From Albidovulum litorale (GTDB taxonomy: Bacteria; Pseudomonadota; Alphaproteobacteria; Rhodobacterales; Rhodobacteraceae): a DNA stretch of 64,000 bases. Position numbers and translations under genes: made by a program. The notes under the pieces are model-generated. The model did no database searches, had not been told where the DNA came from, and worked only from the letters and a program-made list of their open reading frames with translations. Below are positions 1-64,000 of this stretch, piece by piece (position 1 is the first letter of the stretch; every line of letters begins with the position of its first letter). Where the stretch lies: the NCBI RefSeq assembly GCF_025751495.1, contig NZ_JAOWKZ010000001.1, positions 813,920 through 877,919 of the forward strand, written 5' to 3'.

Positions 1-566
1 CGCTGCCGCAGGCCTTCGTCGAGATTGACGCGCCCGAGGTGTCACCCTTCCTCGTTCATTCCCAGCTTTACACCTGGAACGAACATTTCCCCCGCGATCT
101 TGTCGAGAACTATGCGAGAAAAGTGCCCGGCTCCGCCCCCCTCTTCACCGCACTGGCAAGGCGGCTGATCGTGGCGCAGCTCTTCCTGCATTCGGACCAT
201 TCGCACCGGATATCTCTCAGCCTTGCCAGCGATGGGCGGTTACAGGCACGGCTGGAGGCAAACCCGGCAATGGAGCGCATTCTGACGGCCGCCGCCGGGC
301 ACATGGGCCGTGCAATGCGCAAAGTGGGACTGTTGCCACTCATCTTCGCCGCCCGTCCCGGTGTACCCGGATCGAGTTTTCATGTCGGGGCCTCCATCCC
401 GATGTCCGCCGAACCGAAGGCGGGCGAGTCCGATCCACTGGGCCGTCCACTCGGCTGGGACAGACTGCACCTGATCGACGCGTCCAGCCTGCCTGCGATC
501 CCGGCGACAACGATCACCTTTTCGGTCATGGCCAACGCCCACCGCATCGGTACGCTGGCGCCTTAA
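1..566 (+). CDS. GMC-type oxidoreductase, C-terminal part (5' end outside window)
   Basis: The reading frame is open from the left edge (codons in phase with position 3), so only about the last 187 residues are seen. The closing segment (HLIDASSLPAIPATTITFSVMAN, given here only as a landmark around positions 470-535) resembles the GMC oxidoreductase C-terminal domain, where flavin- and substrate-binding residues sit near a D-x-S-x-x-P motif. The FAD-binding N-terminus cannot be checked. The gene converges on the glycosyltransferase gene that follows and the two stop codons share four bases (TTAA, 563-566). A role in polysaccharide or polyol oxidation is suggested only by its neighbours. Confidence 0.75.
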   Translation, partial: LPQAFVEIDAPEVSPFLVHSQLYTWNEHFPRDLVENYARKVPGSAPLFTALARRLIVAQLFLHSDHSHRISLSLASDGRLQARLEANPAMERILTAAAGHMGRAMRKVGLLPLIFAARPGVPGSSFHVGASIPMSAEPKAGESDPLGRPLGWDRLHLIDASSLPAIPATTITFSVMANAHRIGTLAP

Positions 567-1822
567 GCCCCTTTCTCGAACGCCCCAGCCTCAAGCGCCT
601 TGGCCAGTTCGGCGTCGCCCTTTCGCTGCGCCGCGCGGGCAAATGCGGCGCCAAATGCCTTCAGAACCCGGTCCTCGCGCCAGACCTCGGTGAAAGCCTT
701 GCGGGCGGCGTCCGAGCGGGCGGCACGGGTTTTCGGGTCTGATTGGATCGCCCGCATTGCATCAACCAGTTCGTCCTCGGTCTCAAAGAGGGCCCCCGCG
801 CCCGACCGTTCCACGATCTCGGGGAATGGCCCCAGCCTGCGGGCGATGACCGGTGTGCCAAGCCGGAAGCTTTCGATCAGGATGATGCCGAAGGTCTCAT
901 AGCAGACCGAGGGCACGATGAGCCCGAGCGCCCCCCGATAGTAGGCGTTCAGTTCATCGGGACTCTTGCGGCCAAGGAACTGGATATTCCGGCGCCCGCC
1001 CGCCAGCCGCTTCAACTCATCCGCATAATCTCCGTCGCCGAGGATCAAGAGGTCCGCATCGGGATAGCGGTCCATCGCCGGGAACACGTCCTGCAGGCCC
1101 TTGATCTTCTCCAGCCGCCCCACGAACAGAAAATAGGGGCGCGGATGGCCGGTATAGGGCTCGGCCAGTTCCGGCAGGTCGGGCAGGAAATAGGGCAGGA
1201 CCTGCATCTCCTGCCTCAGACCGAACTCCGCATGCTTCAACCGGCTGAATTCGCTTTTTGCGATGATCAGGTCCATATGATCCAGTGCCCGGTCGAGCAT
1301 CCCGGTATGCCGCCAGAGTTGCGGCGGGCGTTTGAAACTCAGCTGGCATTTCAGGCAATGCTTTTCATCGCAAAGCTCGCGCCCGTAACGCCAGAGAACA
1401 TGGCTTGGGCAGACCAGCCAATGTTCATGCGCCTCATAGACCTTTAGCCCCTCGCCCATCGGCAACAGGCCGGGCCCGCCGATGAGTGAGGTGTTGTTGT
1501 GCCAGATAATGTCCGGTTTTCGCTGGTCTAGGATCTCGCGGATGTGTCCAGCATGGACGACCGGCCGACCAAGCTGCTGTGTCAGAAGATTCGAGACGAA
1601 GCCGTTCTTGGCGCGAAGGCCAATCCGCCTCACCCCGTCGGGCGATCCTTCCGCCTGAAGCTTGCCGCCAAGGATCAGATAGCTGTCCTCGTCATGCACG
1701 ACCGTAACGTCATGCCCCCGCGCCGCCAGCGCGCGCGCCATGCGCTGCACGCCGATCGCGTCGCCGCCAAAGGAATAGGGCGGGTAGAAGGTGGTGAACA
1801 TGACAATGGACAGCGACCTCAT
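563..1822 (-). CDS. Glycosyltransferase family 4 (GT-B fold)
   Basis: 419-residue cytoplasmic transferase. The N-terminus (FYPPYSFGGD, then ALAARGHDVTVV) is typical of GT4 acceptor-side Rossmann domains. Around residues 306-314 an E-x7-E motif (ETFGIILIE followed by SFRLGTPVIA) marks the nucleotide-sugar site of retaining GT4 enzymes. A central Cys-rich stretch (CPSH...CDEKHCLKC, residues about 137-160) is seen in some GT4 members and may bind metal. It is the last gene of the minus-strand polysaccharide operon and its ATG overlaps the flippase stop codon (ATGA). The sugar donor cannot be told from sequence. Confidence 0.9.
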   Translation of the reverse strand: MRSLSIVMFTTFYPPYSFGGDAIGVQRMARALAARGHDVTVVHDEDSYLILGGKLQAEGSPDGVRRIGLRAKNGFVSNLLTQQLGRPVVHAGHIREILDQRKPDIIWHNNTSLIGGPGLLPMGEGLKVYEAHEHWLVCPSHVLWRYGRELCDEKHCLKCQLSFKRPPQLWRHTGMLDRALDHMDLIIAKSEFSRLKHAEFGLRQEMQVLPYFLPDLPELAEPYTGHPRPYFLFVGRLEKIKGLQDVFPAMDRYPDADLLILGDGDYADELKRLAGGRRNIQFLGRKSPDELNAYYRGALGLIVPSVCYETFGIILIESFRLGTPVIARRLGPFPEIVERSGAGALFETEDELVDAMRAIQSDPKTRAARSDAARKAFTEVWREDRVLKAFGAAFARAAQRKGDAELAKALEAGAFEKGA

Positions 1823-3270
1823 ACCGGGATCTCCGGTGCGGCGGGCCGCGCATAGGACAGGAACAGCCGCAGGCGGTCGCGCATGAAGAGCAGCGTCAGC
1901 GCGGCAAAGGTGACGACCCCCGTGAGGATGCTAACCGCGACATCGACGATCAGCGGCGCGCCGACAAGCGCCCGATGGGTCAGGATCACCACCGATGCCA
2001 TTCCACCGGTAGCGAGTGCCGGAACGATATTGCAGGTGACGAGCGGCAGAACCGTCATTTCGCCCAATCGCGCCACCAGCCGATAGCGAAAGCCCCAAAG
2101 GAAGTAGTGTGCCGCGACAAACGCAGCCGTGATCGCCACCAGCCCCCAACGCGCGACGACCAGCATCAGGACTGCACCAAGCGCCACGTTGGCCCATGTT
2201 AGCATCGTGATCTCGCCCGCCTTGCCCGCCGCCAGGCAGAAACTTTGCTGGACCATGGCAACCGACAGATAGAGCCCGAGAAAGGCGAGCGCCGACAGGA
2301 CCGGCGCGGCGTCGAGCCATTCTTCCCCGAAAAAGAGCCGCAAAACCGGTTCGGCCATCACCGCGATGCCAATGAAAAACGGGAAGGAGATGACACCGGT
2401 CAGCCGGGCAATATCCAGCAGCAGGTCGCCTGCCCTGCCCCCCTCGCGGCGGACCGCCGCGAAGGCCGGTTGTGAAACCATGCGCAAAGGCGTTGAGATG
2501 AGGAAGGTCAGCGTCTCCACCAGCCGCCACGAGAGGGAATAAAGCCCGGTTGCGAGCGGCCCGAGCGTCGCGCCGATCAGGAGCGTGGGCATCTGAACCA
2601 CGGCAAGTTCGGCCATGCGCAGACCCAACACCTTTGCGCCGAAAGCGCCTGCCTGACGGATATGGGTCTTTGTCGTCTTCATCCCCGGGCGCCACGCGAC
2701 CGCCGTCCAGGCCATCACGACATTCGTCGAGATCATGGCGATCCACTGGCCGACGAAGCTCCAGACGCCCCAGCCTGACAACGCCATGCCGATCCCCACC
2801 GAGCCGCCGACAATGACACCCGCAATGGCGCGCAGCGAGAGGACACGAAAATTAAACTCGCGCCGCAGGATCGCAACCGGCACGGCGGTGAAGGCGATCA
2901 GAAGAACCGTGATCGATAGGCCCCGGATCAGTCCCGCCACAATCTCGTGCCCGTAAAGCGCGGCAATCGGCCCGGCACCGGCCCAAAGGATCAGTGCGAG
3001 CACCAGCCCCAGCCCGGCCGTGAGCCAGAAAGTGGCGTTGTAGTCCTCTTCTTTCGGGTCATGCGCCGCGATCAGGTATTCCGACACGCTTTCGCGCACC
3101 AAAGCCTCGGCCAGCACGATGAAGACTGCTGCCATGGACAAAAGGCCGTAGAGCTCCGGCCCCAAGAGTTTCGCCATCGTCACGAAGACGACGAAGTTGA
3201 TCGCCTGTTCGGTCCAGCCGCCGGCCGCCATCCAGGCGACACCCTTGATGAACTTGTGCCCGACGCTCAC
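1819..3270 (-). CDS. Polysaccharide/lipopolysaccharide flippase (Wzx-like, MOP superfamily)
   Basis: 483 residues with about 12 hydrophobic segments, the usual length and layout for oligosaccharide flippases of the MOP superfamily. The N-terminus (FIKGVAWMAAGGWTEQAINF) fits the Wzx/WzxC-like group. It would move lipid-linked repeat units across the inner membrane. The start is GTG and overlaps the deacetylase stop (GTGA), so translation is probably coupled. No Wzy polymerase is obvious; the membrane protein at 11.5-13.1 kb is a possible candidate but shows no diagnostic motif. Confidence 0.88.
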   Translation of the reverse strand: MSVGHKFIKGVAWMAAGGWTEQAINFVVFVTMAKLLGPELYGLLSMAAVFIVLAEALVRESVSEYLIAAHDPKEEDYNATFWLTAGLGLVLALILWAGAGPIAALYGHEIVAGLIRGLSITVLLIAFTAVPVAILRREFNFRVLSLRAIAGVIVGGSVGIGMALSGWGVWSFVGQWIAMISTNVVMAWTAVAWRPGMKTTKTHIRQAGAFGAKVLGLRMAELAVVQMPTLLIGATLGPLATGLYSLSWRLVETLTFLISTPLRMVSQPAFAAVRREGGRAGDLLLDIARLTGVISFPFFIGIAVMAEPVLRLFFGEEWLDAAPVLSALAFLGLYLSVAMVQQSFCLAAGKAGEITMLTWANVALGAVLMLVVARWGLVAITAAFVAAHYFLWGFRYRLVARLGEMTVLPLVTCNIVPALATGGMASVVILTHRALVGAPLIVDVAVSILTGVVTFAALTLLFMRDRLRLFLSYARPAAPEIPV

Positions 3271-4052
3271 CGCCCCGCCCCCGAGGCGATGCCCTGCCAG
3301 GGTTTGGCGACCGCCGACTTGATCGCGCGCAGCCCTTTGCGGGCGGCAAGATAGGCAGCCCCCCGCCCCGCCAGATGAGCACGCCAGCGGGCGATATCGG
3401 TGAAGTAGAACATCTCAAGCCGTGGCAGATCGTGGGAATCGTCCCCCAGCCCGGCCTGCCCCAGCCGGGTTCCGACCGAGGTCTTGTAAAGCGTTGCAAT
3501 TGCCGTCCGCACCTCTGGCCCGGCAATCCCATAGGGCGGTGCGAAATGGCGGATGGAGCGGCCGAGCCGATCCTCGATCACCGCCTTGGAGCGTTCCAGT
3601 TCCGCCCCCCGCGCATCTTCCGGCAGGGCATCCAGATCAGGATGGCTGACCGTGTGGCTGCCAAACTGCACGCCCTCGGCCGCAAGCGCCCGGATCGTGC
3701 CCCAACCCATCAGCTTGCGGGGTGGCTCGGCGATGCCGCGCCAGCCTTCCTCGCGTCCGATATAGGCGGTGGGCAAATAGACGATGGGTTTGAACCCGTG
3801 CTTCGCCATCACCGGCCAGGCGGCATCGGCGAAATCCTGAAAGCCGTCGTCAAAGGTCAGGATCACCGAATGGGGGGCAAGTGTACCCCGCCCGTCCTTC
3901 GCTGCGAGATAGTCGTCGAGCGTGATCACCGGCACCCCGGCCTCGGCAATCGCCGCCATCTGGGCGGCAAAGGTCGCGGGCGCGATCGAGGTCGCCCCGC
4001 CCCGATCCGAGATCGAGTGATACATCAGGATGTCGACGACCGGCCCGCCCAT
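3267..4052 (-). CDS. Polysaccharide deacetylase (NodB homology domain, CE4)
   Basis: 261 residues. The NodB motifs are visible: TFDDG at about residues 66-70 (catalytic base Asp and metal Asp) and SHTVSHPDL at about 132-140 (two metal-binding His). The opening VDILMYHSISD is typical of bacterial CE4 deacetylases. No clear signal peptide is present, so it may act on cytoplasmic or lipid-linked intermediates. It lies two bases after the FAD oxidoreductase stop in the same operon, which suggests that N-acetyl groups of the repeat unit are removed in this pathway. Confidence 0.9.
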   Translation of the reverse strand: MGGPVVDILMYHSISDRGGATSIAPATFAAQMAAIAEAGVPVITLDDYLAAKDGRGTLAPHSVILTFDDGFQDFADAAWPVMAKHGFKPIVYLPTAYIGREEGWRGIAEPPRKLMGWGTIRALAAEGVQFGSHTVSHPDLDALPEDARGAELERSKAVIEDRLGRSIRHFAPPYGIAGPEVRTAIATLYKTSVGTRLGQAGLGDDSHDLPRLEMFYFTDIARWRAHLAGRGAAYLAARKGLRAIKSAVAKPWQGIASGAGR

Positions 4053-4054
4053 GC

Positions 4055-5506
4055 TCAGTCCTCGACCCGGTGGCTTTCAAACTCGTGGCGATGTTCGGCC
4101 CATTTTGCCCGGTCTATCCCGCCTTCTTCCGTCAGCACATCCGCAGCCGCGTAGGCCATGGCGAAGGCGTGGTGGGTATTGTCGTGCGCAAACAGCCCCT
4201 GCCGCCCGAAGCTGAGAAACCCGTCGAGCGACGACAGCCAATTGTCCACGGTCTCGAAATGCCGCTGATAGTCGAGGTCGTAAACCGGATAGGCATGGGC
4301 GATGCGCCGCGTCTCGGTACGGATCACCGGGACCTTCACCGGCAGGCCGAGATTGCCGAGCCATTCGCAGTAGTGCTGGCCCAGTTCCTCATCCGACATG
4401 TCCCACCACTTCTCACCCGGATCGCAGGGAAGCTCGGCGCAGAGGATCGTGCGGCCCTTCGGTTCGGCCGCCGAACTGTAGTTCTTCGGCTCGGACATCC
4501 GGCTGATCGGGATCGAGAGTTCAGGGAAGTAATGCGCGTCGTATTCGGTGAATTGGTCCGTCTCAAGGATGAGATAGACAAGGATCATACCCCGGAAGCG
4601 GATCGCCTCGGCCGCCATGATCACCTCGGGCGGCGGGGGCGGGTCCATCAGTTTGACGACCGTGGTCAGGGGGATCGTCGAATAGACCTGATCGGGATCG
4701 TGCCGGGTCTCGGTATCACTGTCTTTCGTCACGACACCGGTCACGCGATTGCCCTCGCGTTCGATCCTGACAATGTTGGTGCCGAAAGCGAAGCTGGCCC
4801 CCTGCCCCTCGGCAGCCGTCACCATCGCGATCGAAATCTGGCCGAAGCCCTTCTTCGGATAGTAGAACCGCCCCGTCGTCGCGCCCCTGAGCCCCGGGAT
4901 CATCCGCAGCATCTTGCCAAGGATCTTGCCGATGGACGAGCCGGAGACACGCCGTTCAGCCAGCGTGACCGCCAGCTTATCGGGGTCGAGGCCCCAGAGC
5001 TTGCGGACATAGGGAAAGTAGAAGTTTTCCGAAATCGTGGGCCCGAGTCCGTCGTAGAGAACCGAGGAAAAGCTGCGCGGGCCGGTCGATTTCTTGCGGA
5101 ACTTCTTCAACACCATGTCGCCGATCAGCGAGGCCGCGAAAGCCGGTGGCAGCTTCAGAAGCGCATCCTGCAGCTTCAGCGGAAAATGGATCCAGCGCCC
5201 GCCCAGCCGGATACGGCCATGACGCGGTTGCAAGAGCAGATCCTCGCCCAGCAGCGCCTTCACATCGGCCAGCACATTCTCATCCGCCACCGGGTGGAAG
5301 CGGTGAGAGCCATAGTCGCACCAGATGCCGTCAATCATGAACGAGGTCGAGTTGCCCCCCGCGACAGGCGCGCGTTCCAGCACTTCGACCTCGGCCTTGC
5401 CTTTGGTCAGCGCGTAGGCGGCGGCGATGCCGGCAGGCCCCGCGCCAAGAATGGTGATCCGGGGCTTCGTGCCAGTGGGGTTCGGTTTGTCGGTTGGGGT
5501 GGTCAA
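4055..5506 (-). CDS. FAD-dependent amine-oxidase/protoporphyrinogen-oxidase-like protein
   Basis: 483 residues when started at TTG 5506. I prefer this start because AGGAG (5513-5517) lies six bases upstream and the TTG overlaps the stop of the GtrA gene (TTGA); the ATG 15 codons further upstream would lie inside gtrA. The N-terminus has the dinucleotide-binding motif (ITILGAGPAGIAAAYAL). The following GSHRFHP region resembles UDP-galactopyranose mutase and protoporphyrinogen-oxidase-like flavoproteins often found in polysaccharide clusters. Its substrate is unknown; a role in modifying a sugar or lipid carrier is inferred from operon context. Confidence 0.8.
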   Translation of the reverse strand: MTTPTDKPNPTGTKPRITILGAGPAGIAAAYALTKGKAEVEVLERAPVAGGNSTSFMIDGIWCDYGSHRFHPVADENVLADVKALLGEDLLLQPRHGRIRLGGRWIHFPLKLQDALLKLPPAFAASLIGDMVLKKFRKKSTGPRSFSSVLYDGLGPTISENFYFPYVRKLWGLDPDKLAVTLAERRVSGSSIGKILGKMLRMIPGLRGATTGRFYYPKKGFGQISIAMVTAAEGQGASFAFGTNIVRIEREGNRVTGVVTKDSDTETRHDPDQVYSTIPLTTVVKLMDPPPPPEVIMAAEAIRFRGMILVYLILETDQFTEYDAHYFPELSIPISRMSEPKNYSSAAEPKGRTILCAELPCDPGEKWWDMSDEELGQHYCEWLGNLGLPVKVPVIRTETRRIAHAYPVYDLDYQRHFETVDNWLSSLDGFLSFGRQGLFAHDNTHHAFAMAYAAADVLTEEGGIDRAKWAEHRHEFESHRVED

Positions 5507-5958
5507 GTGTTTCTCCTGAATACCCAGAAAAGAGAGATGAAATAGCTGCACAGGAACGAGGCCCCGAAGGCCACCGTCAGCGCGATCCAGAACGGCACGG
5601 CCATGGCACGTTCAAACCCGACGAGCACGATCAGCCGCACGACAAGCGACGCCATGACGGCTGCCAGGTAGCGCAAAAACCCAAAGAGGGATGCCGGGGA
5701 CCCATCGCCGGTCGAAAAGGTGATGTGGTGATGGCCGAGATAGTTCAGGACCGTGCCGATGAGAAAGCCGAGCGTCGAGGCGACGACGCCGGAGAGCCCC
5801 AGAAAGAAATGCAGCGCAAGGGCGGAGATATAGTCCGCCACCGTCCCCACGCTCGACACGCCGAAAAAGCGCATGAACCGGCTGTTTCCGATCCGGGCCA
5901 GCATCAGAGGCCCCCGCCATATGTCGGAAAACCAATCGTCATTCGATATACATCTCAT
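5503..5958 (-). CDS. GtrA family membrane protein
   Basis: Up to 151 residues with four hydrophobic helices, the size and pattern of GtrA/DPMS-type proteins that help flip polyprenyl-phosphate-linked sugars or support GT2 transferases. The ATG at 5958 overlaps the end of asnB; a second ATG at 5904 (preceded by GGCGGGGG) would give about 133 residues and better matches the usual family start just before the first helix (MRFFGVSSVGTVADY). The two GT2 genes upstream with C-terminal membrane helices are natural partners. Confidence 0.85.
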   Translation of the reverse strand: MRCISNDDWFSDIWRGPLMLARIGNSRFMRFFGVSSVGTVADYISALALHFFLGLSGVVASTLGFLIGTVLNYLGHHHITFSTGDGSPASLFGFLRYLAAVMASLVVRLIVLVGFERAMAVPFWIALTVAFGASFLCSYFISLFWVFRRNT

Positions 5959-7840
5959 GCCACATCGAGAAATTCAGCATACCCCAGAGTGCGCGGCCAT
6001 GGTCCCGCTTGCTGGCCATATGTTCGTCGACCAACTGCTTAACCGCCTCGGGGCGAAAGATGTCGAGTTTCCGCATCCGTTCCTCACCCAGATAGTGGTG
6101 CACCATGTCGGCCAGATCGGTCTTCAGCCAGCGCGAATAGGGCATTTCCAGCCCGACCTTCTTCTTGTCGAGGATCGCCTGCGGCAGATGCCCCTCCATC
6201 GCGCGGCGCATCAGATGCTTCTTGCGACCGTTCTTCATCTTCAGGGCGGGCGGCACGCGGCCGAGATAACCGGTCAGTTCCGGATCGGTGAAAGGCACCC
6301 GCGCCTCCAGCGAATGGGCCATGGTCATCCGGTCGTTCTTGATCATCAGGTCGTCAGGCAGGAAGAGCGTCGAGTCGATATACATCAGCCGCGACAGCAC
6401 CTCGTCCGCGCCACAGCGGGCGAAGCGTTCGCGGAAATGCCGGACGGTCGGCTGGGCGTCGAGTTCCTTGCGCACGCGATCGGAATACATCCCGAACTTC
6501 TGCGCCTCGGTAAGAACGATACGCCACCAAAGGTGCGCCTCTTCCGGCGGCAGGTCGAGTCCGCCAAGGAAACGCTTGAGTTTGAATTCGAAGCTCAGCT
6601 TCTTGTCCGAGACGGGCAGAAGCTGCGCCAGCGGCGCGATGATGCCGTTGCGGATAAAGCCCGGCACGCGGCGCGCCATTCGGTAGGTCTTGTAGGCGGC
6701 ATAGGTGTCGTATCCGGCAAAGACCTCGTCTCCGCCCTCGCCCGACAGCACCACGACGACCTCATCCTTGGCAAGCTCGCTGACGCAATAGGTCGGGATC
6801 GCAGAGCCATCGCCATAGGGTTCGTCGATGAAGGCGATGCTTTTCGGTAAAAGCTCCCGCACCATATCGGCGGTGACAATCACCTCGCGATGCGCGGTCT
6901 TGAAGTGTTCGGCGACGATCCGGGCATAGGGCAGTTCGTTGAAACTGTCGTCCTCGAACCCGACCGAATAGGTGTGCAGCCTGGCGTTCGTCTGTTTGCT
7001 CATCAACGCGACGAGCGTGCTGGAATCGAGCCCGCCCGACAGGAAGATGCCGACCGGTACGTCTGCGATCAGGTGCCGCGCCAGCGACTCGTCCATCAGC
7101 CGGAAGGATTCCGCCACCGCCTCTTCCTCAGTGATCGCATCCGATGCGGTGAAATCGAGGTCCCAGTAGCGCGTCAGCGTCGTCGTACCGTCCGGCGCGA
7201 CCGACAGGACATGGCCCGGGGGCACTTCGTGGATACCTTCGAAGGCGGTCTGCTGGTCAGGAACGTAGTTAAGCGTCAGGAAATCATGTAGCGCCTGAAG
7301 CGAGGGGTGGCGCGGGACGCGGGCATCGGCGATGATCGCCTTGATCTCGGACCCGAAGCGGAAATAGGCGCCATCCTGCTGGTAGAATAGTGGCTTGATC
7401 CCGTAGCGGTCGCGCATCAGATGCAGCATCCCGGTCTTCCGGTCCCAGATGGCCAGCGCGAACATGCCGCTCAGCTCCGCCGCGATCGCGGGGCCAAGCT
7501 CCTCGAAGAGGTGGATGATCACTTCGCTGTCGGTCAGCGATTTGAAGACATGGCCCTTTTCCTCAAGCCGGTGCTTTGCCTTGAGTTCGCGGAAATTGTA
7601 GACCTCGCCATTGTAGGTCATCATCACCGCGCCATCCTCGTTACCCATCGGCTGGTGTCCGGCCGAGGAAAGGTCGATGACCGAGAGCCGCCGGTGGCCG
7701 AAACCGACCGGCCCCTCGGCCCATGTGCCCCGATCATTCGGGCCGCGATGCGCCATGGTGTCGGTCATGGTTTCGAGCAAGGAAATATCGCCCGACCCAA
7801 GGCCCGACCCGATCGCCATGATTCCACAAATTCCGCACAT
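5939..7840 (-). CDS. asnB: Asparagine synthase-like glutamine amidotransferase
   Basis: 633 residues. Cys2 (MCGICGIMA) is the N-terminal glutaminase nucleophile, followed by AHRGPNDRG and the glutamine-site residues (YNGEVYN). The synthetase domain has the ATP pyrophosphatase loop SGGLDSS at about residue 268. Both half-reactions therefore look intact. Within polysaccharide operons, AsnB homologues are known to amidate sugar carboxyl groups (WbpS-type), and the neighbouring UDP-glucuronate enzyme makes this a reasonable alternative to plain asparagine synthesis. It is followed directly by gtrA. Confidence 0.9.
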   Translation of the reverse strand: MCGICGIMAIGSGLGSGDISLLETMTDTMAHRGPNDRGTWAEGPVGFGHRRLSVIDLSSAGHQPMGNEDGAVMMTYNGEVYNFRELKAKHRLEEKGHVFKSLTDSEVIIHLFEELGPAIAAELSGMFALAIWDRKTGMLHLMRDRYGIKPLFYQQDGAYFRFGSEIKAIIADARVPRHPSLQALHDFLTLNYVPDQQTAFEGIHEVPPGHVLSVAPDGTTTLTRYWDLDFTASDAITEEEAVAESFRLMDESLARHLIADVPVGIFLSGGLDSSTLVALMSKQTNARLHTYSVGFEDDSFNELPYARIVAEHFKTAHREVIVTADMVRELLPKSIAFIDEPYGDGSAIPTYCVSELAKDEVVVVLSGEGGDEVFAGYDTYAAYKTYRMARRVPGFIRNGIIAPLAQLLPVSDKKLSFEFKLKRFLGGLDLPPEEAHLWWRIVLTEAQKFGMYSDRVRKELDAQPTVRHFRERFARCGADEVLSRLMYIDSTLFLPDDLMIKNDRMTMAHSLEARVPFTDPELTGYLGRVPPALKMKNGRKKHLMRRAMEGHLPQAILDKKKVGLEMPYSRWLKTDLADMVHHYLGEERMRKLDIFRPEAVKQLVDEHMASKRDHGRALWGMLNFSMWHEMYIE

Positions 7841-7878
7841 CTCTTACTCTTTCACCTCTCGAACCACGCTCTGATCAC

Positions 7879-9510
7879 CTAGCCTGCACCAGACACGCTG
7901 ACCACAATCTCACCGCCGCCGAGCGTTCCCCAGAAGGTTTCGGCGCGGGTGAAGTCCCGCTCCAGCCGGTCGAGCAGTTCGGGATGCGCCGTGCGCGCCT
8001 GCACGGGCAGGGTGTAAAGAACCCAGACCCGATCTCCGCCGGCAAGAAGCGCGTCCAGCTCGGCAACTGTGTCGATCCGCGCCCAGCTCTTCTGATGATA
8101 CCGGTTGTAAGGCAGATCGGATATGCCGATCACGGCGACCACATCGGTTTCGCCGCGATGCGCTTCAACATAGTCGATCGACTCGGCGAAGCTCTGCTTT
8201 GGATAATAGGCGCGCGGCAACGAAAAAGCCGATGCCGCGATCAGCACCAGTGCAGGGGCAATGGTGGTCCAGCCCTGCAAGGGTCCCTCCAACAGTAACA
8301 GCCGCGCAGCAAGCGCACCAAAGGCCGTCGCGCCATGGATCACGATGACAATGGCAAAGCCCATCGCGAAAAAGAAGAAACGCGGGAAAAGCGTGTAGCC
8401 GATGCTCGTCATGAGAAGCACGGCAAGCCCGACCGGAATCACGAAGAATGCAACCGGCGCACCCTCCGTCCTGGCAAAGCGGGCCAGGCCGACAATTACC
8501 ACCAGCCCGCCCGCCGCCAGCACCCCCGCACCGGAAAAGCCAAGCTTGAGCGACCCCAGCAGTTCGCTGATAGCCCAGAGCGGGTTCGTCCATTCGCTGT
8601 CACCCTGAAGACCCGATCCGAGAAGCGCACCACCCAGCATGTCGGGCAAAACCACGGCGTGAAGGACCAGCGTTAGCAGCGTGAGGATGCCGAAGCCTTG
8701 GAAAATTCCGGACCAGAACGGGAATGTTCCGTCGTTCCGGTTCACGACGGCGCGATAGAGGAAGAAAAGGAAATGCCCGACGAACAAAAACGCGATGGTC
8801 AGATGGGTGAAGGCGCCCAGCGCGCCCGCTATCGCATAGGCGACCCAGTGTTTCGTGCTGCCCGACCGCATCGCGTCGATCAGGAAAGAACTCGACAGTA
8901 GCGAGAATAACAGGAGCGCCGTATAGCCGCGCGCATTCTGGCTGAACCAAAGATGATGATAGGACAGCGCCAGCAAAAGCGCGGCGGCCAAAGCCTCGGG
9001 CCAAGCCGTCACGCGGCGGGCAAAACCATAGATCGCCGCGACACTGGCAATTCCGAAAACTGCCGCCGGGACGCGGATGGCCGCCACCGTATCGCCTAGG
9101 GCATCGATCGAAAGCCGCGCGAGGAAGGTGTAGAGGATGTGGTTGTTGGCGTCTTTGAAGGTCGTCAGTATCTGTAGCGGGCTCAGATGCATATGGCTGA
9201 CATGCATCAGCATCTCGTCGTACCAGATACCACGCCCAAGGGCGTAAAACCGCAACCCTGCCGCTAACGCCAAAATTACGATCAGCGCCGCAAAGGCGCC
9301 TGCCGGGGCGGTATCGTGGTATTCCGCGTCGTCAGGATTGCCCGTCGCGACGAAACGAGGCAGCGCGAGCAGATAGGCACCGAAGACACCAAGCGCGATC
9401 CTGAAAGCCGTGACCCCGGCTTCCATCCCCTCTGCCGCGCCGAGCGCGCTGCCGGGCACGAGCGCAAGCCCAAGGCAAAAAAAGCCGAAAAGGATGAAAG
9501 CAGCCTTCAT
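7879..9510 (-). CDS. Membrane glycosyltransferase, GT39/PMT_2-like
   Basis: 543 residues with about 10-12 membrane helices. After two or three N-terminal helices comes GRGIWYDEMLMHVSHMHLSP, the acidic first-loop motif (DE) that binds metal and lipid-phosphate sugar in GT-C enzymes such as ArnT and protein mannosyltransferases. A soluble C-terminal domain of about 110 residues follows. Such enzymes transfer sugars from polyprenyl phosphate on the outer face of the inner membrane, which fits the GT2 (polyprenyl-P-sugar synthase-like) and GtrA genes in the same operon. The first gap inside the operon (38 bases) lies between it and asnB. Confidence 0.82.
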   Translation of the reverse strand: MKAAFILFGFFCLGLALVPGSALGAAEGMEAGVTAFRIALGVFGAYLLALPRFVATGNPDDAEYHDTAPAGAFAALIVILALAAGLRFYALGRGIWYDEMLMHVSHMHLSPLQILTTFKDANNHILYTFLARLSIDALGDTVAAIRVPAAVFGIASVAAIYGFARRVTAWPEALAAALLLALSYHHLWFSQNARGYTALLLFSLLSSSFLIDAMRSGSTKHWVAYAIAGALGAFTHLTIAFLFVGHFLFFLYRAVVNRNDGTFPFWSGIFQGFGILTLLTLVLHAVVLPDMLGGALLGSGLQGDSEWTNPLWAISELLGSLKLGFSGAGVLAAGGLVVIVGLARFARTEGAPVAFFVIPVGLAVLLMTSIGYTLFPRFFFFAMGFAIVIVIHGATAFGALAARLLLLEGPLQGWTTIAPALVLIAASAFSLPRAYYPKQSFAESIDYVEAHRGETDVVAVIGISDLPYNRYHQKSWARIDTVAELDALLAGGDRVWVLYTLPVQARTAHPELLDRLERDFTRAETFWGTLGGGEIVVSVSGAG

Positions 9511-9553
9511 CTGGTCTGCACCGTCCGCCCGTTCCCCGATCTGCCCGGCACTC

Positions 9554-10474
9554 TCACGGCCTGAGATGCAGGCGCGAGATCATGTCGGCGATCAGTCCCA
9601 GCGACCAGATCATGATTGCCGCCAGATAGGCAAAGATCACGGTTTCCGAAAGGTCGCCGAAGGTCAGGTCGATCAAGAACTTCGCGGTACCAATGACCAT
9701 GAAGACAAGGCCAAGCGGAATGAAGACGCGAAGCGGATTGAAGAGCGTCGAGATGCGCAGGATCAGGATCAGGAAGTTGATGAAGTCCATCGGCCGGATC
9801 TTCGATTTGCCGACGCGCTTGCCGTATTCGATGGGCGTATAGATCATCCGCTTGCCGTTCGCCGCCATGCAAAGCGTGATCGTCGTCGTGAAGGAAAACT
9901 TCTGCGGCAGAAGCGGGATGAATGGCACGAGTTCTGACTTACGGAAGACCCGCAGGCCGGAATTGAGGTCATTGAGCCTGCGCTCGGCCAGGAAGGAGGC
10001 AAATTTGTTCAGAAACCATTTTGCCGGCCGCCGGACCAGCGGGACGTTTTTCATCGCCGCGCCCCTGTCCCCCACGACCATGTCCTGATCGCGGCACATT
10101 GCCAGCATGTCCGGCAGGTAATGCGGCGGATAGGTGCCATCGGCGTCGATGATCGCGACATATTCGTGCTGCGCCCGCCTGACCCCGCGTTTCAGCGCCG
10201 CACCGTAGCCAGTATTGACCTGATTGCTGTCGACAACGACACCCGTCTGCCGCGCGATTTCCAAAGTCCGGTCCTCTGACCCATCATCTACGACGATGAT
10301 TTCATAGGGAATACCCAGCGGGTCCATCGCGGCGCGCACTTCGTCGATCGTCGCCTTGACCGCGCCTTCCTCGTTATAGGCCGGAATCACGATGGAGAGC
10401 GACATGCCCTCAACCTCGGAAACCAGTGAACTCAGTTCGGCCTGATCGGCCTCTCTGTCTTTCATGTCTTTCAT
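9554..10474 (-). CDS. Glycosyltransferase family 2 with C-terminal membrane helices (DPM1/ArnC-like)
   Basis: About 306 residues from ATG 10474 (an in-frame TTG at 10501 is also possible). The GT-A domain starts SLSIVIPAYNEEGAV and has the VVDDGSEDRT and IDADGTYP (metal-binding D-x-D-like) motifs plus VNTGYGAALKRG. Two hydrophobic helices close the protein. This layout matches polyprenyl-phosphate sugar synthases (dolichyl-phosphate mannosyltransferase and ArnC types). It likely supplies the lipid-linked sugar for the GT39-like enzyme encoded immediately downstream. Confidence 0.88.
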   Translation of the reverse strand: MKDMKDREADQAELSSLVSEVEGMSLSIVIPAYNEEGAVKATIDEVRAAMDPLGIPYEIIVVDDGSEDRTLEIARQTGVVVDSNQVNTGYGAALKRGVRRAQHEYVAIIDADGTYPPHYLPDMLAMCRDQDMVVGDRGAAMKNVPLVRRPAKWFLNKFASFLAERRLNDLNSGLRVFRKSELVPFIPLLPQKFSFTTTITLCMAANGKRMIYTPIEYGKRVGKSKIRPMDFINFLILILRISTLFNPLRVFIPLGLVFMVIGTAKFLIDLTFGDLSETVIFAYLAAIMIWSLGLIADMISRLHLRP

Positions 10475-10519
10475 CCCTTTTCCGTCTCCGGTCCGGTTCA
10501 ATCGTACTGGCGCAGCGCC

Positions 10520-11533
10520 TTACGGCACATGCAGGCGGTTTTTCACGCCGAGGACGTGATATTCGAATAGGCACCAGGCAAAAGCCGCCGCCGAATAGAC
10601 GTAATAGACCTGATGATAAAGAAAGGTCAGGATGGCGAAACCAAGGCCGCCATTTGAAAACATGAAGCGGACAAATGCCGTATTCGCGATCAGCGCCAGT
10701 CCCAGGAGGCTAAGCGTCACAGGCCATAGCCCCGGCGTGAATGGCAGCGCCAGAAGCGACAGGATCAGCAATCCCGCAACCAGCGCCTTGGCCTTCTCGC
10801 CATGGCTGGTGTTCAGGTCGTTGTGCATACCTTCGCGCGAAATCATAAGCCGCGACCAAGGCAACGCGCGACGGAAGATGTCGGTATGGATGGCGTTCTT
10901 CGGCGTCCATACCTTCAGGTGTTTTCCCAGAAGCGTCGGGTCCACCACGATGCGCCCGCCCGTGCGGCGAATGCGGTAGCCCAGTTCGATATCCTCGATG
11001 GAGGGCACACGGTAGGTCTCAATATCGAACCCGCCGATCTGTCGGAACACATCCTTCCGCACCGCACCGCAGCCTGCCCAGAACGTATGCGCGTCGCGTT
11101 CCGCCCGCTGATGATAGAAGCGGTGCATCAGGTTCTTGTAGCGCGAGAACCAGTGCTGGCCGTCGGGCGTGGAATCATAAGACCCAAAGACAGCTGCCAC
11201 TTCCGGATCGGCAAAGGCCGCGCGCACCTTTTCAGCGCCGTCTTCCCACGCGATCACATCGCTGTCGACGAACCACAGGACATCGCCTTTTGCCTCTTCG
11301 GCGGCCCTGTTGCGCGCCGCGCCCGGCCCGCCGTTCTTATCCATAATGATGACCCGCGCGCCAAGGTCGGCGGCAATCGTCGCCGTGTCGTCGGGCGACA
11401 CATCGTCAACGACGATCACTTCATCGACGTCGCCGCGCCGGTGCATCGCCATCAGAGGCGCCAGAACCCGCGGCAGAAGATGCGCGGCCCTGAAAGCCGG
11501 AACCACGACCGTGATCGAGACCGTACCAGTCAT
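10520..11533 (-). CDS. Glycosyltransferase family 2
   Basis: 337 residues. The GT-A core has ITVVVPAFRAAHLLPR, VIVVDDVSPDDT, NGGPGAARNRAA and the metal-binding WFVDSDV. A GT2-like acceptor region follows (FWAGCGAVRKDVF...EDIELGYRI, with the catalytic-base-like ED). Two to three hydrophobic segments at the C-terminus suggest membrane attachment. Its ATG overlaps the stop codon of the preceding membrane-protein gene (11530-11533), so the two are probably translated together. Donor and acceptor are unknown. Confidence 0.88.
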   Translation of the reverse strand: MTGTVSITVVVPAFRAAHLLPRVLAPLMAMHRRGDVDEVIVVDDVSPDDTATIAADLGARVIIMDKNGGPGAARNRAAEEAKGDVLWFVDSDVIAWEDGAEKVRAAFADPEVAAVFGSYDSTPDGQHWFSRYKNLMHRFYHQRAERDAHTFWAGCGAVRKDVFRQIGGFDIETYRVPSIEDIELGYRIRRTGGRIVVDPTLLGKHLKVWTPKNAIHTDIFRRALPWSRLMISREGMHNDLNTSHGEKAKALVAGLLILSLLALPFTPGLWPVTLSLLGLALIANTAFVRFMFSNGGLGFAILTFLYHQVYYVYSAAAFAWCLFEYHVLGVKNRLHVP

Positions 11534-13053
11534 ACGCGCCCCTCCCCCGGGGCCTCGAACTGGCGCGACCGGCGGGCGAAGATCGCGAGGATCGTCGCCA
11601 CGAGCGGCAACAGCCAGATCACCCGGGCGCCATAGCGCGTCGCCGGTTGCGAAATACCGCCGCAGACAAGCGCATTGGCCAAAACGCCCAAGAGGACCAT
11701 GATCGCCAGCGCCTTGATTTCCCTCGGCACCCGATGCGGGAGAAGGACGAGGGCAACGATCACCAGAAGCGACAGGATGTAGAGCGCATGATGCGCAGTT
11801 GTCACCGGCACCAGCCAGCCGATATCGCGGGTCAGCCGTCCATGCTCGAACGCCCCGGACATCAGACCCGAAACCCCGGCATGCTGGGCGATGATCGGCT
11901 CGTTCTGCAAGGTCATGTCAACCGAAGTCCAGCCGGACTGAATCAATGTGTTCTTCAGGAATGCCAGCGTGAGCGCGATGGGCTGATCGGCCAGAACCTC
12001 GAAGAAAAAGCCGATCTGGTCATCGGCCACGATCCGCTGGTCCTCCGCCGTCATCAGGCGGAACGAGCCAAGCCGTTCACTTGTCTCGAAAACGATATGG
12101 CTTGCAGTGATCCGGAACGGGTCGTCCGACAATTGCAGTGCTGCATGCAGCTTGCAGGTCGGGATCGTGTCGTCGGGACAATGCGCGTCTAGATAGGACA
12201 GGCCGGGCCCGTCCTCGATGATCCGCGCGGTGATGTAGGGTTTGATCACCACCTCGGAATTGGCGACCGATTTCGCGGCCGACCGCAGGACGCTCTGCTC
12301 GGCAAAGCCGATGCCGACCATGATCAGGACCAAGGCAGGGGCCAGCCACCACCGGCGACGCGACAGGACCAGCGCAACGAGCGCCACGACCGGGATCATC
12401 ACCGTCGCGATTGCCAGATGCGACAAGTGCGCAACGATCGCGAATGAGCCCAGAGCCACGGCAAGCAGCATTTCCCAGACCGTCATCTGCCGACCGAAGA
12501 CCGTGATCGTACCGATCGTCAGGATCAGCACCGGTGCAAATGTATCGGGCATGAGATAGCTGACGAAGAAGGGCAATGAGCCGAGCGAGGCGACGATCAC
12601 CGGCACCGACACTGCCTGCGCCACGGACATATGCAGCCCCCAGCGTCGCGCCGCGATCCGCATCGGCAACCAGACGGCCAACAGGACGGCGATGACATTC
12701 ATCGCGATCAGACCTTCCAGGGCGCCCAGCCGCGCCAGTGCACCGGAGACCAGCGCATAGACGGTGGAGCGGGACCCATCGACGGTTTGCGCCGCATCAA
12801 TCTCGCTGGCATCCGGGGTATTGGTCGCAACGTCCTTGATGCGGCCCGCTAGCGGAGACTCGCCGACAATGCCGAGTTTCTTCAGCCCCGAATGCCCCTG
12901 CGAAATGTAGCCAACCGTGTCGAAATAGAACAAAGGCCTGCCGTTGACGGCCAAGACGCTAAGACAGGCGATCACCGCCGCGACGATCCAAAGCGCCGAA
13001 CCGAGGCCGCTCGACCGCCCGGCGATCTGACCGTTACCCGTCGCCATCGCCAT
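11530..13053 (-). CDS. Polytopic membrane protein of the polysaccharide operon, function unknown
   Basis: 507 residues from ATG 13053, chosen because it overlaps the epimerase stop as TGATG and is preceded by AGAGGGGGGA. About nine or ten membrane helices are visible with a large periplasmic loop between the first and second helix and another around residues 260-340 (contains LDAHCPDDTIPTCKLHAALQ). It does not carry the WYDE-type loop of GT39 enzymes and I do not recognise the family. By position it could be a polymerase, ligase or GT-C-type enzyme. This is one of the least explained genes of the locus. Confidence 0.75.
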   Translation of the reverse strand: MAMATGNGQIAGRSSGLGSALWIVAAVIACLSVLAVNGRPLFYFDTVGYISQGHSGLKKLGIVGESPLAGRIKDVATNTPDASEIDAAQTVDGSRSTVYALVSGALARLGALEGLIAMNVIAVLLAVWLPMRIAARRWGLHMSVAQAVSVPVIVASLGSLPFFVSYLMPDTFAPVLILTIGTITVFGRQMTVWEMLLAVALGSFAIVAHLSHLAIATVMIPVVALVALVLSRRRWWLAPALVLIMVGIGFAEQSVLRSAAKSVANSEVVIKPYITARIIEDGPGLSYLDAHCPDDTIPTCKLHAALQLSDDPFRITASHIVFETSERLGSFRLMTAEDQRIVADDQIGFFFEVLADQPIALTLAFLKNTLIQSGWTSVDMTLQNEPIIAQHAGVSGLMSGAFEHGRLTRDIGWLVPVTTAHHALYILSLLVIVALVLLPHRVPREIKALAIMVLLGVLANALVCGGISQPATRYGARVIWLLPLVATILAIFARRSRQFEAPGEGRV

Positions 13054-14027
13054 CAGCCTGTCCCCCCTCTCGCATCCAGCTCTTTGCGCAGTTCGACAAA
13101 ATACGCCGCTGTCCGCTGTAACCCGTCGCGCAAACGCACCTTCGGCTCCCACCCCAAAACGCGGCGTGCCAGACTGATATCAGGGCGACGCTGCACGGGA
13201 TCGTCATGGGGCAAGGGTTCGTTGATCAGTTCGGACGACGACCCGGTCAGGTCGATCACCGCCTCGGCCAGCTCCCGGATCGACATTTCGACCGGGTTAC
13301 CGATATTCACCGGCCCGGTCACGTCGTCGTCGGTTTCCATCAGCCGGATCAATCCGTCGATCAGATCGTCAACATAGCAGAACGACCGCGTCTGGCTGCC
13401 GTCGCCATAGATCGTGATCGGTTCTCCCGCCAGCGCCTGCATGATGAAATTCGACACGACCCGCCCGTCATTGGGATGCATGCGCGGACCGTAGGTGTTG
13501 AAGATCCGCGCAACCTTGATGCGCAGCCGGTGCTGACGGTAGTAGTCGAAGAACAGCGTTTCGGCGCAGCGCTTGCCCTCATCGTAGCACGACCTGAAGC
13601 CGATCGGGTTCACATTTCCCCAGTAATCCTCGGTCTGCGGGTGCACGACCGGATCGCCGTAAACCTCCGAGGTGGAGGCCTGCAGGATCTTGGCGCGAAG
13701 CCTCTTGGCCAGCCCCAGCATGTTGATCGCGCCATGTACGCTGGTCTTGGTGGTCTGAACCGGGTCGTGCTGGTAATGCACCGGGCTTGCCGGGCAAGCG
13801 AGGTTGTAGATCTCGTCCACTTCCACATAGAGCGGGAAGGTCACGTCATGGCGCATGACTTCAAAGCGAGGATTTTCCATCAGATGCGCGACGTTCGACC
13901 GGCGCCCGGTGAAATAGTTGTCCACACAGAGCACGTCATGCCCTGCATCCAGAAGCCGCTCGCACAGATGCGAGCCGAGAAAACCTGCGCCGCCGGTGAC
14001 GAGAATTCGTTTGGAAACGACGCTCAT
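13053..14027 (-). CDS. NAD-dependent epimerase/dehydratase, UDP-glucuronate decarboxylase-like
   Basis: 324 residues from ATG 14027; an upstream in-frame TTG (14045) seems less likely. The Rossmann motif is [16 protein letters not shown]. The region [10 protein letters not shown] and the catalytic YDEGKR (Y-x3-K) are typical of the UXS group, which oxidises and decarboxylates UDP-glucuronate to UDP-xylose. The length also agrees with bacterial UXS. It is the first gene of the eleven-gene minus-strand operon, so UDP-xylose or a related sugar is a probable building block. A UDP-glucuronate 4-epimerase cannot be excluded without alignment. Confidence 0.85.
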
Positions 14028-14617
14028 TGCAATCTGCCGCCGCAAGAAAACCGGGCATGACCCCGTGCAGCATATTCACACGTTGATCTCGTGGGCATGA
14101 CACTCGATGCAATCCCAGGCCGTTGGCGCTGCCGCCTGCCACACTTACCGCCCACAAAATCGCTCTTGCCCATCATCACCACGCGCCTGCCCAATCTACT
14201 ACTGCCCGGAATCTCGGAAATCGCTGTCCCTGGCCACTTTTCAACCATCGCCGCTCCGGTTCTACGGACACGCATTTGCTGACCATGCAGATGCCGTCCG
14301 TAAATGCCAACCTGAAATGCCCTCTCAAATCCTTCGCAGCGCCATCCGCCCGAAACGGATGCTTTTGGCCCGGCCGCAATTGCCCCCGCCCGACACCGTC
14401 CGCATGTGCGGTTCTACCAACAACGCCATGCAATAGCACGATTTCCTGCAGATCGCGAGCGGGGGGTTTCCTTACCGTCAACCACGATCACAGACTGACA
14501 GGACAATCGTGGTAGCGGAAACAATCCGCTTCCAGTATGCAGCAAAGCACCTGCGGTCTTTCTCAGACAAGGCTGCGCCGCTATGGTCCGGCAAAATTAA
14601 CCTGGTTCAAGGTTCTC
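14028..14617. other. Divergent intergenic region between the two polysaccharide operons
   Basis: About 590 bases without a convincing gene. It must hold the promoters of the minus-strand polysaccharide operon and of rfbCBDA. Short open frames exist on both strands but have no good ribosome site and biased composition. Base composition is visibly less GC-rich than the flanking genes. Two stem-loops close to rfbC are listed separately. Confidence 0.6.
14482..14530. other. Two adjacent stem-loops in the rfbC leader
   Basis: First arm pair CCACGAT (14482-14488) and ATCGTGG (14506-14512) with a 17-base loop; second arm pair AGCGGA (14514-14519) and TCCGCT (14525-14530) with a 5-base loop. They lie about 90 bases before the rfbC start. 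They could form a leader RNA structure or a protein site controlling the rhamnose operon; there is no T-run after either, so a simple terminator is unlikely. Confidence 0.4.
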
Positions 14618-15187
14618 ATGCAGGTAGACAAGACAGATTTGCCCGGCGTCCTCATCCTGACTCCGCGCCGGTTCGGAGATGCCCGGGGCTGGTTCTCCGA
14701 AGTCTGGAACCGGAAAACGCTGGCCGACGCAGGTATCGAACTGGATTTCGTTCAGGACAATCATTCCTATTCGCGCGATATCGGCACGGTCCGGGGGCTG
14801 CATTTTCAGTCGCCACCCCACGCGCAGGCCAAGCTTGTGCGCTGCGGTCGCGGACGGGTTTTTGACGTGGCCGTCGATATCCGAAATGGGTCGCCAACCT
14901 ACGGCCGCTGGACCGGGGTGGAGCTGTCGGCCGAAAACGGTCGTCAACTCTTCATCCCTGAAGGTTTCCTGCACGGATTTGTCACCCGCGAACCGGACAG
15001 TGAAGTCTTGTACAAATGCACCGGCTTTTATGCACCCGAATGCGACGGCGCGGTCCGGTTCGATGATCCGGACATCGCCATTGACTGGGGGCTGGGACCG
15101 GACCGGGCAGTTCTGTCGGACAAGGACGCCGCCGCCGGAATATTCCGCGATTTCGAATCGCCCTTCGTCTGGGAGGGCGCGGCATGA
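14618..15187 (+). CDS. rfbC: dTDP-4-dehydrorhamnose 3,5-epimerase
   Basis: 189 residues from ATG 14618, the standard RfbC length; upstream in-frame starts would add a non-homologous tail. Motifs seen are [27 protein letters not shown] (catalytic His), and FLHGFVT, all characteristic of the cupin-fold epimerase. It catalyses the third step of dTDP-L-rhamnose synthesis. Its stop overlaps the rfbB start (ATGA at 15184), so the rfbCBDA genes form one translationally coupled operon. Confidence 0.95.
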
Positions 15188-16221
15188 AGCTCTTGGTAAC
15201 CGGCGGCGCGGGGTTCATCGGATCGGCCGTCGTGCGCCATGCGGTGCGGGCCGGCCACTCGGTGATCAATCTCGACAAGCTGACCTATGCCGGATCGCTG
15301 ACCAATGTCGCCGAAGTGTCCGACAGCCCGCTTTACGCTTTCGAACAGGCCGATATCTGCGACCGGCAACGGCTCGACATGATCTTTGCCGCGCATCGCC
15401 CTGACGCGGTTATGCATCTGGCCGCCGAAAGCCATGTCGACCGGTCGATCGACGGTCCGGCGGCTTTCATAGAAACGAACATCACCGGCACCTACACGAT
15501 GCTGGAAGCCGCCCGCACCTTTTGGATGGCGGAGGGCAGGCCGGAAACCTTCCGCTTCCACCACATCTCAACCGACGAGGTCTTCGGCTCGCTCGGGCCA
15601 ACCGGCAAGTTCACCGAGGACACGCCCTACGATCCCCGCTCCCCCTATTCGGCGTCCAAGGCATCCTCGGACCACCTCGTCCGGGCCTGGCATGAAACCT
15701 ACGGGTTGCCGGTCGTGCTGACGAACTGCTCGAACAACTATGGCCCCTACCACTTCCCCGAAAAGCTGATTCCGGTGGTGATCCTGAAGGCGCTCGCTGG
15801 CGCGCCGATCCCGATTTACGGGAAAGGCGACAACATCCGCGACTGGCTTTTTGTCGAGGATCACGCCGAGGCGCTGTTGCTTGTGGTCGAAAAGGGCACG
15901 GTCGGGCGCAGCTACAATATCGGCGGAGAAAACGAGGCCACCAATCTGGAACTGGTGACGAAGATCTGCGCCATTCTTGATGAAAAACGCCCCGGCAACG
16001 CGCCCTATGCCGAACAGATCGCCTTCGTCGCCGACCGCCCCGGCCACGACCAGCGTTATGCCATAGACCCCGGCCGCATCCGCACGGAACTTGGCTGGCG
16101 GCCTTCGGTGACGCTCGACGAGGGGCTGGAGAAGACCGTGCAATGGTTCCTCGATCACGAAAACTGGTGGCGCGCGCTGCAGGACCGCGACGGCGTCGGC
16201 AAAAGGCTCGGGACAGGATGA
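15184..16221 (+). CDS. rfbB: dTDP-glucose 4,6-dehydratase
   Basis: 345 residues. The NAD-binding motif is [24 protein letters not shown] and STDEVFGSL carry the catalytic Thr-Asp-Glu triad region, and [10 protein letters not shown] is the Y-x3-K motif. These features are specific for RmlB-type dehydratases, the second step to dTDP-L-rhamnose. Four-base overlaps join it to rfbC and rfbD. Confidence 0.96.
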
Positions 16222-17087
16222 AGGCGCTCATCTTCGGCACAACCGGCCAACTGGGCATTGAACTCGCTCGCCGGGCGCCCAGAGACGTCACCGTCGCGAC
16301 GCTCGGGCGCGACCGGGCTGATCTGACCGATCCCGCCGCCTGCGCTGCGGCCATCACGGCGACAGATGCCGACATTATCATCAACGCTGCCGCCTACACC
16401 GCCGTCGACCAGGCCGAGAGCGACCGGGACACGGCATTTCTCGTGAATGCCGAGGCGCCCGGCGCGATGGCCTGCGCCGCCGCAACGCGCGGTCTTCCCT
16501 TCCTCCACGTCTCGACCGACTACGTTTTCGACGGCAGCGGCACACGGCCTTGGGCAGAGAATGATCCGGTCGCTCCGCTCGGCGTTTACGGCGAGTCCAA
16601 GCTGGCTGGAGAGCGTGCAGTGGCTGCTGCCCGAGGGGGCCACGTGATCCTACGCACTGCGTGGGTCTTTTCGGCGCATGGCAAGAACTTCGTGAAAACC
16701 ATGCTGCGGGTCGGGGCCGGGCGCGATATGCTGAGTGTGGTCGACGACCAGCGCGGCGGGCCGACGGCGGCATCGGATATCGCCGACGTGCTCTGGACCA
16801 TCACGGCAGCCTTCCAGAACGGCAAAGGGCAGTCCGGCATCTTCCACTTCGCAGGCACGCCAAGTGTCAGCTGGGCCGATTTCGCCGAGGCAATCTTCGC
16901 GCGAGCGTCATTGCCCAAAAAACCGCAGATAAAACGCATACCCACATTGGACTACCCGACGCCTGCGAAACGACCGGCGAATTCCACTCTCGACTGCTCG
17001 CGCATCCGGGCGGTCTATGGCATAGAACAGCCGGATTGGCACAAAAGCCTCGCCAAGGTGATCGACGAACTGGAGACAGCGGGATGA
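16218..17087 (+). CDS. rfbD: dTDP-4-dehydrorhamnose reductase
   Basis: 289 residues from ATG 16218 (ATGA overlap with the rfbB stop). The N-terminus [13 protein letters not shown] binds [26 protein letters not shown] and YGESKLAGE (Y-x3-K) are RmlD signatures. It performs the last step of dTDP-L-rhamnose synthesis. The stop overlaps the next ATG (17084). Confidence 0.95.
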
Positions 17088-17986
17088 GCGGCACAGGACG
17101 CAAGGGCATCATTCTGGCGGGTGGTTCGGGGACGCGGCTCTATCCGATCACCCATTCGGTGTCGAAGCAAATGCTGCCACTCTACGACAAGCCGATGATC
17201 TACTACCCGCTCTCGGCCCTCATGCTGGCCCATATCCGCGAGGTCTGCATAATCTCGACACCGCGCGACCTGCCGCAGTTCCAGGCACTTCTTGGCGACG
17301 GATCAGACTGGGGCATGCGGTTCGACTATATCGAACAGCCCTCGCCCGACGGGCTGGCACAGGCCTATCTTCTCGCAGAGGATTTTCTTGGCGGCGCGCC
17401 CTCGGCGATGGTGCTCGGCGACAACGTCTTTTTCGGTGAAGGTCTGTCGGCCAAGCTCAAGGCCGCCGATGCCCGCGCCTCGGGCGGTACGGTCTTTGGT
17501 TACCGGGTTTCGGACCCCGAGCGCTATGGCGTGGTGGAGTTCGACCGCGAGGGCAAGGTGCTCTCCATCATCGAAAAGCCCGAGAAGCCGAAAAGCCCCT
17601 ATGCCGTGACCGGCATCTATTTCCTCGACGGCGACGCACCGGCGCGGGCCCGAACCATCCGCCCATCGGCGCGCGGTGAATTGGAGATCACCGATCTTCT
17701 GAACCTCTATCACAGCGCCGGCGCGCTTAATGTCGAGACGCTGGGCCGGGGATTCGCCTGGCTCGATACCGGAACGCATGAAAGCCTTCTGGAAGCGGCG
17801 GAATTCATCCGCACCATCGAAGACCGGCAAAACCTGAAAGTGGGCTGCCCTGAGGAAATCGCATTCCTCAACGGCTGGATCGACGCCGGTCAACTCACCG
17901 AACTCGCGCAGCCCTATCTCAAGACGCAATACGGCAAATACCTTGCCCGGGTCGCCGCAGACCCCGATCTTGCCCGCTCGACCTGA
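17084..17986 (+). CDS. rfbA: Glucose-1-phosphate thymidylyltransferase
   Basis: 300 residues from ATG 17084. The nucleotide-binding signature GIILAGGSGTRLYPIT is followed by SKQMLPLYDKPMIYYP and LGDNVFFG. This is RmlA, the first enzyme of the dTDP-rhamnose pathway, and here the last gene in the order C-B-D-A. The open frame extends far upstream inside rfbD, but homology starts at this ATG and it overlaps the rfbD stop. Confidence 0.96.
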   Translation: MSGTGRKGIILAGGSGTRLYPITHSVSKQMLPLYDKPMIYYPLSALMLAHIREVCIISTPRDLPQFQALLGDGSDWGMRFDYIEQPSPDGLAQAYLLAEDFLGGAPSAMVLGDNVFFGEGLSAKLKAADARASGGTVFGYRVSDPERYGVVEFDREGKVLSIIEKPEKPKSPYAVTGIYFLDGDAPARARTIRPSARGELEITDLLNLYHSAGALNVETLGRGFAWLDTGTHESLLEAAEFIRTIEDRQNLKVGCPEEIAFLNGWIDAGQLTELAQPYLKTQYGKYLARVAADPDLARST

Positions 17987-18005
17987 CGACGGAAAGGCCG
18001 TCAGG
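17982..18005. terminator. Hairpin between convergent rfbA and pxpA
   Basis: CCTGACG (17982-17988) pairs with CGTCAGG (17999-18005), with one mismatch and one more pair before a GGAAAG loop. It starts at the rfbA stop codon. There is no T-run on either strand, so it may work as a weak or factor-assisted bidirectional terminator. Confidence 0.45.
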
Positions 18006-18022
18006 CCGCACGAGGAGTACGC

Positions 18023-18781
18023 TCAGAACCGCGCGACGGCGATCCCCGCCGCTTCCAGGCTTGTGCGCACCGCGCGGGCAATATCCACGGCCTCAGGCGT
18101 ATCGCCGTGCAGGCAGATCGTGTCGATCCTCGTCGGGATACGCTTGCCGCTTTCGGCGATGATTGCACCAGCCTGCACCATCTCGACCATGCGCGCCGCC
18201 GCCCGATCGGCGTCATGGATCACTGCACCCGGCTTCGACCGGTCCACCAGCGTCGCATTATCCTCATAAGCGCGATCGGCGAAGATCTCGGCCGCATAGG
18301 CGCAGCCAAGGTCGCGCACGGCTTCTTCCTGCGCGGTCGCGGCCAATACCATGATGATAAGGTCGGGATCGACTTCCAGCGCGGCGGTATAACAAAGCCG
18401 GGCAAGAGACGCGTCCTCGGACGCCATATTGGCCAACGCGCCGTGCAGCTTGACGTGCCGCACCCGTCCGCCAGCGCAGCGGGCCATCGCCAAGGCGGCA
18501 CCGATCTGGTAGCGGATTGCGTTTTGCAGAGTTTCACTAGGCAGGTTGATCCGGTAGCGCCCGAATCCGTGCAGATCGGCAAACCCCGGATGGGCACCAA
18601 TCCCGACATCCCCGGCGACCGCCATCCGCATTGTACGCGCCATCACATCGGGATCGCCCGCGTGAAACCCGCAGGCGATATTGGCCGAGCTGACGATCCC
18701 GAGCAGCGCGGAATCGTCGCCGAGGCTCCAGCGGCCATAGCCTTCACCCATATCCGCGTTCAGATCGACGCTCTTCGTCAT
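18023..18781 (-). CDS. pxpA: 5-oxoprolinase subunit A (LamB/YcsF family)
   Basis: 252 residues from ATG 18781, preceded by AGAGG. The N-terminus VDLNADMGEGYGRW and the segment NIACGFHAGDP are the LamB/YcsF family signature. PxpA works with PxpB and PxpC in ATP-dependent opening of 5-oxoproline to glutamate. No pxpB or pxpC is adjacent: the upstream neighbour is the divergent RND operon and the downstream one is convergent rfbA. Either the partners are elsewhere or this copy acts on another lactam. Confidence 0.88.
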   Translation of the reverse strand: MTKSVDLNADMGEGYGRWSLGDDSALLGIVSSANIACGFHAGDPDVMARTMRMAVAGDVGIGAHPGFADLHGFGRYRINLPSETLQNAIRYQIGAALAMARCAGGRVRHVKLHGALANMASEDASLARLCYTAALEVDPDLIIMVLAATAQEEAVRDLGCAYAAEIFADRAYEDNATLVDRSKPGAVIHDADRAAARMVEMVQAGAIIAESGKRIPTRIDTICLHGDTPEAVDIARAVRTSLEAAGIAVARF

Positions 18782-18882
18782 CTCATGCCTCTTTTTTATC
18801 AGGTTTCGTATCTGCCCTGATACGTCAAACGCACGGCTTTGTCCCCCTGAACCCACCCCGATCAGAAAACATGAGAAGCATA

Positions 18883-18912
18883 TTGAACTTTACCGTTCAG
18901 TTGCCAGATAAT
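18883..18912 (+). promoter_or_regulatory. Putative sigma70-type promoter for the RND efflux operon, with overlapping inverted repeat
   Basis: TTGAAC (18883-18888), an 18-base spacer and GATAAT (18907-18912) lie about 60 bases before the adaptor start. The spacer region contains TGAAC-N6-GTTCA (18884-18899, near-palindrome), a plausible repressor site. No regulator gene is adjacent. Confidence 0.5.
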
Positions 18913-18939
18913 GTGGGCGACGGATAGCGGCACAAATCA

Positions 18940-18960
18940 CCCCGCCTTCGCCGGGCGGGG
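18940..18960 (+). other. GC-rich hairpin just before the efflux adaptor start
   Basis: CCCCGCC (18940-18946) can pair with GGCGGGG (18954-18960). It ends 12 bases before ATG 18973 and could affect ribosome access, which would favour initiation at the second ATG (18994). Confidence 0.35.
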
Positions 18961-18972
18961 TCGTGCCTGCCC

Positions 18973-20130
18973 ATGGATAGGAATTTTCAAACTATGGCTT
19001 CGCATTTCAAGGGCCACAAAGTGACGGCCATCCTTGTGTTGGTCGCAGCAACGGCTTGGGTCGCAACCGGCAAGTTCGCCTCTGTCGGCAGCGAGGAAGC
19101 GCATGCCGCGCAGCCCGCGCCGGAGGCCACGTCGATCGAACTGGCCCAGGACGATGGTGCAGCGCCGGCATCGGCACTCCGGACGGTTGCCGCTCTGACA
19201 CCGGTTTTTCAGGATCATGCTCGTGAAATCCGAATCTCCGGCGTAACAGGTGCCGACAAACGGACGGTGCTGGCCGCGCGTTCTGACGGGGTCATCGCCG
19301 CCCTGCCGATTACCCAGGGCGATATGGTCACCGACGATCAGGTCGTCATGACGGTCGAAGGCGCCGATGTCGCCGCCGCCGTCATGACCGCAGAAGCCAC
19401 GCTCGCCCAGCGGACGCAGGAACTTGAAGTCGCCGAAAAGCTTTTCAAAAGCGGCAACACCGCCGAATTGCAGCTGATCAAGGTTCGTGCCGACAAGGCA
19501 GCGGCCGAAGCAGCGTTGAGCCAGGCAGAGGCAGCAGCGGACCGTCTGAACCTGCGCGCGCCGTTTACCGGCATCGTCGACAAGGTCGATGTCGAACTTG
19601 GCGAATGGGTCCAGACCGGCACTCCGATCGCGACGGTCCTGTCGCTTGACCCGATCGTCGTGCGCGCCGAAGTCAGCGAAGTCGATATCGGCTTCGTCTC
19701 CGTCAACGACCGCGCCGGTATCCGGCTCGTGAATGGCCGACAATTGGAAGGCAAGGTGCGCCATGTCGCACGCGAAGCATCAACCCAAACCCGCACCTAT
19801 CCGGTCGAGGTTGAACTGCCCAATCCCGACGGTGCCGTGCCTGCGGGCATGACGGCTGAGGTCAGCCTTTATACCCGCCCCGAACGCGCCGTTACCGTTC
19901 CCCGCTCGGTCATCACGCTTTCGACGCAAGGCGAACTTGGTCTGCGGATCGTGGGCCCCGACAATGTCGCACATTTCGCATCCGTCGAACTGATCGACGA
20001 CACGCCCGAGGGCCTCGTTCTGACCGGTGTACCGGAGGATGCGCGCATCATCGTTCTCGGTCAGGACCTTGTCCGCGACGGCGAGACGGTCAGCGTCAAG
20101 GACGCTGCCTCCATCGCGCTGGGGGATTGA
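18973..20130 (+). CDS. RND efflux system periplasmic adaptor (HlyD/MFP family)
   Basis: 385 residues (378 if started at ATG 18994). An N-terminal hydrophobic segment (AILVLVAATAWVATG) without a lipobox suggests a signal anchor. The body shows the barrel-sandwich halves (GVIAALPITQGDMV and LRAPFTGIVDKVDVELGEWVQTG), an alpha-helical hairpin between them (residues about 130-190) and a beta-barrel and membrane-proximal domain. It links the inner membrane pump to an outer membrane channel, which is not encoded nearby. The permease starts four bases after its stop. Confidence 0.93.
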   Translation: MDRNFQTMASHFKGHKVTAILVLVAATAWVATGKFASVGSEEAHAAQPAPEATSIELAQDDGAAPASALRTVAALTPVFQDHAREIRISGVTGADKRTVLAARSDGVIAALPITQGDMVTDDQVVMTVEGADVAAAVMTAEATLAQRTQELEVAEKLFKSGNTAELQLIKVRADKAAAEAALSQAEAAADRLNLRAPFTGIVDKVDVELGEWVQTGTPIATVLSLDPIVVRAEVSEVDIGFVSVNDRAGIRLVNGRQLEGKVRHVAREASTQTRTYPVEVELPNPDGAVPAGMTAEVSLYTRPERAVTVPRSVITLSTQGELGLRIVGPDNVAHFASVELIDDTPEGLVLTGVPEDARIIVLGQDLVRDGETVSVKDAASIALGD

Positions 20131-20134
20131 ACCG

Positions 20135-23100
20135 ATGGGTCTCGTCGAAACCGCCATCCGCAATGCGCGGCTGACGATCTCCGTCCTCATCTTCCTGATG
20201 CTTGCGGGCGCACAGGCCTATATCACGATCCCGAAAGAGGCCGAGCCGGACATCCAGATCCCGATCCTCTATGTCAGCCTCTCCTATCAGGGCATCTCAC
20301 CTGAGGACAGCGAGCGGCTGCTGCTCAGGCCCATGGAAACCTCGTTGAAGACCATCGCCGGGATCAAGGAGATGACCGCAACGGCCTATCAGGGCGGCGG
20401 CAACGTCCTCTTGGAGTTCCAGGCCGGTGCGAATCTGGAAAAAGCGCTCGACGACGTGCGCTCAAAGGTGTCCGAAGCCAAGCGCGATCTGCCCGACGGG
20501 GCCGATGAGCCATCGGTGCACGAGGTCAATATCTCGGAATTTCCTGTCCTCGTCGTCTCGCTCTCTGGCGACGTGCCTGAGCGTATCCTCGCCCGTGCCG
20601 GACGGGAGTTGCGCGACCGGATAGAAGAGATTCCCGGCGTCCTCGACGCAGCCCTGCAAGGCGTTCGCGAGGATCTGGTCGAGGTTATCATCGATCCGGC
20701 GAAACTGTCGTCATACGGCCTCAACCCCCATACGCTGATGGCCGGTGTCGCGGCCAACAACCAGCTGATTGCCGCCGGGGCACTCGAAGGTGCCGAAGGC
20801 CGTTACGCCATCAAGGTCCCATCGCTGATCGAGACCATCGAGGACGTGGCGAACCTGCCCGTCATCACCAACGGCACCGCCACCGTCCGCGCCCGCGATC
20901 TGGCCGCGATCCGCGCCACCCACAAAGACCCCGAGACGATCACCCGGCTGGATGGCAAGCCAGCCATCGCCATCGAGGTGTCGAAGCGCGTCGGCTCGAA
21001 CCTTGTCGAGACGGTGGACGCGGTCAAGAAAGTGACCGAGGAGTTTCAGAAAACCCTGCCCGAGGGTACCGAGATTTCTTTCAGCCAGGACAAATCCACG
21101 ACGATCCGGCAGATGCTGGCCGATCTTCAGAATTCGGTTCTGACGGCGGTTATCCTCGTCTTCATCGTCATTCTCTACGCGCTTTCGGGCCGCGCCTCGC
21201 TGCTGATCGGGCTTGCCATCCCTGCCTCGTTCCTGATCGGCATCCTCGGACTGCAACTGGCGGGGCTGACGGTCAACATCGTCGTCCTCTTCAGCCTGAT
21301 CCTTGCCGTCGGCATGCTCGTTGATGACGCGATCATCGTCACCGAATATGCCGAACGGCGCATGGCCGAAGGCATGGACAAACGGCAGGCCTTCGCGCTT
21401 GCCTCGCACAAGATGACAGGCCCTGTGATCGCCGCGACGGCGACGCGTGTCGCTGCGTTTTCGCCGCTTTTGTTCTGGCCGGGCGTGGTTGGCGAGTTCA
21501 TGAAATACATGCCGATCACGCTGATCGCGACGCTTTCGGCCTCGCTTGTCTACGCGCTCTATTTCGCCCCGACAATCGGCGCGATCATCGCCCGCCCGGT
21601 GAAGGAAAAGGATCGCGGCCGCAACAATCTCTATATGCGCTTTGTCGCCCGCGCGATCCGGCATCCCTGGCTCGTGACGATAACGGCGGTCGCGACACTC
21701 ATCGCGGTGCCCTTCGCCTATGGCACTTACGGCAAGGGCGTCGAGTTCTTCCCGAATGTCGAACCTGACTACGGTCTTCTTTACGTCCATGCTCGCGGCA
21801 ATCTTTCCATTGAGGAAATGGATGCGCTCACGCGGCAGGCCGAGGAACGCATTCTTGGCTGGCCCGGCATCAAGACGGTTTATACCCGCGCTGGAGAGGC
21901 TGCCGGGCCGGGCGCTGAAGTCGCCGAGGATGTCGTGGGCGTCATTCAGTATGAATTCATCGACTGGCGCGAACGCAAGAACGCCAACGCGATCCTCGCC
22001 GATCTGCGCGAGGCGATGCAGGGCATTCCGGGGGTGGAGATTGAGGTTTCGGTGCCCGATGCCGGGCCGCCCACCGGAAAAGCCATCCAGATCAGGCTGT
22101 CGGCGACCAATCCTGCCGGCCTGAACGATGCTGCCCGGCTGATCGCGGACGAACTGGCCAAGACGCCCGATGTGATCGACATCGACGACGGCCTGCCGCC
22201 GCCGGGCATCGACTGGGAAATCCGTGTCGATCGGGCCGCCGCCGCCCGTTACGGCATCGCGCCGGGCGCTGTCGGCGCCGTGGTGCAGCTCGTGACCGAC
22301 GGGCTGAAGCTGTCGGATTTCCGCCCCGCCGGCACCGATGACGCAGTCGATATCGTCCTGCGCCTGCCGCCCGATCAGCGCACGATCTCATCGCTTGACC
22401 AGTTGCGCGTCGAGACCGAGCAGGGCCCTGTCCCCATTGCCAATTTCGTGACCCGCGAACCGGTCCTGACCACCGGTACGCTGACGCGCATCGACAGCCG
22501 CCGCACGGTTACCGTACAGGCCAATATCCGCGAAGGCATTCAGGCCGACCCGATCCGGCAGGCCATCACCGAACGTCTGGCGGCATCGGATCTGGAAAAG
22601 AACGGCATCCGCTGGCAACTCGCCGGCGAGGATGAGGAACAGGCCGCAGCCAGCGCCTTCCTCGGCAAGGCGTTCCTCGCCGCACTGGCGCTGATCTTCG
22701 TGGTGCTTCTGGCGCAGTTCAACCGCTTCATCTCGGTCTGGCTGATCTTCTCGGCCGTGATCATGTCGACGATCGGCGTCTTCCTAGGCCTGATGATCAT
22801 GGGCCAGCCCTTCGGTATCGTGATGACCGGGATCGGCATCATCGCGCTTGCGGGCGTCGTCGTGAACAACAACATCGTGCTGATCGACACCTATGACAAC
22901 CTGCGCCGCGAAGGGATGGAGAAGGTCGAGGCGATTCTGGAAACCTGCCACGAACGCGCCCGGCCTGTCGTGCTGACCGCCGTCACCGCGATCCTCGGCG
23001 TGTTGCCCATTGCTTTCGGCTTCAACCTCGAACTTCTGAGCCACGAGACGACATTCGGCGCACCATCCACCCAATGGTGGATCTCGCTCTCCTCCGCCAT

Positions 23101-23227
23101 CGTCTTCGGCCTCGCCTTCGCGACGGTTCTGACGCTTGTCGTCACCCCGTCGCTTCTGATGCTGACCTCGCGCGGTATGGGACGGTCAAAGGACGCCCAT
23201 GCTGAGCTCGCGGGCCCCGCCGAATAA
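20135..23227 (+). CDS. RND efflux transporter permease (HAE1-like)
   Basis: 1030 residues from ATG 20135, the normal size for AcrB-type pumps. One N-terminal helix, a large periplasmic domain, then clustered helices around residues 335-540, a second periplasmic domain and a final helix cluster around 865-1025. The proton-relay motif [18 protein letters not shown] (Asp pair near residue 405) is present. It should form a proton-driven drug or solvent pump with the upstream adaptor. No TolC-like gene or local regulator was found. Confidence 0.95.
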
Positions 23228-23599
23228 CGCTTGTCAGGCCCATCTCGATAAGGGCATAGGCCACGGCAAGCGACTTCAGGAACCACCTGGAACAGCGAAG
23301 GAAGTAGCGCCTTCTTCGTTCCTGCGTACGGCCACGGCGGCCGCGCCATCCGCCAATTCCACCGACTCGACAACCGGAAACACGCGCGTTTCATTCGCGT
23401 CATTAATCATACAAAACTCACTCATACACACACGTTGCCTATTCTCCGACGAAACCCGGCTTGGACACAAGTCGGGCCCTAAAGCCGTCGTCCATTTGCA
23501 ACGAGCCATTCATCAGTATCCCGCGACAACGCAGGATTGGCGGCATTCCTGGCACCATTCATGCGCCAGTCAAAGCTATGATGTTCTTAAGGAGAAATT
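23228..23599. other. Intergenic region between RND permease and tRNA-Ala
   Basis: About 370 bases. Nothing convincing was found. A minus-strand open frame ending at 23276 could encode 49 residues from ATG 23425, but it lacks a clear ribosome site and a recognisable family. An imperfect hairpin (GGCGCAT / ATGGTGCC near 23555-23575) might end tRNA-Ala transcription. Confidence 0.4.
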
Positions 23600-23675
<76 letters not shown>

Positions 23676-23687
23676 GCACCGGCTGCT

Positions 23688-23716
23688 CATGTGGCGCAGC
23701 CCTTGCGGATTGTCAA
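23688..23716 (-). promoter_or_regulatory. Putative promoter of tRNA-Ala
   Basis: On the minus strand TTGACA (23716-23711) is followed after 17 bases by CACATG (23693-23688), about 12 bases before the mature tRNA 5' end. The -35 box is consensus while the -10 box is weak. Confidence 0.45.
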
Positions 23717-23783
23717 GCGGATGCCTGCCGGAACGGCGCAGAATCTTTCGCCTGCAAGCCCGGTGTAACGCGTCCGGAACGCC

Positions 23784-24488
23784 TCAGGCGAAGGCCGCCT
23801 CAAGCGCGATTTCGACCATGTCGCCGAAGCTCTTCTCGCGGTCCTCCGCAGGCAGTGCTTCATGGGTGACAAGGTGGTCAGAGATTGTCAGCACCGCCAG
23901 GGCCCGTGCACCATGGCGGGCGGCGACGGTGTAGAGCTCGGCCGCTTCCATCTCCACCGCCAGAACGCCGTGGCGCGCCAGCATGTCGGTCAGGTCCTGA
24001 CGTTCGTCGTAGAAGATATCGGACGAATAGATGCCGCCGACATGGATCGGTGTGCCCCTGCCCCGCGCCGCCGCGACTGCCTTTTCCAAGAGGCCGTAAT
24101 CGGCGCAAGGCGCGAACTGCATCTCCTTGAAGAAGCCGCGCGACGGGGTGGAGATCGCCGAGGAGGTCATCGCGATCACCACGTCGCGGATCTTCACATG
24201 GTCGAGCATCGCCCCGGCCGAACCGATGCGGATCAGCGTCTTTGCGCCGTATTCCCGAATGAGTTCAGTGGCATAGATCGACAGCGACGGCATACCCATG
24301 CCCGATCCATGGATCGTCACCCGATTGCCCTTCCAGGTGCCTGTAAAGCCCAGCATGCCACGCACCTCGTTGACGCAGACCGCATCCTTCAGAAAGGTCT
24401 CGGCCGCCCATTTGGCGCGCCGCGGATCGCCGGGCATCAGGACGGTTTCGGCGATGTCGCCGGGCTTGGCACCGATATGGGGGGTCAT
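23784..24488 (-). CDS. deoD: Purine nucleoside phosphorylase, DeoD type
   Basis: 234 residues from ATG 24488, with GAGGA five bases upstream; longer in-frame starts would add a hydrophobic, non-homologous tail. Family motifs include [21 protein letters not shown] (phosphate-binding start region), [16 protein letters not shown] (nucleoside-binding Met-Glu) and the catalytic Asp in TISDHL. It cleaves purine (deoxy)ribonucleosides with phosphate as a cytoplasmic hexamer. It stands alone here, without other nucleoside genes. Confidence 0.95.
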
Positions 24489-24573
24489 TGGGTCCTCGTC
24501 TCGCTGGATCGGAGGAGTATAGGCAAGAACTAAGGGAAGGTTAAAGAGGGTTGCTGCTCTTAGCCAGGCTAAC

Positions 24574-24589
24574 AAACAACATATTGTTT
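24574..24589. promoter_or_regulatory. Inverted repeat upstream of deoD
   Basis: AAACAA-CATA-TTGTTT (24574-24589) in an AT-rich patch about 85 bases before the deoD start. It could be an operator or part of the promoter; the controlling protein is unknown. Confidence 0.35.
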
Positions 24590-24705
24590 TTCATGGATTT
24601 TCTTGGTCGGCGAAACGTCTGCAATGTGTCGGCAAAACGTATGGCAAACCGACGCCCCCGAACCGCATCATTTGATCCGCACCGCCGTGCGACCACATCG
24701 CCGGA

Positions 24706-24753
24706 CACCGGAAACTTCTAAAGTATCCGGTGCGATTTCTTTGAAAGAAATCG
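24706..24753. terminator. Tandem hairpins after the YafY-type regulator gene
   Basis: Two adjacent structures: CACCGGA (24706-24712) with TCCGGTG (24726-24732), extended by ACTT/AAGT across one mismatch; and a 21-base near-palindrome (24733-24753) whose 10-base arms are perfect around a single central base. They begin about 65 bases after the regulator stop in the minus direction. No long T-run follows, so termination is inferred from position and stem quality. Confidence 0.5.
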
Positions 24754-24818
24754 CGGCGCGAAGGACAGTCAAACGATTGGCTTGTGAAACATCGGGAAGT
24801 GCATTGAACGGCGACGCA

Positions 24819-25508
24819 TCACGCCCGGCGGTGGTTGACTTCCTGCTGGAAGAACGCCGCGAGGGTTTTGTCGCGTTCAGGCCGGAACGGGCCTGCATCC
24901 TCCGCCCCGGCGATCCGGTCGATGCGGAACATGCGGAAATCCTCCCTGAGTTCGCACCAGGCGATCAGGGTCCAGACCTTGCCCCAGAACCAGAGGCCAA
25001 GCGGACGCACTGTCCGGAGTGTCGCCGCCCCGTCGGCATCGCGGTAGTCGAGCGCCAGTTTCAGTTGGGTCTCGACGGCGCGGTCGAGCCGGTCGAGCAT
25101 GGCCCGGTCGGCATCGGAAAGCGCGCCCGCGTCATGGGCATGGATCGCCACCCCGGCGGGGCGGTCGCGCAGGTCGGGGGGCAGGACCGCCTCGATCTTG
25201 GCCAGCGCCACTTCCGCCGCAAGCGCCATCGCCGCGCCGCCAAAGCTGCGCACCATGCGGGCGCCCGCGACAAGGGCGCTGATTTCCTCGCGGGAGAACA
25301 TCAGGGGCGGCAGGTCATAACCCGACCGCATCATGTAACCGATCCCCGCCTCGCCGTCGATCGGCACGCCGGACCCGATCAGATCGGCAATGTCGCGGTA
25401 GATCGTGCGCTCGCTGACCTCAAGCCTCTGGGCGAGCATGCGCGCGGTCAGAAGCCGACCGCCCCTCAGATACTGGACGATCTGGAAGAGGCGGTCGGCG
25501 CGCCGCAT
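24819..25508 (-). CDS. YafY-type transcriptional regulator (HTH_11 plus WYL domain)
   Basis: 229 residues. The N-terminal helix-turn-helix (RLFQIVQYLRGGRLLTARML, then LEVSERTIYRDIADL) is of the HTH_11/DeoR-like type. The C-terminal part (residues about 135-215, including VRPLGLWFWGKVWTLIAWC) is a WYL ligand-sensing domain. The ATG overlaps the stop of the VOC gene (TGATG), so both are one unit. A strong palindrome 47 bases upstream of the VOC gene is the likely operator for autoregulation. Confidence 0.92.
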   Translation of the reverse strand: MRRADRLFQIVQYLRGGRLLTARMLAQRLEVSERTIYRDIADLIGSGVPIDGEAGIGYMMRSGYDLPPLMFSREEISALVAGARMVRSFGGAAMALAAEVALAKIEAVLPPDLRDRPAGVAIHAHDAGALSDADRAMLDRLDRAVETQLKLALDYRDADGAATLRTVRPLGLWFWGKVWTLIAWCELREDFRMFRIDRIAGAEDAGPFRPERDKTLAAFFQQEVNHRRA

Positions 25509-25879
25509 CAGGCCGCCTTGGCCGGTTCAAAGAGCCCGATGGAATTGCCGTCGGGGTCCTTGGCATAGACGAAACGGCCAGGCGGGATGGTGATGATCTC
25601 TCCGATCACCTCACCGCCCGCCTTGCGGCAGCGGATCGCGGCATCCTCCAGCCGGTCGGACACCGCGATATGCACGGTCGGCCCGTTGCCCGAAGCCGGT
25701 TCGCCCGGATAGAGATGGCCGCCGGTGGTTTCCATATTGCCGCCGAGGATTGCCATCGGATTGGGGCCGCTTTCGTCGATTGTCATCTGCCAGTCGAAGG
25801 TCGCGTTATAGAACGCCACTGCCTTCTTCATATCGGAAACCGGAATTTCACTCCAGACGACAACGGGTTGGGTGCTCAT
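25508..25879 (-). CDS. VOC family protein (glyoxalase/bleomycin-resistance fold)
   Basis: 123 residues with the paired beta-alpha-beta3 units of the vicinal oxygen chelate fold (WSEIPVSDMKKAVAFYNATF near the start and FVYAKDPDGNSIGLFEP at the end). Such small VOC proteins act as lyases, isomerases or antibiotic-binding proteins; substrate cannot be predicted. Its ribosome site is GGAG about five bases before ATG 25879. It is co-transcribed with the YafY-type regulator. Confidence 0.88.
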   Translation of the reverse strand: MSTQPVVVWSEIPVSDMKKAVAFYNATFDWQMTIDESGPNPMAILGGNMETTGGHLYPGEPASGNGPTVHIAVSDRLEDAAIRCRKAGGEVIGEIITIPPGRFVYAKDPDGNSIGLFEPAKAA

Positions 25880-25925
25880 GGGGGACTCCTTTCAATTCGG
25901 TTGAGGACGCCCTTGTCGCACAGGG

Positions 25926-25949
25926 CTCCTGACAGGGTTCTGTCAGGAG
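25926..25949. promoter_or_regulatory. Perfect 10-bp inverted repeat, likely operator of the YafY regulator
   Basis: CTCCTGACAG (25926-25935), four bases, then CTGTCAGGAG (25940-25949). It lies 47 bases upstream of the VOC gene and about 175 bases upstream of the divergent hydrolase. No gene ends here and there is no T-run, so an operator is more likely than a terminator. Confidence 0.6.
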
Positions 25950-26123
25950 GGTTTCGAAACGTCTCATCTCAGGCGGGAAACTTCACACCCTCGATTTTTT
26001 GATCAAATCGGCCTGAATCGGATGTTAGGCGGGTTCCACTCCCTCGTTGCTTCGTGCAGAATGGGATAAATCAAAGCCCTCGCCCCGTTTCTTTAACTGT
26101 CGGGCCATCGCCCGGGAGGATGT

Positions 26124-27029
26124 ATGAAGATCGCCGCCGCCGCCTATCCGCTCAATTGGTTCGACACATGGGCTGAGTACGAGAAAAAACTCTCCACCTG
26201 GGTTGCCGAAGCCGCCGGACAGGGGGCGAAGCTGCTGGTCTTTCCGGAATACGGCGCGATGGAGCTTGCCTCGCTTGGAGGCGCAGCCGTTGCGGGCGAT
26301 ATTCAGGACGCCCTGCACGAGGTCAGCCGCCACAAGCCCGCGTCCGAGGCGCTGCATGTCCGGCTTGCCGCAGAGCACGGCGTGCATATCCTGTCGGCTT
26401 CCGGCCCGGTTTTCGGCCTGCCCCATGCGGGCGGTCGGCCGGTGAACCGGGCAAGCCTGTTCGGCCCTGGCGGGCTGATCGGACATCAGGACAAGGCGAT
26501 GATGACCCGCTGGGAACGCGACGGCTGGCATATCGTGCCGGGCGACGGATTGCAGGTATATGACACTCCGCTTGGCCGGATCGGCATCCTGATCTGTTAT
26601 GACAGCGAGTTTCCGCTTCTGGGCCGCGCTCTGGCCGAAGCGGGGGTGGAGATCCTTCTGGTCCCGTCCGCAACCGAGGCGTTAGCGGGGTTCAGCCGCG
26701 TCCGCGTGGGCGCAATGGCCCGCGCATTGGAAAACCAGATGGTGGCGGTTCATGCGCCGGTCGTCGGCGCGGCAGACTGGTGCTACGGGATGGAGGAAAA
26801 CACCGGCTCGGCTTCGGTCTATGGTCCGCCTGACCGGGGCTTTCCATCGACCGGCATCATCGCCGAAGGCCCGCTTGGCAAGCCCGGCTGGGTCTATGCC
26901 GAGGTCAGCCGCGACGCCATTGCCGAGGTCCGCGCCGATGGTGGCGTCCTGAACATGCAGCACTGGCCGGAGCAGGACGTGCAGCTTTCCCGCGTCACGG
27001 TTCATGGGCGTAACCGAGAAATCGCTTGA
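26124..27029 (+). CDS. Carbon-nitrogen hydrolase (nitrilase superfamily)
   Basis: 301 residues. The catalytic triad regions are visible: Glu in VFPEYGAMEL (about residue 45), Lys in GHQDKAMMTRWE (about 126) and Cys in ILICYDSEFP (about 158). The ribosome site GGGAGG precedes the ATG. Members of this group hydrolyse amides or nitriles in the cytoplasm. Relatives are sometimes fused or adjacent to GNAT acetyltransferases; here a GNAT and an NTF2-like gene lie 19 kb away at the far end of a segment that looks inverted. Confidence 0.9.
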   Translation: MKIAAAAYPLNWFDTWAEYEKKLSTWVAEAAGQGAKLLVFPEYGAMELASLGGAAVAGDIQDALHEVSRHKPASEALHVRLAAEHGVHILSASGPVFGLPHAGGRPVNRASLFGPGGLIGHQDKAMMTRWERDGWHIVPGDGLQVYDTPLGRIGILICYDSEFPLLGRALAEAGVEILLVPSATEALAGFSRVRVGAMARALENQMVAVHAPVVGAADWCYGMEENTGSASVYGPPDRGFPSTGIIAEGPLGKPGWVYAEVSRDAIAEVRADGGVLNMQHWPEQDVQLSRVTVHGRNREIA

Positions 27030-27061
27030 AATCCCTTCCCATCGGGCGCATTTAACGCGCG

Positions 27062-27080
27062 CCCGGGCAGGTGGCCCGGG
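27062..27080 (+). other. Strong hairpin in the infA leader
   Basis: CCCGGGC (27062-27068) pairs with GCCCGGG (27074-27080) around a five-base loop, 20 bases before the infA start. A second, weaker stem GGGCGC / GCGCCC (27044-27064) competes with it. They may end hydrolase transcripts or form an infA leader structure. The spot also coincides with a proposed inversion breakpoint. Confidence 0.45.
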
Positions 27081-27100
27081 TGAACAACAATGGAGTGACC

Positions 27101-27319
27101 ATGGCCAAGGAAGAAGGACTCGAATTTCCGGGCGTCGTGAAGGAACTCCTGCCAAACGCGACATTCCGGGTCGAGCTCGAAAACGGCCATGAGATCATCG
27201 CGACGATGGCAGGAAAGATGCGCAAGAACCGCATCCGCGTTCTGGCGGGTGACAAGGTTCAGGTGACGATGACGCCCTATGACCTGTCAAAGGGGCGGAT
27301 CAATTACCGCTTCAAGTAA
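27101..27319 (+). CDS. infA: Translation initiation factor IF-1
   Basis: 72 residues from ATG 27101 (GGAG upstream), the exact usual length. The sequence has the OB-fold hallmarks ([39 protein letters not shown]) and the C-terminal INYRFK. It binds the ribosomal A site during initiation. It heads the block infA-maf-rng-yacG on the plus strand. Confidence 0.98.
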
Positions 27320-27320
27320 G

Positions 27321-27905
27321 GTGCCTCCGCGCCTTGTTCTGGGATCGGGCAGCCCGCGCCGCAAGGAATTGCTGGCGCAGCTGGGGCTGGCCCCCGACGA
27401 CATCCGCGCCCCCGACATAGATGAAACGCCCCTGAAGGGTGAATTGCCGCGCCCCTACTGCGAGCGCATGGCGCGAGAGAAGGCGGCCGCTGTGATCGCC
27501 GCGGCGGATGAGGTCGTACTTTGCGCCGACACGACCGTTGCGCTTGGCCGTCGTATCCTCGGCAAACCGGAAAGCGCGGGCGAGGCGGCGGAGTTTCTTC
27601 TCAAGCTATCGGGCCGCCGCCACCGGGTCATCACGGCTGTCGCGGTTAAGCGGGGCGACAGGCTCTGGCAACGCAGCGTCGAGACGGTGGTGAAGGTCAA
27701 GGCGCTGTCGGACGTGGAGATCAACGCCTATCTCGCCTCCGGCGAGTGGCAGGGCAAGGCCGGGGCCTACGGCATTCAGGGACGCTTTGGTGCTTTCATT
27801 CCCTGGCTTCAGGGTTCCTTCACCGGCGTCGTCGGCCTGCCCGTAGCCGAGACGGCGCATCTTCTGGAAGCCGCCGGGATTGATACTCACGGGGTTGAGG
27901 CATGA
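27321..27905 (+). CDS. maf: Maf-like nucleotide pyrophosphatase
   Basis: 194 residues from GTG 27321, one base after the infA stop; this start gives the standard N-terminus [17 protein letters not shown]. Longer in-frame ATG starts would overlap infA. The nucleotide-site motif ([14 protein letters not shown]), the Cys-Ala-Asp-Thr motif ([11 protein letters not shown]) and [10 protein letters not shown] are Maf/YhdE signatures. It hydrolyses (d)TTP/UTP or modified nucleotides. Its stop overlaps the next ATG (27902). Confidence 0.93.
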
Positions 27906-28954
27906 AGGGTCGGGTCGTCGTTCTGGGAACCTATCGCGGGCGCGAGGCCGCGGCCTTGGTCGTCGATGGCCAGTTGCAGGACCTGCTGATCGAGGCGGGC
28001 GAGGCTGCGGGTTATGCGCCAAGCGCGATCCTGCGCGGGGTACTCGACCGGCAGATGAAGGGCCAGGGCGGGGCCTTCGTGAAACTGCCGGACGGCCAGA
28101 AAGGCTTTCTGCGCGAAACGAAGGGGCTCGCCCCCGGTCAGCCGGTCATCGTTCAGGTCTCGGGCTTTGCCGAGCCCGGCAAGGCGCTGCCGGTCACGAC
28201 GCGGCTGCTCTTCAAGGGGCATCTGGCCATCGTCACGCCCTCCGCCCCCGGCCTCAACATCTCGCGCCGGATCAGGGAGGCCGAGGATCGTTCGCGGCTG
28301 GAGGCATTGGCCACTGACGGTATGCAGGGTTCGGAATTCGGATTGATCATGCGCTCCGCCGCCGCCTTGGCGGGTGACGATGAGATCGCGGGCGAAATCG
28401 CGCGTATGCGGGAACTGGCCGAGGCCGTGAGTGGCGACCTAAACGGCGGGCCGGAACTGCTTGTCGACGCGGCGAGCCCGCATGAGGGAGCCGCCCGCGA
28501 CTGGTCCGATCCCGCCCCCGACGAAGTTGCGGAAGGCGAGGAGGCCTTTGCCCGCCACGGGGTGGAGGAGATGATCGACGCGGTTCTGTCTCCGGTGGTG
28601 AAACTGCCGGGTGGCGCCAATATGGCCATCGAACCGACGCGTGCGCTGATCGCCATCGACGTCAATACCGGCCCCGACACCTCGCCCGCCGCCAGCCTCA
28701 AGGCCAATATCGCCGCCGCCCGCGACCTGCCGCGCCAGCTGCGCCTGCGCGGGCTCGGCGGTCAGGTGACGGTCGATTTCGCGCCCATGCCGAAACGCGA
28801 CCGCGCGACGCTGGATCAGCAGTTGCGCGTGGCCTTCAAGGGCGAGGCCGCCGAGACCAGCCTTGCGGGCTGGACACCCTTGGGGAATTTCGAACTGCAA
28901 CGCAAACGCGACCGCTTGCCTCTGGCCACGATTCTGGGAAAGGGTGAGCCATGA
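27902..28954 (+). CDS. Ribonuclease E/G family protein (short RNase G-like form)
   Basis: 350 residues, shorter than RNase G (about 490). The N-terminus has an S1-like segment (residues 30-110) and the catalytic DNase I-like region contains AIDVNTG (metal-binding Asp) and [14 protein letters not shown]. The zinc-link and small domains of RNase E are missing. The gene sits between maf and yacG with four-base overlaps at both ends. Family membership is clear but its activity is less certain than for full-length enzymes. Confidence 0.88.
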
Positions 28955-29127
28955 CCTGCCCGATCTGCCAGAAAGAAACCGATCCGAAATACCGGCCCTT
29001 CTGTTCCAAACGCTGTGCCGATGTCGATCTCGGCCGCTGGCTGAACGGTTCTTACGCCATCCCGGCTGTGGAAGAGGACCTGCCCGATGAGGCCGATACC
29101 GGGCATCCGACGCAGCGCCCGAATTAG
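28951..29127 (+). CDS. yacG: DNA gyrase inhibitor YacG (zinc-binding)
   Basis: 58 residues. Four Cys in the pattern C-x2-C (CPIC at residues 3-6) and C-x3-C (FCSKRC at 18-22) form the YacG zinc site, followed by ADVDLGRWLNGSYAIP, the family signature. The acidic C-terminus is typical. YacG binds GyrB in E. coli. Its ATG overlaps the RNase stop (ATGA), completing the infA-maf-rng-yacG operon. Confidence 0.95.
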   Translation: MTCPICQKETDPKYRPFCSKRCADVDLGRWLNGSYAIPAVEEDLPDEADTGHPTQRPN

Positions 29128-29162
29128 CTGCCCCTCCGCGCAAGATAATCACGAAAATCCTC

Positions 29163-29191
29163 TGGACAGCCCCCTGCGTCTCGCCTAAACA
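29163..29191 (+). promoter_or_regulatory. Putative promoter of tRNA-Phe
   Basis: TGGACA (29163-29168), a 17-base spacer and TAAACA (29186-29191) end 28 bases before the mature tRNA, with near-consensus spacing. Confidence 0.5.
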
Positions 29192-29219
29192 CGCCGGGCC
29201 GGGCGCAATCGCCCCCGGT

Positions 29220-29295
29220 GCCCAGATAGCTCAGTTGGTAGAGCAGCGGATTGAAAATCCGCGTGTCGCTGGTTCGATTCCGGCTCTGGGCACCA
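29220..29295 (+). tRNA. tRNA-Phe (anticodon GAA), probable integration site
   Basis: 76 bases with encoded CCA. The acceptor stem GCCCAGA pairs with TCTGGGC, the anticodon loop TTGAAAA gives GAA, and the T-arm GGTTCGATTCC is standard. A decayed tyrosine recombinase begins 52 bases downstream and points toward the tRNA, the usual arrangement at a tRNA attachment site. I did not find a second copy of the tRNA 3' end in the window. Confidence 0.97.
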
Positions 29296-29347
29296 CTTAA
29301 ATGCCATAATTTATTGAATTTAATAGTCACTCCGGCGCCCCTTTCGG

Positions 29348-29930
29348 TTAGGGTTTGGCGCTTTTGGTGGAAGGTTTGACAAATTGCGCGCGGCGCGCGT
29401 TCTGGGTTTCGAGAGTCGCCATGGTTTCGCGGTTCTTCGCGGCCAGCTTCGCGGACCGGTAATAGTGCCGGACCTTGGAAAGGGTTTTCTGCCCAAGAAG
29501 GTCGGCAATGCGCCTTTCGTCGAGCCCCGCTTCGCGCAATGTCGTGGCCACCGTATGGCGCAGACCTTTGAGGGTGAGGCCGCTCTGGATCAGGTCGTTT
29601 TTCTACAGACCCATCGTGAAGCGATGCCAGACGGTCGAGAACCCATCATAGGTCCATGGTTCTCCGTGCGAATTGCACAGGACCGTATCTGCCTGGTGAT
29701 CGGGGATGGTGCTGAGTGCTTCCAAAAGAGTTTAACCGACCGGAATCGCGACTTCTTCTCCCGTCTTGCCGCGAACGCCCCAGATCGTATCGCCGTCGAT
29801 CTGGTCCTTGTGCAGCTTCAGCGCGTCCGAGCGCCCGAGAATGAGACGCTGACATCGGGCAAGCGCATGTGCCCTCAACGCCCGATACTCACGCGCCGTT
29901 GCTTCCCAGCGTCGATAGATCGAAGTCGAA
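29348..29930 (-). pseudogene. Tyrosine recombinase (integrase), decayed C-terminal catalytic half
   Basis: One minus-strand frame from about 29930 to the stop at 29348-29350 encodes integrase-like sequence interrupted by TAA (29732-29734) and TAG (29603-29605). Recognisable parts are GDTIWGVRGKTGEEVAIPVG (beta-hairpin Lys), NSHGEPWTYDGFSTVWHRF, LKGLRHTVATTLREAGLDER (Arg-His of the active site) and LLGQKTLSKVRHYYR (tyrosine region). The first active-site Arg region (LILGRSDALKL) looks altered and the DNA-binding N-terminus is absent. The 5' boundary is approximate and runs into the 3' end of the GntR gene. Confidence 0.85.
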
Positions 29931-30623
29931 ATCGCCCATGTAGGACGCGCTCAGGAACTTGACGAAGCGGTCGTGGAACTGGCGGGTGTGCGCATGGGCC
30001 AGTGTGTCGGCGCGCGCGATGTCCCGGTCGCGGATCGCCGCGATCATGTCAGCATGTTCCGAACCGAGCAATCGGTCACTGGTCGAGGCGCGCAGAAAGT
30101 CGAAATGCATATGCAGGATGCGGCGGCCTTCGTCCAGCAACTGGCCATAGCACCGAGCCAAGTAGGGATTCCGCCCCGCCTTTGCGATTGCCATGTGGAA
30201 GTCGCGGTTGGTGGCTGACATGGCGAGGTAGTCGTTCTTGGCGGTCGAGCGATCGAATGCGCGGGCTGCGTCCTGCATTTCAGCCAAGTCGTCCTCCGTC
30301 CGATTCTGCGCCGCGAGGCGGGTATTGATGCGCTGCAGAAAATCCAGAGCCTCGACATAGCGGGGAAAGCCCGCCACGTCGATCGGCGCCACCAGCGTCG
30401 AGCGGTTGGAAAGCATCACAACCAGCCCCTCGGCTGAGAGCCTCACCAGAGCCTCGCGCACGGGTGAACGCGACAGCGCGAATCTTTCGGCGAGCGAGGT
30501 TTCATCAAGCGGAATGCCGGGGGCGAGCGTGAGCGACAGGATCTCGTGCTTCAGTGTGTCGTAGACAAATCTCGCACCAGAACCCTTTCCCTGCCTCGTG
30601 CCATCCTGCGGAACTTCTTTCAT
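29889..30623 (-). CDS. GntR family regulator with FCD domain (hydroxyproline operon regulator)
   Basis: 244 residues from ATG 30623; longer in-frame starts would cross the promoter region. The winged-helix domain contains LSLTLAPGIPLDETSLAERF and SRSPVREAL; the FCD sensor domain covers residues about 95-230 with metal-binding-type positions (RDFHMAIAKAG, HADMIAAI, AHTRQFHDRF). It is divergent from the DapA-family gene, with operator-like sites between them. Its last ten or so codons lie on DNA that, in another frame, belongs to the integrase relic, so its C-terminus may be a replacement tail. Confidence 0.9.
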   Translation of the reverse strand: MKEVPQDGTRQGKGSGARFVYDTLKHEILSLTLAPGIPLDETSLAERFALSRSPVREALVRLSAEGLVVMLSNRSTLVAPIDVAGFPRYVEALDFLQRINTRLAAQNRTEDDLAEMQDAARAFDRSTAKNDYLAMSATNRDFHMAIAKAGRNPYLARCYGQLLDEGRRILHMHFDFLRASTSDRLLGSEHADMIAAIRDRDIARADTLAHAHTRQFHDRFVKFLSASYMGDFDFDLSTLGSNGA

Positions 30624-30659
30624 TTTCGTCGCGCCCCTACAAACGGCCTTACTGGGATG

Positions 30660-30724
30660 ATTGTAACGGTTATTGACTTGTCGGCAATTTGTCGACATGA
30701 AACTTGACGACATTATGTCGACAA
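30660..30724. promoter_or_regulatory. GntR/FCD operator cluster with divergent promoter
   Basis: Three related sites: TTGTCGGCAA (30678-30687), TTGTCGACAT (30689-30698) and ATGTCGACAA (30715-30724). The last two share the palindrome TGTCGACA, with centres 26 bp apart. This fits the TTGTnnACAA pattern known for FCD-type GntR proteins. On the minus strand TTGCCG (30687-30682) and TACAAT (30665-30660), 16 bases apart, form a likely gntR promoter overlapped by the first site. Confidence 0.65.
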
Positions 30725-30750
30725 AACCCCGCCAGCGAAAGGAAATTGCC

Positions 30751-31641
30751 ATGAGCTACAACGTCAAACTCACAGGCGTGCTGCCCGCGCTTGTCACGCC
30801 TTTCGGTGACGACGACCGGATCGACTTCAAGGCCTTCGAACGGCTGCTCACGCATTTCCGCGAGTGCGGCGTGACCGGCTGGGTTCCGAATGGCTCGACC
30901 GGCGAATACTTCAGCCAGTCGACCGCTGAACGCCGATCGGTGCTTCAGTTCGTCAAGGATTTCGCAAACCCCAATGAGCTTCTGATCGCCGGTACCAACG
31001 CTCCGGCAACGCGCGAGGTGATCGAACAGACGAAGATCGCGAAAGACATCGGCTACGACACCGTGTTGCTAGCGCCACCCTTCTATACCCGTCCGACGCA
31101 GGTCGAACTCATCCGGCATTATGAGGCGGTGCTGGACGCGGTCGACGTGAACATCGTGCTCTACTCCTACCCTTTGAAGGATGGCGCGGATATCAGCTTC
31201 GAACTTATGGACCATTTCGCTGACAATCCGCGGATCGTGGGCATCAAGGAAAGCTCAGGCTCGCTGCAGCGCGCCATCGCGATTTCAAGCCGCTACGCGG
31301 GCAAGATCCAACTGATATCGGGGTCAGACGACATTGCGCTTGATTTCATGTTCTGGGGTGCGGATGCGTGGATCTGCGGGCCGTCGAACTGCATGGCTAG
31401 GGCGTGTTGCGACCTTGACCGCGCCTACAGGTCCGGGGACCTGTCAAAGGCACGGGAGATGATGCGGACGCTTTACGGCGCGATGAACATTCTCGAATCC
31501 GGCAAGTTCGTGCAGAAAATCAAGTATGGTTGTGAGTTGCAGGGCTTGACGGTCGGCCAGTGCCGCGCGCCACTCGGGCCGCTTACAGATGAGGAAAAGG
31601 CGGAATTTCGCGCGGCGATGGAGCCGATCCTTCTCGGGTAA
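30751..31641 (+). CDS. DapA-family lyase/deaminase, probable 1-pyrroline-4-hydroxy-2-carboxylate deaminase
   Basis: 296 residues from ATG 30751 (AAGGAAA upstream). DapA/NanA-family TIM-barrel features are present: LPALVTPFGDDDRIDF, the GSTGEYFS phosphate-like loop, the Tyr in LYSYPLK and the Schiff-base Lys in GIKESSGS. The family includes dihydrodipicolinate synthase, sialic acid lyase and the deaminase of bacterial hydroxyproline breakdown. The two following genes encode an FAD amino acid oxidase and a proline-racemase-family epimerase, which favours the hydroxyproline role. The substrate is inferred from this context only. Confidence 0.85.
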   Translation: MSYNVKLTGVLPALVTPFGDDDRIDFKAFERLLTHFRECGVTGWVPNGSTGEYFSQSTAERRSVLQFVKDFANPNELLIAGTNAPATREVIEQTKIAKDIGYDTVLLAPPFYTRPTQVELIRHYEAVLDAVDVNIVLYSYPLKDGADISFELMDHFADNPRIVGIKESSGSLQRAIAISSRYAGKIQLISGSDDIALDFMFWGADAWICGPSNCMARACCDLDRAYRSGDLSKAREMMRTLYGAMNILESGKFVQKIKYGCELQGLTVGQCRAPLGPLTDEEKAEFRAAMEPILLG

Positions 31642-31675
31642 CGCGTCGCTTCCACAATCCAGGTCGAGTCGATCA

Positions 31676-32923
31676 ATGAACAAGGTCAAGAAGACCACTG
31701 TCGTCGTCGGTGCAGGTGTGATCGGCGCAGCTATCGCGTATGAGCTGCAAAAACGGGGACGACAGGTCATCCTGATCGATCGTGACGCGCCGGGACGCGG
31801 AGCCTCGTTTGGCAACATGGCTTCGATTGCCGTGACCGAATTCATGCCGGCCTCCCGGCCTTCGGTCTGGCGGCAGATTCCGGGGTGGCTACTGGATCCC
31901 GAAGGCCCGGTCCATGTGCGCCCGGGCTATATGCCCCGCCTGATTCCATGGTTCCTGCGCTTCCTCGCCGCCTCGCTACCCTCCCGGATGCGCGCGCTGG
32001 AGTCAGCAGGAGCCGCGCTTTGCGCCCGTGCACTGAGCGATACACAGGTGCTCTTGCGAGAAATCGGCGCACCGGAGGTGATATCCGAAACCGGCTGCCT
32101 GTCGCTTTACACGGACGAGGCTGAGTTCCGAGCCGACCGGGATCACATCGAAATTCTTGACCGCTTCGGCTTTGCTCATGAGGTCCTCGGTCCATGCGAC
32201 ATTCGCGACCTTGAGCCAGAGATCGCACCCGGCATCGGCAAGGCGGTTCTGTTTCCCGACAACCGGTCGCTGCGCGATCCCTATGCCTATGTGACCCGGT
32301 TGGCAGATAGGTTCGAGGGCCTGGGGGGCGAAATCCGACGGACAGCCATCACCGGTTTCACGCGGTCGTCGCGCATCTCGGGGGTGCAGCTTGATGACGG
32401 TACGGTTCTGGAGACCGACGAGGTCGTCGTGGCGGCAGGGGCGTTTTCGGGCCGACTTTCGCGCCTGCTGGGCGAACCCATGCCGCTTGAGACCGAGCGC
32501 GGCTATCACACGCAAATCATGGCGTCCGGCATCCGGCTTGGCCATTCGATCATCTGGCCCGCACGCGCCTTCATGGTCACGCCTACCGCAGGTGGCATTC
32601 GCGTCGGCGGCACGGTCGAGATGGCGGGCCTAGATGCACCGCCCGACTATCGGCGCGCCCGGATTACGGTGAAACGCGCCCGCGAGGCCCTGCCGAATCT
32701 GAGGGTAGAGGGTGCCAGCGAATGGATGGGCCACCGTCCGGCCTTTCCCGATACGATCCCGGTCATGTCGGCCTCTGCCAAGGTGCCGGGCGTTTACTAT
32801 GCGACCGGCCACGGCCATCTTGGATTGACCTATGCCGCGACCTGCGCGCGCCTGATGGGGAGGTTGATCGCGGGCGAGGCCCCCGAAATCGACTTGCGAC
32901 CCTATCGGATCGACCGGTTCTGA
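31676..32923 (+). CDS. FAD-dependent D-amino acid oxidoreductase, probable D-hydroxyproline dehydrogenase
   Basis: 415 residues from ATG 31676. The dinucleotide-binding motif is TTVVVGAGVIGAAIAYELQKRG, followed by the DadA-type continuation (LIDRDAPGRGASFGNMASIA) and a C-terminal flavin segment GVYYATGHGHLGLTYA. This is the DAO/DadA superfamily. In hydroxyproline catabolism such an enzyme oxidises cis-4-hydroxy-D-proline to pyrroline-4-hydroxy-2-carboxylate, which would be the substrate of the preceding gene product. It lies in one operon with both neighbours (gaps of 34 and 13 bases). Confidence 0.88.
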   Translation: MNKVKKTTVVVGAGVIGAAIAYELQKRGRQVILIDRDAPGRGASFGNMASIAVTEFMPASRPSVWRQIPGWLLDPEGPVHVRPGYMPRLIPWFLRFLAASLPSRMRALESAGAALCARALSDTQVLLREIGAPEVISETGCLSLYTDEAEFRADRDHIEILDRFGFAHEVLGPCDIRDLEPEIAPGIGKAVLFPDNRSLRDPYAYVTRLADRFEGLGGEIRRTAITGFTRSSRISGVQLDDGTVLETDEVVVAAGAFSGRLSRLLGEPMPLETERGYHTQIMASGIRLGHSIIWPARAFMVTPTAGGIRVGGTVEMAGLDAPPDYRRARITVKRAREALPNLRVEGASEWMGHRPAFPDTIPVMSASAKVPGVYYATGHGHLGLTYAATCARLMGRLIAGEAPEIDLRPYRIDRF

Positions 32924-32936
32924 AGGAGATCACACC

Positions 32937-33953
32937 ATGCACTGGAACCGAACCCTGCAGACCGTCGATGTGCATTGCGCCGGAGAGATCGGCCGGGTGA
33001 TCACCGCCGGTGTACTCGATATCCCCGGGGCTACGATGGCCGACAAGCTCAACCATCTGAACAAGGTCGATGACAGCCTGCGTCGGCTTCTCTGTTCCGA
33101 GCCACGATCGGGCCCGGCCGGGTCCTTTTGCCTTCTGTTGCCGCCAACGCTTCCTGAAACCGATGCAGGCTTCATCGTCCTGCAACCTGACCAGGCGCAT
33201 GCGATGTCTGGGTCAAATGCCATGTGTGCGGTCACCGCAATCCTTGAAACCGGCATGAAACCGATGCAGGAGCCGGAGACGGTCGTCACGCTCGATACTG
33301 CCGCCGGGCCGGTGCGCGCGGTTGCGGCTTGCAAGAACGGCAAGGTAACCCGGGTGACTCTGGACATGCCGCCTGCCTTCGTTGCCAGGAAAGCTGCACT
33401 GATTGAGACTGAGGCCTGGGGGGACGTCACCTATGACCTCTGCTTCGGTGGCGTCTTCTATGCCCTGGTAGATGTGGACCAGATCGGGTTGACGATTGTC
33501 CCAGAAACCGCGCGCGCGCTGGCGGAGGCGGGCGTCGCGCTCCGGTCCCTGATCGCCGCGGCAGAACCCGCACTGCATCCGACGACGCCAGCGCTCGACG
33601 GGCTGGCCTATGTCATGTTCCGCAGCACCGAACCGGACGGCGCGATCCGCACCTGCACCACGCTTCGCCCCGGCAGGGCGGATCGGTCACCCTGCGGCAC
33701 CGGGTCAAGCTCGCAGATGGCCGTGGCGTATGCCGACGGTCTGGTTCAGCCCGGTGATAGGCGGATCTCCCGCTCGATCATCGGTGGGGAATTCGTGACC
33801 GAATTCAGAGGTGAAACTGTGGTTGGACCTTTCAAAGCAGTCCGGAACAGAGTTTCGGGGCAATGCTGGATATACGCGATCACTCAGGTCGGATTGGATC
33901 CGAGTGACCCTTTTCCACATGGTTTCACTCTGTCCGACACATGGGGTGGATGA
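32937..33953 (+). CDS. Proline racemase family protein, probable 4-hydroxyproline 2-epimerase
   Basis: 338 residues; AAGGAG precedes the ATG by about seven bases. The fold signature is clear: VDVHCAGEIGRV at the start and RSPCGTGSSSQMAV near residue 245, carrying the second catalytic Cys. At the first catalytic position the usual MCGHG motif reads MSGSN, so the pair is Ser/Cys instead of Cys/Cys. Ser/Cys members of this family are reported to epimerise hydroxyprolines, while Cys/Thr members are trans-3-hydroxyproline dehydratases. It fits the first step of trans-4-hydroxy-L-proline degradation. Confidence 0.88.
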   Translation: MHWNRTLQTVDVHCAGEIGRVITAGVLDIPGATMADKLNHLNKVDDSLRRLLCSEPRSGPAGSFCLLLPPTLPETDAGFIVLQPDQAHAMSGSNAMCAVTAILETGMKPMQEPETVVTLDTAAGPVRAVAACKNGKVTRVTLDMPPAFVARKAALIETEAWGDVTYDLCFGGVFYALVDVDQIGLTIVPETARALAEAGVALRSLIAAAEPALHPTTPALDGLAYVMFRSTEPDGAIRTCTTLRPGRADRSPCGTGSSSQMAVAYADGLVQPGDRRISRSIIGGEFVTEFRGETVVGPFKAVRNRVSGQCWIYAITQVGLDPSDPFPHGFTLSDTWGG

Positions 33954-34193
33954 TGACAGAAAGGCCCGGTTCAGCGTCGTGCCTCCCGAGCGCTTAACAG
34001 ATCAAGTGCTGATGCCGAAGGACGCGGGCCTGACATCGGAAAACGGGTCGCGGTTCTGCGGCCGCACCCTGTACTGCTGTTGGTCGCGTGCCGAGCAGAA
34101 CTTCAAAAGAACGGGTGATTGAGAAAGCTCAGAGCACAATCGTTGAAACGCGGCGCGTGTGTCGTTGCTCAACAAATCGACCTGACTTGGCAC

Positions 34194-34976
34194 CTATTCG
34201 GCCTGCGCCGGCGGCTCCTTGGCGCCGGTCATGAAGGCAACCGCATCGGACATCGTGTAGTCCTTCGGGTCGATCACACAGAGCCTCTTGCCTAGCCTGT
34301 GAATGTGAATCCTGTCTGCAACCTCGAACACATGTGGCATGTTGTGGCTGATCAGGATGATCGGAATTCCCCGCGCCCGGACGTCCTGAATCAACTCCAG
34401 CACCCGGCGACTTTCCTTGACACCCAATGCTGCCGTCGGTTCGTCCATGATGATGAATTTGGACGCAAAGGCTGCGGCGCGGGCGACGGCAACACCCTGA
34501 CGTTGGCCGCCCGAAAGCGTCTCGACCGCTTGATTTATGGACTGGACCGTCATCAGTCCCAGCTCGGTCAGTTTGTCGCGGGCGAATTTCTCCATGGCCG
34601 GGCGGTCAAGTTGCCGAAGATACTTGCCCATAAAACCCTGTTTGCGGATTTCGCGACCCATGAACATGTTGTCGGTGATCGAGAGCGCGGGCGACATGGC
34701 AAGGGTCTGGTAGACGATCTCGATCCCCATGTTGCGCGCATCCATCGGGGAGTTGAAATTGACCCGTTTTCCCTCAATCAGAATCTCACCCTCATCCGGC
34801 ACAGTCGCGCCGCAGATCGCCTTGACGATCGACGACTTTCCCGCGCCGTTGTCACCAATAACAGCAAGGATCTCGCCCTTACGAAGCTCGAAATCGGAAT
34901 GGTCGATGGCAGTGACATGGCCGTAGCGCTTGACGAGACCGCGCCCCTCGACGACGGGAATATTGTCGGTGATCAT
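34194..34976 (-). CDS. frcA: Sugar ABC transporter ATP-binding protein, FrcA-like
   Basis: 260 residues from ATG 34976, which overlaps the permease stop (ATGATCA). A single ABC domain with Walker A GDNGAGKSS, signature LSGGQRQGV, and Walker B FIIMDEPTAAL. Most sugar ATPases of the CUT2 class are double-length; a single domain of 260 residues is typical of the fructose importer FrcA. It energises uptake with the permease and binding protein encoded just upstream. Confidence 0.88.
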   Translation of the reverse strand: MITDNIPVVEGRGLVKRYGHVTAIDHSDFELRKGEILAVIGDNGAGKSSIVKAICGATVPDEGEILIEGKRVNFNSPMDARNMGIEIVYQTLAMSPALSITDNMFMGREIRKQGFMGKYLRQLDRPAMEKFARDKLTELGLMTVQSINQAVETLSGGQRQGVAVARAAAFASKFIIMDEPTAALGVKESRRVLELIQDVRARGIPIILISHNMPHVFEVADRIHIHRLGKRLCVIDPKDYTMSDAVAFMTGAKEPPAQAE

Positions 34977-36043
34977 GCCGATACCTTTCTGATCCACTGG
35001 TCGACCGCGACGGCGGCGATGATGAGCAGGCCGATAAGGAGGAAGGTCCACTGCGCATCCGCGCCGAGAAGCCTGAGGCCGAGCGTGAAAACCCCCACGA
35101 TCAGCGCGCCGAAGAGCGAGCCCAGAATGGACCCACGCCCGCCGAAGAGCGAGATGCCCCCGATCACCACGGCAGTGATGCTTTCGATATTCGCAAGCTG
35201 ACCGGATGTTGGAGAAACCGAACCGATGCGCCCGATCAGCGCCCAGCCCGCGAAAGCGCATATTAGTCCCGACAGAATGTAGACCGACATCAGGGTGCGG
35301 TGAACATTGACACCGGACAGTTCCGCAGCCTCCGGGTCATCCCCTACAGCATAGACGTGACGCCCCCACGCAGTATGGCGCAGTGCGTAAGACAGAACGG
35401 CGATCAGAAGCAGCATGAACACGACACCGACCGTAAAGACCGCACCGCCGACATTGAACTTGCTGCCGAAGAACTGAAGGAAGGGCGCGTTCGCTTCGAT
35501 ATCCTGACTGCGGATCGTCTCGTTCGCGGAATAGAGGAAGTTCGTGGCCAGCACGATCTGCCACATGCCGAGCGTGACGATGAAGGGCGGCAGCTTCACC
35601 CGACTGACCAGCCAGCCATTGAGCGCGCCGATCAGCATACCGCAGCCCAGCCCGCAGAGGACCGAGACCGGAGCGGGGATGCCATAGCGGAACGTGAACT
35701 GCCCCATGATTACGGATGAAAAAACCATGATCGCGCCGACACTCAGGTCGATTCCGGCAGTCAGGATCACAAGACTTTGCGCCGCGGCGACGATACCGAC
35801 GATCTGCACCTGCTGCAGGATCAGCGTGAGCGCGAAGGGAGAAAAGAACTTTGACCCGAGTAAAAGACCGAAAATCAGAACCGCCGCGACCAGAACGATC
35901 AGGGGCACGAAAGAGGAGTTGACGTGCAGGATATGCTGCAACTGGCCGACAAAGCCGCGTCTCTGGCTCTCGAAATGCGCGACCGCTTCAGTTCTACTGG
36001 CCGCGGCTTCGAACGTGTCGTTGTGTTGGTTAGCATCAGACAT
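34973..36043 (-). CDS. frcC: Sugar ABC transporter permease, FrcC/RbsC-like
   Basis: 356 residues from ATG 36043 with AGGGGGG upstream. About ten membrane helices; the N-terminal stretch (QLQHILHVNSSFVPLIVLVA) and the GIDLSVGAIM motif place it in the CUT2 (RbsC) class. It forms the inner membrane channel of the importer. It follows the binding-protein gene after a gap of 118 bases containing a stable stem-loop. Confidence 0.9.
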   Translation of the reverse strand: MSDANQHNDTFEAAASRTEAVAHFESQRRGFVGQLQHILHVNSSFVPLIVLVAAVLIFGLLLGSKFFSPFALTLILQQVQIVGIVAAAQSLVILTAGIDLSVGAIMVFSSVIMGQFTFRYGIPAPVSVLCGLGCGMLIGALNGWLVSRVKLPPFIVTLGMWQIVLATNFLYSANETIRSQDIEANAPFLQFFGSKFNVGGAVFTVGVVFMLLLIAVLSYALRHTAWGRHVYAVGDDPEAAELSGVNVHRTLMSVYILSGLICAFAGWALIGRIGSVSPTSGQLANIESITAVVIGGISLFGGRGSILGSLFGALIVGVFTLGLRLLGADAQWTFLLIGLLIIAAVAVDQWIRKVSA

Positions 36044-36120
36044 TCTGCCCCCCTTCCGCAGACGGAAGGTGCCGCCCACGAGGTAAGTCTAACGGATAAA
36101 CGGGAGTTCCCTTAGCGTTA

Positions 36121-36145
36121 CGGAGGCGCGCTTAAGGCGCCTCCG
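36121..36145. other. Intercistronic stem-loop between binding protein and permease genes
   Basis: CGGAGGCGC (36121-36129) pairs perfectly with GCGCCTCCG (36137-36145) around a 7-base loop. On the transcribed (minus) strand no T-run follows. Such hairpins after the binding-protein gene of ABC operons are known to stabilise the upstream mRNA and lower expression of the membrane parts. Read on the plus strand it is followed by ATTTATTTTT, but no plus-strand gene ends here. Confidence 0.6.
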
Positions 36146-36161
36146 AATTTATTTTTGGAGA

Positions 36162-37181
36162 TCACCCCCAGCAGAGATCCAGCCCCTCAGCGACCGAGAT
36201 CGACTCGACGCCGTCGGCGGGCTCATTGGTAATCAGTGCGACGCCGGTGTCGAAGAAGTCCTTGCCCGGAGTATTTTCCGGCTTGGCTCCTTCGTCGGCC
36301 CACTTCTTCACCGCCTCAACACCCAGCGATGCCATCAGGAGCGGGTATTGCTGGCTGGTCGCGCCGATCACACCGGCGTCGACGTTCTGAACGCCAGGGC
36401 AACCGCCATCGACCGATACGATGAGGACATCGTTCTCACGTCCGATTGCCTTTAGCGCTTCATAGGCACCGGCGGCGGCAGGTTCGTTGATCGTGTGCAC
36501 GACGTTGATCATCGGGTCCTTGGCGAGAAGGTTTTCCATCGCTCGGCGCCCGCCTTCTTCGTTGCCGTCGGTTACATCGCTGCCAACAATCCGCGGATCG
36601 GTTTCGTCGCCGATCACATTCGGGTCTGCGAGGTCGACGCCAAAGCCTTCAAGGAAGCCCTGGTTGCGCAGGACGTCGACCGTCGGCTGGCTGACATTCA
36701 GGTCCAGCGTTGCGATCTTGGCCTCGGATGCGGCATCGCCCAGCTTCGCCTTTGCCCACTGGCCGATCAAAAGGCCAGCCTTGTAGTTGTCGGTCGCGAA
36801 GGTGGCATCAGCCGCATCAATCGGGTCAAGCGGCGTGTCGAGCGCGATGACCAGAATGCCTGCATCCCGGGCCTGCTGAACGGCGGGGACGATCGAACTG
36901 GTGTCGGACGCAGTCAGCAGGATGCCCTTCGCCCCGTCGAGAATGCAGGTTTCGATTGCCTGCACTTGGGTTTCGTGGTCGCCGTCGATTTTGCCGGCAA
37001 AGGATTTCAGCGTCATCCCGAGTTCGGCCGCCTTGGCCTCGGCGCCTTCCTTCATCTTTACGAAGAAGGGGTTCGTGTCCGTTTTCGTGATCAGGCAAAC
37101 GGTTTCGCCAGCTGCCTGTGCCGAGGTCGCGGCAATGACGATGGCTGCGGCGGATGCGCCGAGTGTCAGAAGTCTTTTCAT
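36162..37181 (-). CDS. frcB: Periplasmic sugar-binding protein, FrcB-like
   Basis: 339 residues with a clear signal peptide ([20 protein letters not shown], cleavage after AQA near residue 23). The mature start [20 protein letters not shown] is characteristic of the RbsB/FrcB class of pentose/hexose-binding proteins (peripla_BP_4). It is the first gene of the importer operon. Fructose is the best guess from similarity to FrcB of rhizobia; other sugars remain possible. Confidence 0.88.
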
Positions 37182-37301
37182 TTGGTCCTCCCGTACGTTT
37201 GTATCGCGTTGTTAGCCGGACGTCCCGTCCCGGGCCCCCATGGAGGTCTGGTGCGGGTCGCTCACAGGAAAGCGCGATTCCCCCGTTTCTGTCAATAAAT
37301 A

Positions 37302-37318
37302 AATAAACTTGATTTATT
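37302..37318. promoter_or_regulatory. AT-rich inverted repeat between frcB and the ROK regulator
   Basis: AATAAA-N5-TTTATT (37302-37318), within a longer A/T-rich patch, 36 bases before the regulator start and 120 before frcB. ROK-family repressors bind such AT-rich palindromes, so this is the likely operator for both divergent units. Confidence 0.55.
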
Positions 37319-37353
37319 AATCGAAAAGTCCATAGTTTAAAGGGGAAGCAGAG

Positions 37354-38589
37354 GTGTCTATGGTCCGTCCGATGTACGGGGAATCGATGATCAGACTGAC
37401 CGGCGGCGTGAATCAGCGCGGCGTACGCGACCATAACGAGCGCCTGATATTGTCCGTTCTGCAACGTTACGGACCCACCCCGGGCGCAGACGTGGCGCGA
37501 CTGACCGGACTTTCGCCTCAGACCATTTCGATCATCTTCCGTGAGCTGGAAAGTGACGGGATCATCCGGCGCGGCGATCCCATACGCGGCAAGGTCGGCA
37601 AGCCATCGATCCCGATGGAGCTGAATCCCGATGGCGTGTTTTCGATCGGAATGAAGATCGGAAGACGCAGCGCGGAACTGTTGCTCATGGATTTTTCGGG
37701 AAAACCGAGACAGCAGTTGTTCACATCCTACGACTATCCGTTTCCGGACGCCGTTTTCGGCTTTTTGAAAGACGGGTTGGTTCGAATGCTTGAGGCGGAA
37801 CCTGCAAATGTTCGTTCCCGGATATGCGGCATCGGGATCGGCACGCCCTTTGAGCTCTGGCGGTGGCACGACCTGACTGGGACTGCGGCCGAAAGATTCC
37901 GGTCTTGGAAAGACATAGACTTTGCGGCTGAAGTCTCAAAATTCTCGGACCTGCCGGTCTTTGTGGTTAACGACGCGACTGCGGGTTGTCATGCGGAACA
38001 GCTCTATGGCCGCGGCAAGGAATTTCGCGACTATGCCTATTTCTTCATCGGCTCGTTTATCGGTGGGGGCGTTGCCCTCAACGGCACCGTTTTTGAAGGC
38101 AATCAGGGGAATGCGGGAGCCTTGGGGTCGATGCGAACCACGAGTCCCTTGGGTGAAAGCAAACAGCTGATCGATGTGGCCTCCCTGCACCTTCTCGAAG
38201 CGCGCCTGATCGAAGCTGGACTTGACCCGCAAGTGATGTGGCAGCGTCCACAGAACTGGAGTTCTCTAACCCGTTACGTGACACCGTGGATCGGCGAAAC
38301 GGCGCAGGAACTCGCTAAGGCATCACTGTCGATCTGCTCGGTCATCGACTTCGAAGCCATCGTAATTGACGGCGCCTTTCCAGCAGAAGTGCGAAGCGAA
38401 CTGGTAGAGAGGGTGCGGCGATACATCGAGAACCAAGACACCCGCGGCCTGATCAAGCCGCGGATCGAAGCTGGCAGTGTCGGCGAGAATGCGAGAAGCA
38501 TCGGTGCCGCAAGCAACCCGGTTTTCTCATTGTTCTTTCTGAACACGAATGCCGGCCTATCGTCGAAGCAGGGACGCGGACTGGCGTAA
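37354..38589 (+). CDS. ROK family transcriptional regulator (FrcR-like)
   Basis: Up to 411 residues (ATG 37360 and 37387 are other possible starts). An N-terminal winged helix-turn-helix (PTPGADVARLTGLSPQTISI) is followed by a ROK domain with the ATPase-fold elements (FSIGMKIGRRSAELLLMDFSG, GIGIGTPFELW, NDATAGCHAE). The DNA-binding domain shows it is a regulator and not only a sugar kinase; the Cys-rich ROK zinc motif is not evident. It diverges from the sugar importer and very probably represses it in the absence of sugar. Confidence 0.88.
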   Translation: MSMVRPMYGESMIRLTGGVNQRGVRDHNERLILSVLQRYGPTPGADVARLTGLSPQTISIIFRELESDGIIRRGDPIRGKVGKPSIPMELNPDGVFSIGMKIGRRSAELLLMDFSGKPRQQLFTSYDYPFPDAVFGFLKDGLVRMLEAEPANVRSRICGIGIGTPFELWRWHDLTGTAAERFRSWKDIDFAAEVSKFSDLPVFVVNDATAGCHAEQLYGRGKEFRDYAYFFIGSFIGGGVALNGTVFEGNQGNAGALGSMRTTSPLGESKQLIDVASLHLLEARLIEAGLDPQVMWQRPQNWSSLTRYVTPWIGETAQELAKASLSICSVIDFEAIVIDGAFPAEVRSELVERVRRYIENQDTRGLIKPRIEAGSVGENARSIGAASNPVFSLFFLNTNAGLSSKQGRGLA

Positions 38590-38694
38590 AACCTGAGGGC
38601 ATTATCTGTTCCAGGCACATGCAGCTAGGCTTCATTTGTACTTGGTTAGCCCCGCAGCTGTGCCATGATGTGGGCTGGCGGTTGCGTCAGGCGA

Positions 38695-39420
38695 TCAGGT
38701 CGTTGCAATACGGGCGACGCCGGGTGCGGCAGCGTCAGGTGGGGTGTAGCCGCCCAATCGTGAAGTGCGCAGATCGAGCCGGATCATGGCCTCGCACATC
38801 GCTATCGCCGAGACCACGCCGTCGATCACCGGCAGGCCATGCTCGGCCGAGAGGGATGCCGCAAAATCGGCCATTCCGGCGCAGCCGAGTACGATAGCCT
38901 CGGCCTTGTCCTCGGTGATGGCACGCGCGACCTCGTTACCGATGCGGGCGCGGGCCTGAGATCCGGGACGTTCAAGTTCAAGCACCGGCACATCAGAGGC
39001 GCGGACCCGGGCGCAGCGCGCTGCAAGCCCGTAGCGGATGAGGTTGTGTTCCAGAGCCGGCACCGATCGCGCCAGCGTCGTGACCACCGAAAACTTGTTC
39101 GAGAGCATTGAGGCCATGTGATAGGCCGCCTCGCCGATGCCGATCACTGGCCGGTCGGTCAGGCAGCGCGCGGCATCCAAACCGGTATCGTCAAAGCAGG
39201 CAATGACGACGCCATCGAAGCCTGCGGTCCGGCGGATAATGTCGAGCAGGCCCGGAACACACATTGCCTCATCATAGAAGCCCTGGATCGCCGGCGGTCC
39301 GTCCGCGGGATTCACGGCGATGATCTCGGTTCCGGGCGATGCGACGCGCCGGGCGGCCGCGCCGATCGTTTCGGTCATGTGACGGGTAGAGTTCGGGTTG
39401 ACGACGAGAATACGCATCAT
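38695..39420 (-). CDS. Asp/Glu/hydantoin racemase family protein
   Basis: 241 residues (a second ATG three bases in is equivalent). The two catalytic Cys are present: VIACFDDTGL (about residue 75) and VLGCAGMADF (about 180). The start RILVVNPNSTRHMTETI is typical of hydantoin racemases. It is the last gene of the LIV-type transporter operon, five bases after livF, so the imported compound probably needs racemisation. No hydantoinase or carbamoylase gene lies in the window. Confidence 0.85.
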   Translation of the reverse strand: MMRILVVNPNSTRHMTETIGAAARRVASPGTEIIAVNPADGPPAIQGFYDEAMCVPGLLDIIRRTAGFDGVVIACFDDTGLDAARCLTDRPVIGIGEAAYHMASMLSNKFSVVTTLARSVPALEHNLIRYGLAARCARVRASDVPVLELERPGSQARARIGNEVARAITEDKAEAIVLGCAGMADFAASLSAEHGLPVIDGVVSAIAMCEAMIRLDLRTSRLGGYTPPDAAAPGVARIATT

Positions 39421-39425
39421 GCCAC

Positions 39426-40148
39426 CTACAGGTCTCCGCCGAGATAGGCGGCCTTGATCCGGTCATCGCCCATCAGGTCCTTGCTGTTGCCCGACAGGGC
39501 CACCGAACCGGTCGACATCGCATAGGCGCGGTTCGAGATCGAGAGCGCCATGCGGCTGTTCTGTTCGACCAGAAGCACGCTTACCCCTTCGTCACGGCTG
39601 ATCGCGACGATCGCGCGGGCGATGTCCTGCACCAGTTTCGGCGCGATGCCGAGAGAGGGTTCGTCGAGGAGAAGCAGGCGCGGTTTGGCCATCAGGGCCC
39701 GGCCGATCACCATCATCTGTTGCTCGCCGCCTGACAGGGTTCCGGCCTGCTGGCCATAACGTTCCTTGAGCCGGGGAAAGCGCTCCAGCACGCTTTCGAG
39801 CGTTCGCTGGATGTCCGCCTTGTCGGTTCGGGTGAAAGCCCCCATCAACAGGTTGTCCTTTACCGACATATAGGGAAAGACCCTCCGTCCTTCGGGCACC
39901 ATAGCGATGCCTTTTCGCACGATCTCGGCGGCGGACATCCCGTCGAGCCGATCCCCCATATAGTGGATCTCGCCGGCGTGTATCGGCCTGAGACCCGTGA
40001 TCGCGCGAAGGATCGAGGATTTTCCCGCCCCGTTGGCACCGATCAGGGCGACAGTCTCACCCTCGTTCAGCTCGATCGACACCCCCTTCAGCGCATAGAC
40101 GTGGTCGTAGTAGAGCTCGACATCCTTGAAGTTCAGCATCTGGGTCAT
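39426..40148 (-). CDS. livF: Branched-chain amino acid-type ABC transporter ATP-binding protein (LivF)
   Basis: 240 residues. Walker A GANGAGKSS, signature LSGGEQQMM, Walker B LLLLDEPSLGIAP. Length and the motif spacing match LivF. One of two ATPases of the importer; it lies three bases after livG. Confidence 0.9.
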   Translation of the reverse strand: MTQMLNFKDVELYYDHVYALKGVSIELNEGETVALIGANGAGKSSILRAITGLRPIHAGEIHYMGDRLDGMSAAEIVRKGIAMVPEGRRVFPYMSVKDNLLMGAFTRTDKADIQRTLESVLERFPRLKERYGQQAGTLSGGEQQMMVIGRALMAKPRLLLLDEPSLGIAPKLVQDIARAIVAISRDEGVSVLLVEQNSRMALSISNRAYAMSTGSVALSGNSKDLMGDDRIKAAYLGGDL

Positions 40149-40151
40149 GGC

Positions 40152-40934
40152 CTACATCCCGATCGCCGCGTCTTCGCTGCCGAGATAGGCCTCGATGACT
40201 TTTTCGTTGGACTGGATTTCGGCCGGTGTGCCTTCCGCAATCTTCTCGCCGAAATTGATCACCACGATCCGGTCGGAGATCTTCATGACCGCCGGCATGT
40301 CGTGTTCCACAAGAAGCACGGTCACCCCGCGTTCGTCGCGCAGGCGACGGACAAGCGATACCATACGCATCGTCTCGTCGTGGTTCATGCCGGCGAAAGG
40401 TTCATCTAGCAGCAGGACCGTGGGATTCGTGGCCAGTCCGATGGCCATGCCGAGGGCGCGCAGATGGCCCTGCGGCAGGTTCGAGGCAAGCTCGTCACGG
40501 ATCGCGCTCATGCCGAGGAAGTCGATGATGTCATCGGCCGAGGCCCCGAATTCCGCCTCGTCAGCCCGCGCCTGCGAGGTTCCGAGGAAGAAGCCCAGCA
40601 GCGACGCCTTCGAGCGCAGGTGATGCGCCACGATGATGTTCTCGCGCACCGTCATGGACCGAAAGATCGTGGTTTCCTGAAACGTCCGCACGACCCCCAT
40701 CCGCGCCACCTTGTGCGGCGCGAGGTTCGAAATGCGTTGGCCCCGGAAGAGGACCTCACCCGAGGTGGTCTTGAGGAACGAGGCGATCAGCTTGAAGAGC
40801 GTCGATTTGCCTGCCCCGTTCGGGCCGATTACCGATAGAATCTCCCCCTCCGCCACGTCGAAGGAGATATCGTTGTTCGCGGTGAGTCCGCCGAAGCGCT
40901 TGGTCACGCCCTTGACTTGCAGGATGGGGCTCAT
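40152..40934 (-). CDS. livG: Branched-chain amino acid-type ABC transporter ATP-binding protein (LivG)
   Basis: 260 residues. Walker A GPNGAGKST, Walker B TVLLLDEPFAGMN and the LivG-type insertion with a DIIDFLGM segment. The signature region LPQGHLRALGMAIGLA differs from the canonical LSGGQ, as Gln-Gly replaces Gly-Gly; LivG proteins usually have LPYGxQR. Its ATG overlaps the livM stop. Confidence 0.88.
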   Translation of the reverse strand: MSPILQVKGVTKRFGGLTANNDISFDVAEGEILSVIGPNGAGKSTLFKLIASFLKTTSGEVLFRGQRISNLAPHKVARMGVVRTFQETTIFRSMTVRENIIVAHHLRSKASLLGFFLGTSQARADEAEFGASADDIIDFLGMSAIRDELASNLPQGHLRALGMAIGLATNPTVLLLDEPFAGMNHDETMRMVSLVRRLRDERGVTVLLVEHDMPAVMKISDRIVVINFGEKIAEGTPAEIQSNEKVIEAYLGSEDAAIGM

Positions 40935-41899
40935 TTGCGCACCCCCTTGCGTTCAAAGAGGCTGAGGACGCCGTTGGGCAGGAAGAGCATGAGCAAGATC
41001 AGAAGCGACGAGTAGATCAGCAGCTGGAAACGCCCGGTCGTGAACAGAAGATCCCAGCCGAAATACAGCATCAGCGTGCCGAGCATCGGACCGAAGACGT
41101 AACCCAGACCGCCGAGGAAGCAGTTCAGCATGAAGTTCACGCTGTCCGCGACCTGGAAGGAGGAGGGGTAGATCGACTGCGAGATTGCCACGAACATCGC
41201 ACCTGCAATGCCGCCGAAGAAGGATGAGATCGAATAGGCCAGCACCCGGAGATAGGCGGTATTCACGCCGATGGAGGCCGAAAGCTCCTCGTTCTGCTGC
41301 AAGGACCGGCAGAGATGGCCGAGCCGGGAGTTGACGATGCGATAGAGGGCTGCGTAGCAGATCACCATGAGGAGGACCGCGACGAGGTAGAAGGCCAGCT
41401 TGGGGTTCTCCAGCGTGGCAAAATCCGGGATCAGCGTCAGGCCGAAGACCGACACCTCTCCCGGCAGCGGGATCGAGGTGATACCTTTGGCACCGTTCGT
41501 GACGGGCAGCGCCAGAGCCGAGAGGCGTCCGACCTCGGTCAGCACGAGTGTGACCATTGCGAAGTAGACGCCGCGCAGCCGGAGGATCGGCAGGCCAATC
41601 AGAACCGAGAGCCCCGCGCAGAACAGTCCCGCGAGTGGCAGTGTCGCCCAGAAGCTGAAGCCCGCCTTGGTGATCAGGATGGCGGAAACATAGCCGCCCG
41701 CCAGCGCATAGGCGCCCTGACCGATATTGATCCGGCCGATATAGAAGGTCAGCCAGACCCCGGCCGACGCGATGGAGAGAAGCGCGACCGATGTGAGCGT
41801 GTAGTAGAAATCCCACCTCCCGCTGATCGCGATCAGCCAGGGGACGATCACAAAGACTGTGATCAGAAAGGCGCCGAGTCCAAGCAGTTTCGCCTTCAT
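40931..41899 (-). CDS. livM: Branched-chain amino acid-type ABC transporter permease (LivM)
   Basis: 322 residues with about nine or ten helices. The motif YIGRINIGQGAYALAGGYV is the LivM hallmark, and the C-terminal region GGLGYVFGPMLGTL is typical. It pairs with LivH to form the channel. It starts four bases after the livH stop. Confidence 0.9.
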   Translation of the reverse strand: MKAKLLGLGAFLITVFVIVPWLIAISGRWDFYYTLTSVALLSIASAGVWLTFYIGRINIGQGAYALAGGYVSAILITKAGFSFWATLPLAGLFCAGLSVLIGLPILRLRGVYFAMVTLVLTEVGRLSALALPVTNGAKGITSIPLPGEVSVFGLTLIPDFATLENPKLAFYLVAVLLMVICYAALYRIVNSRLGHLCRSLQQNEELSASIGVNTAYLRVLAYSISSFFGGIAGAMFVAISQSIYPSSFQVADSVNFMLNCFLGGLGYVFGPMLGTLMLYFGWDLLFTTGRFQLLIYSSLLILLMLFLPNGVLSLFERKGVRK

Positions 41900-41903
41900 C
41901 CCC

Positions 41904-42773
41904 TTACCCCCACGGCTTGCCCATCAGGCCCTGAGGCCGGATGGCGAGGAACACCATCAGCGAGGCGAAGATCACCAGATAGGTGATGTCGCCATAGGCC
42001 GCGAGAACGGTCAGCCCGATACTTTCCATCATGCCAAGGATGAAGCCGCCTGCGATGGCGCCGGATATGACCCCTGCGCCGCCGATCATGATCATCATGA
42101 AGGCCTTGATCGAGGTCGGTCCGCCCATGCCGAGATTGATGCCGGTGATGGTCACCAGCAGCCCGCCGACAAGGCCCGCCAGCATGGCGCCAAGCGCGAA
42201 GCCGATCATCGAATAGCGCTTGACGTCGACCCCCATCAGCTCGGCCGCCATCCGATCCTGCGCCAGAGCCCGCATGGCGCGCCCGGCCTTGGTGTATTGC
42301 ATGAAGAGGATGAAGCCTGCGATCATCGCGATGGCCAGCACCCCGATCAGGATACGGTCATAGGGCATGATGATGCGGAAATCCCAGTTGAGGACACCAT
42401 TCACGATCTTCGGCACGCCGCGCTGTTTTTCTCCGAAGACAAGAAGGATCACCGCGTCGAGGAAGAAAGCGATGCCCGCCGCCAGCAGCATCGTGGATTC
42501 CTCGCGCTTCGACTTGCGGATTACCGGCGCAAAAAGGAACTTCTCGATCAGCGCGCCCACCACCGCCAGCACGATGGCTGAGGCAAAGAGACCGACGATG
42601 AACGGCAGTCCGAACTGCGCGACGATAGTATAGGTAACGAAACCGCCCAGCACATACATCTGGCCATGGGCGAAGTTCAGCACGTTCATCAGCGAGAAGA
42701 TAAGCGTCAGCCCAAGCGCAATAAGGGCGTATTGGGCACCCAGATAGAGCCCATTTGCGATGATCTGTTCCAT
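41904..42773 (-). CDS. livH: Branched-chain amino acid-type ABC transporter permease (LivH)
   Basis: 289 residues, about eight helices. The start GLYLGAQYALIALGLTLIFS and the motif NFAHGQMYVLGGF are LivH signatures. It follows the binding-protein gene after 76 bases. Confidence 0.9.
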   Translation of the reverse strand: MEQIIANGLYLGAQYALIALGLTLIFSLMNVLNFAHGQMYVLGGFVTYTIVAQFGLPFIVGLFASAIVLAVVGALIEKFLFAPVIRKSKREESTMLLAAGIAFFLDAVILLVFGEKQRGVPKIVNGVLNWDFRIIMPYDRILIGVLAIAMIAGFILFMQYTKAGRAMRALAQDRMAAELMGVDVKRYSMIGFALGAMLAGLVGGLLVTITGINLGMGGPTSIKAFMMIMIGGAGVISGAIAGGFILGMMESIGLTVLAAYGDITYLVIFASLMVFLAIRPQGLMGKPWG

Positions 42774-42849
42774 CGGTGTCCTCGGATTGACGGGGCCCGG
42801 CCGCGTATTGGGAAAGGCCGGACCCCTATGAGACGGGGTTCAGACTGAG

Positions 42850-44037
42850 TCAGTCAACCTGAGCCACGAACAACGTCTCGAAAGCGCCGTCTTTGAACAC
42901 GTTGACAACCAGAGGCACTGATACCTGGCGCTTTTGCCCGAAGGAGGATGTGCCGACATAGGTCAGCTTGGCGTCGCCCACCATGTAGGGGTTCGGCGCT
43001 TCGAACGTGTCCATCGTCGTCTTGAACGCCTCGACATCGGTCATCGCGGCGGGGTTCGCCTTGATGGTTTCGAGGATGTATTCGAGCGCATAGACCTTGG
43101 TGTTCGACTCGTCGTTGTACTCGCCGAACATCTTGGTGTAGCGGTCGACGAATTCGCGCATCGCATCCGAGGCGAGTTCCGGAGTGGAGGCGCCGCCCAC
43201 CGAGATGAAACCGTTGGCGAGTTCCCCCGCGCCTTCCTGAAGCACGGTCGCGTCCTGCGCGGTCTCGGTCGAGATCAGGCCCTCGTAGCCAAGCTCGCGG
43301 GCGGAGCGAATGAGTTGCGGCGCGTTCGCAGGCGAGACGCCCGACAGGACCAGAAGATCCGGCTGGGTCTGGATCACCGGCAGCAGAACCGGTGTGAAGT
43401 CGGTCGTGTCAACCTGATAGGTCACGCTGTCCGAGACGACTTCGAGGCCGAGCGCCTTGGCTGCCTCGACACCACCGTCACGCTGCGACAGCGGGTCGGA
43501 TTCGTTCGCGGCGACGAACGCAACTTTCTGTACACCCTCGTTCTCCATCAGGTGCTTGTAGATCGCCGGGCCCGACTGATAGTTCGCGACCATCCCCAGG
43601 ACCGCGTTCGAGGCGGGGGCGGTATAGAGCTCTTTCGGGAAGGCATACGGGAAGTACATGATCCCGTTCTGCTCGGCCACTGGGCGGACGGCGGCAGCAC
43701 CGTCATCGACGTTCGGACCGACGACGTAGTGAATACCTTCCTGCGCCATCTTCTCCATGCCCGCAATCGCGCGCTTGGGGTCCTTCTGGTCGTCGAAGGC
43801 GACGATCTGGATGTCATATTTCTGACCGTCGATTTCGTACCCGCCAAGCTCGTTAAGCCATGCGGCGCGGGTTTCCATGGATCGCTGGTTCGAGATGCCC
43901 CAGGCAGCGGCCGGCCCCGAGGTCACGCCGACAAAGCCGATCTTCAGGACCGGATTTTCGGCATGCGCCATGCCAAGGAACGACAGGCTTGCCACGGCGG
44001 CCAGCGCCGATGTCTTGAGCAAAGTGCGTCTTTTCAT
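42850..44037 (-). CDS. LivJ/K-type periplasmic substrate-binding protein
   Basis: 395 residues from ATG 44037. The N-terminus MKRRTLLKTSALAAVASLSF ends at AHA, a signal peptide with a twin-basic start (Arg-Arg but without a full Tat motif). The mature part (VLKIGFVGVTSGPAAAWG...) belongs to the type I periplasmic binding proteins used by LIV and amide transporters. It is the first gene of the six-gene operon ending with the racemase. The ligand is unknown; an amino acid derivative or hydantoin is plausible. Confidence 0.88.
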   Translation of the reverse strand: MKRRTLLKTSALAAVASLSFLGMAHAENPVLKIGFVGVTSGPAAAWGISNQRSMETRAAWLNELGGYEIDGQKYDIQIVAFDDQKDPKRAIAGMEKMAQEGIHYVVGPNVDDGAAAVRPVAEQNGIMYFPYAFPKELYTAPASNAVLGMVANYQSGPAIYKHLMENEGVQKVAFVAANESDPLSQRDGGVEAAKALGLEVVSDSVTYQVDTTDFTPVLLPVIQTQPDLLVLSGVSPANAPQLIRSARELGYEGLISTETAQDATVLQEGAGELANGFISVGGASTPELASDAMREFVDRYTKMFGEYNDESNTKVYALEYILETIKANPAAMTDVEAFKTTMDTFEAPNPYMVGDAKLTYVGTSSFGQKRQVSVPLVVNVFKDGAFETLFVAQVD

Positions 44038-44118
44038 CTGATATCTCCCTGAATGCCATTCGGTTCTTTTCCGACGCGCCATGAGGCCAGAGCCGGTGCG
44101 GCAATATCATTCAGCAGG

Positions 44119-44187
44119 ATTGTTAACAATTCTGTCAACAAAAATATGATAGTCTTGTCGACGCATATGCTATCTTGTTGGACAAAG
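44119..44187. promoter_or_regulatory. Second GntR/FCD operator cluster
   Basis: Four related sites between the divergent binding-protein and gntR genes: ATTGTTAACAAT (44119-44130, a perfect palindrome), CTGTCAACAA (44132-44141), CTTGTCGACG (44154-44163) and CTTGTTGGACAAAG (44174-44187). They match the TTGTnnACAA theme. A minus-strand TTGACA (44140-44135) overlaps the second site and may be the -35 box of the importer operon. Confidence 0.6.
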
Positions 44188-44240
44188 ATCCGGCCTATAT
44201 CTGTTGGTAACGCTTCCTTTGACCTTGGAAAAAAAGCGCA

Positions 44241-44960
44241 ATGACCCTACCCGGCCCAAACAGCGAACAGCTTTCAACCGCCGAGGAGGTGGCCGAAGAA
44301 CAGATTGTCGACCGCATTTTCGAAGCGGTGATCGAACAGCGCCTGCCGCCGGGGACGAAATTATCCGAATCGGCGCTCTGCGAGGTGTTCGGCGTCGGCC
44401 GCATGCGCATTCGCCGCAGCCTTCTCTTGCTGGCCAGCCGCGAAGTCGTCGAACTGCACTCCAATCGCGGCGCCTTCGTCGCGCGGCCGACGGCCGAACA
44501 GGCGCGCGAGGTGTTTGAGGCCCGGCAGGCGATCGAACCCAACGTCGCACGCATGGCGGCCAAACGCGCAGCAGCCGAGGATATCGCGGCCCTCGCCCGT
44601 CACCTGGAACTGGAATCGCAGGCCCATGACAGTGGCAACCGCCGCGACGCGATCAGGCTGTCGGGCCAGTTCCACACGATGCTCGCACAGATCGCCGGAA
44701 ACGGCGTTATGCTCAGGATGATCAAGGAACTGATCACCCGCACCTCTCTCATCATCGGGATCTATGGCGCGCCGGGCGTAACCAATTGCCGCGACGATGA
44801 CCACGCTGAACTGATCGACGCCTTGCGCAAGTCTGACGACCGACGCGCAGCCGAGATTATGGCAGAGCACTTGCGCCATATCGAAGAGCGGGTCGATCTG
44901 ACCGCCCGACCCGGTGCTGGCGTCGATCTTGTTTCGGTCTTTGGCCGCCGCGACGCATAG
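44241..44960 (+). CDS. GntR family regulator with FCD domain
   Basis: 239 residues. Winged-helix part: VDRIFEAVIEQRLPPGTKLS and SALCEVFGVGRMRIRRSL; the FCD effector domain follows (residues about 85-225, with FHTMLAQIAGN and DDHAELIDAL carrying typical metal-site residues). It diverges from the LIV-type operon and is the natural regulator of it. The hydroxyproline GntR 14 kb away belongs to the same subfamily and has similar sites upstream. Confidence 0.9.
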   Translation: MTLPGPNSEQLSTAEEVAEEQIVDRIFEAVIEQRLPPGTKLSESALCEVFGVGRMRIRRSLLLLASREVVELHSNRGAFVARPTAEQAREVFEARQAIEPNVARMAAKRAAAEDIAALARHLELESQAHDSGNRRDAIRLSGQFHTMLAQIAGNGVMLRMIKELITRTSLIIGIYGAPGVTNCRDDDHAELIDALRKSDDRRAAEIMAEHLRHIEERVDLTARPGAGVDLVSVFGRRDA

Positions 44961-45423
44961 CTCAGGCAACACCGGAGATGGAGCGCGCCGGAGAGTGGTA
45001 CCAAAGGCACCCTTTGCGGGCTTGGACGGCATTGATCTGAAGCCCTGCCGTGTTCCAATCGAACATTGGCGCCGCGCTCAGCGGTCACCCGCAATGTGGT
45101 CGAAAAATCGGATTCCGTCGGTATGTGGCAGCCCTTACCAGACGTTCGAAGCCGAAAACCGTCCAACGGCAGCGCCCTAGAAATGCTGCGGACCCGATCA
45201 AGGTCAGCATCGACGAGCAGCACGCAGTATCATTGCATTCTAACGAACGCCCCTGCGGGTCGCACCGGCCTTGCAGACGTTTTCTTGCAATGTTTGCGGT
45301 CATATTTGTCAGCGTCGTCGTCGCGCCATGCCGCCAAAAACTGGTGGGAATGCCCGCCACATGGACACAAAAAACCGGTGGGCGGCTTCAGCGCTCAGTG
45401 CAGGCTAACGGCGTAGCCCGGTG
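44961..45423. other. Intergenic region without recognisable gene
   Basis: 463 bases. Open frames on both strands (for example plus strand 45050-45526, partly antisense to the GNAT gene) give Cys/Arg/Ser-rich translations with no family resemblance. It looks like decayed or non-coding DNA at the end of the accessory region. The imperfect direct repeat AAAACTGGTGGG / AAAACCGGTGGG (around 45337 and 45370) is the only structure noted. Confidence 0.5.
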
Positions 45424-46011
45424 TCAAAGCGCCCTGATCCAGAACTGCATCGGCTTCACGCTCTCTTCCGCCTCGCCGATATCCTTCCAGGCGTATTCCG
45501 CCACAGCGCCCTCAAGCGGGGCGTAGCCGCGTTTGCGCCAGAATGTATCGAGCGGGCGGTAGGTTGCGGGGTGAAGCGGGTGATCCTCAGGCCTGACGAC
45601 CCGGCAGAAGGCCGAATGGGTCCGGCCAAGATTGCGGGCATGCGCCTCGCGCGTGTCGAAGAAGGCATGACCGACCCCCCTGCCCCGGTAGTCGGGCAGC
45701 AGAACCGATTCCGCGCAGTAGAAGATGTCGGTCAGGGGAATGCCGGTCTCGGCGAAGGCTGCACCAAACTCGTCGCCGTGTTCTTCCATCGGCGTCCCGG
45801 TCGAGGCGCCGATAAGGCGGCCATTGTCGAAGGCGCCAACGAGGATCGCATTCTCACTCTTGCGGTAGGTCTTGAGGTAGCGCCGCTCATAGTCAAGATG
45901 CCCGTCGTAGAGGTACGGCCAGTCGCGGAAAACGGCGATGCGAAGACGCGCGACATCATCGAGCGCGGCTTCCAGCGCCTCACCGGTCAGGGCGAGGACG
46001 TCGACGCTCAT
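45424..46011 (-). CDS. GNAT family N-acetyltransferase
   Basis: 195 residues. The acetyl-CoA-binding region is seen at VLLPDYRGRGVGHAFFDTRE (R-G-x-G-x-G/A type, about residues 105-125). The ATG overlaps the stop of the NTF2-like gene, so the two form a small operon. Substrate unknown. GNAT domains of this sort occur fused or next to carbon-nitrogen hydrolases in some bacteria, and a stand-alone hydrolase of that type lies at 26.1 kb. Confidence 0.88.
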   Translation of the reverse strand: MSVDVLALTGEALEAALDDVARLRIAVFRDWPYLYDGHLDYERRYLKTYRKSENAILVGAFDNGRLIGASTGTPMEEHGDEFGAAFAETGIPLTDIFYCAESVLLPDYRGRGVGHAFFDTREAHARNLGRTHSAFCRVVRPEDHPLHPATYRPLDTFWRKRGYAPLEGAVAEYAWKDIGEAEESVKPMQFWIRAL

Positions 46012-46406
46012 GCAGACACCTGCCGGATCCAGTCCTGGAGGTTGTAGTAGGTCGTCACACGCGTGATCTTGCCGTCCTTGAGGTCGAAGAACCCGCCCGC
46101 GGGCAGCACATACTTCTGCCCCCGCGCCTCGGGCAGGCCGGGATCGGTCTTCAGATACGTGCCGTTCACCACGAATTCAGCTGCGCCCCGCGTGCCCGCG
46201 TCATTGGAAAAGACCACCATGTCGGTCAGCTCTTCGCGGTAGGTCTCGTTCATGTGGCGGCAGAACTCGGCGAAGGCCTGCTTGCCCAACCGCGTCGCAC
46301 CCTCGTTCACATGATGGGCGAAATCGTCATGCAGGGTTTCCAGCATGGCGTCGAGGTCGCCCCGGTTGAAGGCGGCGTAATAGGCTTCGATCGTGGCGCG
46401 GGTCAT
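46008..46406 (-). CDS. NTF2-like/SnoaL-type protein
   Basis: 132 residues from ATG 46406 (GGGAGA at good spacing; a longer start at 46436 is less likely). The sequence ATIEAYYAAFNRGDLDAMLE and later VTTYYNLQDWIRQV is typical of the NTF2-like cone fold used by ketosteroid isomerase-related enzymes. Function is unknown; it is coupled to the following GNAT gene. Confidence 0.85.
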   Translation of the reverse strand: MTRATIEAYYAAFNRGDLDAMLETLHDDFAHHVNEGATRLGKQAFAEFCRHMNETYREELTDMVVFSNDAGTRGAAEFVVNGTYLKTDPGLPEARGQKYVLPAGGFFDLKDGKITRVTTYYNLQDWIRQVSA

Positions 46407-46502
46407 CGGTTGTCTCCCATTTGTCGCGGCGGACATTAGGGCAGCGCGGGGATGCCGCCCATTCCCAATGCGTCAGTTTATTGTGCACAAGCGCCGCCGC
46501 GG

Positions 46503-46961
46503 CTACTCCACTGTCGGCGGCCCGAACCTCTCGATCATCCGCTTGCGGATCTGGTCGCGGGCCTGGCGGTAGGCGTTGAGCTTCGTCTCGCGGTTCTCGC
46601 CGATCCCGGTCGGGTCCATCACCGGCCAGTATTCGACGTCCAGATGGAAGAAGCGGGTAAATTCAAGGGCCTGCCGTTGACTGGCCGGGGACAGGGCCAC
46701 GACCAGATCGAAGCCCGACAGGTCATCGCCCCATTGCTGCATCTCCTCGAAGCTGCGTGAACGGTGGCGCGACAGTTCGACCCCGATCTCGTGACAGACG
46801 GCGATGGAAAAGCCGTCGATTTCCAGATCGTTATGGACACCTGCCGACTGCACATAGCAGGCGTGACCGTAGAACTTCTTCATCATTCCTTCCGCCATCG
46901 GCGAACGGACGGCGTTGTGATCGCAGCAGAAGAGCACCGACTGGGGCAGCTTGCCGTCCAA
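46503..46961 (-). CDS. Low molecular weight phosphatase family protein
   Basis: 152 residues. The active-site loop is C-x5-R (CDHNAVRSPMAEG, around residues 13-19) and a conserved Asp-Pro follows (VMDPTG, about 115), as in low-molecular-weight tyrosine phosphatases and arsenate reductases. It starts two bases after the UPF0262 gene. In Rhodobacteraceae this gene usually precedes infA; here infA lies on the other strand at 27.1 kb. Confidence 0.9.
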   Translation of the reverse strand: MDGKLPQSVLFCCDHNAVRSPMAEGMMKKFYGHACYVQSAGVHNDLEIDGFSIAVCHEIGVELSRHRSRSFEEMQQWGDDLSGFDLVVALSPASQRQALEFTRFFHLDVEYWPVMDPTGIGENRETKLNAYRQARDQIRKRMIERFGPPTVE

Positions 46962-46963
46962 GT

Positions 46964-47443
46964 TCAGCCCCCGAAATGCAGAACGCAGATAAGGGTGAAG
47001 AGACGCCGCGCGGTGTCGATGTCGAGATCGGCCTTGCCTTCGAGGCGTTCCTGCAGAACCCGCGCGCCTTCGTTGTGGATACCGCGCCGGGCCATGTCGA
47101 TCGCCTCGATCTGGGAGGGCGGCAACCGCTTCACCGCCTCGAAATAGCTTTCACAGATCTGGAAATAGTCCTTCACAACCTGCCGGAAGGGCCCGAGCGA
47201 AAGGTGGAACTCCGCCACCTTGTCCTCACCCTCGGTCGCGATATCGAAGACCAGCCGCTTTTCCCGGATGGCAAGGCCCAGCCGGAACGGCCCCTCGGGC
47301 GGCGTTTCACCATCCTTGGGCGGCAGCGAGAAGGAATTGTCTTCCAAAAGGTCGAATACCGCGACCTTGCGCTCCTGCTCCACTTCAGGCGTCGGCGCGG
47401 GCAGGCCGCGATCGTCGATCTCAATATGGCAGATACGGCTCAT
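46964..47443 (-). CDS. UPF0262 family protein
   Basis: 159 residues. The start SRICHIEIDDRGLPAPTPEVEQE (landmark only) and the internal KRLPPSQIEAIDMARRGIHNE region match the alphaproteobacterial UPF0262 family of unknown function. It overlaps the hisD stop by four bases, the arrangement I expect in this group. Confidence 0.9.
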   Translation of the reverse strand: MSRICHIEIDDRGLPAPTPEVEQERKVAVFDLLEDNSFSLPPKDGETPPEGPFRLGLAIREKRLVFDIATEGEDKVAEFHLSLGPFRQVVKDYFQICESYFEAVKRLPPSQIEAIDMARRGIHNEGARVLQERLEGKADLDIDTARRLFTLICVLHFGG

Positions 47444-48753
47444 GTCACGTCATCCCGATTCAACTGGTCAAGCCGGACCCTGACCGAAAGCCCGTGCGCC
47501 TCAAGGCTTTCCGAGATTGCCAACCGTTCGGCCGCCGGGCCGATGGCGGCCAAGGCTCCGGGGGTCATCTTCGCAATCGTCGTGCGCTTGAGGAAATCCA
47601 TCACGCTCAGCCCGCTCGAAAACCGTGCCGAGCGCGCCGTTGGCAGCACATGGTTCGGCCCGCCCACGTAATCGCCGATCGCCTCAGGAGTCCAGCGGCC
47701 AAGGAAGATCGCCCCTGCATGGGTGATCCGTTCGGCCAGCGCATCGGGGTCGGCCACGCACAGTTCCAGATGCTCGGGGGCAACGCGGTTGGACAAGGCT
47801 GCGGCCTCGTCCAGATCGCGCGTCACGATCACCGCGCCATAGCCGCGCCAGCTTGCGCCCGCGATGTCGCGGCGGTCGAGCGTTTCCAGCCGTTCCTCCA
47901 CCGCCGCCGCGACGGCCTGCCCGAAAGCCGCATCATCGGTCACGAGGATCGACTGCGCGCTTTGATCGTGTTCCGCCTGTGACAAGAGGTCGAGCGCGAT
48001 CCAGTCCGGGTCATTGTCCTTGTCGGCAATCACGAGGATCTCGGACGGCCCGGCGATCATGTCGATCCCGACACGCCCGAAGACCCGCCGTTTGGCCGCC
48101 GCGACAAAGGCATTGCCCGGCCCGGTGATCTTGTCGACGGGTCGGATGGTCGCCGTGCCATAGGCCATGGCAGCGATCGCCTGCGCGCCGCCGATCCGGT
48201 AAACGGTATCGACCCCCGAAAGCCGTGCGGCCAGCAGAACCAGCGGATTGACCGCCCCGCCCGGCGTCGGGCAGCAGATCACCAGCCGCCCCACCCCGGC
48301 AACCTTGGCCGGGATCGCGTTCATCAGAACCGAGGACGGATAGGAGGCGAGCCCCCCCGGCACATAAAGCCCTGCCGCATCGACCGGCCCCCAGCGCCAG
48401 CCGATCTCGGCCCCCGCCGCATCGGTCCAGCGCGCATCTTCAGGCATCTGCCGTGTGTGATAAGCGCGGATACGCTCTGCGGCGAGTTCCAGTGCGGCCC
48501 GGTCCGCGTCGAACACCTTCGCGCATTCCGCGTCGATCTCCGCCTCGGAAAAGGCCATCGTCGTGGGCGTCAGCTCCAGCCGGTCGAACTTTGCCGTCAG
48601 CTCGATGACCGCCGCGTCACCCCGGTCCCGTACATCGGCAATGATTCCGGCCACGGCCGCATCGACATCCGGCGCATCCTCGCGCTTTGCCGAAAGAAGT
48701 CTCACGAAGGCGGCTTCGAATCCGGCATCGGTGGTGGACAGGAAAACGGGCAT
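47440..48753 (-). CDS. hisD: Histidinol dehydrogenase
   Basis: 437 residues, standard length. Family motifs include VDAAGLYVPGGLASYPSSV, the zinc and catalytic region LLSQAEHDQSAQS (His), GPSEILVIAD and the C-terminal EAHGLSVRVRL. It makes the last two oxidations of histidine synthesis in the cytoplasm. It begins the set hisD-UPF0262-phosphatase; a gap of about 170 bases with a repeat element separates it from the GNAT gene upstream. Confidence 0.97.
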   Translation of the reverse strand: MPVFLSTTDAGFEAAFVRLLSAKREDAPDVDAAVAGIIADVRDRGDAAVIELTAKFDRLELTPTTMAFSEAEIDAECAKVFDADRAALELAAERIRAYHTRQMPEDARWTDAAGAEIGWRWGPVDAAGLYVPGGLASYPSSVLMNAIPAKVAGVGRLVICCPTPGGAVNPLVLLAARLSGVDTVYRIGGAQAIAAMAYGTATIRPVDKITGPGNAFVAAAKRRVFGRVGIDMIAGPSEILVIADKDNDPDWIALDLLSQAEHDQSAQSILVTDDAAFGQAVAAAVEERLETLDRRDIAGASWRGYGAVIVTRDLDEAAALSNRVAPEHLELCVADPDALAERITHAGAIFLGRWTPEAIGDYVGGPNHVLPTARSARFSSGLSVMDFLKRTTIAKMTPGALAAIGPAAERLAISESLEAHGLSVRVRLDQLNRDDVT

Positions 48754-48849
48754 GGTGCACTCCTAGCGTCCCGCTCCCCTTACAATCGCTGGCCGCGCGC
48801 CTCAAGCACCCGGCCCCGGGCCGGTCGTGCCGCGTATCCCGGCAACCAC

Positions 48850-48917
48850 ATATTTCTTCTTGGGCCAAATACTCCGGGGGAAGCCGCGCGTTCCGCGCGG
48901 CTGGGGGCAGCGCCCCC
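48850..48917. repeat. Palindromic extragenic repeat element (Rhodobacterales type)
   Basis: Composite element: a conserved-looking arm (TATTTCTTCTTGGGCCAAAT, then ACTCCGGGGG), a hairpin AGCCGCGCG (48882-48890) / CGCGCGGCT (48894-48902) and a second hairpin GGGGGC (48903-48908) / GCCCCC (48912-48917). I recognise the arm followed by variable GC hairpins as a common intergenic element in this bacterial order. It lies directly downstream of the GNAT gene and may stop or stabilise its transcript. It is the only copy noticed here. Confidence 0.65.
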
Positions 48918-48925
48918 GAGCGGCC

Positions 48926-49402
48926 TCACCGCAGCGCGCGCCGCATGCCGATCTCGCACCCGCAGCTGTTACGGGGCCGGTCAGGATCAGTCACCACGGC
49001 AAAACCCGCCTGCTCATAGACCTTCAGCGCGGCCACGTTCCCGGCCCTGACTTCCAGCCACATCTCGGTGATACCAGCGGTCCGCGCATCCGCGACGGCC
49101 GTCGCGATCAGGGCCTGACCGACACCTTTTCCACGCATACGATCGGCAACAAATACCCCGCCGATCCAGCCCCGCGACGGATCATCGGCCTCCGGGACCC
49201 AGGAAATACAGCCAACCGGGGCATCGCCCTCAAAGGCCAGAAAGGTCGGATTGGCCTCAAGCTGCGCCGCGAAATCGGTAAGCGGCCGGTCCTGCCAGTC
49301 GGCGAGCCGGGCCGAGAATGCCTCGGGCGCCTTGCCCAGCGCCTCCAACCGGATCGCCCGCCAGACTTCTGCTTCGGCTGGCCCGACCCGGCGGACGATC
49401 AT
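48926..49402 (-). CDS. GNAT family N-acetyltransferase
   Basis: 158 residues from ATG 49402, which overlaps the DUF2948 stop (ATGA); the much longer open frame upstream is antisense-like read-through of the DUF2948 gene. The acetyl-CoA site is RMRGKGVGQALI and the C-terminal ALKVYEQAGF is typical of RimI-like GNATs. Substrate unknown. Confidence 0.9.
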   Translation of the reverse strand: MIVRRVGPAEAEVWRAIRLEALGKAPEAFSARLADWQDRPLTDFAAQLEANPTFLAFEGDAPVGCISWVPEADDPSRGWIGGVFVADRMRGKGVGQALIATAVADARTAGITEMWLEVRAGNVAALKVYEQAGFAVVTDPDRPRNSCGCEIGMRRALR

Positions 49403-49881
49403 TCCGGATGCCCGGGTGCCTTGCCCGATGGCGCCGCATAGGGCCGCGTCACATCCTTCAGCGTCAGGTCGAGACATTCGACCGCCGCCGCGATGCCGCC
49501 GTCGCCCGCCAGCACCAGTTCCACCCGACCCGCCGCATCCGCGCCCGGTGTCCACTGGATATCGAGCACCGACAGGACCGCGTCCTTGTCGCCCCGGTCA
49601 ATGCCCTGAGACGACACCGACAGGACGCCATCGATCACCAGAAGCGACCGCACCCGCTCATAGGGGCGCCCGCGCGCCTCGGCGGCGGCCCGGTCTTCCC
49701 AACGGAAGCGGTTGATGAGCAACGCCAACCGGCGCAACTTCGGCTGCCACGTCATGTCGGTGATCGACAGGACCGCGTCCTGCACCAGAGTCGCCATGAC
49801 CGGCACATCCTCTGCCGTCTCGGCCTTCAGATGGAGCGGACGTTCAGCGCCGTCCTCGAACCTTGCGTCTTCGGCCATCAC
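49399..49881 (-). CDS. DUF2948 family protein
   Basis: 160 residues. Motifs such as [29 protein letters not shown] and the later [10 protein letters not shown] region (landmarks near residues 33-60 and 98-110) fit the alphaproteobacterial DUF2948 family, which regularly follows murA. Overlaps of four bases join it to murA and the GNAT gene. Function unknown. Confidence 0.88.
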
Positions 49882-51146
49882 TCCCCCTTCACCCGTTCGA
49901 TCCGCGCCCCGACGGCGGAAAGCTTTTCCTCAACCCGCTCGTAACCCCGGTCGAGGTGATAAACCCGGTTCACGACCGTCTCGCCCTCCGCCCCAAGCCC
50001 GGCGAGGATCAGCGAGACCGAGGCGCGCAGATCGGTCGCCATCACCGGCGCGCCTTTCAGCCGCTCGACCCCCTTGACGGTAGCATGGCCGCCATGAACC
50101 TCGATATCGGCCCCCATCCGCATCAGTTCCGGCGCATGCATGAAGCGGTTTTCAAAGATCGTCTCTTCCAGCACGCTCGTGCCCTTGGCGGTCGCGAGCA
50201 GCGCCATCATCTGCGCCTGAAGGTCGGTGGGGAAACCGGGGAAAACCTCGGTTTTCACATCTACAGCCTTGGCACGCCCGTTCGAACGTGAAACCCGGAT
50301 GCCCTTTTCGGTCGGGGTAACGACGATCCCCGCCGCATCGAGCTTTTCACAGAAGGCCGGCAGCAGATCCATGCCGCCGCCGACGAGTTCCACCTCTCCG
50401 CCGGCAATGGCGGGGGCGATCATGTAGGTGCCCAGTTCGATGCGGTCGGCAACCACGGGATGGGTCGCGCCATGCAGCCGGTCGACGCCCTGAATTTCGA
50501 TGGTCGCGGTGCCCTCGCCCGCGATCTGGGCACCCATGGCGCGCAGGCATTTAACCAAATCGACGATCTCCGGCTCGCGCGCCGCGTTCTTCAGAACCGT
50601 CGTGCCTTTTGCAAGTGTCGCGGCCATCACGATGTTCTCGGTCGCCCCCACGCTCGCAAACCGCTGGTCTATCACAGCACCCTTCAACCCCTTCGGCGCA
50701 TCGGCATGCAGATAGCCGTCCTTCAGCTCGATCTTCGCGCCCAATGCCTCCAGCCCCGCAATATGCAGGTCCATCGGCCGCGCACCGATGGCGCAGCCGC
50801 CAGGCAGGGATACGACCGCCCGGCCCGCCCGCGCCAGCAATGGCCCCAGAACCAGATTGGAGGCGCGCATCTTGCGGACGATGTCGTAATCGGCGGTGAG
50901 GTTATTCAGGTCATGCGAGGACATGGCCAGAACCCGCCCCTCCTGCATCGACCGCACCTCGGCCCCGAGCGATTCCAGCAAGACCGTCATTGTCTTGATG
51001 TCCGACAAACGCGGCGCATTGGTGAGCGTCAGCGGCTCATCCGAGAGCAGCGTCGCCGGCATCAGTGCAAGGCAGGCGTTCTTGGCCCCGGCAATGGGGA
51101 TCTGGCCCTTCAGTTCGGCGCCGCCCGTGACGATGATCGAATCCAT
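49878..51146 (-). CDS. murA: UDP-N-acetylglucosamine 1-carboxyvinyltransferase
   Basis: 422 residues. The fosfomycin-target Cys lies in [16 protein letters not shown] (around residue 117), and [12 protein letters not shown] near the start includes the UDP-GlcNAc site. The enzyme performs the first committed step of peptidoglycan synthesis. It leads the operon murA-DUF2948-GNAT and follows a small basic protein gene by seven bases. Confidence 0.97.
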
Positions 51147-51153
51147 GCCTGCC

Positions 51154-51306
51154 TCAGCTTTCCTTGTTATCCCCAGCGGGCTTTGCGCCCCGCGCCTTGG
51201 CTTGCGCCTTGCGGCGCGCGAGGTTCGCCTTCAGCGCCGCCTTGAGCCGCGCTTCACGGCTGCCCTCGTCCTTTTCCGGCCGGTTTTTCGGGGTTTTCCT
51301 GTCCAT
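51154..51306 (-). CDS. Small basic conserved protein upstream of murA
   Basis: 50 residues: starts [15 protein letters not shown] and continues with an Ala/Lys/Arg-rich predicted helix ([19 protein letters not shown]). The codon use is good and it lies seven bases before murA on the same strand, suggesting co-translation. I do not know a function; the composition resembles small nucleic-acid-binding or ribosome-associated proteins, but that is only an impression. Confidence 0.7.
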
Positions 51307-51395
51307 GGCGCCCTCTCTACAGTGAAGGCGCGAAAGGGTCCAGATTGCCCTTGCGCGGCACGGAATTTGCGTCTAACACGCGCCCCACGAAACGG

Positions 51396-51470
<75 letters not shown>

Positions 51471-51613
51471 GCCGACAAGGCAACCCGAATCCCACATCCA
51501 GAATACCGGCGCCACAGGTTCAGACACGAATCTTTCGACGATTTTCCTATGGATATACGCCACGGACGGTGTCAGCCTGAGCCCATAAGGCTGCTTCCCC
51601 CGGAGGACACGTT

Positions 51614-51835
51614 ATGCCCCGATACAACGAAATGTTCGAGCTTTCGGTCTCGGATATCGATCTGATCGAAACCGCGCTGAGCCAGACCCGGGACACCCTG
51701 TCGCGGGACATTGCTGGCCAATCGGGCAACAGCGAAAAGGCGGTGCGGCTGAAGCAGGTTCAGGAACTGCTTGGCCGGTTGCACAACCAGAAAATCTTTT
51801 ACCGCCCAAAAGATGGCGTCTATATCGGCGGATAG
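51614..51835 (+). CDS. Small conserved hypothetical protein
   Basis: 73 residues, mostly predicted alpha-helical (FELSVSDIDLIETALSQTRD, then SEKAVRLKQVQELLGRLHNQ), ending FYRPKDGVYIGG. GGAGG lies about nine bases before the ATG. No family recognised, although its helix-turn-helix-like length and clean codon use suggest a real gene. It stands alone after tRNA-Thr. Confidence 0.75.
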   Translation: MPRYNEMFELSVSDIDLIETALSQTRDTLSRDIAGQSGNSEKAVRLKQVQELLGRLHNQKIFYRPKDGVYIGG

Positions 51836-51939
51836 GTCAGGCCGCATCCGCCTGAACAGGCGTGGCTTTCCGGCCCTCCGCAACCCGCCTATAAGTCGAC
51901 CGGGACGCACGGGAATTCGAACGGGGACAATCTTCAGAG

Positions 51940-52941
51940 ATGGCGGAAACGGACCCGGGCAAACGCAGTTTCAACGTCTTCTGCATCGGTCAGGCCGGGC
52001 GCCTGGGCTATGAGGCCGTGATCTTTGCCGCGACCTTCCGCGCCGCAAATCCGAACTTTCCCGGCCGCCTCTATGTCGGCGAACCGCAACCCGGTCCGCA
52101 CTGGCAGGGTGATCCACGCATGACCCCCGAGATCAGGGTACTTCTTGAAGGGTTCGAGGCCGAAATCCTGCCCTTTGACACGCCGCATTTTGGTCAGGTC
52201 TATCCCTATGGAAACAAGATCGAGGGACTATTCGCGCTGCCCGACGGCGAGCCCTTCGTCTTCTTCGACACAGACACACTTTTCACCGGTCCGCTGACAT
52301 CGGTCGGTTTCGATTTCGACCGCCCCTCGGCCTCGATGCGGCGCGAGGCGACCTGGCCGCAGATCGAGCTTTATGGGCCGGGTTACGCGGCGACTTGGAG
52401 ATCGCTTTACCACAAATTCGGGCTGGATTTCGAAAGCTCGCTCGACCAGACCCAGCCCGACGAATACTGGGAGAGGTATCTCTATTTCAACGCGGGCTGG
52501 TTCTTTCACCGCTGCCCACGCGAATTTGGCCGGCGCTTCCTCAACTATGCACTGGCGATCCGCGATGACGGGCCCGCCGAGCTTGTCTGTCAATCGCTCG
52601 ACCCGTGGCTGGATCAGGTGGCGCTGCCGCTGGCGATCCATTCCTTCGGCGGCGGCAGGCCGGGGCCAGAACTGGCCGGGCTGGACGGTGATGCAAGCTG
52701 CCACTACCGCACTCTGCCGCTGCTTTACGCCCGCGAAAGCGACGCCACCGTCGCGGCGCTTGAGCGTGCCATCGCCCCCAATCCGATCAAGAAGGTGCTG
52801 AAGGAATACGAGCCGCTGAAAAAGCTCGTCTATCAGGGCAAGGGCCACAAGATCCGCGCCATGTTCGACAGGGGCGCCCTGCCACGCCGGGAACAGACGA
52901 TCCGCAACCAGATCAAGCAGGCCAAACTCTGGATGCGCTGA
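51940..52941 (+). CDS. Conserved hypothetical protein, glycosyltransferase-like (DxD motif)
   Basis: 333 residues. The pattern NVFCIGQAGRLGYEAVIFAA at the start and PFVFFDTDTLFTG at about residues 104-116 (a D-x-D motif) resembles GT-A glycosyltransferases; a later WFFHRCPREFG and a C-terminal basic tail follow. No signal peptide or membrane helix. Donor and acceptor unknown. It stands alone, so it is not clearly tied to the polysaccharide locus. The glycosyltransferase reading is an inference from one motif and overall layout. Confidence 0.72.
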   Translation: MAETDPGKRSFNVFCIGQAGRLGYEAVIFAATFRAANPNFPGRLYVGEPQPGPHWQGDPRMTPEIRVLLEGFEAEILPFDTPHFGQVYPYGNKIEGLFALPDGEPFVFFDTDTLFTGPLTSVGFDFDRPSASMRREATWPQIELYGPGYAATWRSLYHKFGLDFESSLDQTQPDEYWERYLYFNAGWFFHRCPREFGRRFLNYALAIRDDGPAELVCQSLDPWLDQVALPLAIHSFGGGRPGPELAGLDGDASCHYRTLPLLYARESDATVAALERAIAPNPIKKVLKEYEPLKKLVYQGKGHKIRAMFDRGALPRREQTIRNQIKQAKLWMR

Positions 52942-53083
52942 ATCCAGGGAACGGGCCGGTTACACTCCTGCGACATCCGGTTACAAAATGATGCACTCTT
53001 CTTCTTTGATGCCCGCCACCAACGTGTCACCGTTCGGACGCGCGGACTCAGGGACCAGACATTTCTTGAAGGGGGGCTCTGCC

Positions 53084-53506
53084 ATGCGAACTTATTCCGA
53101 AACGGCAATCACGACCATGATCGCGGTACTACTCGCGGCACCCGCGTCCGCGATGAGCATCGGCGAGTTCGAGTACCGCAACAGTTGTATCGCCTGCCAC
53201 GGCGAGACGGCGAAGGGCGACGGCCCCTTCGTCGGCTATCTGCAGGGCACTTCGCCGCCGGACCTGACGACGCTGCAGAAAGACAACGGCGGCGTCTTTC
53301 CGGTTACGGTGATCTACGATGTGATCGACGGCTCCGACATGGCCAGCGCACACGGCACGCGCGAGATGCCGATATGGGGCAACCGCTACCGGATGCGGAT
53401 GGACGCGGCGCAGGATTGGAACTACTCACCCGAGGAGACCGAGGCATATGTGCGCACCCGGATACTGTCGCTGATCGAGTATCTCTCGACACTTCAGGAA
53501 GAATAG
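53084..53506 (+). CDS. Periplasmic c-type cytochrome
   Basis: 140 residues from ATG 53084 (AAGGGGGG upstream). A signal peptide (TTMIAVLLAAPASAM) precedes one haem-binding motif CIACH (about residue 35) and a likely axial Met in REMPIWG (about residue 95). Mono-haem class I cytochromes of this size act in periplasmic electron transfer. The partner is not encoded nearby. Confidence 0.88.
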   Translation: MRTYSETAITTMIAVLLAAPASAMSIGEFEYRNSCIACHGETAKGDGPFVGYLQGTSPPDLTTLQKDNGGVFPVTVIYDVIDGSDMASAHGTREMPIWGNRYRMRMDAAQDWNYSPEETEAYVRTRILSLIEYLSTLQEE

Positions 53507-53598
53507 GAGGGACGGAAATCGGCGCGGGCCGCGCTTGAACTTGCCGGGGCGGCGAACAATCTTGGCAAGAGCATGCAATAACCCGGACTGGTAATCCA

Positions 53599-54981
53599 AT
53601 GCGTATAGCCGCCATCTTCCTCATCGCGGCTGCCGCCCTGCCCATGCCGCTCCATGCCCAGTCGCAGGTGCCGGCCGATCGGGCCGAGATCTCACTCAGC
53701 TTCGCGCCGGTGGTGAAAGAGGCCGCCCCAGCTGTCGTCAATATCTATGCCAGCCGCATTGTCGCCCAGCGACTGAGCCCCTTCGCCGACGACCCGTTCT
53801 TTTCCCAGCTTTTCGATTTCGGCCAGACCGTACCACGTGTGCAGAACTCGCTCGGCTCAGGCGTGATCCTCTCGCCGGACGGCATCGTCGTATCGAACTA
53901 TCATGTCGTCGGTGGGGCCGAGGATATCCGCGTCGTTCTGACTGACCGGCGAGAGTTTTCCGGTCAGGTCATCCTGGCCGACGAGGCCGCCGATCTGGCG
54001 GTGATCCGGCTCGACGGGGCCGAGGACCTGCCCGCGCTGGAACTTGCCAGATCCGACGAGGCCGAGGTCGGCGATCTCGTCCTTGCCATCGGCAATCCGT
54101 TCGGCGTGGGCCAGACGGTGACGTCGGGTATCATCTCGGGCCTCGCCCGGGCGGGCGGCGATATGGGGCGCGGCCGGGGCTATTTCATCCAGACCGACGC
54201 CGCAATCAATCCGGGCAACTCAGGCGGTGCGCTGGTGGATACGGACGGGCGGTTACTCGGGATAAACACCTCGATCCTCACCCGGTCGGGCGGATCGAAC
54301 GGCATCGGTTTTGCCATCCCGTCGGATCTCGTCGCGCAATATGTCCGTCAGGCCGAGGCGGGGGCCAAGGACTTTGCCCGACCGTGGTCAGGGATCGACG
54401 TGCAACCCGTCGATGCCGATCTGGCCGAGGCGCTGGGCCTTCCGTTCCCGCGCGGCGTGGCGATCCGCGACCTGCATCCCGAAAGCCCCTTCGCAAAGGC
54501 GGGTCTCATCGCGGGTGACGTTCTGACCGGCATTGACGGCGAGAGCATCGACGGACCGCAGGAGCTTGATTACCGCCTCGCCGTGCTCGGTCCCGGTGGC
54601 ACGGCAATCGTCGGCTATTGGCGGGACGGGATCGAGGCGACCACCGAGATCGAGCTTTCGGAGGCGCCGGGGATGGAGGTCGAGACGGTGCGGATGCCTG
54701 CGGGCACGGTCTTTGCCGGTCTTACCATCGCCCCGCTCGGCCCCGCCCTGATCGAGCGACTGGGCCTACCGCTCACGGCCGAGGGCGTCGTGGTGACCGA
54801 GGTCGCGGGACCGGCGCGGCGTACACGACTTAGCCCTGGCGATATCCTCATCGCCGTAAACGGGTCCCCGATCACATCGCCAGACGACCTCGTGGCCGTC
54901 CTTGCGCAAGGTGGAACAAGCTGGCGCATCGAGTTCCAGCGCGGCAACCGGCGCGCGGTGATCCGTCTCTCGGGTCGGTGA
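53599..54981 (+). CDS. Periplasmic serine protease, DegP/DegQ-like
   Basis: 460 residues. A signal peptide (MRIAAIFLIAAAALPMPLHA) is followed by a trypsin-like domain with the triad His (SNYHVV), Asp (ADLAVIRLDG) and Ser (NPGNSGGAL), then two PDZ domains (about residues 260-350 and 370-455, with SPFAKAGLIAGDVLTGIDG and TRLSPGDILIAVNG). The Q-linker of DegP is short, as in DegQ/DegS types. It handles misfolded envelope proteins. No neighbour indicates a special target. Confidence 0.93.
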   Translation: MRIAAIFLIAAAALPMPLHAQSQVPADRAEISLSFAPVVKEAAPAVVNIYASRIVAQRLSPFADDPFFSQLFDFGQTVPRVQNSLGSGVILSPDGIVVSNYHVVGGAEDIRVVLTDRREFSGQVILADEAADLAVIRLDGAEDLPALELARSDEAEVGDLVLAIGNPFGVGQTVTSGIISGLARAGGDMGRGRGYFIQTDAAINPGNSGGALVDTDGRLLGINTSILTRSGGSNGIGFAIPSDLVAQYVRQAEAGAKDFARPWSGIDVQPVDADLAEALGLPFPRGVAIRDLHPESPFAKAGLIAGDVLTGIDGESIDGPQELDYRLAVLGPGGTAIVGYWRDGIEATTEIELSEAPGMEVETVRMPAGTVFAGLTIAPLGPALIERLGLPLTAEGVVVTEVAGPARRTRLSPGDILIAVNGSPITSPDDLVAVLAQGGTSWRIEFQRGNRRAVIRLSGR

Positions 54982-55085
54982 TCTGACGATCACGACCTTT
55001 GTCCGGCAAGTGATTTCCCGGTGATTGCCGTCGTCCCTAGCATGGAACCGAGGGACGGTTGCCGAAACAACCGGGAGACCGAGAG

Positions 55086-55214
55086 ATGAAACCGATCACC
55101 GCATTTCTGCTTGCCGCACTCGTTATGGGCCTTGTCTCTGCCTGCCAGGTGTCGTCCGGATCGGGGTTTGCGACCTATCCCGATCACCGCCCGAGCAAGG
55201 GGCGTGACGACTGA
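55086..55214 (+). CDS. Very small lipoprotein
   Basis: 42 residues. A signal sequence with a lipobox (LVSAC, Cys20) leaves a mature lipoprotein of about 23 residues (starting CQVSSGSGFATYPDH). GGGAG is upstream. Such tiny lipoproteins are common but their roles are mostly unknown. Confidence 0.65.
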   Translation: MKPITAFLLAALVMGLVSACQVSSGSGFATYPDHRPSKGRDD

Positions 55215-55303
55215 AGGCCGGGTACTGTTCAGAGCACCCAAGACCCGTTGTGCCGCCTCCGCCCTTGCCCTAACGTCTCCGCGACCAACTGACGGAGACA
55301 GGA

Positions 55304-56590
55304 ATGGCCAGGACTTACGGTTTCGACACATTGCAGATTCATGCGGGCGCCCGCCCCGACCCCGCGACCGGCGCGCGACAGGTGCCGATCTACCAGACGA
55401 CGGCCTATGTCTTTCGCGATGCCGATCATGCGGCCGCACTCTTCAACCTTCAGGAAGTGGGCTATATCTATTCCCGCCTGACCAACCCGACCGTCGCAGC
55501 ACTCGCCGAACGCATCGCGACGCTGGAGGGTGGCCAGGGCGCGGTCTGCTGTTCCTCGGGCCATGCCGCGCAGATCATGGCCTTGTTCCCGCTGATGGGA
55601 CCAGGCTGCAATATCATCGCGTCGACCCGTCTCTACGGCGGCACCGTCACCCAGTTCAGCCAGACGATAAAACGCTTCGGCTGGTCGGCGAAATTCGTCG
55701 ACACTGATGATCTTGCTGCGGTCGAGGCGGCGATTGACGACAACACCCGTGCGATCTTCTGCGAGTCGATCGCCAATCCGGGCGGCTATGTCACGGACAT
55801 TCCGGCGCTGGCCGGTGTCGCCGACAAAGCGGGGCTGCCGCTCATCGTCGACAACACGTCAGCCACGCCCTATCTCTGCCGCCCGATCGAGATGGGGGCG
55901 ACGCTGGTGGTGCATTCGACCACCAAGTACCTCACCGGCAACGGCACCGTGACCGGCGGCTGCATCGTGGATTCGGGTAAGTTCGATTGGTCGGCTTCCG
56001 GCAAGTTCCCCTCGATGTCGGAACCCGAACCCGCCTATCACGGGCTGAAATTCCACGAAACCTTCGGACCCCTTGCCTATACCTTCCATTCCATCGCCAT
56101 CGGCCTTCGCGATCTCGGCATGACGATGAACCCCCAGGCCGCGCATTACACGCTTCTGGGGATCGAGACGCTGAGCCTGCGGATGGAACGCCACGTTGCC
56201 AATGCGAAGAAGGTCGCCGAATGGCTGGAGAACGATCCCCGTGTCGACTACGTGACCTATGCCGGCCTCGCCTCTTCACCCTATGCGGACAGGGCGGCAA
56301 AGCTCTATCCGAAAGGCGCAGGCGCCTTATTCACCTTCGCGGTCAAGGGCGGCTATCAGGCCTGCGTGAAGCTCGTGGATTCACTCGAACTCTTCAGCCA
56401 CGTGGCGAATCTCGGCGATACCCGTTCGCTGATCATCCACTCGGCCTCCACCACCCACCGCCAGCTCAGCGAAGAGCAGCAGAAGGCGGCCGGTGCGGCC
56501 CCGAACGTCGTGCGTGTGTCGATCGGGATCGAGGATGCCGACGACATCATCGCCGACCTCGATCAGGCACTGGCCAAGGCGACGGCCTGA
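55304..56590 (+). CDS. metY: O-acetylhomoserine (thiol)-lyase, Cys/Met metabolism PLP enzyme
   Basis: 428 residues. The start YGFDTLQIHAGARPDPATGA and the PLP-binding Lys in VVHSTTKYLTGNGTVTGG (about residue 207) define the MetY group (O-acetylhomoserine sulfhydrylase). It makes homocysteine or methionine precursors from O-acetylhomoserine in the cytoplasm. GGAGAC precedes the ATG. It converges on the SIMPL gene with a strong terminator between. Confidence 0.93.
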   Translation: MARTYGFDTLQIHAGARPDPATGARQVPIYQTTAYVFRDADHAAALFNLQEVGYIYSRLTNPTVAALAERIATLEGGQGAVCCSSGHAAQIMALFPLMGPGCNIIASTRLYGGTVTQFSQTIKRFGWSAKFVDTDDLAAVEAAIDDNTRAIFCESIANPGGYVTDIPALAGVADKAGLPLIVDNTSATPYLCRPIEMGATLVVHSTTKYLTGNGTVTGGCIVDSGKFDWSASGKFPSMSEPEPAYHGLKFHETFGPLAYTFHSIAIGLRDLGMTMNPQAAHYTLLGIETLSLRMERHVANAKKVAEWLENDPRVDYVTYAGLASSPYADRAAKLYPKGAGALFTFAVKGGYQACVKLVDSLELFSHVANLGDTRSLIIHSASTTHRQLSEEQQKAAGAAPNVVRVSIGIEDADDIIADLDQALAKATA

Positions 56591-56622
56591 AAAACAGCAA
56601 GGTGGGCCCCGGCCCACCTTGC
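56590..56622 (-). terminator. Intrinsic terminator between metY and the SIMPL gene
   Basis: A perfect 12-bp stem: GCAAGGTGGGCC (56597-56608) with GGCCCACCTTGC (56611-56622). On the minus strand it is followed by TGTTTTT, so it is a canonical terminator for the SIMPL gene; the stem would also block metY transcripts. Confidence 0.85.
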
Positions 56623-56637
56623 CGACCCGCTTCGGCT

Positions 56638-57339
56638 TTATTCGGCGATCTCGTAGACGATCGACACGGACGCGCCGAGATTGACCTCGCCCGTGGCCAC
56701 CGGCACATCCGCCGCGCCCTTAGCGAAACTCGCCTCGGCCATCATCACCGGGCCGCGCGGCTGGAAGCCTGCCGGTTCCGAGATCGACAGGACCCTGCCG
56801 AGCTTGACCCCCGCGGCCTCGGCGTAAAGCGCAGCCTTGTGCGCCGCGTCGGCCACGGCGCGCCGCCGCGCCTCGTCGATGGCTGACGCGTCGTCCTCAA
56901 GACCGAAGCTGAGCCCGTTCAGCGTATTGGCGCCCTCGGACACGACCCCGTCCAATACGCCTCCGACCGCCGCGAGGTCGCGCACCCGGACCGTCACCAT
57001 GTTCATCGCCAGATAACCGGTGATCTTCGGCTGACCGCCGTTCGAACCGCCATAGTCGTAGCGCGGGCCGAGCGACAGGCCCGAGGTCTGGATGTCCCGG
57101 TCCTCGATCGCCTCGGCCTTCAGCCGGGCAATCACCGCCGCAACCGCCTCGGAATTGGCGCCGAGCGCTGACGAGGCGGTGTCCCCCTCGGTCGTCACCC
57201 CGAGCGATACCATCGCCATATCCGGCGCGGCCTCGACCTGCCCTTCGCCGGTCACCGTGATCGTGGCGGGTCCCGTCTCGGCGGCCAAAACCGGGCCTGA
57301 CAGGGCAAGAATGACCGTGAAGATACTGAACAAGCGCAT
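56638..57339 (-). CDS. SIMPL domain (DUF541) periplasmic protein
   Basis: 233 residues from ATG 57339, with GGAGGG five bases upstream. A signal peptide (MRLFSIFTVILALSGPVLA) leads into the SIMPL domain (ITVTGEGQVEAAPDMAMVSLGV, then LGPRYDYGGSNGG). Members are secreted proteins (for example BP26/OMP28 of Brucella) with unclear stress-related roles. Confidence 0.92.
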   Translation of the reverse strand: MRLFSIFTVILALSGPVLAAETGPATITVTGEGQVEAAPDMAMVSLGVTTEGDTASSALGANSEAVAAVIARLKAEAIEDRDIQTSGLSLGPRYDYGGSNGGQPKITGYLAMNMVTVRVRDLAAVGGVLDGVVSEGANTLNGLSFGLEDDASAIDEARRRAVADAAHKAALYAEAAGVKLGRVLSISEPAGFQPRGPVMMAEASFAKGAADVPVATGEVNLGASVSIVYEIAE

Positions 57340-57496
57340 GAATCCCTCCATATTGCGCGACAATCATCAAGGCTTTGACGTTCCTCGCAAGCAGTTCCTT
57401 GGCGGCACGGCTTTCCATGGGCAAGAATCTGCTTTAGGACAGAAATCAGGTGGTATGCGGCTTTGGTGTGGGCCGCGATAATGTTACTTGCGCACA

Positions 57497-60331
57497 ATGG
57501 AACCCGGTTTTTCACTTAGACTCGACCATGATGCGGTCGACCTGCTCGCCCGTGCCGGGGATGGCTGGGAAGAGCTCGGCCGTGCCGATTTCGCTGATCC
57601 CGAACTCGACGGACAACTCGCCGAATTGCGCGACCTTGCTGCAGCGCTCTCACCGGACGGGTTCGCCACAAAGCTGGTGCTGCCCGCTTCGCAGATTCTC
57701 TACACCGAGGCCGATGCGCCGGGCCCCGATGAAGACGCGCGCTGTCGCCAGATCGCCGGGGCACTGGAGGGCCGCACGCCCTATTCGGTCGAGGATCTGG
57801 TCTTTGACTGGGCGGAACAGGACGGAACTGTCCGGGTCGCCGTCGTGGCCCGCGACACGCTTGCCGAGGCCGAGGCCTTTGCGGAAGAACATGGCTTTCA
57901 CCCGCTCTGCTTCGCCGCCGCGCCCGACCCTGACCAGTTCCCGCGCGAACCCTCTTTCGGCCTGACCCGGTCGGGCGCGAAACTTGTTGACGAGGGAAAC
58001 GACCTCGTCGGTAGATCGGAGGCTTTGGGCGTCGTAGAGACCGATAGCACGGTGGACGATCCAGCGGCAGGAACCGACGACGAGGCGGAAGCGGAAGACG
58101 CGACACGTGTCGATGATCTGGCATCGGCCAAGCCCGAAAGCGATGAACCGGCGACGGCCACAACCAGAGACACGCCGGAAGATGTTTCCGGCGGTGACGT
58201 CCCGGACGTGGAGGCGGCGGTACAGCCCGAAGCCCGCGATCCGGACATGGTCGTCAGCGCCGATGTCTTGCCCGGCGAGGCCAGGCCCAGTCCCGCCGAC
58301 CATGTCATGGCCGACCGCACAGAGCGCGACCACGCGGAAACCGAGCTGGGCATCACCGCCGGGCTCGTCCCGGACGACGCGGAGGAGTTGTCCGCGGACG
58401 GCCAGACCCTATCCGACCCCGACGACCCGCTTCAGGACGAGCTTGACACGGATCTCGGACCAGAACCGGCTTCGGCGGGGGAGGCCGCAGAGGCCCCCTT
58501 CATCGCGGTCGATGACATGCCGGACGTCGATGAGACGGCGGACCTGCCGGAACTGCCCGTTGTTCCGGCAGCCCCGGCCTTCGCATCGCGCCGTGTGGGT
58601 CCGGCAGTCCCGCCCGGAAAGCCGGAAACACCCAGCCTGGCCGCGCGGCCGTCCCGGTTCAACCTGCCCGGTTTCGGCCGGTCCGCGACAGACAAAAGCC
58701 GAGGCGTGACAGGCGCCGATGTGGCGGTGGACGATACACCAGCCGCCGAGCCACGCATTCAGACGCCGCGCGTTAAGGCTCCGCGCGTTCCGTCTGTGCA
58801 TCTGACCGACGCACGTCATGGCACAAGGGCTCAGTTGCAGGCACGGCAGAAAGCCGCCGAAATGATCCCACCACCCGCGGACAGGGAGGCGGGAGCATTC
58901 GAGATCGGGCTCGGCCTGCGCAATGCCCCACCCCTGCGGCTCAAGCTCGGCCTCGTTCTTGTCGCGGCACTCTTGGTCCTGATGGCGCTTGTGGGCTTTG
59001 GGTCGCTCTGGTTCTCGGATGCCTCCGCCCCGTCGGAACCCGCCACCGTCGCAGACGCGCCCGCGATTACCGAAATGACAGAAACGGCGGCAGAGTCCGA
59101 GGTGCCGACAGATGTGGTCGCCGCAGCTTCTGCGCCAGAGGTCGACCAGATAGCGGTTGCGGAACCCCCGGCAGACACCACCCCACCGGCGCCCGAAACC
59201 ACGGTCACGGAAGATGTAGCACTCGCCGCGCCGGACCTGTCCGCCCCGGATGCCGGGACGATCTGGACAAGCCCGCCAAGCACCGCCGACACCCCGCCGC
59301 CCAGCGCAGATGTGCCCCCGTCGATCGGTACGGAATCCGATCCCGGCACTGATGCAGCCCCGGTTCTGAGCCTTCTCGCCCCCACGACAACCTCACCCGA
59401 TCCGGGCCTGAAGCCCCAACCGGTGCCCCCTCCGCCGGGTACCGAATACCAGTTCGACGCCAATGGGTTCATCGTCCCGACCGCGGACGGGGTGCGGACA
59501 CCGGATGGCGTCACGGTCTTCGCGGGACGCCCCCCCGTCGCCCCTGTGGCCCGGCCCGCCGCACTTCTGCCCGCCACAGAGCCGGAGCCGGAAACGCCGG
59601 ACCCCGCACCGGCACTGGAAGCTGAACCCGAGGCCGCCGCCACGTCTGACCCAGCATCGCCCGATGCAGGTCCGTCTGACACCGCCACGGCAGAGGACCC
59701 ATCCGCCCCGGCAGAAGACGCGCCCCTGCCCGCCCCGGTCGATCCGGCCCATGCCGCCCTGAAGCCGAAGCCCCGCCCCGCAGCCCTCGTGGCCGCGACC
59801 GAGGCCCGGATCGCGGAGGAAGAGGCCGAGGCGGAAGCGCTGGCGCAAGCACTGGCCTCGGCCACGCCACAGGCCGTGGCAACATCGCTGCGCCCGCGCG
59901 CGCGCCCTGAAGGACTGAGACCCGTGGTTATCGCGGCCACCCCGGCGGTCGACGACGCGGTCGCGGCAGCGGTTGCGGCCAGCCTTGCCGTTCCCGAGGC
60001 ACCGACGCAAGCAGCGCCTCAGGCGGCACCGGAGGAAGAGATCGACGAACCCGAACCGGTTTCGGCAGCCCCGAACATTCCGACCACTGCCACGGTGGCC
60101 AAGCAGGCGACGATCAAGAACGCGATCAACCTGCGTGAAATCAGTCTGATCGGCATCTACGGTTCCTCCGCCAACCGCCGGGCGCTGGTGCGGATGCCCA
60201 ACGGGCGCTACGTCAAGCTGAAGATCGGCGACCGGCTCGATGGCGGTCAGGTGGCGGCCATCGGCGACAGCGAACTGAGTTACGTCAAGCGCGGCAAAAC
60301 CATCGTCTTGAAAATCCTCAAGAACGGCTGA
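57497..60331 (+). CDS. Large single-pass membrane protein with acidic linker and GspC/PilP-like C-terminal domain
   Basis: 944 residues from ATG 57497. Parts in order: a folded N-terminal cytoplasmic domain (residues 1-150; GFATKLVLPASQILYTEA resembles the actin-like part of GspL/PilM proteins); an acidic Asp/Glu/Ala/Pro-rich linker (about 170-450); one membrane helix (about 482-506); a Pro/Ala-rich periplasmic linker; and a compact domain at about 874-944 (INLREISLIGIYGSSANRRA, then MPNGRYVKLKIGDRLDGGQV) that looks like the HR domain of GspC or PilP. This suggests a bridge in an envelope-spanning machine. Function is unproven. Confidence 0.78.
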   Translation: MEPGFSLRLDHDAVDLLARAGDGWEELGRADFADPELDGQLAELRDLAAALSPDGFATKLVLPASQILYTEADAPGPDEDARCRQIAGALEGRTPYSVEDLVFDWAEQDGTVRVAVVARDTLAEAEAFAEEHGFHPLCFAAAPDPDQFPREPSFGLTRSGAKLVDEGNDLVGRSEALGVVETDSTVDDPAAGTDDEAEAEDATRVDDLASAKPESDEPATATTRDTPEDVSGGDVPDVEAAVQPEARDPDMVVSADVLPGEARPSPADHVMADRTERDHAETELGITAGLVPDDAEELSADGQTLSDPDDPLQDELDTDLGPEPASAGEAAEAPFIAVDDMPDVDETADLPELPVVPAAPAFASRRVGPAVPPGKPETPSLAARPSRFNLPGFGRSATDKSRGVTGADVAVDDTPAAEPRIQTPRVKAPRVPSVHLTDARHGTRAQLQARQKAAEMIPPPADREAGAFEIGLGLRNAPPLRLKLGLVLVAALLVLMALVGFGSLWFSDASAPSEPATVADAPAITEMTETAAESEVPTDVVAAASAPEVDQIAVAEPPADTTPPAPETTVTEDVALAAPDLSAPDAGTIWTSPPSTADTPPPSADVPPSIGTESDPGTDAAPVLSLLAPTTTSPDPGLKPQPVPPPPGTEYQFDANGFIVPTADGVRTPDGVTVFAGRPPVAPVARPAALLPATEPEPETPDPAPALEAEPEAAATSDPASPDAGPSDTATAEDPSAPAEDAPLPAPVDPAHAALKPKPRPAALVAATEARIAEEEAEAEALAQALASATPQAVATSLRPRARPEGLRPVVIAATPAVDDAVAAAVAASLAVPEAPTQAAPQAAPEEEIDEPEPVSAAPNIPTTATVAKQATIKNAINLREISLIGIYGSSANRRALVRMPNGRYVKLKIGDRLDGGQVAAIGDSELSYVKRGKTIVLKILKNG

Positions 60332-60337
60332 AGACAT

Positions 60338-60357
60338 TCCCAAAGAGCATTTTGGGA
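60338..60357 (+). terminator. Hairpin after the large membrane protein gene
   Basis: TCCCAAA (60338-60344) pairs with TTTGGGA (60351-60357) around six bases, seven bases after the stop codon, followed by a mild T-containing stretch. A plausible weak terminator. Confidence 0.45.
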
Positions 60358-60471
60358 TTCATTGCAGTTTCAGAAAACCTTCAGGCCACCTTCCGGACTT
60401 CTCTCACGCCTTCTGACACGCTCTGAACAGGGACGGTGCGATGCCGCCCCGACCGGATCAGGAGGCACGAA

Positions 60472-60702
60472 ATGGCCGACATTACCCTTCATCACACCCT
60501 GCCCCACCCGCTCAGCCGAATTCAATCCGTCTGGAAGACATACAAGCTGTGGAATCTGAAACGGCAGGCAGACGCGGAACTCCGCGCGGCGGTCGAACGC
60601 CTCGCGGCGCTCTCGCCGCATTATCTGGACGACATCGGAATCGCACCGATTGATCTCACTGGAACCAATGCGACGCCACAGGCGCCCGCGTGTCGCGCTT
60701 GA
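60472..60702 (+). CDS. DUF1127-type small protein
   Basis: 76 residues from ATG 60472; AGGAGG six bases upstream is a near-perfect ribosome site. The C-terminal half (LAALSPHYLDDIGIAPIDL) has the L-x-D-I-G motif of DUF1127 proteins, small Arg-rich proteins linked to phosphate, RNA turnover and stress control in alphaproteobacteria. It directly precedes the winged-helix regulator. Confidence 0.82.
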   Translation: MADITLHHTLPHPLSRIQSVWKTYKLWNLKRQADAELRAAVERLAALSPHYLDDIGIAPIDLTGTNATPQAPACRA

Positions 60703-60755
60703 CACGGATTGTCTCTCTCCGCGAGCATGCCGCTTCCATCGCGGAGCGTGAAGGC

Positions 60756-62288
60756 ATGGCGGACAACAATCAGGATGGGCGCATTGCACTCGGACCGGTA
60801 TCGCTCGACGTCCACAATGGCACGCTCAGCCGCGACGGTGAGACGATTGAACTGCGCGCCAAGTCCTTTGCGCTCTTGTGCCATCTGGCGCGCAATAGGG
60901 GCCGTGTGGTGACCAAGGCGGAGCTGCTCGACACGATATGGCCCGATGTGACCGTCACCGAGGATTCCCTGACCCAGACGATCAGAGATATCCGGCGCGC
61001 CCTCGGTCCTGACGCAAGCGACATGATCCGCACGGTGCCAAGGCGTGGCTACATGCTCGCAGAGGCGACCGACCTCGCAGAGTCCGGGCTGAGCACCAGC
61101 CGAGATCTGCCGCGCATCGCGATCCTGCCGTTCGCAGATCAGACCGGCCAACCGGAACTCAGCGCCCGCATCGAGTTCGTGAATGACGGGATCGGAATGG
61201 GTCTGGCAAGGTTCCGGACCCTGACCGTCATCGCGCGCCATTCGGTTGAATCCGCCGTCGAAGATGCCGGGCGCGACCTCGTCCGCGTGGGGGAAAAACT
61301 GCGGGCGGACTACCTTGTCGACGGCACGGCACGCCCGGGACCCAACGGACCGGTCCTTGCGCTCCGTCTCAACGACTGCGCGGACGGTTCAATGGTCTGG
61401 GCCGAGATTTTCGATTGCTCCGGCGACGCGATCCTGACGCTGCAGGACGACGCGACAGTCCGGATCGTCGGCCAACTCGCCTCGGCGCTCCTGATCGAAG
61501 GGCGAAGCAGCTCGGTGGAACGGCCAACTTCCAACGTGACCGCGTTCGACCACTACGCGAAAGCGATGGCCCTGATGCGGCGGGCGGACCCGGCTCTGAT
61601 CGATGAATCGCGCGTGCATCTGGAGCAGGCAATCGCGGTCGATCCCGGTTTCGGCCTCGCCTGGTCCTGGCTCGCCTGGGCGGAACTGGCCCAGCATGGC
61701 TATGGTCTTGCCAGCGACGAGGTTCGGCAGCGCGCGCGCACTTACGCGCAACGCGGCGTTGAAATCGCTCCGGCCGAACCGCGCACGCTGGCCGCGCTCG
61801 GCTACGTGCAGTCGTTTACCGGGGAGTATGAAGCTGCAGAGGCCAATATCTCACAATCGCTGAGGCTGAACCCGTCGAGTGCGGACAGCCTGCACGACAT
61901 GGCGATCCTGATGCTTGTTCGGTGCAGGCCCGCCGAGACACTGAACTGCCTGGCACGGTTGGACGAAATCCAGCCGATCCGCAGTGGCCATTATTATGTG
62001 ATCCAGTTCGAGGCGCTCTATCAGCTCCGCCGCTATGAAGAAGCGGCGCAGGCGATGGCGCGCGTTGCGCACCCCGATCTGCGCCAGCGGGTCTGGGCTG
62101 CCGCAATCGCAGCGCAGCTCGGCCGCGATGACGACGTCCGGCGGCACCTCGGCGCCGTAGCGGCTGAAGCGCCGGACTGGAATCACCTTGCGGCCGCCGA
62201 GAGGTCTTATACGTACGAACACCCGGGTGAGCGCGAGCACATGCTGGACGGCATCCGAATGGCACTGGCGATCTGGCGGAAAGGCTGA
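60756..62288 (+). CDS. Winged-helix transcriptional regulator with TolB-like and TPR domains
   Basis: 510 residues from ATG 60756 (an in-frame GTG at 60690 would overlap the DUF1127 gene). An OmpR/PhoB-type winged helix (residues about 5-100; RAKSFALLCHLARNRGRVVT, then RRALGPDASDMIRTVPRRGY) is followed by an adenylate-cyclase-associated/TolB-like domain (IAILPFADQTGQPELSARIE) and TPR repeats (from about 270). Unlike CadC there is no membrane helix, so it is probably a cytoplasmic regulator. Signal and targets unknown; the DUF1127 gene just upstream may be linked. Confidence 0.85.
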   Translation: MADNNQDGRIALGPVSLDVHNGTLSRDGETIELRAKSFALLCHLARNRGRVVTKAELLDTIWPDVTVTEDSLTQTIRDIRRALGPDASDMIRTVPRRGYMLAEATDLAESGLSTSRDLPRIAILPFADQTGQPELSARIEFVNDGIGMGLARFRTLTVIARHSVESAVEDAGRDLVRVGEKLRADYLVDGTARPGPNGPVLALRLNDCADGSMVWAEIFDCSGDAILTLQDDATVRIVGQLASALLIEGRSSSVERPTSNVTAFDHYAKAMALMRRADPALIDESRVHLEQAIAVDPGFGLAWSWLAWAELAQHGYGLASDEVRQRARTYAQRGVEIAPAEPRTLAALGYVQSFTGEYEAAEANISQSLRLNPSSADSLHDMAILMLVRCRPAETLNCLARLDEIQPIRSGHYYVIQFEALYQLRRYEEAAQAMARVAHPDLRQRVWAAAIAAQLGRDDDVRRHLGAVAAEAPDWNHLAAAERSYTYEHPGEREHMLDGIRMALAIWRKG

Positions 62289-62328
62289 GGGGCGCGTCGC
62301 TTGCCGGACGCTACCCCCGCCCCCTCCC

Positions 62329-63423
62329 TTAGCTCGCCTTGAGAACGCCCCGTGCGATCTGGTCGGCCTCGATGGATTCGAACAAGGCCTTGAAGTTGCC
62401 CTCGCCGAACCCGTCATCGCCCTTCCTTTGAATAAACTCGAAGAAAATCGGCCCGATCACGGTCTTCGAGAAGATCTGCAATAAGATCCGCGTCTCGCCG
62501 CCGTCGACCACGCCTTCGCCGTCAATCAGAACGCCGTGCTTTTCCATCTTGTCGAGCGGCTCCTCATGGCCGACCACCCGGTCGCGGCTCATCTCGTAAT
62601 AGCTCATCGGCGGTTTCGGCATGAACCGCAGGCCGCGGTCGTGAATGGCGTCGGTCGCGCCATAGATATCCTCGGTCCCGACCGCGATATGCTGGATCCC
62701 CTCGCCCTTGTACCGTTTCAGATACTCGACGATCTGGCCCTTCTCGCCCCGGTCCTCGTTGATCGGGATGCGGATGCGGCCGCAGGGTGAGGTCAGCGCC
62801 CGTGAGTACAGGCCGGTGAATTTGCCCTGAATGTCGAAGAAGCGGATTTCCCTGAAGTTGAAAAGGTCACCATAGAACCTGAACCACGTGTCCATATTGC
62901 CCTTGTGGACATTGTGGGTCAGGTGATCGAGATAGTAGAAACCCACGCCTTCCGGTTTTGACTTCGACAGCCAGTCGAATTCCTTATTATAGGGCGAGGT
63001 CTCGTAGTACTTGTCGATGAAGTAGATCAGCGACCCGCCGATGCCACGGATCGCGGGTACGTCCATCGTCTTGTCGTCGCCCTCATAGGGCTCGGCCCCC
63101 ATCGCGACGGCATGGTCGAAAGCGTGTTTCGCATCGACCACCCGCCAGCCCATCGACGGTGCGCAGGGCCCGTGTTCTGCGACAAAGCGCGCGGCAAAGC
63201 TGCCGGGCTCGGCGTTCAGGATGTAGGTGATATCGCCCTGCTGCCAAAGCTCGATATCCTTCGAACGATGGCGCCCCACAAGCTCATATCCCATCCGGGC
63301 GAAAAGCTGCCGAAGCTCCTCTGGTTCGGGATGGGCAAACTCGACGAATTCGAACCCGTCGGTTCCGGCGGGATTGGTTTCGGATATCACCGATTTCGGG
63401 GCGGAATGGGGAAATGGACCCAT
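62329..63423 (-). CDS. hppD: 4-hydroxyphenylpyruvate dioxygenase
   Basis: 364 residues; AGGAG lies five bases before the ATG. The iron-binding residues are seen in YYLDHLTHNV (His, about residue 165), GIQHIAVGTEDIY (His, about 245) and IGPIFFEFIQR (Glu, about 325). It turns 4-hydroxyphenylpyruvate into homogentisate in tyrosine breakdown. The following steps (hmgA etc.) are not in the window. A divergent Lrp/AsnC regulator gene suggests control by an aromatic amino acid. Confidence 0.96.
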   Translation of the reverse strand: MGPFPHSAPKSVISETNPAGTDGFEFVEFAHPEPEELRQLFARMGYELVGRHRSKDIELWQQGDITYILNAEPGSFAARFVAEHGPCAPSMGWRVVDAKHAFDHAVAMGAEPYEGDDKTMDVPAIRGIGGSLIYFIDKYYETSPYNKEFDWLSKSKPEGVGFYYLDHLTHNVHKGNMDTWFRFYGDLFNFREIRFFDIQGKFTGLYSRALTSPCGRIRIPINEDRGEKGQIVEYLKRYKGEGIQHIAVGTEDIYGATDAIHDRGLRFMPKPPMSYYEMSRDRVVGHEEPLDKMEKHGVLIDGEGVVDGGETRILLQIFSKTVIGPIFFEFIQRKGDDGFGEGNFKALFESIEADQIARGVLKAS

Positions 63424-63529
63424 GAAATTCTCCTGTGCGCATTCATGGTCATTTTACCGCACCTGTCACGCATCTGTTGCGCATTTGAAATAAGAACTTG
63501 ATGTACATATGCGCGTTTTCCGCGCTATA

Positions 63530-63547
63530 CTTGCAAAATCATGCAAG
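63530..63547. promoter_or_regulatory. Inverted repeat over the AsnC-family start codon
   Basis: CTTGCA (63530-63535), six bases, TGCAAG (63542-63547). It overlaps the start codon of the regulator at 63541, as expected for an autoregulatory Lrp/AsnC site, and lies in the divergent region with hppD. Confidence 0.5.
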
Positions 63548-64000
63548 ATTCACGCATCACGCTCGATGAGACCGACTCACGGCTCCTGGCCGCGCTGCAA
63601 CGCGATGCGCATCTGACCTCGCAGGAGCTGGGCGAAGAGTTGAACCTCTCGCCCAGCCAGGCGGGTCGCAGACGCCAGCGGCTGGAGGCCGAGGGGCTGA
63701 TCCAGAGCTATGCCGCAAAACTCGATCCCCTGCGCCTCGGCCTTGCCGTTCAGGCCTTCGTTCAGGTCCAGATGGCCCGTCACGGGGCCGACACAACGAC
63801 GGCCTTTTCCCGCCTCGTCGCCACCCAGCCCGAGATCACATCTGCGTGGACCCTGACCGGAGAGGCGGATTATCTACTCCGCGTCTATTGCGAAGACCTC
63901 GCAGGCCTGAACAGACTGATCCATCAGGTCCTGCTCGCCCACCCCGCCGTTTCACGGGTTCAAAGCCAGATCGTGATGGACCAGTTCAAACCCGACGCCC
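63541..64000 (+). CDS. Lrp/AsnC family transcriptional regulator (3' end outside window)
   Basis: About 153 residues are visible and the frame is still open at the right edge. The N-terminal helix-turn-helix (LDETDSRLLAALQRDAHLTS, then ELNLSPSQAGRRRQRLEAEG) and the C-terminal RAM-type domain (from about residue 75; AWTLTGEADYLLRVYCEDL) are typical. The full protein should be about 155-165 residues, so it is almost complete. It is divergent from hppD and probably regulates aromatic amino acid breakdown. Confidence 0.92.
   Translation, partial: MQDSRITLDETDSRLLAALQRDAHLTSQELGEELNLSPSQAGRRRQRLEAEGLIQSYAAKLDPLRLGLAVQAFVQVQMARHGADTTTAFSRLVATQPEITSAWTLTGEADYLLRVYCEDLAGLNRLIHQVLLAHPAVSRVQSQIVMDQFKPDA

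Follow-up and report, generated by a model that had tools for sequence, protein, structure and literature searches.

A short inversion and an island-like insertion as the probable cause of a split infA gene cluster in Albidovulum litorale

Introduction

Genomic islands at tRNA genes start from the 3′ end of the tRNA, keep an integrase gene beside it and carry accessory cargo. A tRNA-associated island with a tyrosine integrase is exemplified by the pheV island of Escherichia coli (PMC11537424). Small inversions and other changes of gene order between related bacterial chromosomes have likewise been studied (PMC12190745), and both small inversions and islands at tRNAs are known kinds of event.

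Here we analysed a stretch of 64,000 nucleotides (the window) from a draft assembly of Albidovulum litorale that consists of 13 contigs. The genome of the window is referred to as G000 and that of its sister species as G001. Like tRNA-associated islands such as pheV, the window contains an insertion beginning from a tRNA 3′ end, with an integrase gene fragment adjoining and accessory cargo, here three transporter/catabolic cassettes. Unlike in those islands, the integrase is a decayed C-terminal fragment and a second attachment repeat was not found. As in known small inversions, a neighbouring block was flipped between genes with its internal order intact, and the change is common to two sister species. 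There is no categorical difference from such inversions; what marks this one is that it cuts a family-conserved cluster holding infA. When the literature was matched by the gene names of the cluster, none of the matches listed was related.

Results

Gene order in relatives locates the broken junction

For comparison we used 80 family loci from genome contigs and 25 genus stretches, two sets that overlap and neither of which contains the window. The usual order in relatives, all on one strand, is hisD-UPF0262-phosphatase-NTF2-GNAT-nitrilase-infA-maf-RNase E/G-yacG-tRNA-Phe, including the position of tRNA-Phe after yacG. In the window the cluster is divided between the strands (Table 1), with UPF0262, hisD and murA continuing beyond the phosphatase on the minus strand. 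Open reading frames, Pfam and ARAGORN bear out the layout described in the original prediction for the nitrilase, the infA set, GNAT, NTF2, the phosphatase, hisD and murA. Only the edges of the island depend on a single assembly.

Table 1. Positions of the features at the split cluster, in window coordinates
Feature	Position	Strand	Basis
New left join, from the glyoxalase/WYL-regulator pair (minus strand) to the nitrilase 5′ end	25954-26123		Join also in G001
Carbon-nitrogen hydrolase (nitrilase superfamily), leads inverted block	26124-27029	+	Pfam PF00795
Putative infA (IF-1), inside inverted block	27101-27319	+	ORF; name from first sequence reading
maf-like gene, inside inverted block	27321-27905	+	ORF, synteny; name from first sequence reading
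RNase E/G family gene, inside inverted block	27902-28954	+	Pfam PF10150
yacG-like small gene, inside inverted block	28952-29127	+	tblastn, synteny; name from first sequence reading
tRNA-Phe (GAA), right end of inverted block and island insertion site	29220-29295	+	ARAGORN
Insertion of 16,095 bp, missing from G001	29300-45394		blastn against G001 L112
Decayed tyrosine integrase, C-terminal fragment with 3 stops (residues 201-368 of 371)	29339-29842	-	74% to intact G014 integrase
Cassette 1: GntR/FCD regulator (-), DapA-family (+), FAD oxidoreductase (+), proline-racemase family (+)	29889-33953		Pfam
Cassette 2: sugar-type ABC transporter (-), ROK regulator (+)	34152-38617		Pfam
Cassette 3: Asp/Glu/hydantoin racemase family and branched-chain amino-acid type ABC transporter (-), GntR/FCD regulator at 44241-44960 (+)	38699-45214		Pfam
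Right edge of insertion, 3′ of GNAT; GNAT side of broken GNAT/nitrilase join	45395-45423		G001 collinearity resumes at 45395
GNAT acetyltransferase, ancestral neighbour upstream of nitrilase	45424-46011	-	Pfam PF00583
NTF2-like (SnoaL) gene	46008-46436	-	Pfam PF12680
Low-molecular-weight phosphatase	46503-46961	-	Pfam PF01451

The phosphatase and infA are both present in 51 of the 80 family loci and lie on the same strand in 49 of these, as had been anticipated; the two exceptions are a MAG locus (L009) and the locus of the sister species (L002). That infA directly follows the phosphatase was correct in part: the distance is at most 400 bp in 13 of the 80 loci, but in 30 further loci NTF2, GNAT and/or nitrilase stand between the two genes. 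None of the three was detected between them in another six. Nitrilase and infA follow each other on the same strand in all 24 family loci that have both (24 of 80; at most 400 bp apart in 22) and, always within 400 bp, in all 17 such genus stretches (17 of 25). Likewise, the phosphatase is followed by NTF2 on the same strand wherever both occur, i.e. in 32/32 of these family loci (of 80) and 17/17 of these genus stretches (of 25). A nitrilase followed by NTF2, as the original prediction had proposed, was seen in none of the 80 plus 25 loci, sets that overlap and in which many loci are without one of the genes. Since the usual order contains both the phosphatase/NTF2 and the nitrilase/infA joins, gene order marks these two as ancestral and unbroken, and the broken junction as the one between GNAT and nitrilase.

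A 3.3-kb inversion is shared with the sister species

GNAT and nitrilase share a contig in 14 of the 25 genus stretches. The pair is collinear, on the same strand and at most 400 bp apart in 13 of these; the fourteenth is G001. The original prediction had named a shared order in close relatives as evidence against itself: the closest relative, G001, does carry the inverted block, whereas the other 13 are collinear. In G001 only the block from nitrilase to tRNA-Phe is inverted (3.3 kb, window ~25.96-29.30 kb), flanked by GNAT on one side and, on the other, by the left neighbour that it also has in the window. Its gene order reads GNAT(+), tRNA-Phe(-), yacG(-), RNase(-), maf(-), infA(-), nitrilase(-), glyoxalase(+), WYL(+). 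By blastn, the window and G001 (L112) are collinear over 17946-23237 (93.7%), 23227-29299 (91.0%) and 45395-52941 (89.8%). The RNase E/G gene is 94% identical in G001, and infA identity across the genus stretches is 91-100%.

Compared with relatives, the block is reversed next to conserved neighbours, the conserved side being that of the cluster. Because G000 and G001 group together in the protein tree (0.92), G019 (0.99) and G020 (0.98) fall outside and the wider family is collinear, the inverted state is, on gene order and phylogeny, the derived one. The efflux genes and tRNA-Ala found left of the block in the window are, in G014, on the contig of the cluster at a distance of ~115 kb, and the cluster there has the orientation expected before a local flip. 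The comparison did not support the glyoxalase/WYL pair as the ancestral neighbour of the block: in eight of eight genus stretches (G021, G020, G002, G006, G019, G017, G014 and G012, of which G012 starts at a contig end and G019 measures 7.4 kb) blastn matched the pair alone without its window neighbours, and homology stopped at 25949-25953. As the DNA beyond tRNA-Phe is so variable and this pair lies elsewhere in the relatives examined, the left side may have undergone a further rearrangement.

We propose that the nitrilase-infA-maf-RNase E/G-yacG-tRNA-Phe block was inverted in the common ancestor of G000 and G001, with one breakpoint in the short GNAT-nitrilase gap and the other just 3′ of tRNA-Phe. 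The internal order would have been kept because the cuts fell between genes. The first break could predate the G000/G001 split, since this gap is disrupted differently in G019. The inverted block would now be transcribed from its own promoter or from one near the new join. A search of 25900-29450 for sigma-70-like promoters and terminators found none (shuffle means 0.5 and 3.1), with a consensus that may not fit alphaproteobacterial promoters.

It is unlikely that the tRNA-Phe integrase or another site-specific recombinase made the inversion by acting on an inverted attachment-like sequence near the GNAT/nitrilase join. One breakpoint does lie no more than 186 bp from the 3′ end of tRNA-Phe, which this integrase family adjoins, but the G001 site is free of any fragment of this integrase, and no inverted repeat between the junctions exceeds shuffled sequence. 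The absence of inverted repeats, noted earlier for other breakpoints, thus extends to the true ones. The best inverted match in the G001 junctions scored 26, a value that the top-scoring of 300 shuffles also reached (mean 17.9); five comparisons of window junctions gave 14-16, as raw scores without a shuffle baseline.

A probable island-like insertion adjoins tRNA-Phe

The remaining 16.1 kb are, from the sequence comparison, most simply explained as an insertion. The extra DNA is missing at the same place in G001 (16,095 bp against 149 bp), and collinearity with G001 stops at 29299, 4 bp past tRNA-Phe. An intact 371-aa integrase, in which Pfam PF00589 was found, adjoins tRNA-Phe in G014, and a relative of it at 95%, likewise intact, occupies the same place in G008. 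Of 16 genus stretches compared, most have different DNA on the 3′ side of tRNA-Phe. The G+C content of the island is slightly lower (0.604 vs 0.624 and 0.643). No copy of the tRNA-Phe 3′ end was found at the right edge, the sole match in the window with up to three mismatches being the tRNA itself. Between the island edges the longest exact direct match is 7 bp and the longest inverted match 9 bp (shuffles mean 7.6, up to 14). Because a direct repeat of the tRNA 3′ end is absent from the far edge, we file 29300-45394 as an island-like insertion, possibly decayed, rather than as an intact integrative element.

Cassette 1, with an 84.7% nucleotide match in G019 (C229), probably serves hydroxyproline or D-amino-acid catabolism, judging from its protein families; its NCBIfam matches are below the cut-offs, save that for dapA, which is just at its cut-off. 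Cassette 2 has nucleotide matches of 87% in G001 (C17:33292-37746) and 83% in G019 (C248). Cassette 3 matches G001 at 84% of nucleotides (C17:96-6622) and has long matches in at least nine other genomes of the genus. The cassettes sit at other places in relatives, two of them on another contig of G001.

Island-type DNA would thus have settled 3′ of tRNA-Phe in the lineage of this strain, or in an ancestor with later loss from the sister. Insertion by an integrase is suggested by where the fragment lies, by related integrases that adjoin tRNA-Phe in other genomes and by an insertion start 4 bp beyond this tRNA. The fragment could be older than the cassettes.

Order of events

Taken as two separate, ordinary events, inversion first and island insertion second account for the locus with a probability of roughly 0.87. 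An improbable variant is a single 19.4-kb inversion of ~25.96-45.42 kb, in which the island already lay 3′ of tRNA-Phe, was flipped in the ancestor and was later lost from G001. This flip likewise restores GNAT-nitrilase, and the genus often has variable DNA 3′ of tRNA-Phe; yet the G001 site holds neither the island nor the integrase fragment, the loss must have left 149 bp of unrelated sequence, and two cassettes lie on another contig there. Misassembly, conceivable in a draft of 13 contigs, is very unlikely because the separately sequenced G001 has both inversion junctions in common with the window. Least credible of all, with a negligible probability and refuted by gene order in relatives, is the 19.4-kb inversion of the original prediction with breakpoints at 27.03-27.10 and 46.41-46.50 kb, which would join phosphatase to infA as in those family loci where they are adjacent, but would break the nitrilase-infA and phosphatase-NTF2 joins, which are same-strand wherever both genes are present, and is opposed by a sister genome that has the inverted block without the 16 kb. 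What stands from that prediction is that a conserved cluster is split and that an inversion is needed to reunite it; the inverted piece itself is 3.3 kb and occurs alone in G001.

The GNAT/nitrilase gap in other lineages

Two further genomes, G019 and G004, have a broken GNAT/nitrilase join. In each, the partner junction is meaB|SDR, and the resulting joins are meaB-nitrilase and GNAT-SDR. A simple inversion from the order in G021 or G014 would not yield these joins, because meaB and the cluster have the same orientation there on one contig (~390 kb apart in G021, ~36 kb in G014). Transfer of the exchange between G004 and G019 was rejected: in none of the gnat, SDR, FADox, nit and meaB trees do the two group together, though several nodes are weak (0.08 in SDR).

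A palindrome was seen at the GNAT/nitrilase join in G013 and at the meaB/SDR join in G000 and G001. It was rejected as evidence of a junction-specific mechanism, the repeat being dispersed and often paired. Its loose form has five copies in 1.09 Mb, against three in shuffled sequence; the copy at window position 56601 has a different loop. The tighter form has four copies (one in shuffled sequence), all at exchanged junctions, in loci that were chosen around such places. In a wider sample, the repeat occupies 12 distinct positions within 319 kb of G013 and five within 400 kb of G000, or 24 and 9 when hits of two overlapping patterns are tallied separately, all counted without shuffles.

We tentatively suggest, at somewhat less than even odds, that the GNAT/nitrilase gap is a reused rearrangement site of the genus, with independent cuts in G004, in G019 and in the ancestor of G000 and G001. 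If so, finding the same two breakpoints in two lineages would suggest that a common mechanism was at work, or that selection strongly limits where breaks are tolerated, and not that breakage was random.

Discussion

The evolutionary reading of the locus is hereby corrected: the IF-1 gene cluster tolerates a cut at one particular gap, and the tRNA-Phe at its end is a place where accessory genes insert in this genus. Should this gap indeed have been reused, in two lineages with meaB|SDR as its partner, it would become testable whether a mechanism dictates where breakpoints in clusters of this type fall or whether selection places them at the borders of transcription units.

Gene order in relatives

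In the window (C3:813920-877919 of G000, a draft genome of 4.05 Mb in 13 contigs) the infA set lies on the plus strand and the murA-to-phosphatase set as well as NTF2-like and GNAT on the minus strand, just as originally called. The names infA, maf, yacG, hisD and murA, which we presume to be right as first assigned, are consistent with length and synteny.

Features of the window (last row, fetched loci of the genus)
Feature	Position	Strand	Remark
C-N hydrolase (nitrilase)	26124-27029	+	
infA	27101-27319	+	length and synteny agree with name
maf		+	between infA and RNase E/G; length and synteny agree with name
RNase E/G	27902-28954	+	
yacG		+	between RNase E/G and tRNA-Phe; length and synteny agree with name
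tRNA-Phe	29220-29295	+	
tyrosine integrase fragment	29339-29842	-	three stops; 74% to residues 201-368 of the intact G014 integrase
cassette 1	29889-33953		GntR/FCD, DapA-family, FAD oxidoreductase and proline-racemase-family genes
cassette 2	34152-38617		sugar-type ABC transporter, ROK regulator
cassette 3	38699-45214		Asp/Glu/hydantoin racemase, branched-chain amino-acid type transporter, GntR/FCD regulator
GNAT	45424-46011	-	
NTF2-like	46008-46436	-	
low-molecular-weight phosphatase	46503-46961	-	
murA, hisD, UPF0262		-	hisD, murA: length and synteny agree with name
palindrome sites	L119 6587 and 6617; L156 10587; L157 9245; L175, L176, L182, L186, L187		

Gene order was compared in two overlapping sets, 80 named-genome loci anchored on the phosphatase, chosen as the best among 578 confirmed ones, and 25 stretches that represent every one of the 21 other genomes in the genus; G004, G010, G017 and G019 contributed two stretches each because their cluster is split over two contigs. 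Genes were placed by tblastn (E ≤1e-8, identity ≥35%), absent meaning undetected. The common order on one strand in both sets is hisD-UPF0262-phosphatase-NTF2-GNAT-nitrilase-infA-maf-RNase-yacG-tRNA-Phe, with NTF2, GNAT and nitrilase undetected in various genomes. Phosphatase and infA, predicted to follow one another on one strand, do share it in 49 of the 51 loci (among the 80) that have both, L002 and L009 being the exceptions; NTF2, GNAT and/or nitrilase were found between them in 30 of the loci.

Nitrilase and infA are on the same strand wherever both occur (24 of 80 loci, 17 of 25 stretches), and so are phosphatase and NTF2 (32 of 80, 17 of 25). GNAT and nitrilase, in contrast, agree in 21 of 22 loci and 13 of 14 stretches; the exception (L002 in one set, L112 in the other) is one and the same locus, that of Defluviimonas aestuarii JCM 18630. 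This pattern argues that the phosphatase/NTF2 and nitrilase/infA junctions, both taken for breakpoints in the original prediction, are ancestral, and that the broken junction is GNAT/nitrilase. Two clusters are cut or rearranged in another way. The metagenome-assembled G010 (L135) has infA (-) at a contig edge and hisD-UPF0262-phosphatase (+) 2.9 kb off, and in G017 (L132, L115) the cut separates NTF2 from GNAT, and no gene of the window was found beyond it on either side.

A small inversion common to the sister genome

In a seven-protein tree, in which two or three of the proteins are missing for some genomes, G000 joins G001 (support 0.92), then G019 (0.99) and G020 (0.98); several other nodes are weak (0.35-0.61), including the placement of G004. 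The order in G001 (L112) is GNAT(+), tRNA-Phe(-), yacG(-), RNase(-), maf(-), infA(-), nitrilase(-), glyoxalase(+), WYL regulator(+). It is collinear with the window over 17946-23237 (93.7%), 23227-29299 (91.0%) and 45395-52941 (89.8%), and two more G001 stretches match 1-17945 (87.8%) and 54326-64000 (88.0%) in kept order. Positions 29300-45394 are missing from G001, which has 149 bp in their place. The collinearity thus points to a common inverted block of 3.3 kb, from nitrilase to tRNA-Phe, the other 16.1 kb of the supposed 19-kb inversion being extra DNA in the window.

Window positions 25946-26645, which take in the left inversion junction and the 5' half of the nitrilase gene, are 97-100% identical to G001 per 100 bp, against 88-91% in the next 400 bp rightward and 87-99% in the 800 bp leftward. 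Similar patches lie at about 18.75-19.15 and 50.09-50.49 kb, perhaps because the two species recombined recently.

In the stretches fetched from eight relatives, the glyoxalase/WYL pair left of the block is at other sites and has none of the window's neighbours. Efflux genes and tRNA-Ala are at most ~10 kb apart in G019, G006, G002 and G014, where the phosphorylase gene is on a different contig, and all three are far from one another in G021, in each case among the matches listed. The G014 contig with the cluster also bears the efflux genes and tRNA-Ala, ~115 kb away, and the orientation is that predicted prior to a local flip. Since the genus is much rearranged, a single clean inversion is the simplest, though not the sole, reading.

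An island-like insertion at tRNA-Phe

The insertion starts 4 bp past tRNA-Phe and opens with the integrase fragment. An intact 371-aa integrase (PF00589) sits beside tRNA-Phe in G014, as does a 95% relative in G008; G010 has 208 residues of this integrase (93%) close to a contig edge. Among 16 genus stretches compared over 0.9 to 6 kb 3' of tRNA-Phe, clear similarity adjoins the tRNA in three pairs (G013/G021, G005/G007, G008/G014), and G018 and G008 have a common gene some 4-5 kb away. Against an island count its G+C content, which differs little, and the right edge, where no repeat of the tRNA-Phe end was found within the window.

Cassette 1 matches G019 at 84.7% along 4,090 bp; weaker, partial matches are in G005, G017 and G012. 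Its racemase-family protein matched NCBIfam hydroxyproline dehydratase/epimerase models far under their cut-offs, which do not fix the substrate, so a role in hydroxyproline catabolism is only presumed. Among the matches listed, cassette 2 has counterparts on G001 contig 17 (87%), in G019 (83%) and, shorter, elsewhere, and cassette 3 on the same G001 contig (84%), in G013, G008, G011, G009, G012, G017, G007 and G005 and partly in G018. On that contig (C17 1-40000; L153, L154) cassettes 2 and 3 are ~27 kb apart; of the intervening DNA, 13.4 kb matches G000 at dispersed places. The island thus combines pieces that relatives have at other sites.

Repeated breaks between GNAT and nitrilase

GNAT and nitrilase are also separated in G019 (L130, L113) and G004 (L133, L126). 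Downstream of GNAT, both have a row of SDR, FAD oxidoreductase, flippase-like and CoA-transferase genes, preceded in G019 only by a sulfotransferase-like gene, and meaB, DUF3108 and hrpB lie upstream of nitrilase (all names presumed from the sequences). meaB adjoins SDR in six of the 16 other genomes whose meaB surroundings were fetched (G000, G001, G020, G021, G009, G016); in the other ten SDR was not found beside it. Together with the two joins, compared with L156, L157, L158, L160, L168 and L169, this adjacency argues that G019 and G004 carry the same exchange of GNAT/nitrilase with meaB/SDR. No meaB or SDR-row gene was found near the cluster in the 80 loci, with flanks up to 10 kb. meaB and the cluster have the same orientation on one contig in G021 (~390 kb apart) and G014 (~36 kb), an arrangement from which a plain inversion would not yield these joins; in G014, the SDR row was not found at meaB, nor were GNAT and nitrilase found.

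The G019 draft (~570 contigs, 6% contamination) calls for caution, but the same joins appear in two assemblies whose DNA there is ~71% identical. G019 groups with G000/G001 in the trees of gnat (0.98) and FADox (0.97), and in none of the five gene trees does it join G004. As G019 adjoins G000/G001 in the tree, two separate cuts in this gap, rather than three, are conceivable. A dispersed, often paired palindrome of the GGTGGGTT..AACCCACC type occurs at 12 sites within 319 kb of G013 and at 5 within 400 kb of G000.

Overall, we give a probability of about 0.87 to a small, real inversion, common to the sister species, together with a separate island-like insertion beside tRNA-Phe, and no more since, given the broken gap in G019, the first break could predate the split of G000 and G001. 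The original observation and its interpretation thus hold in part: the inversion stands, its size and breakpoints do not. The repeated breakpoint between GNAT and nitrilase is the feature that merits following up.
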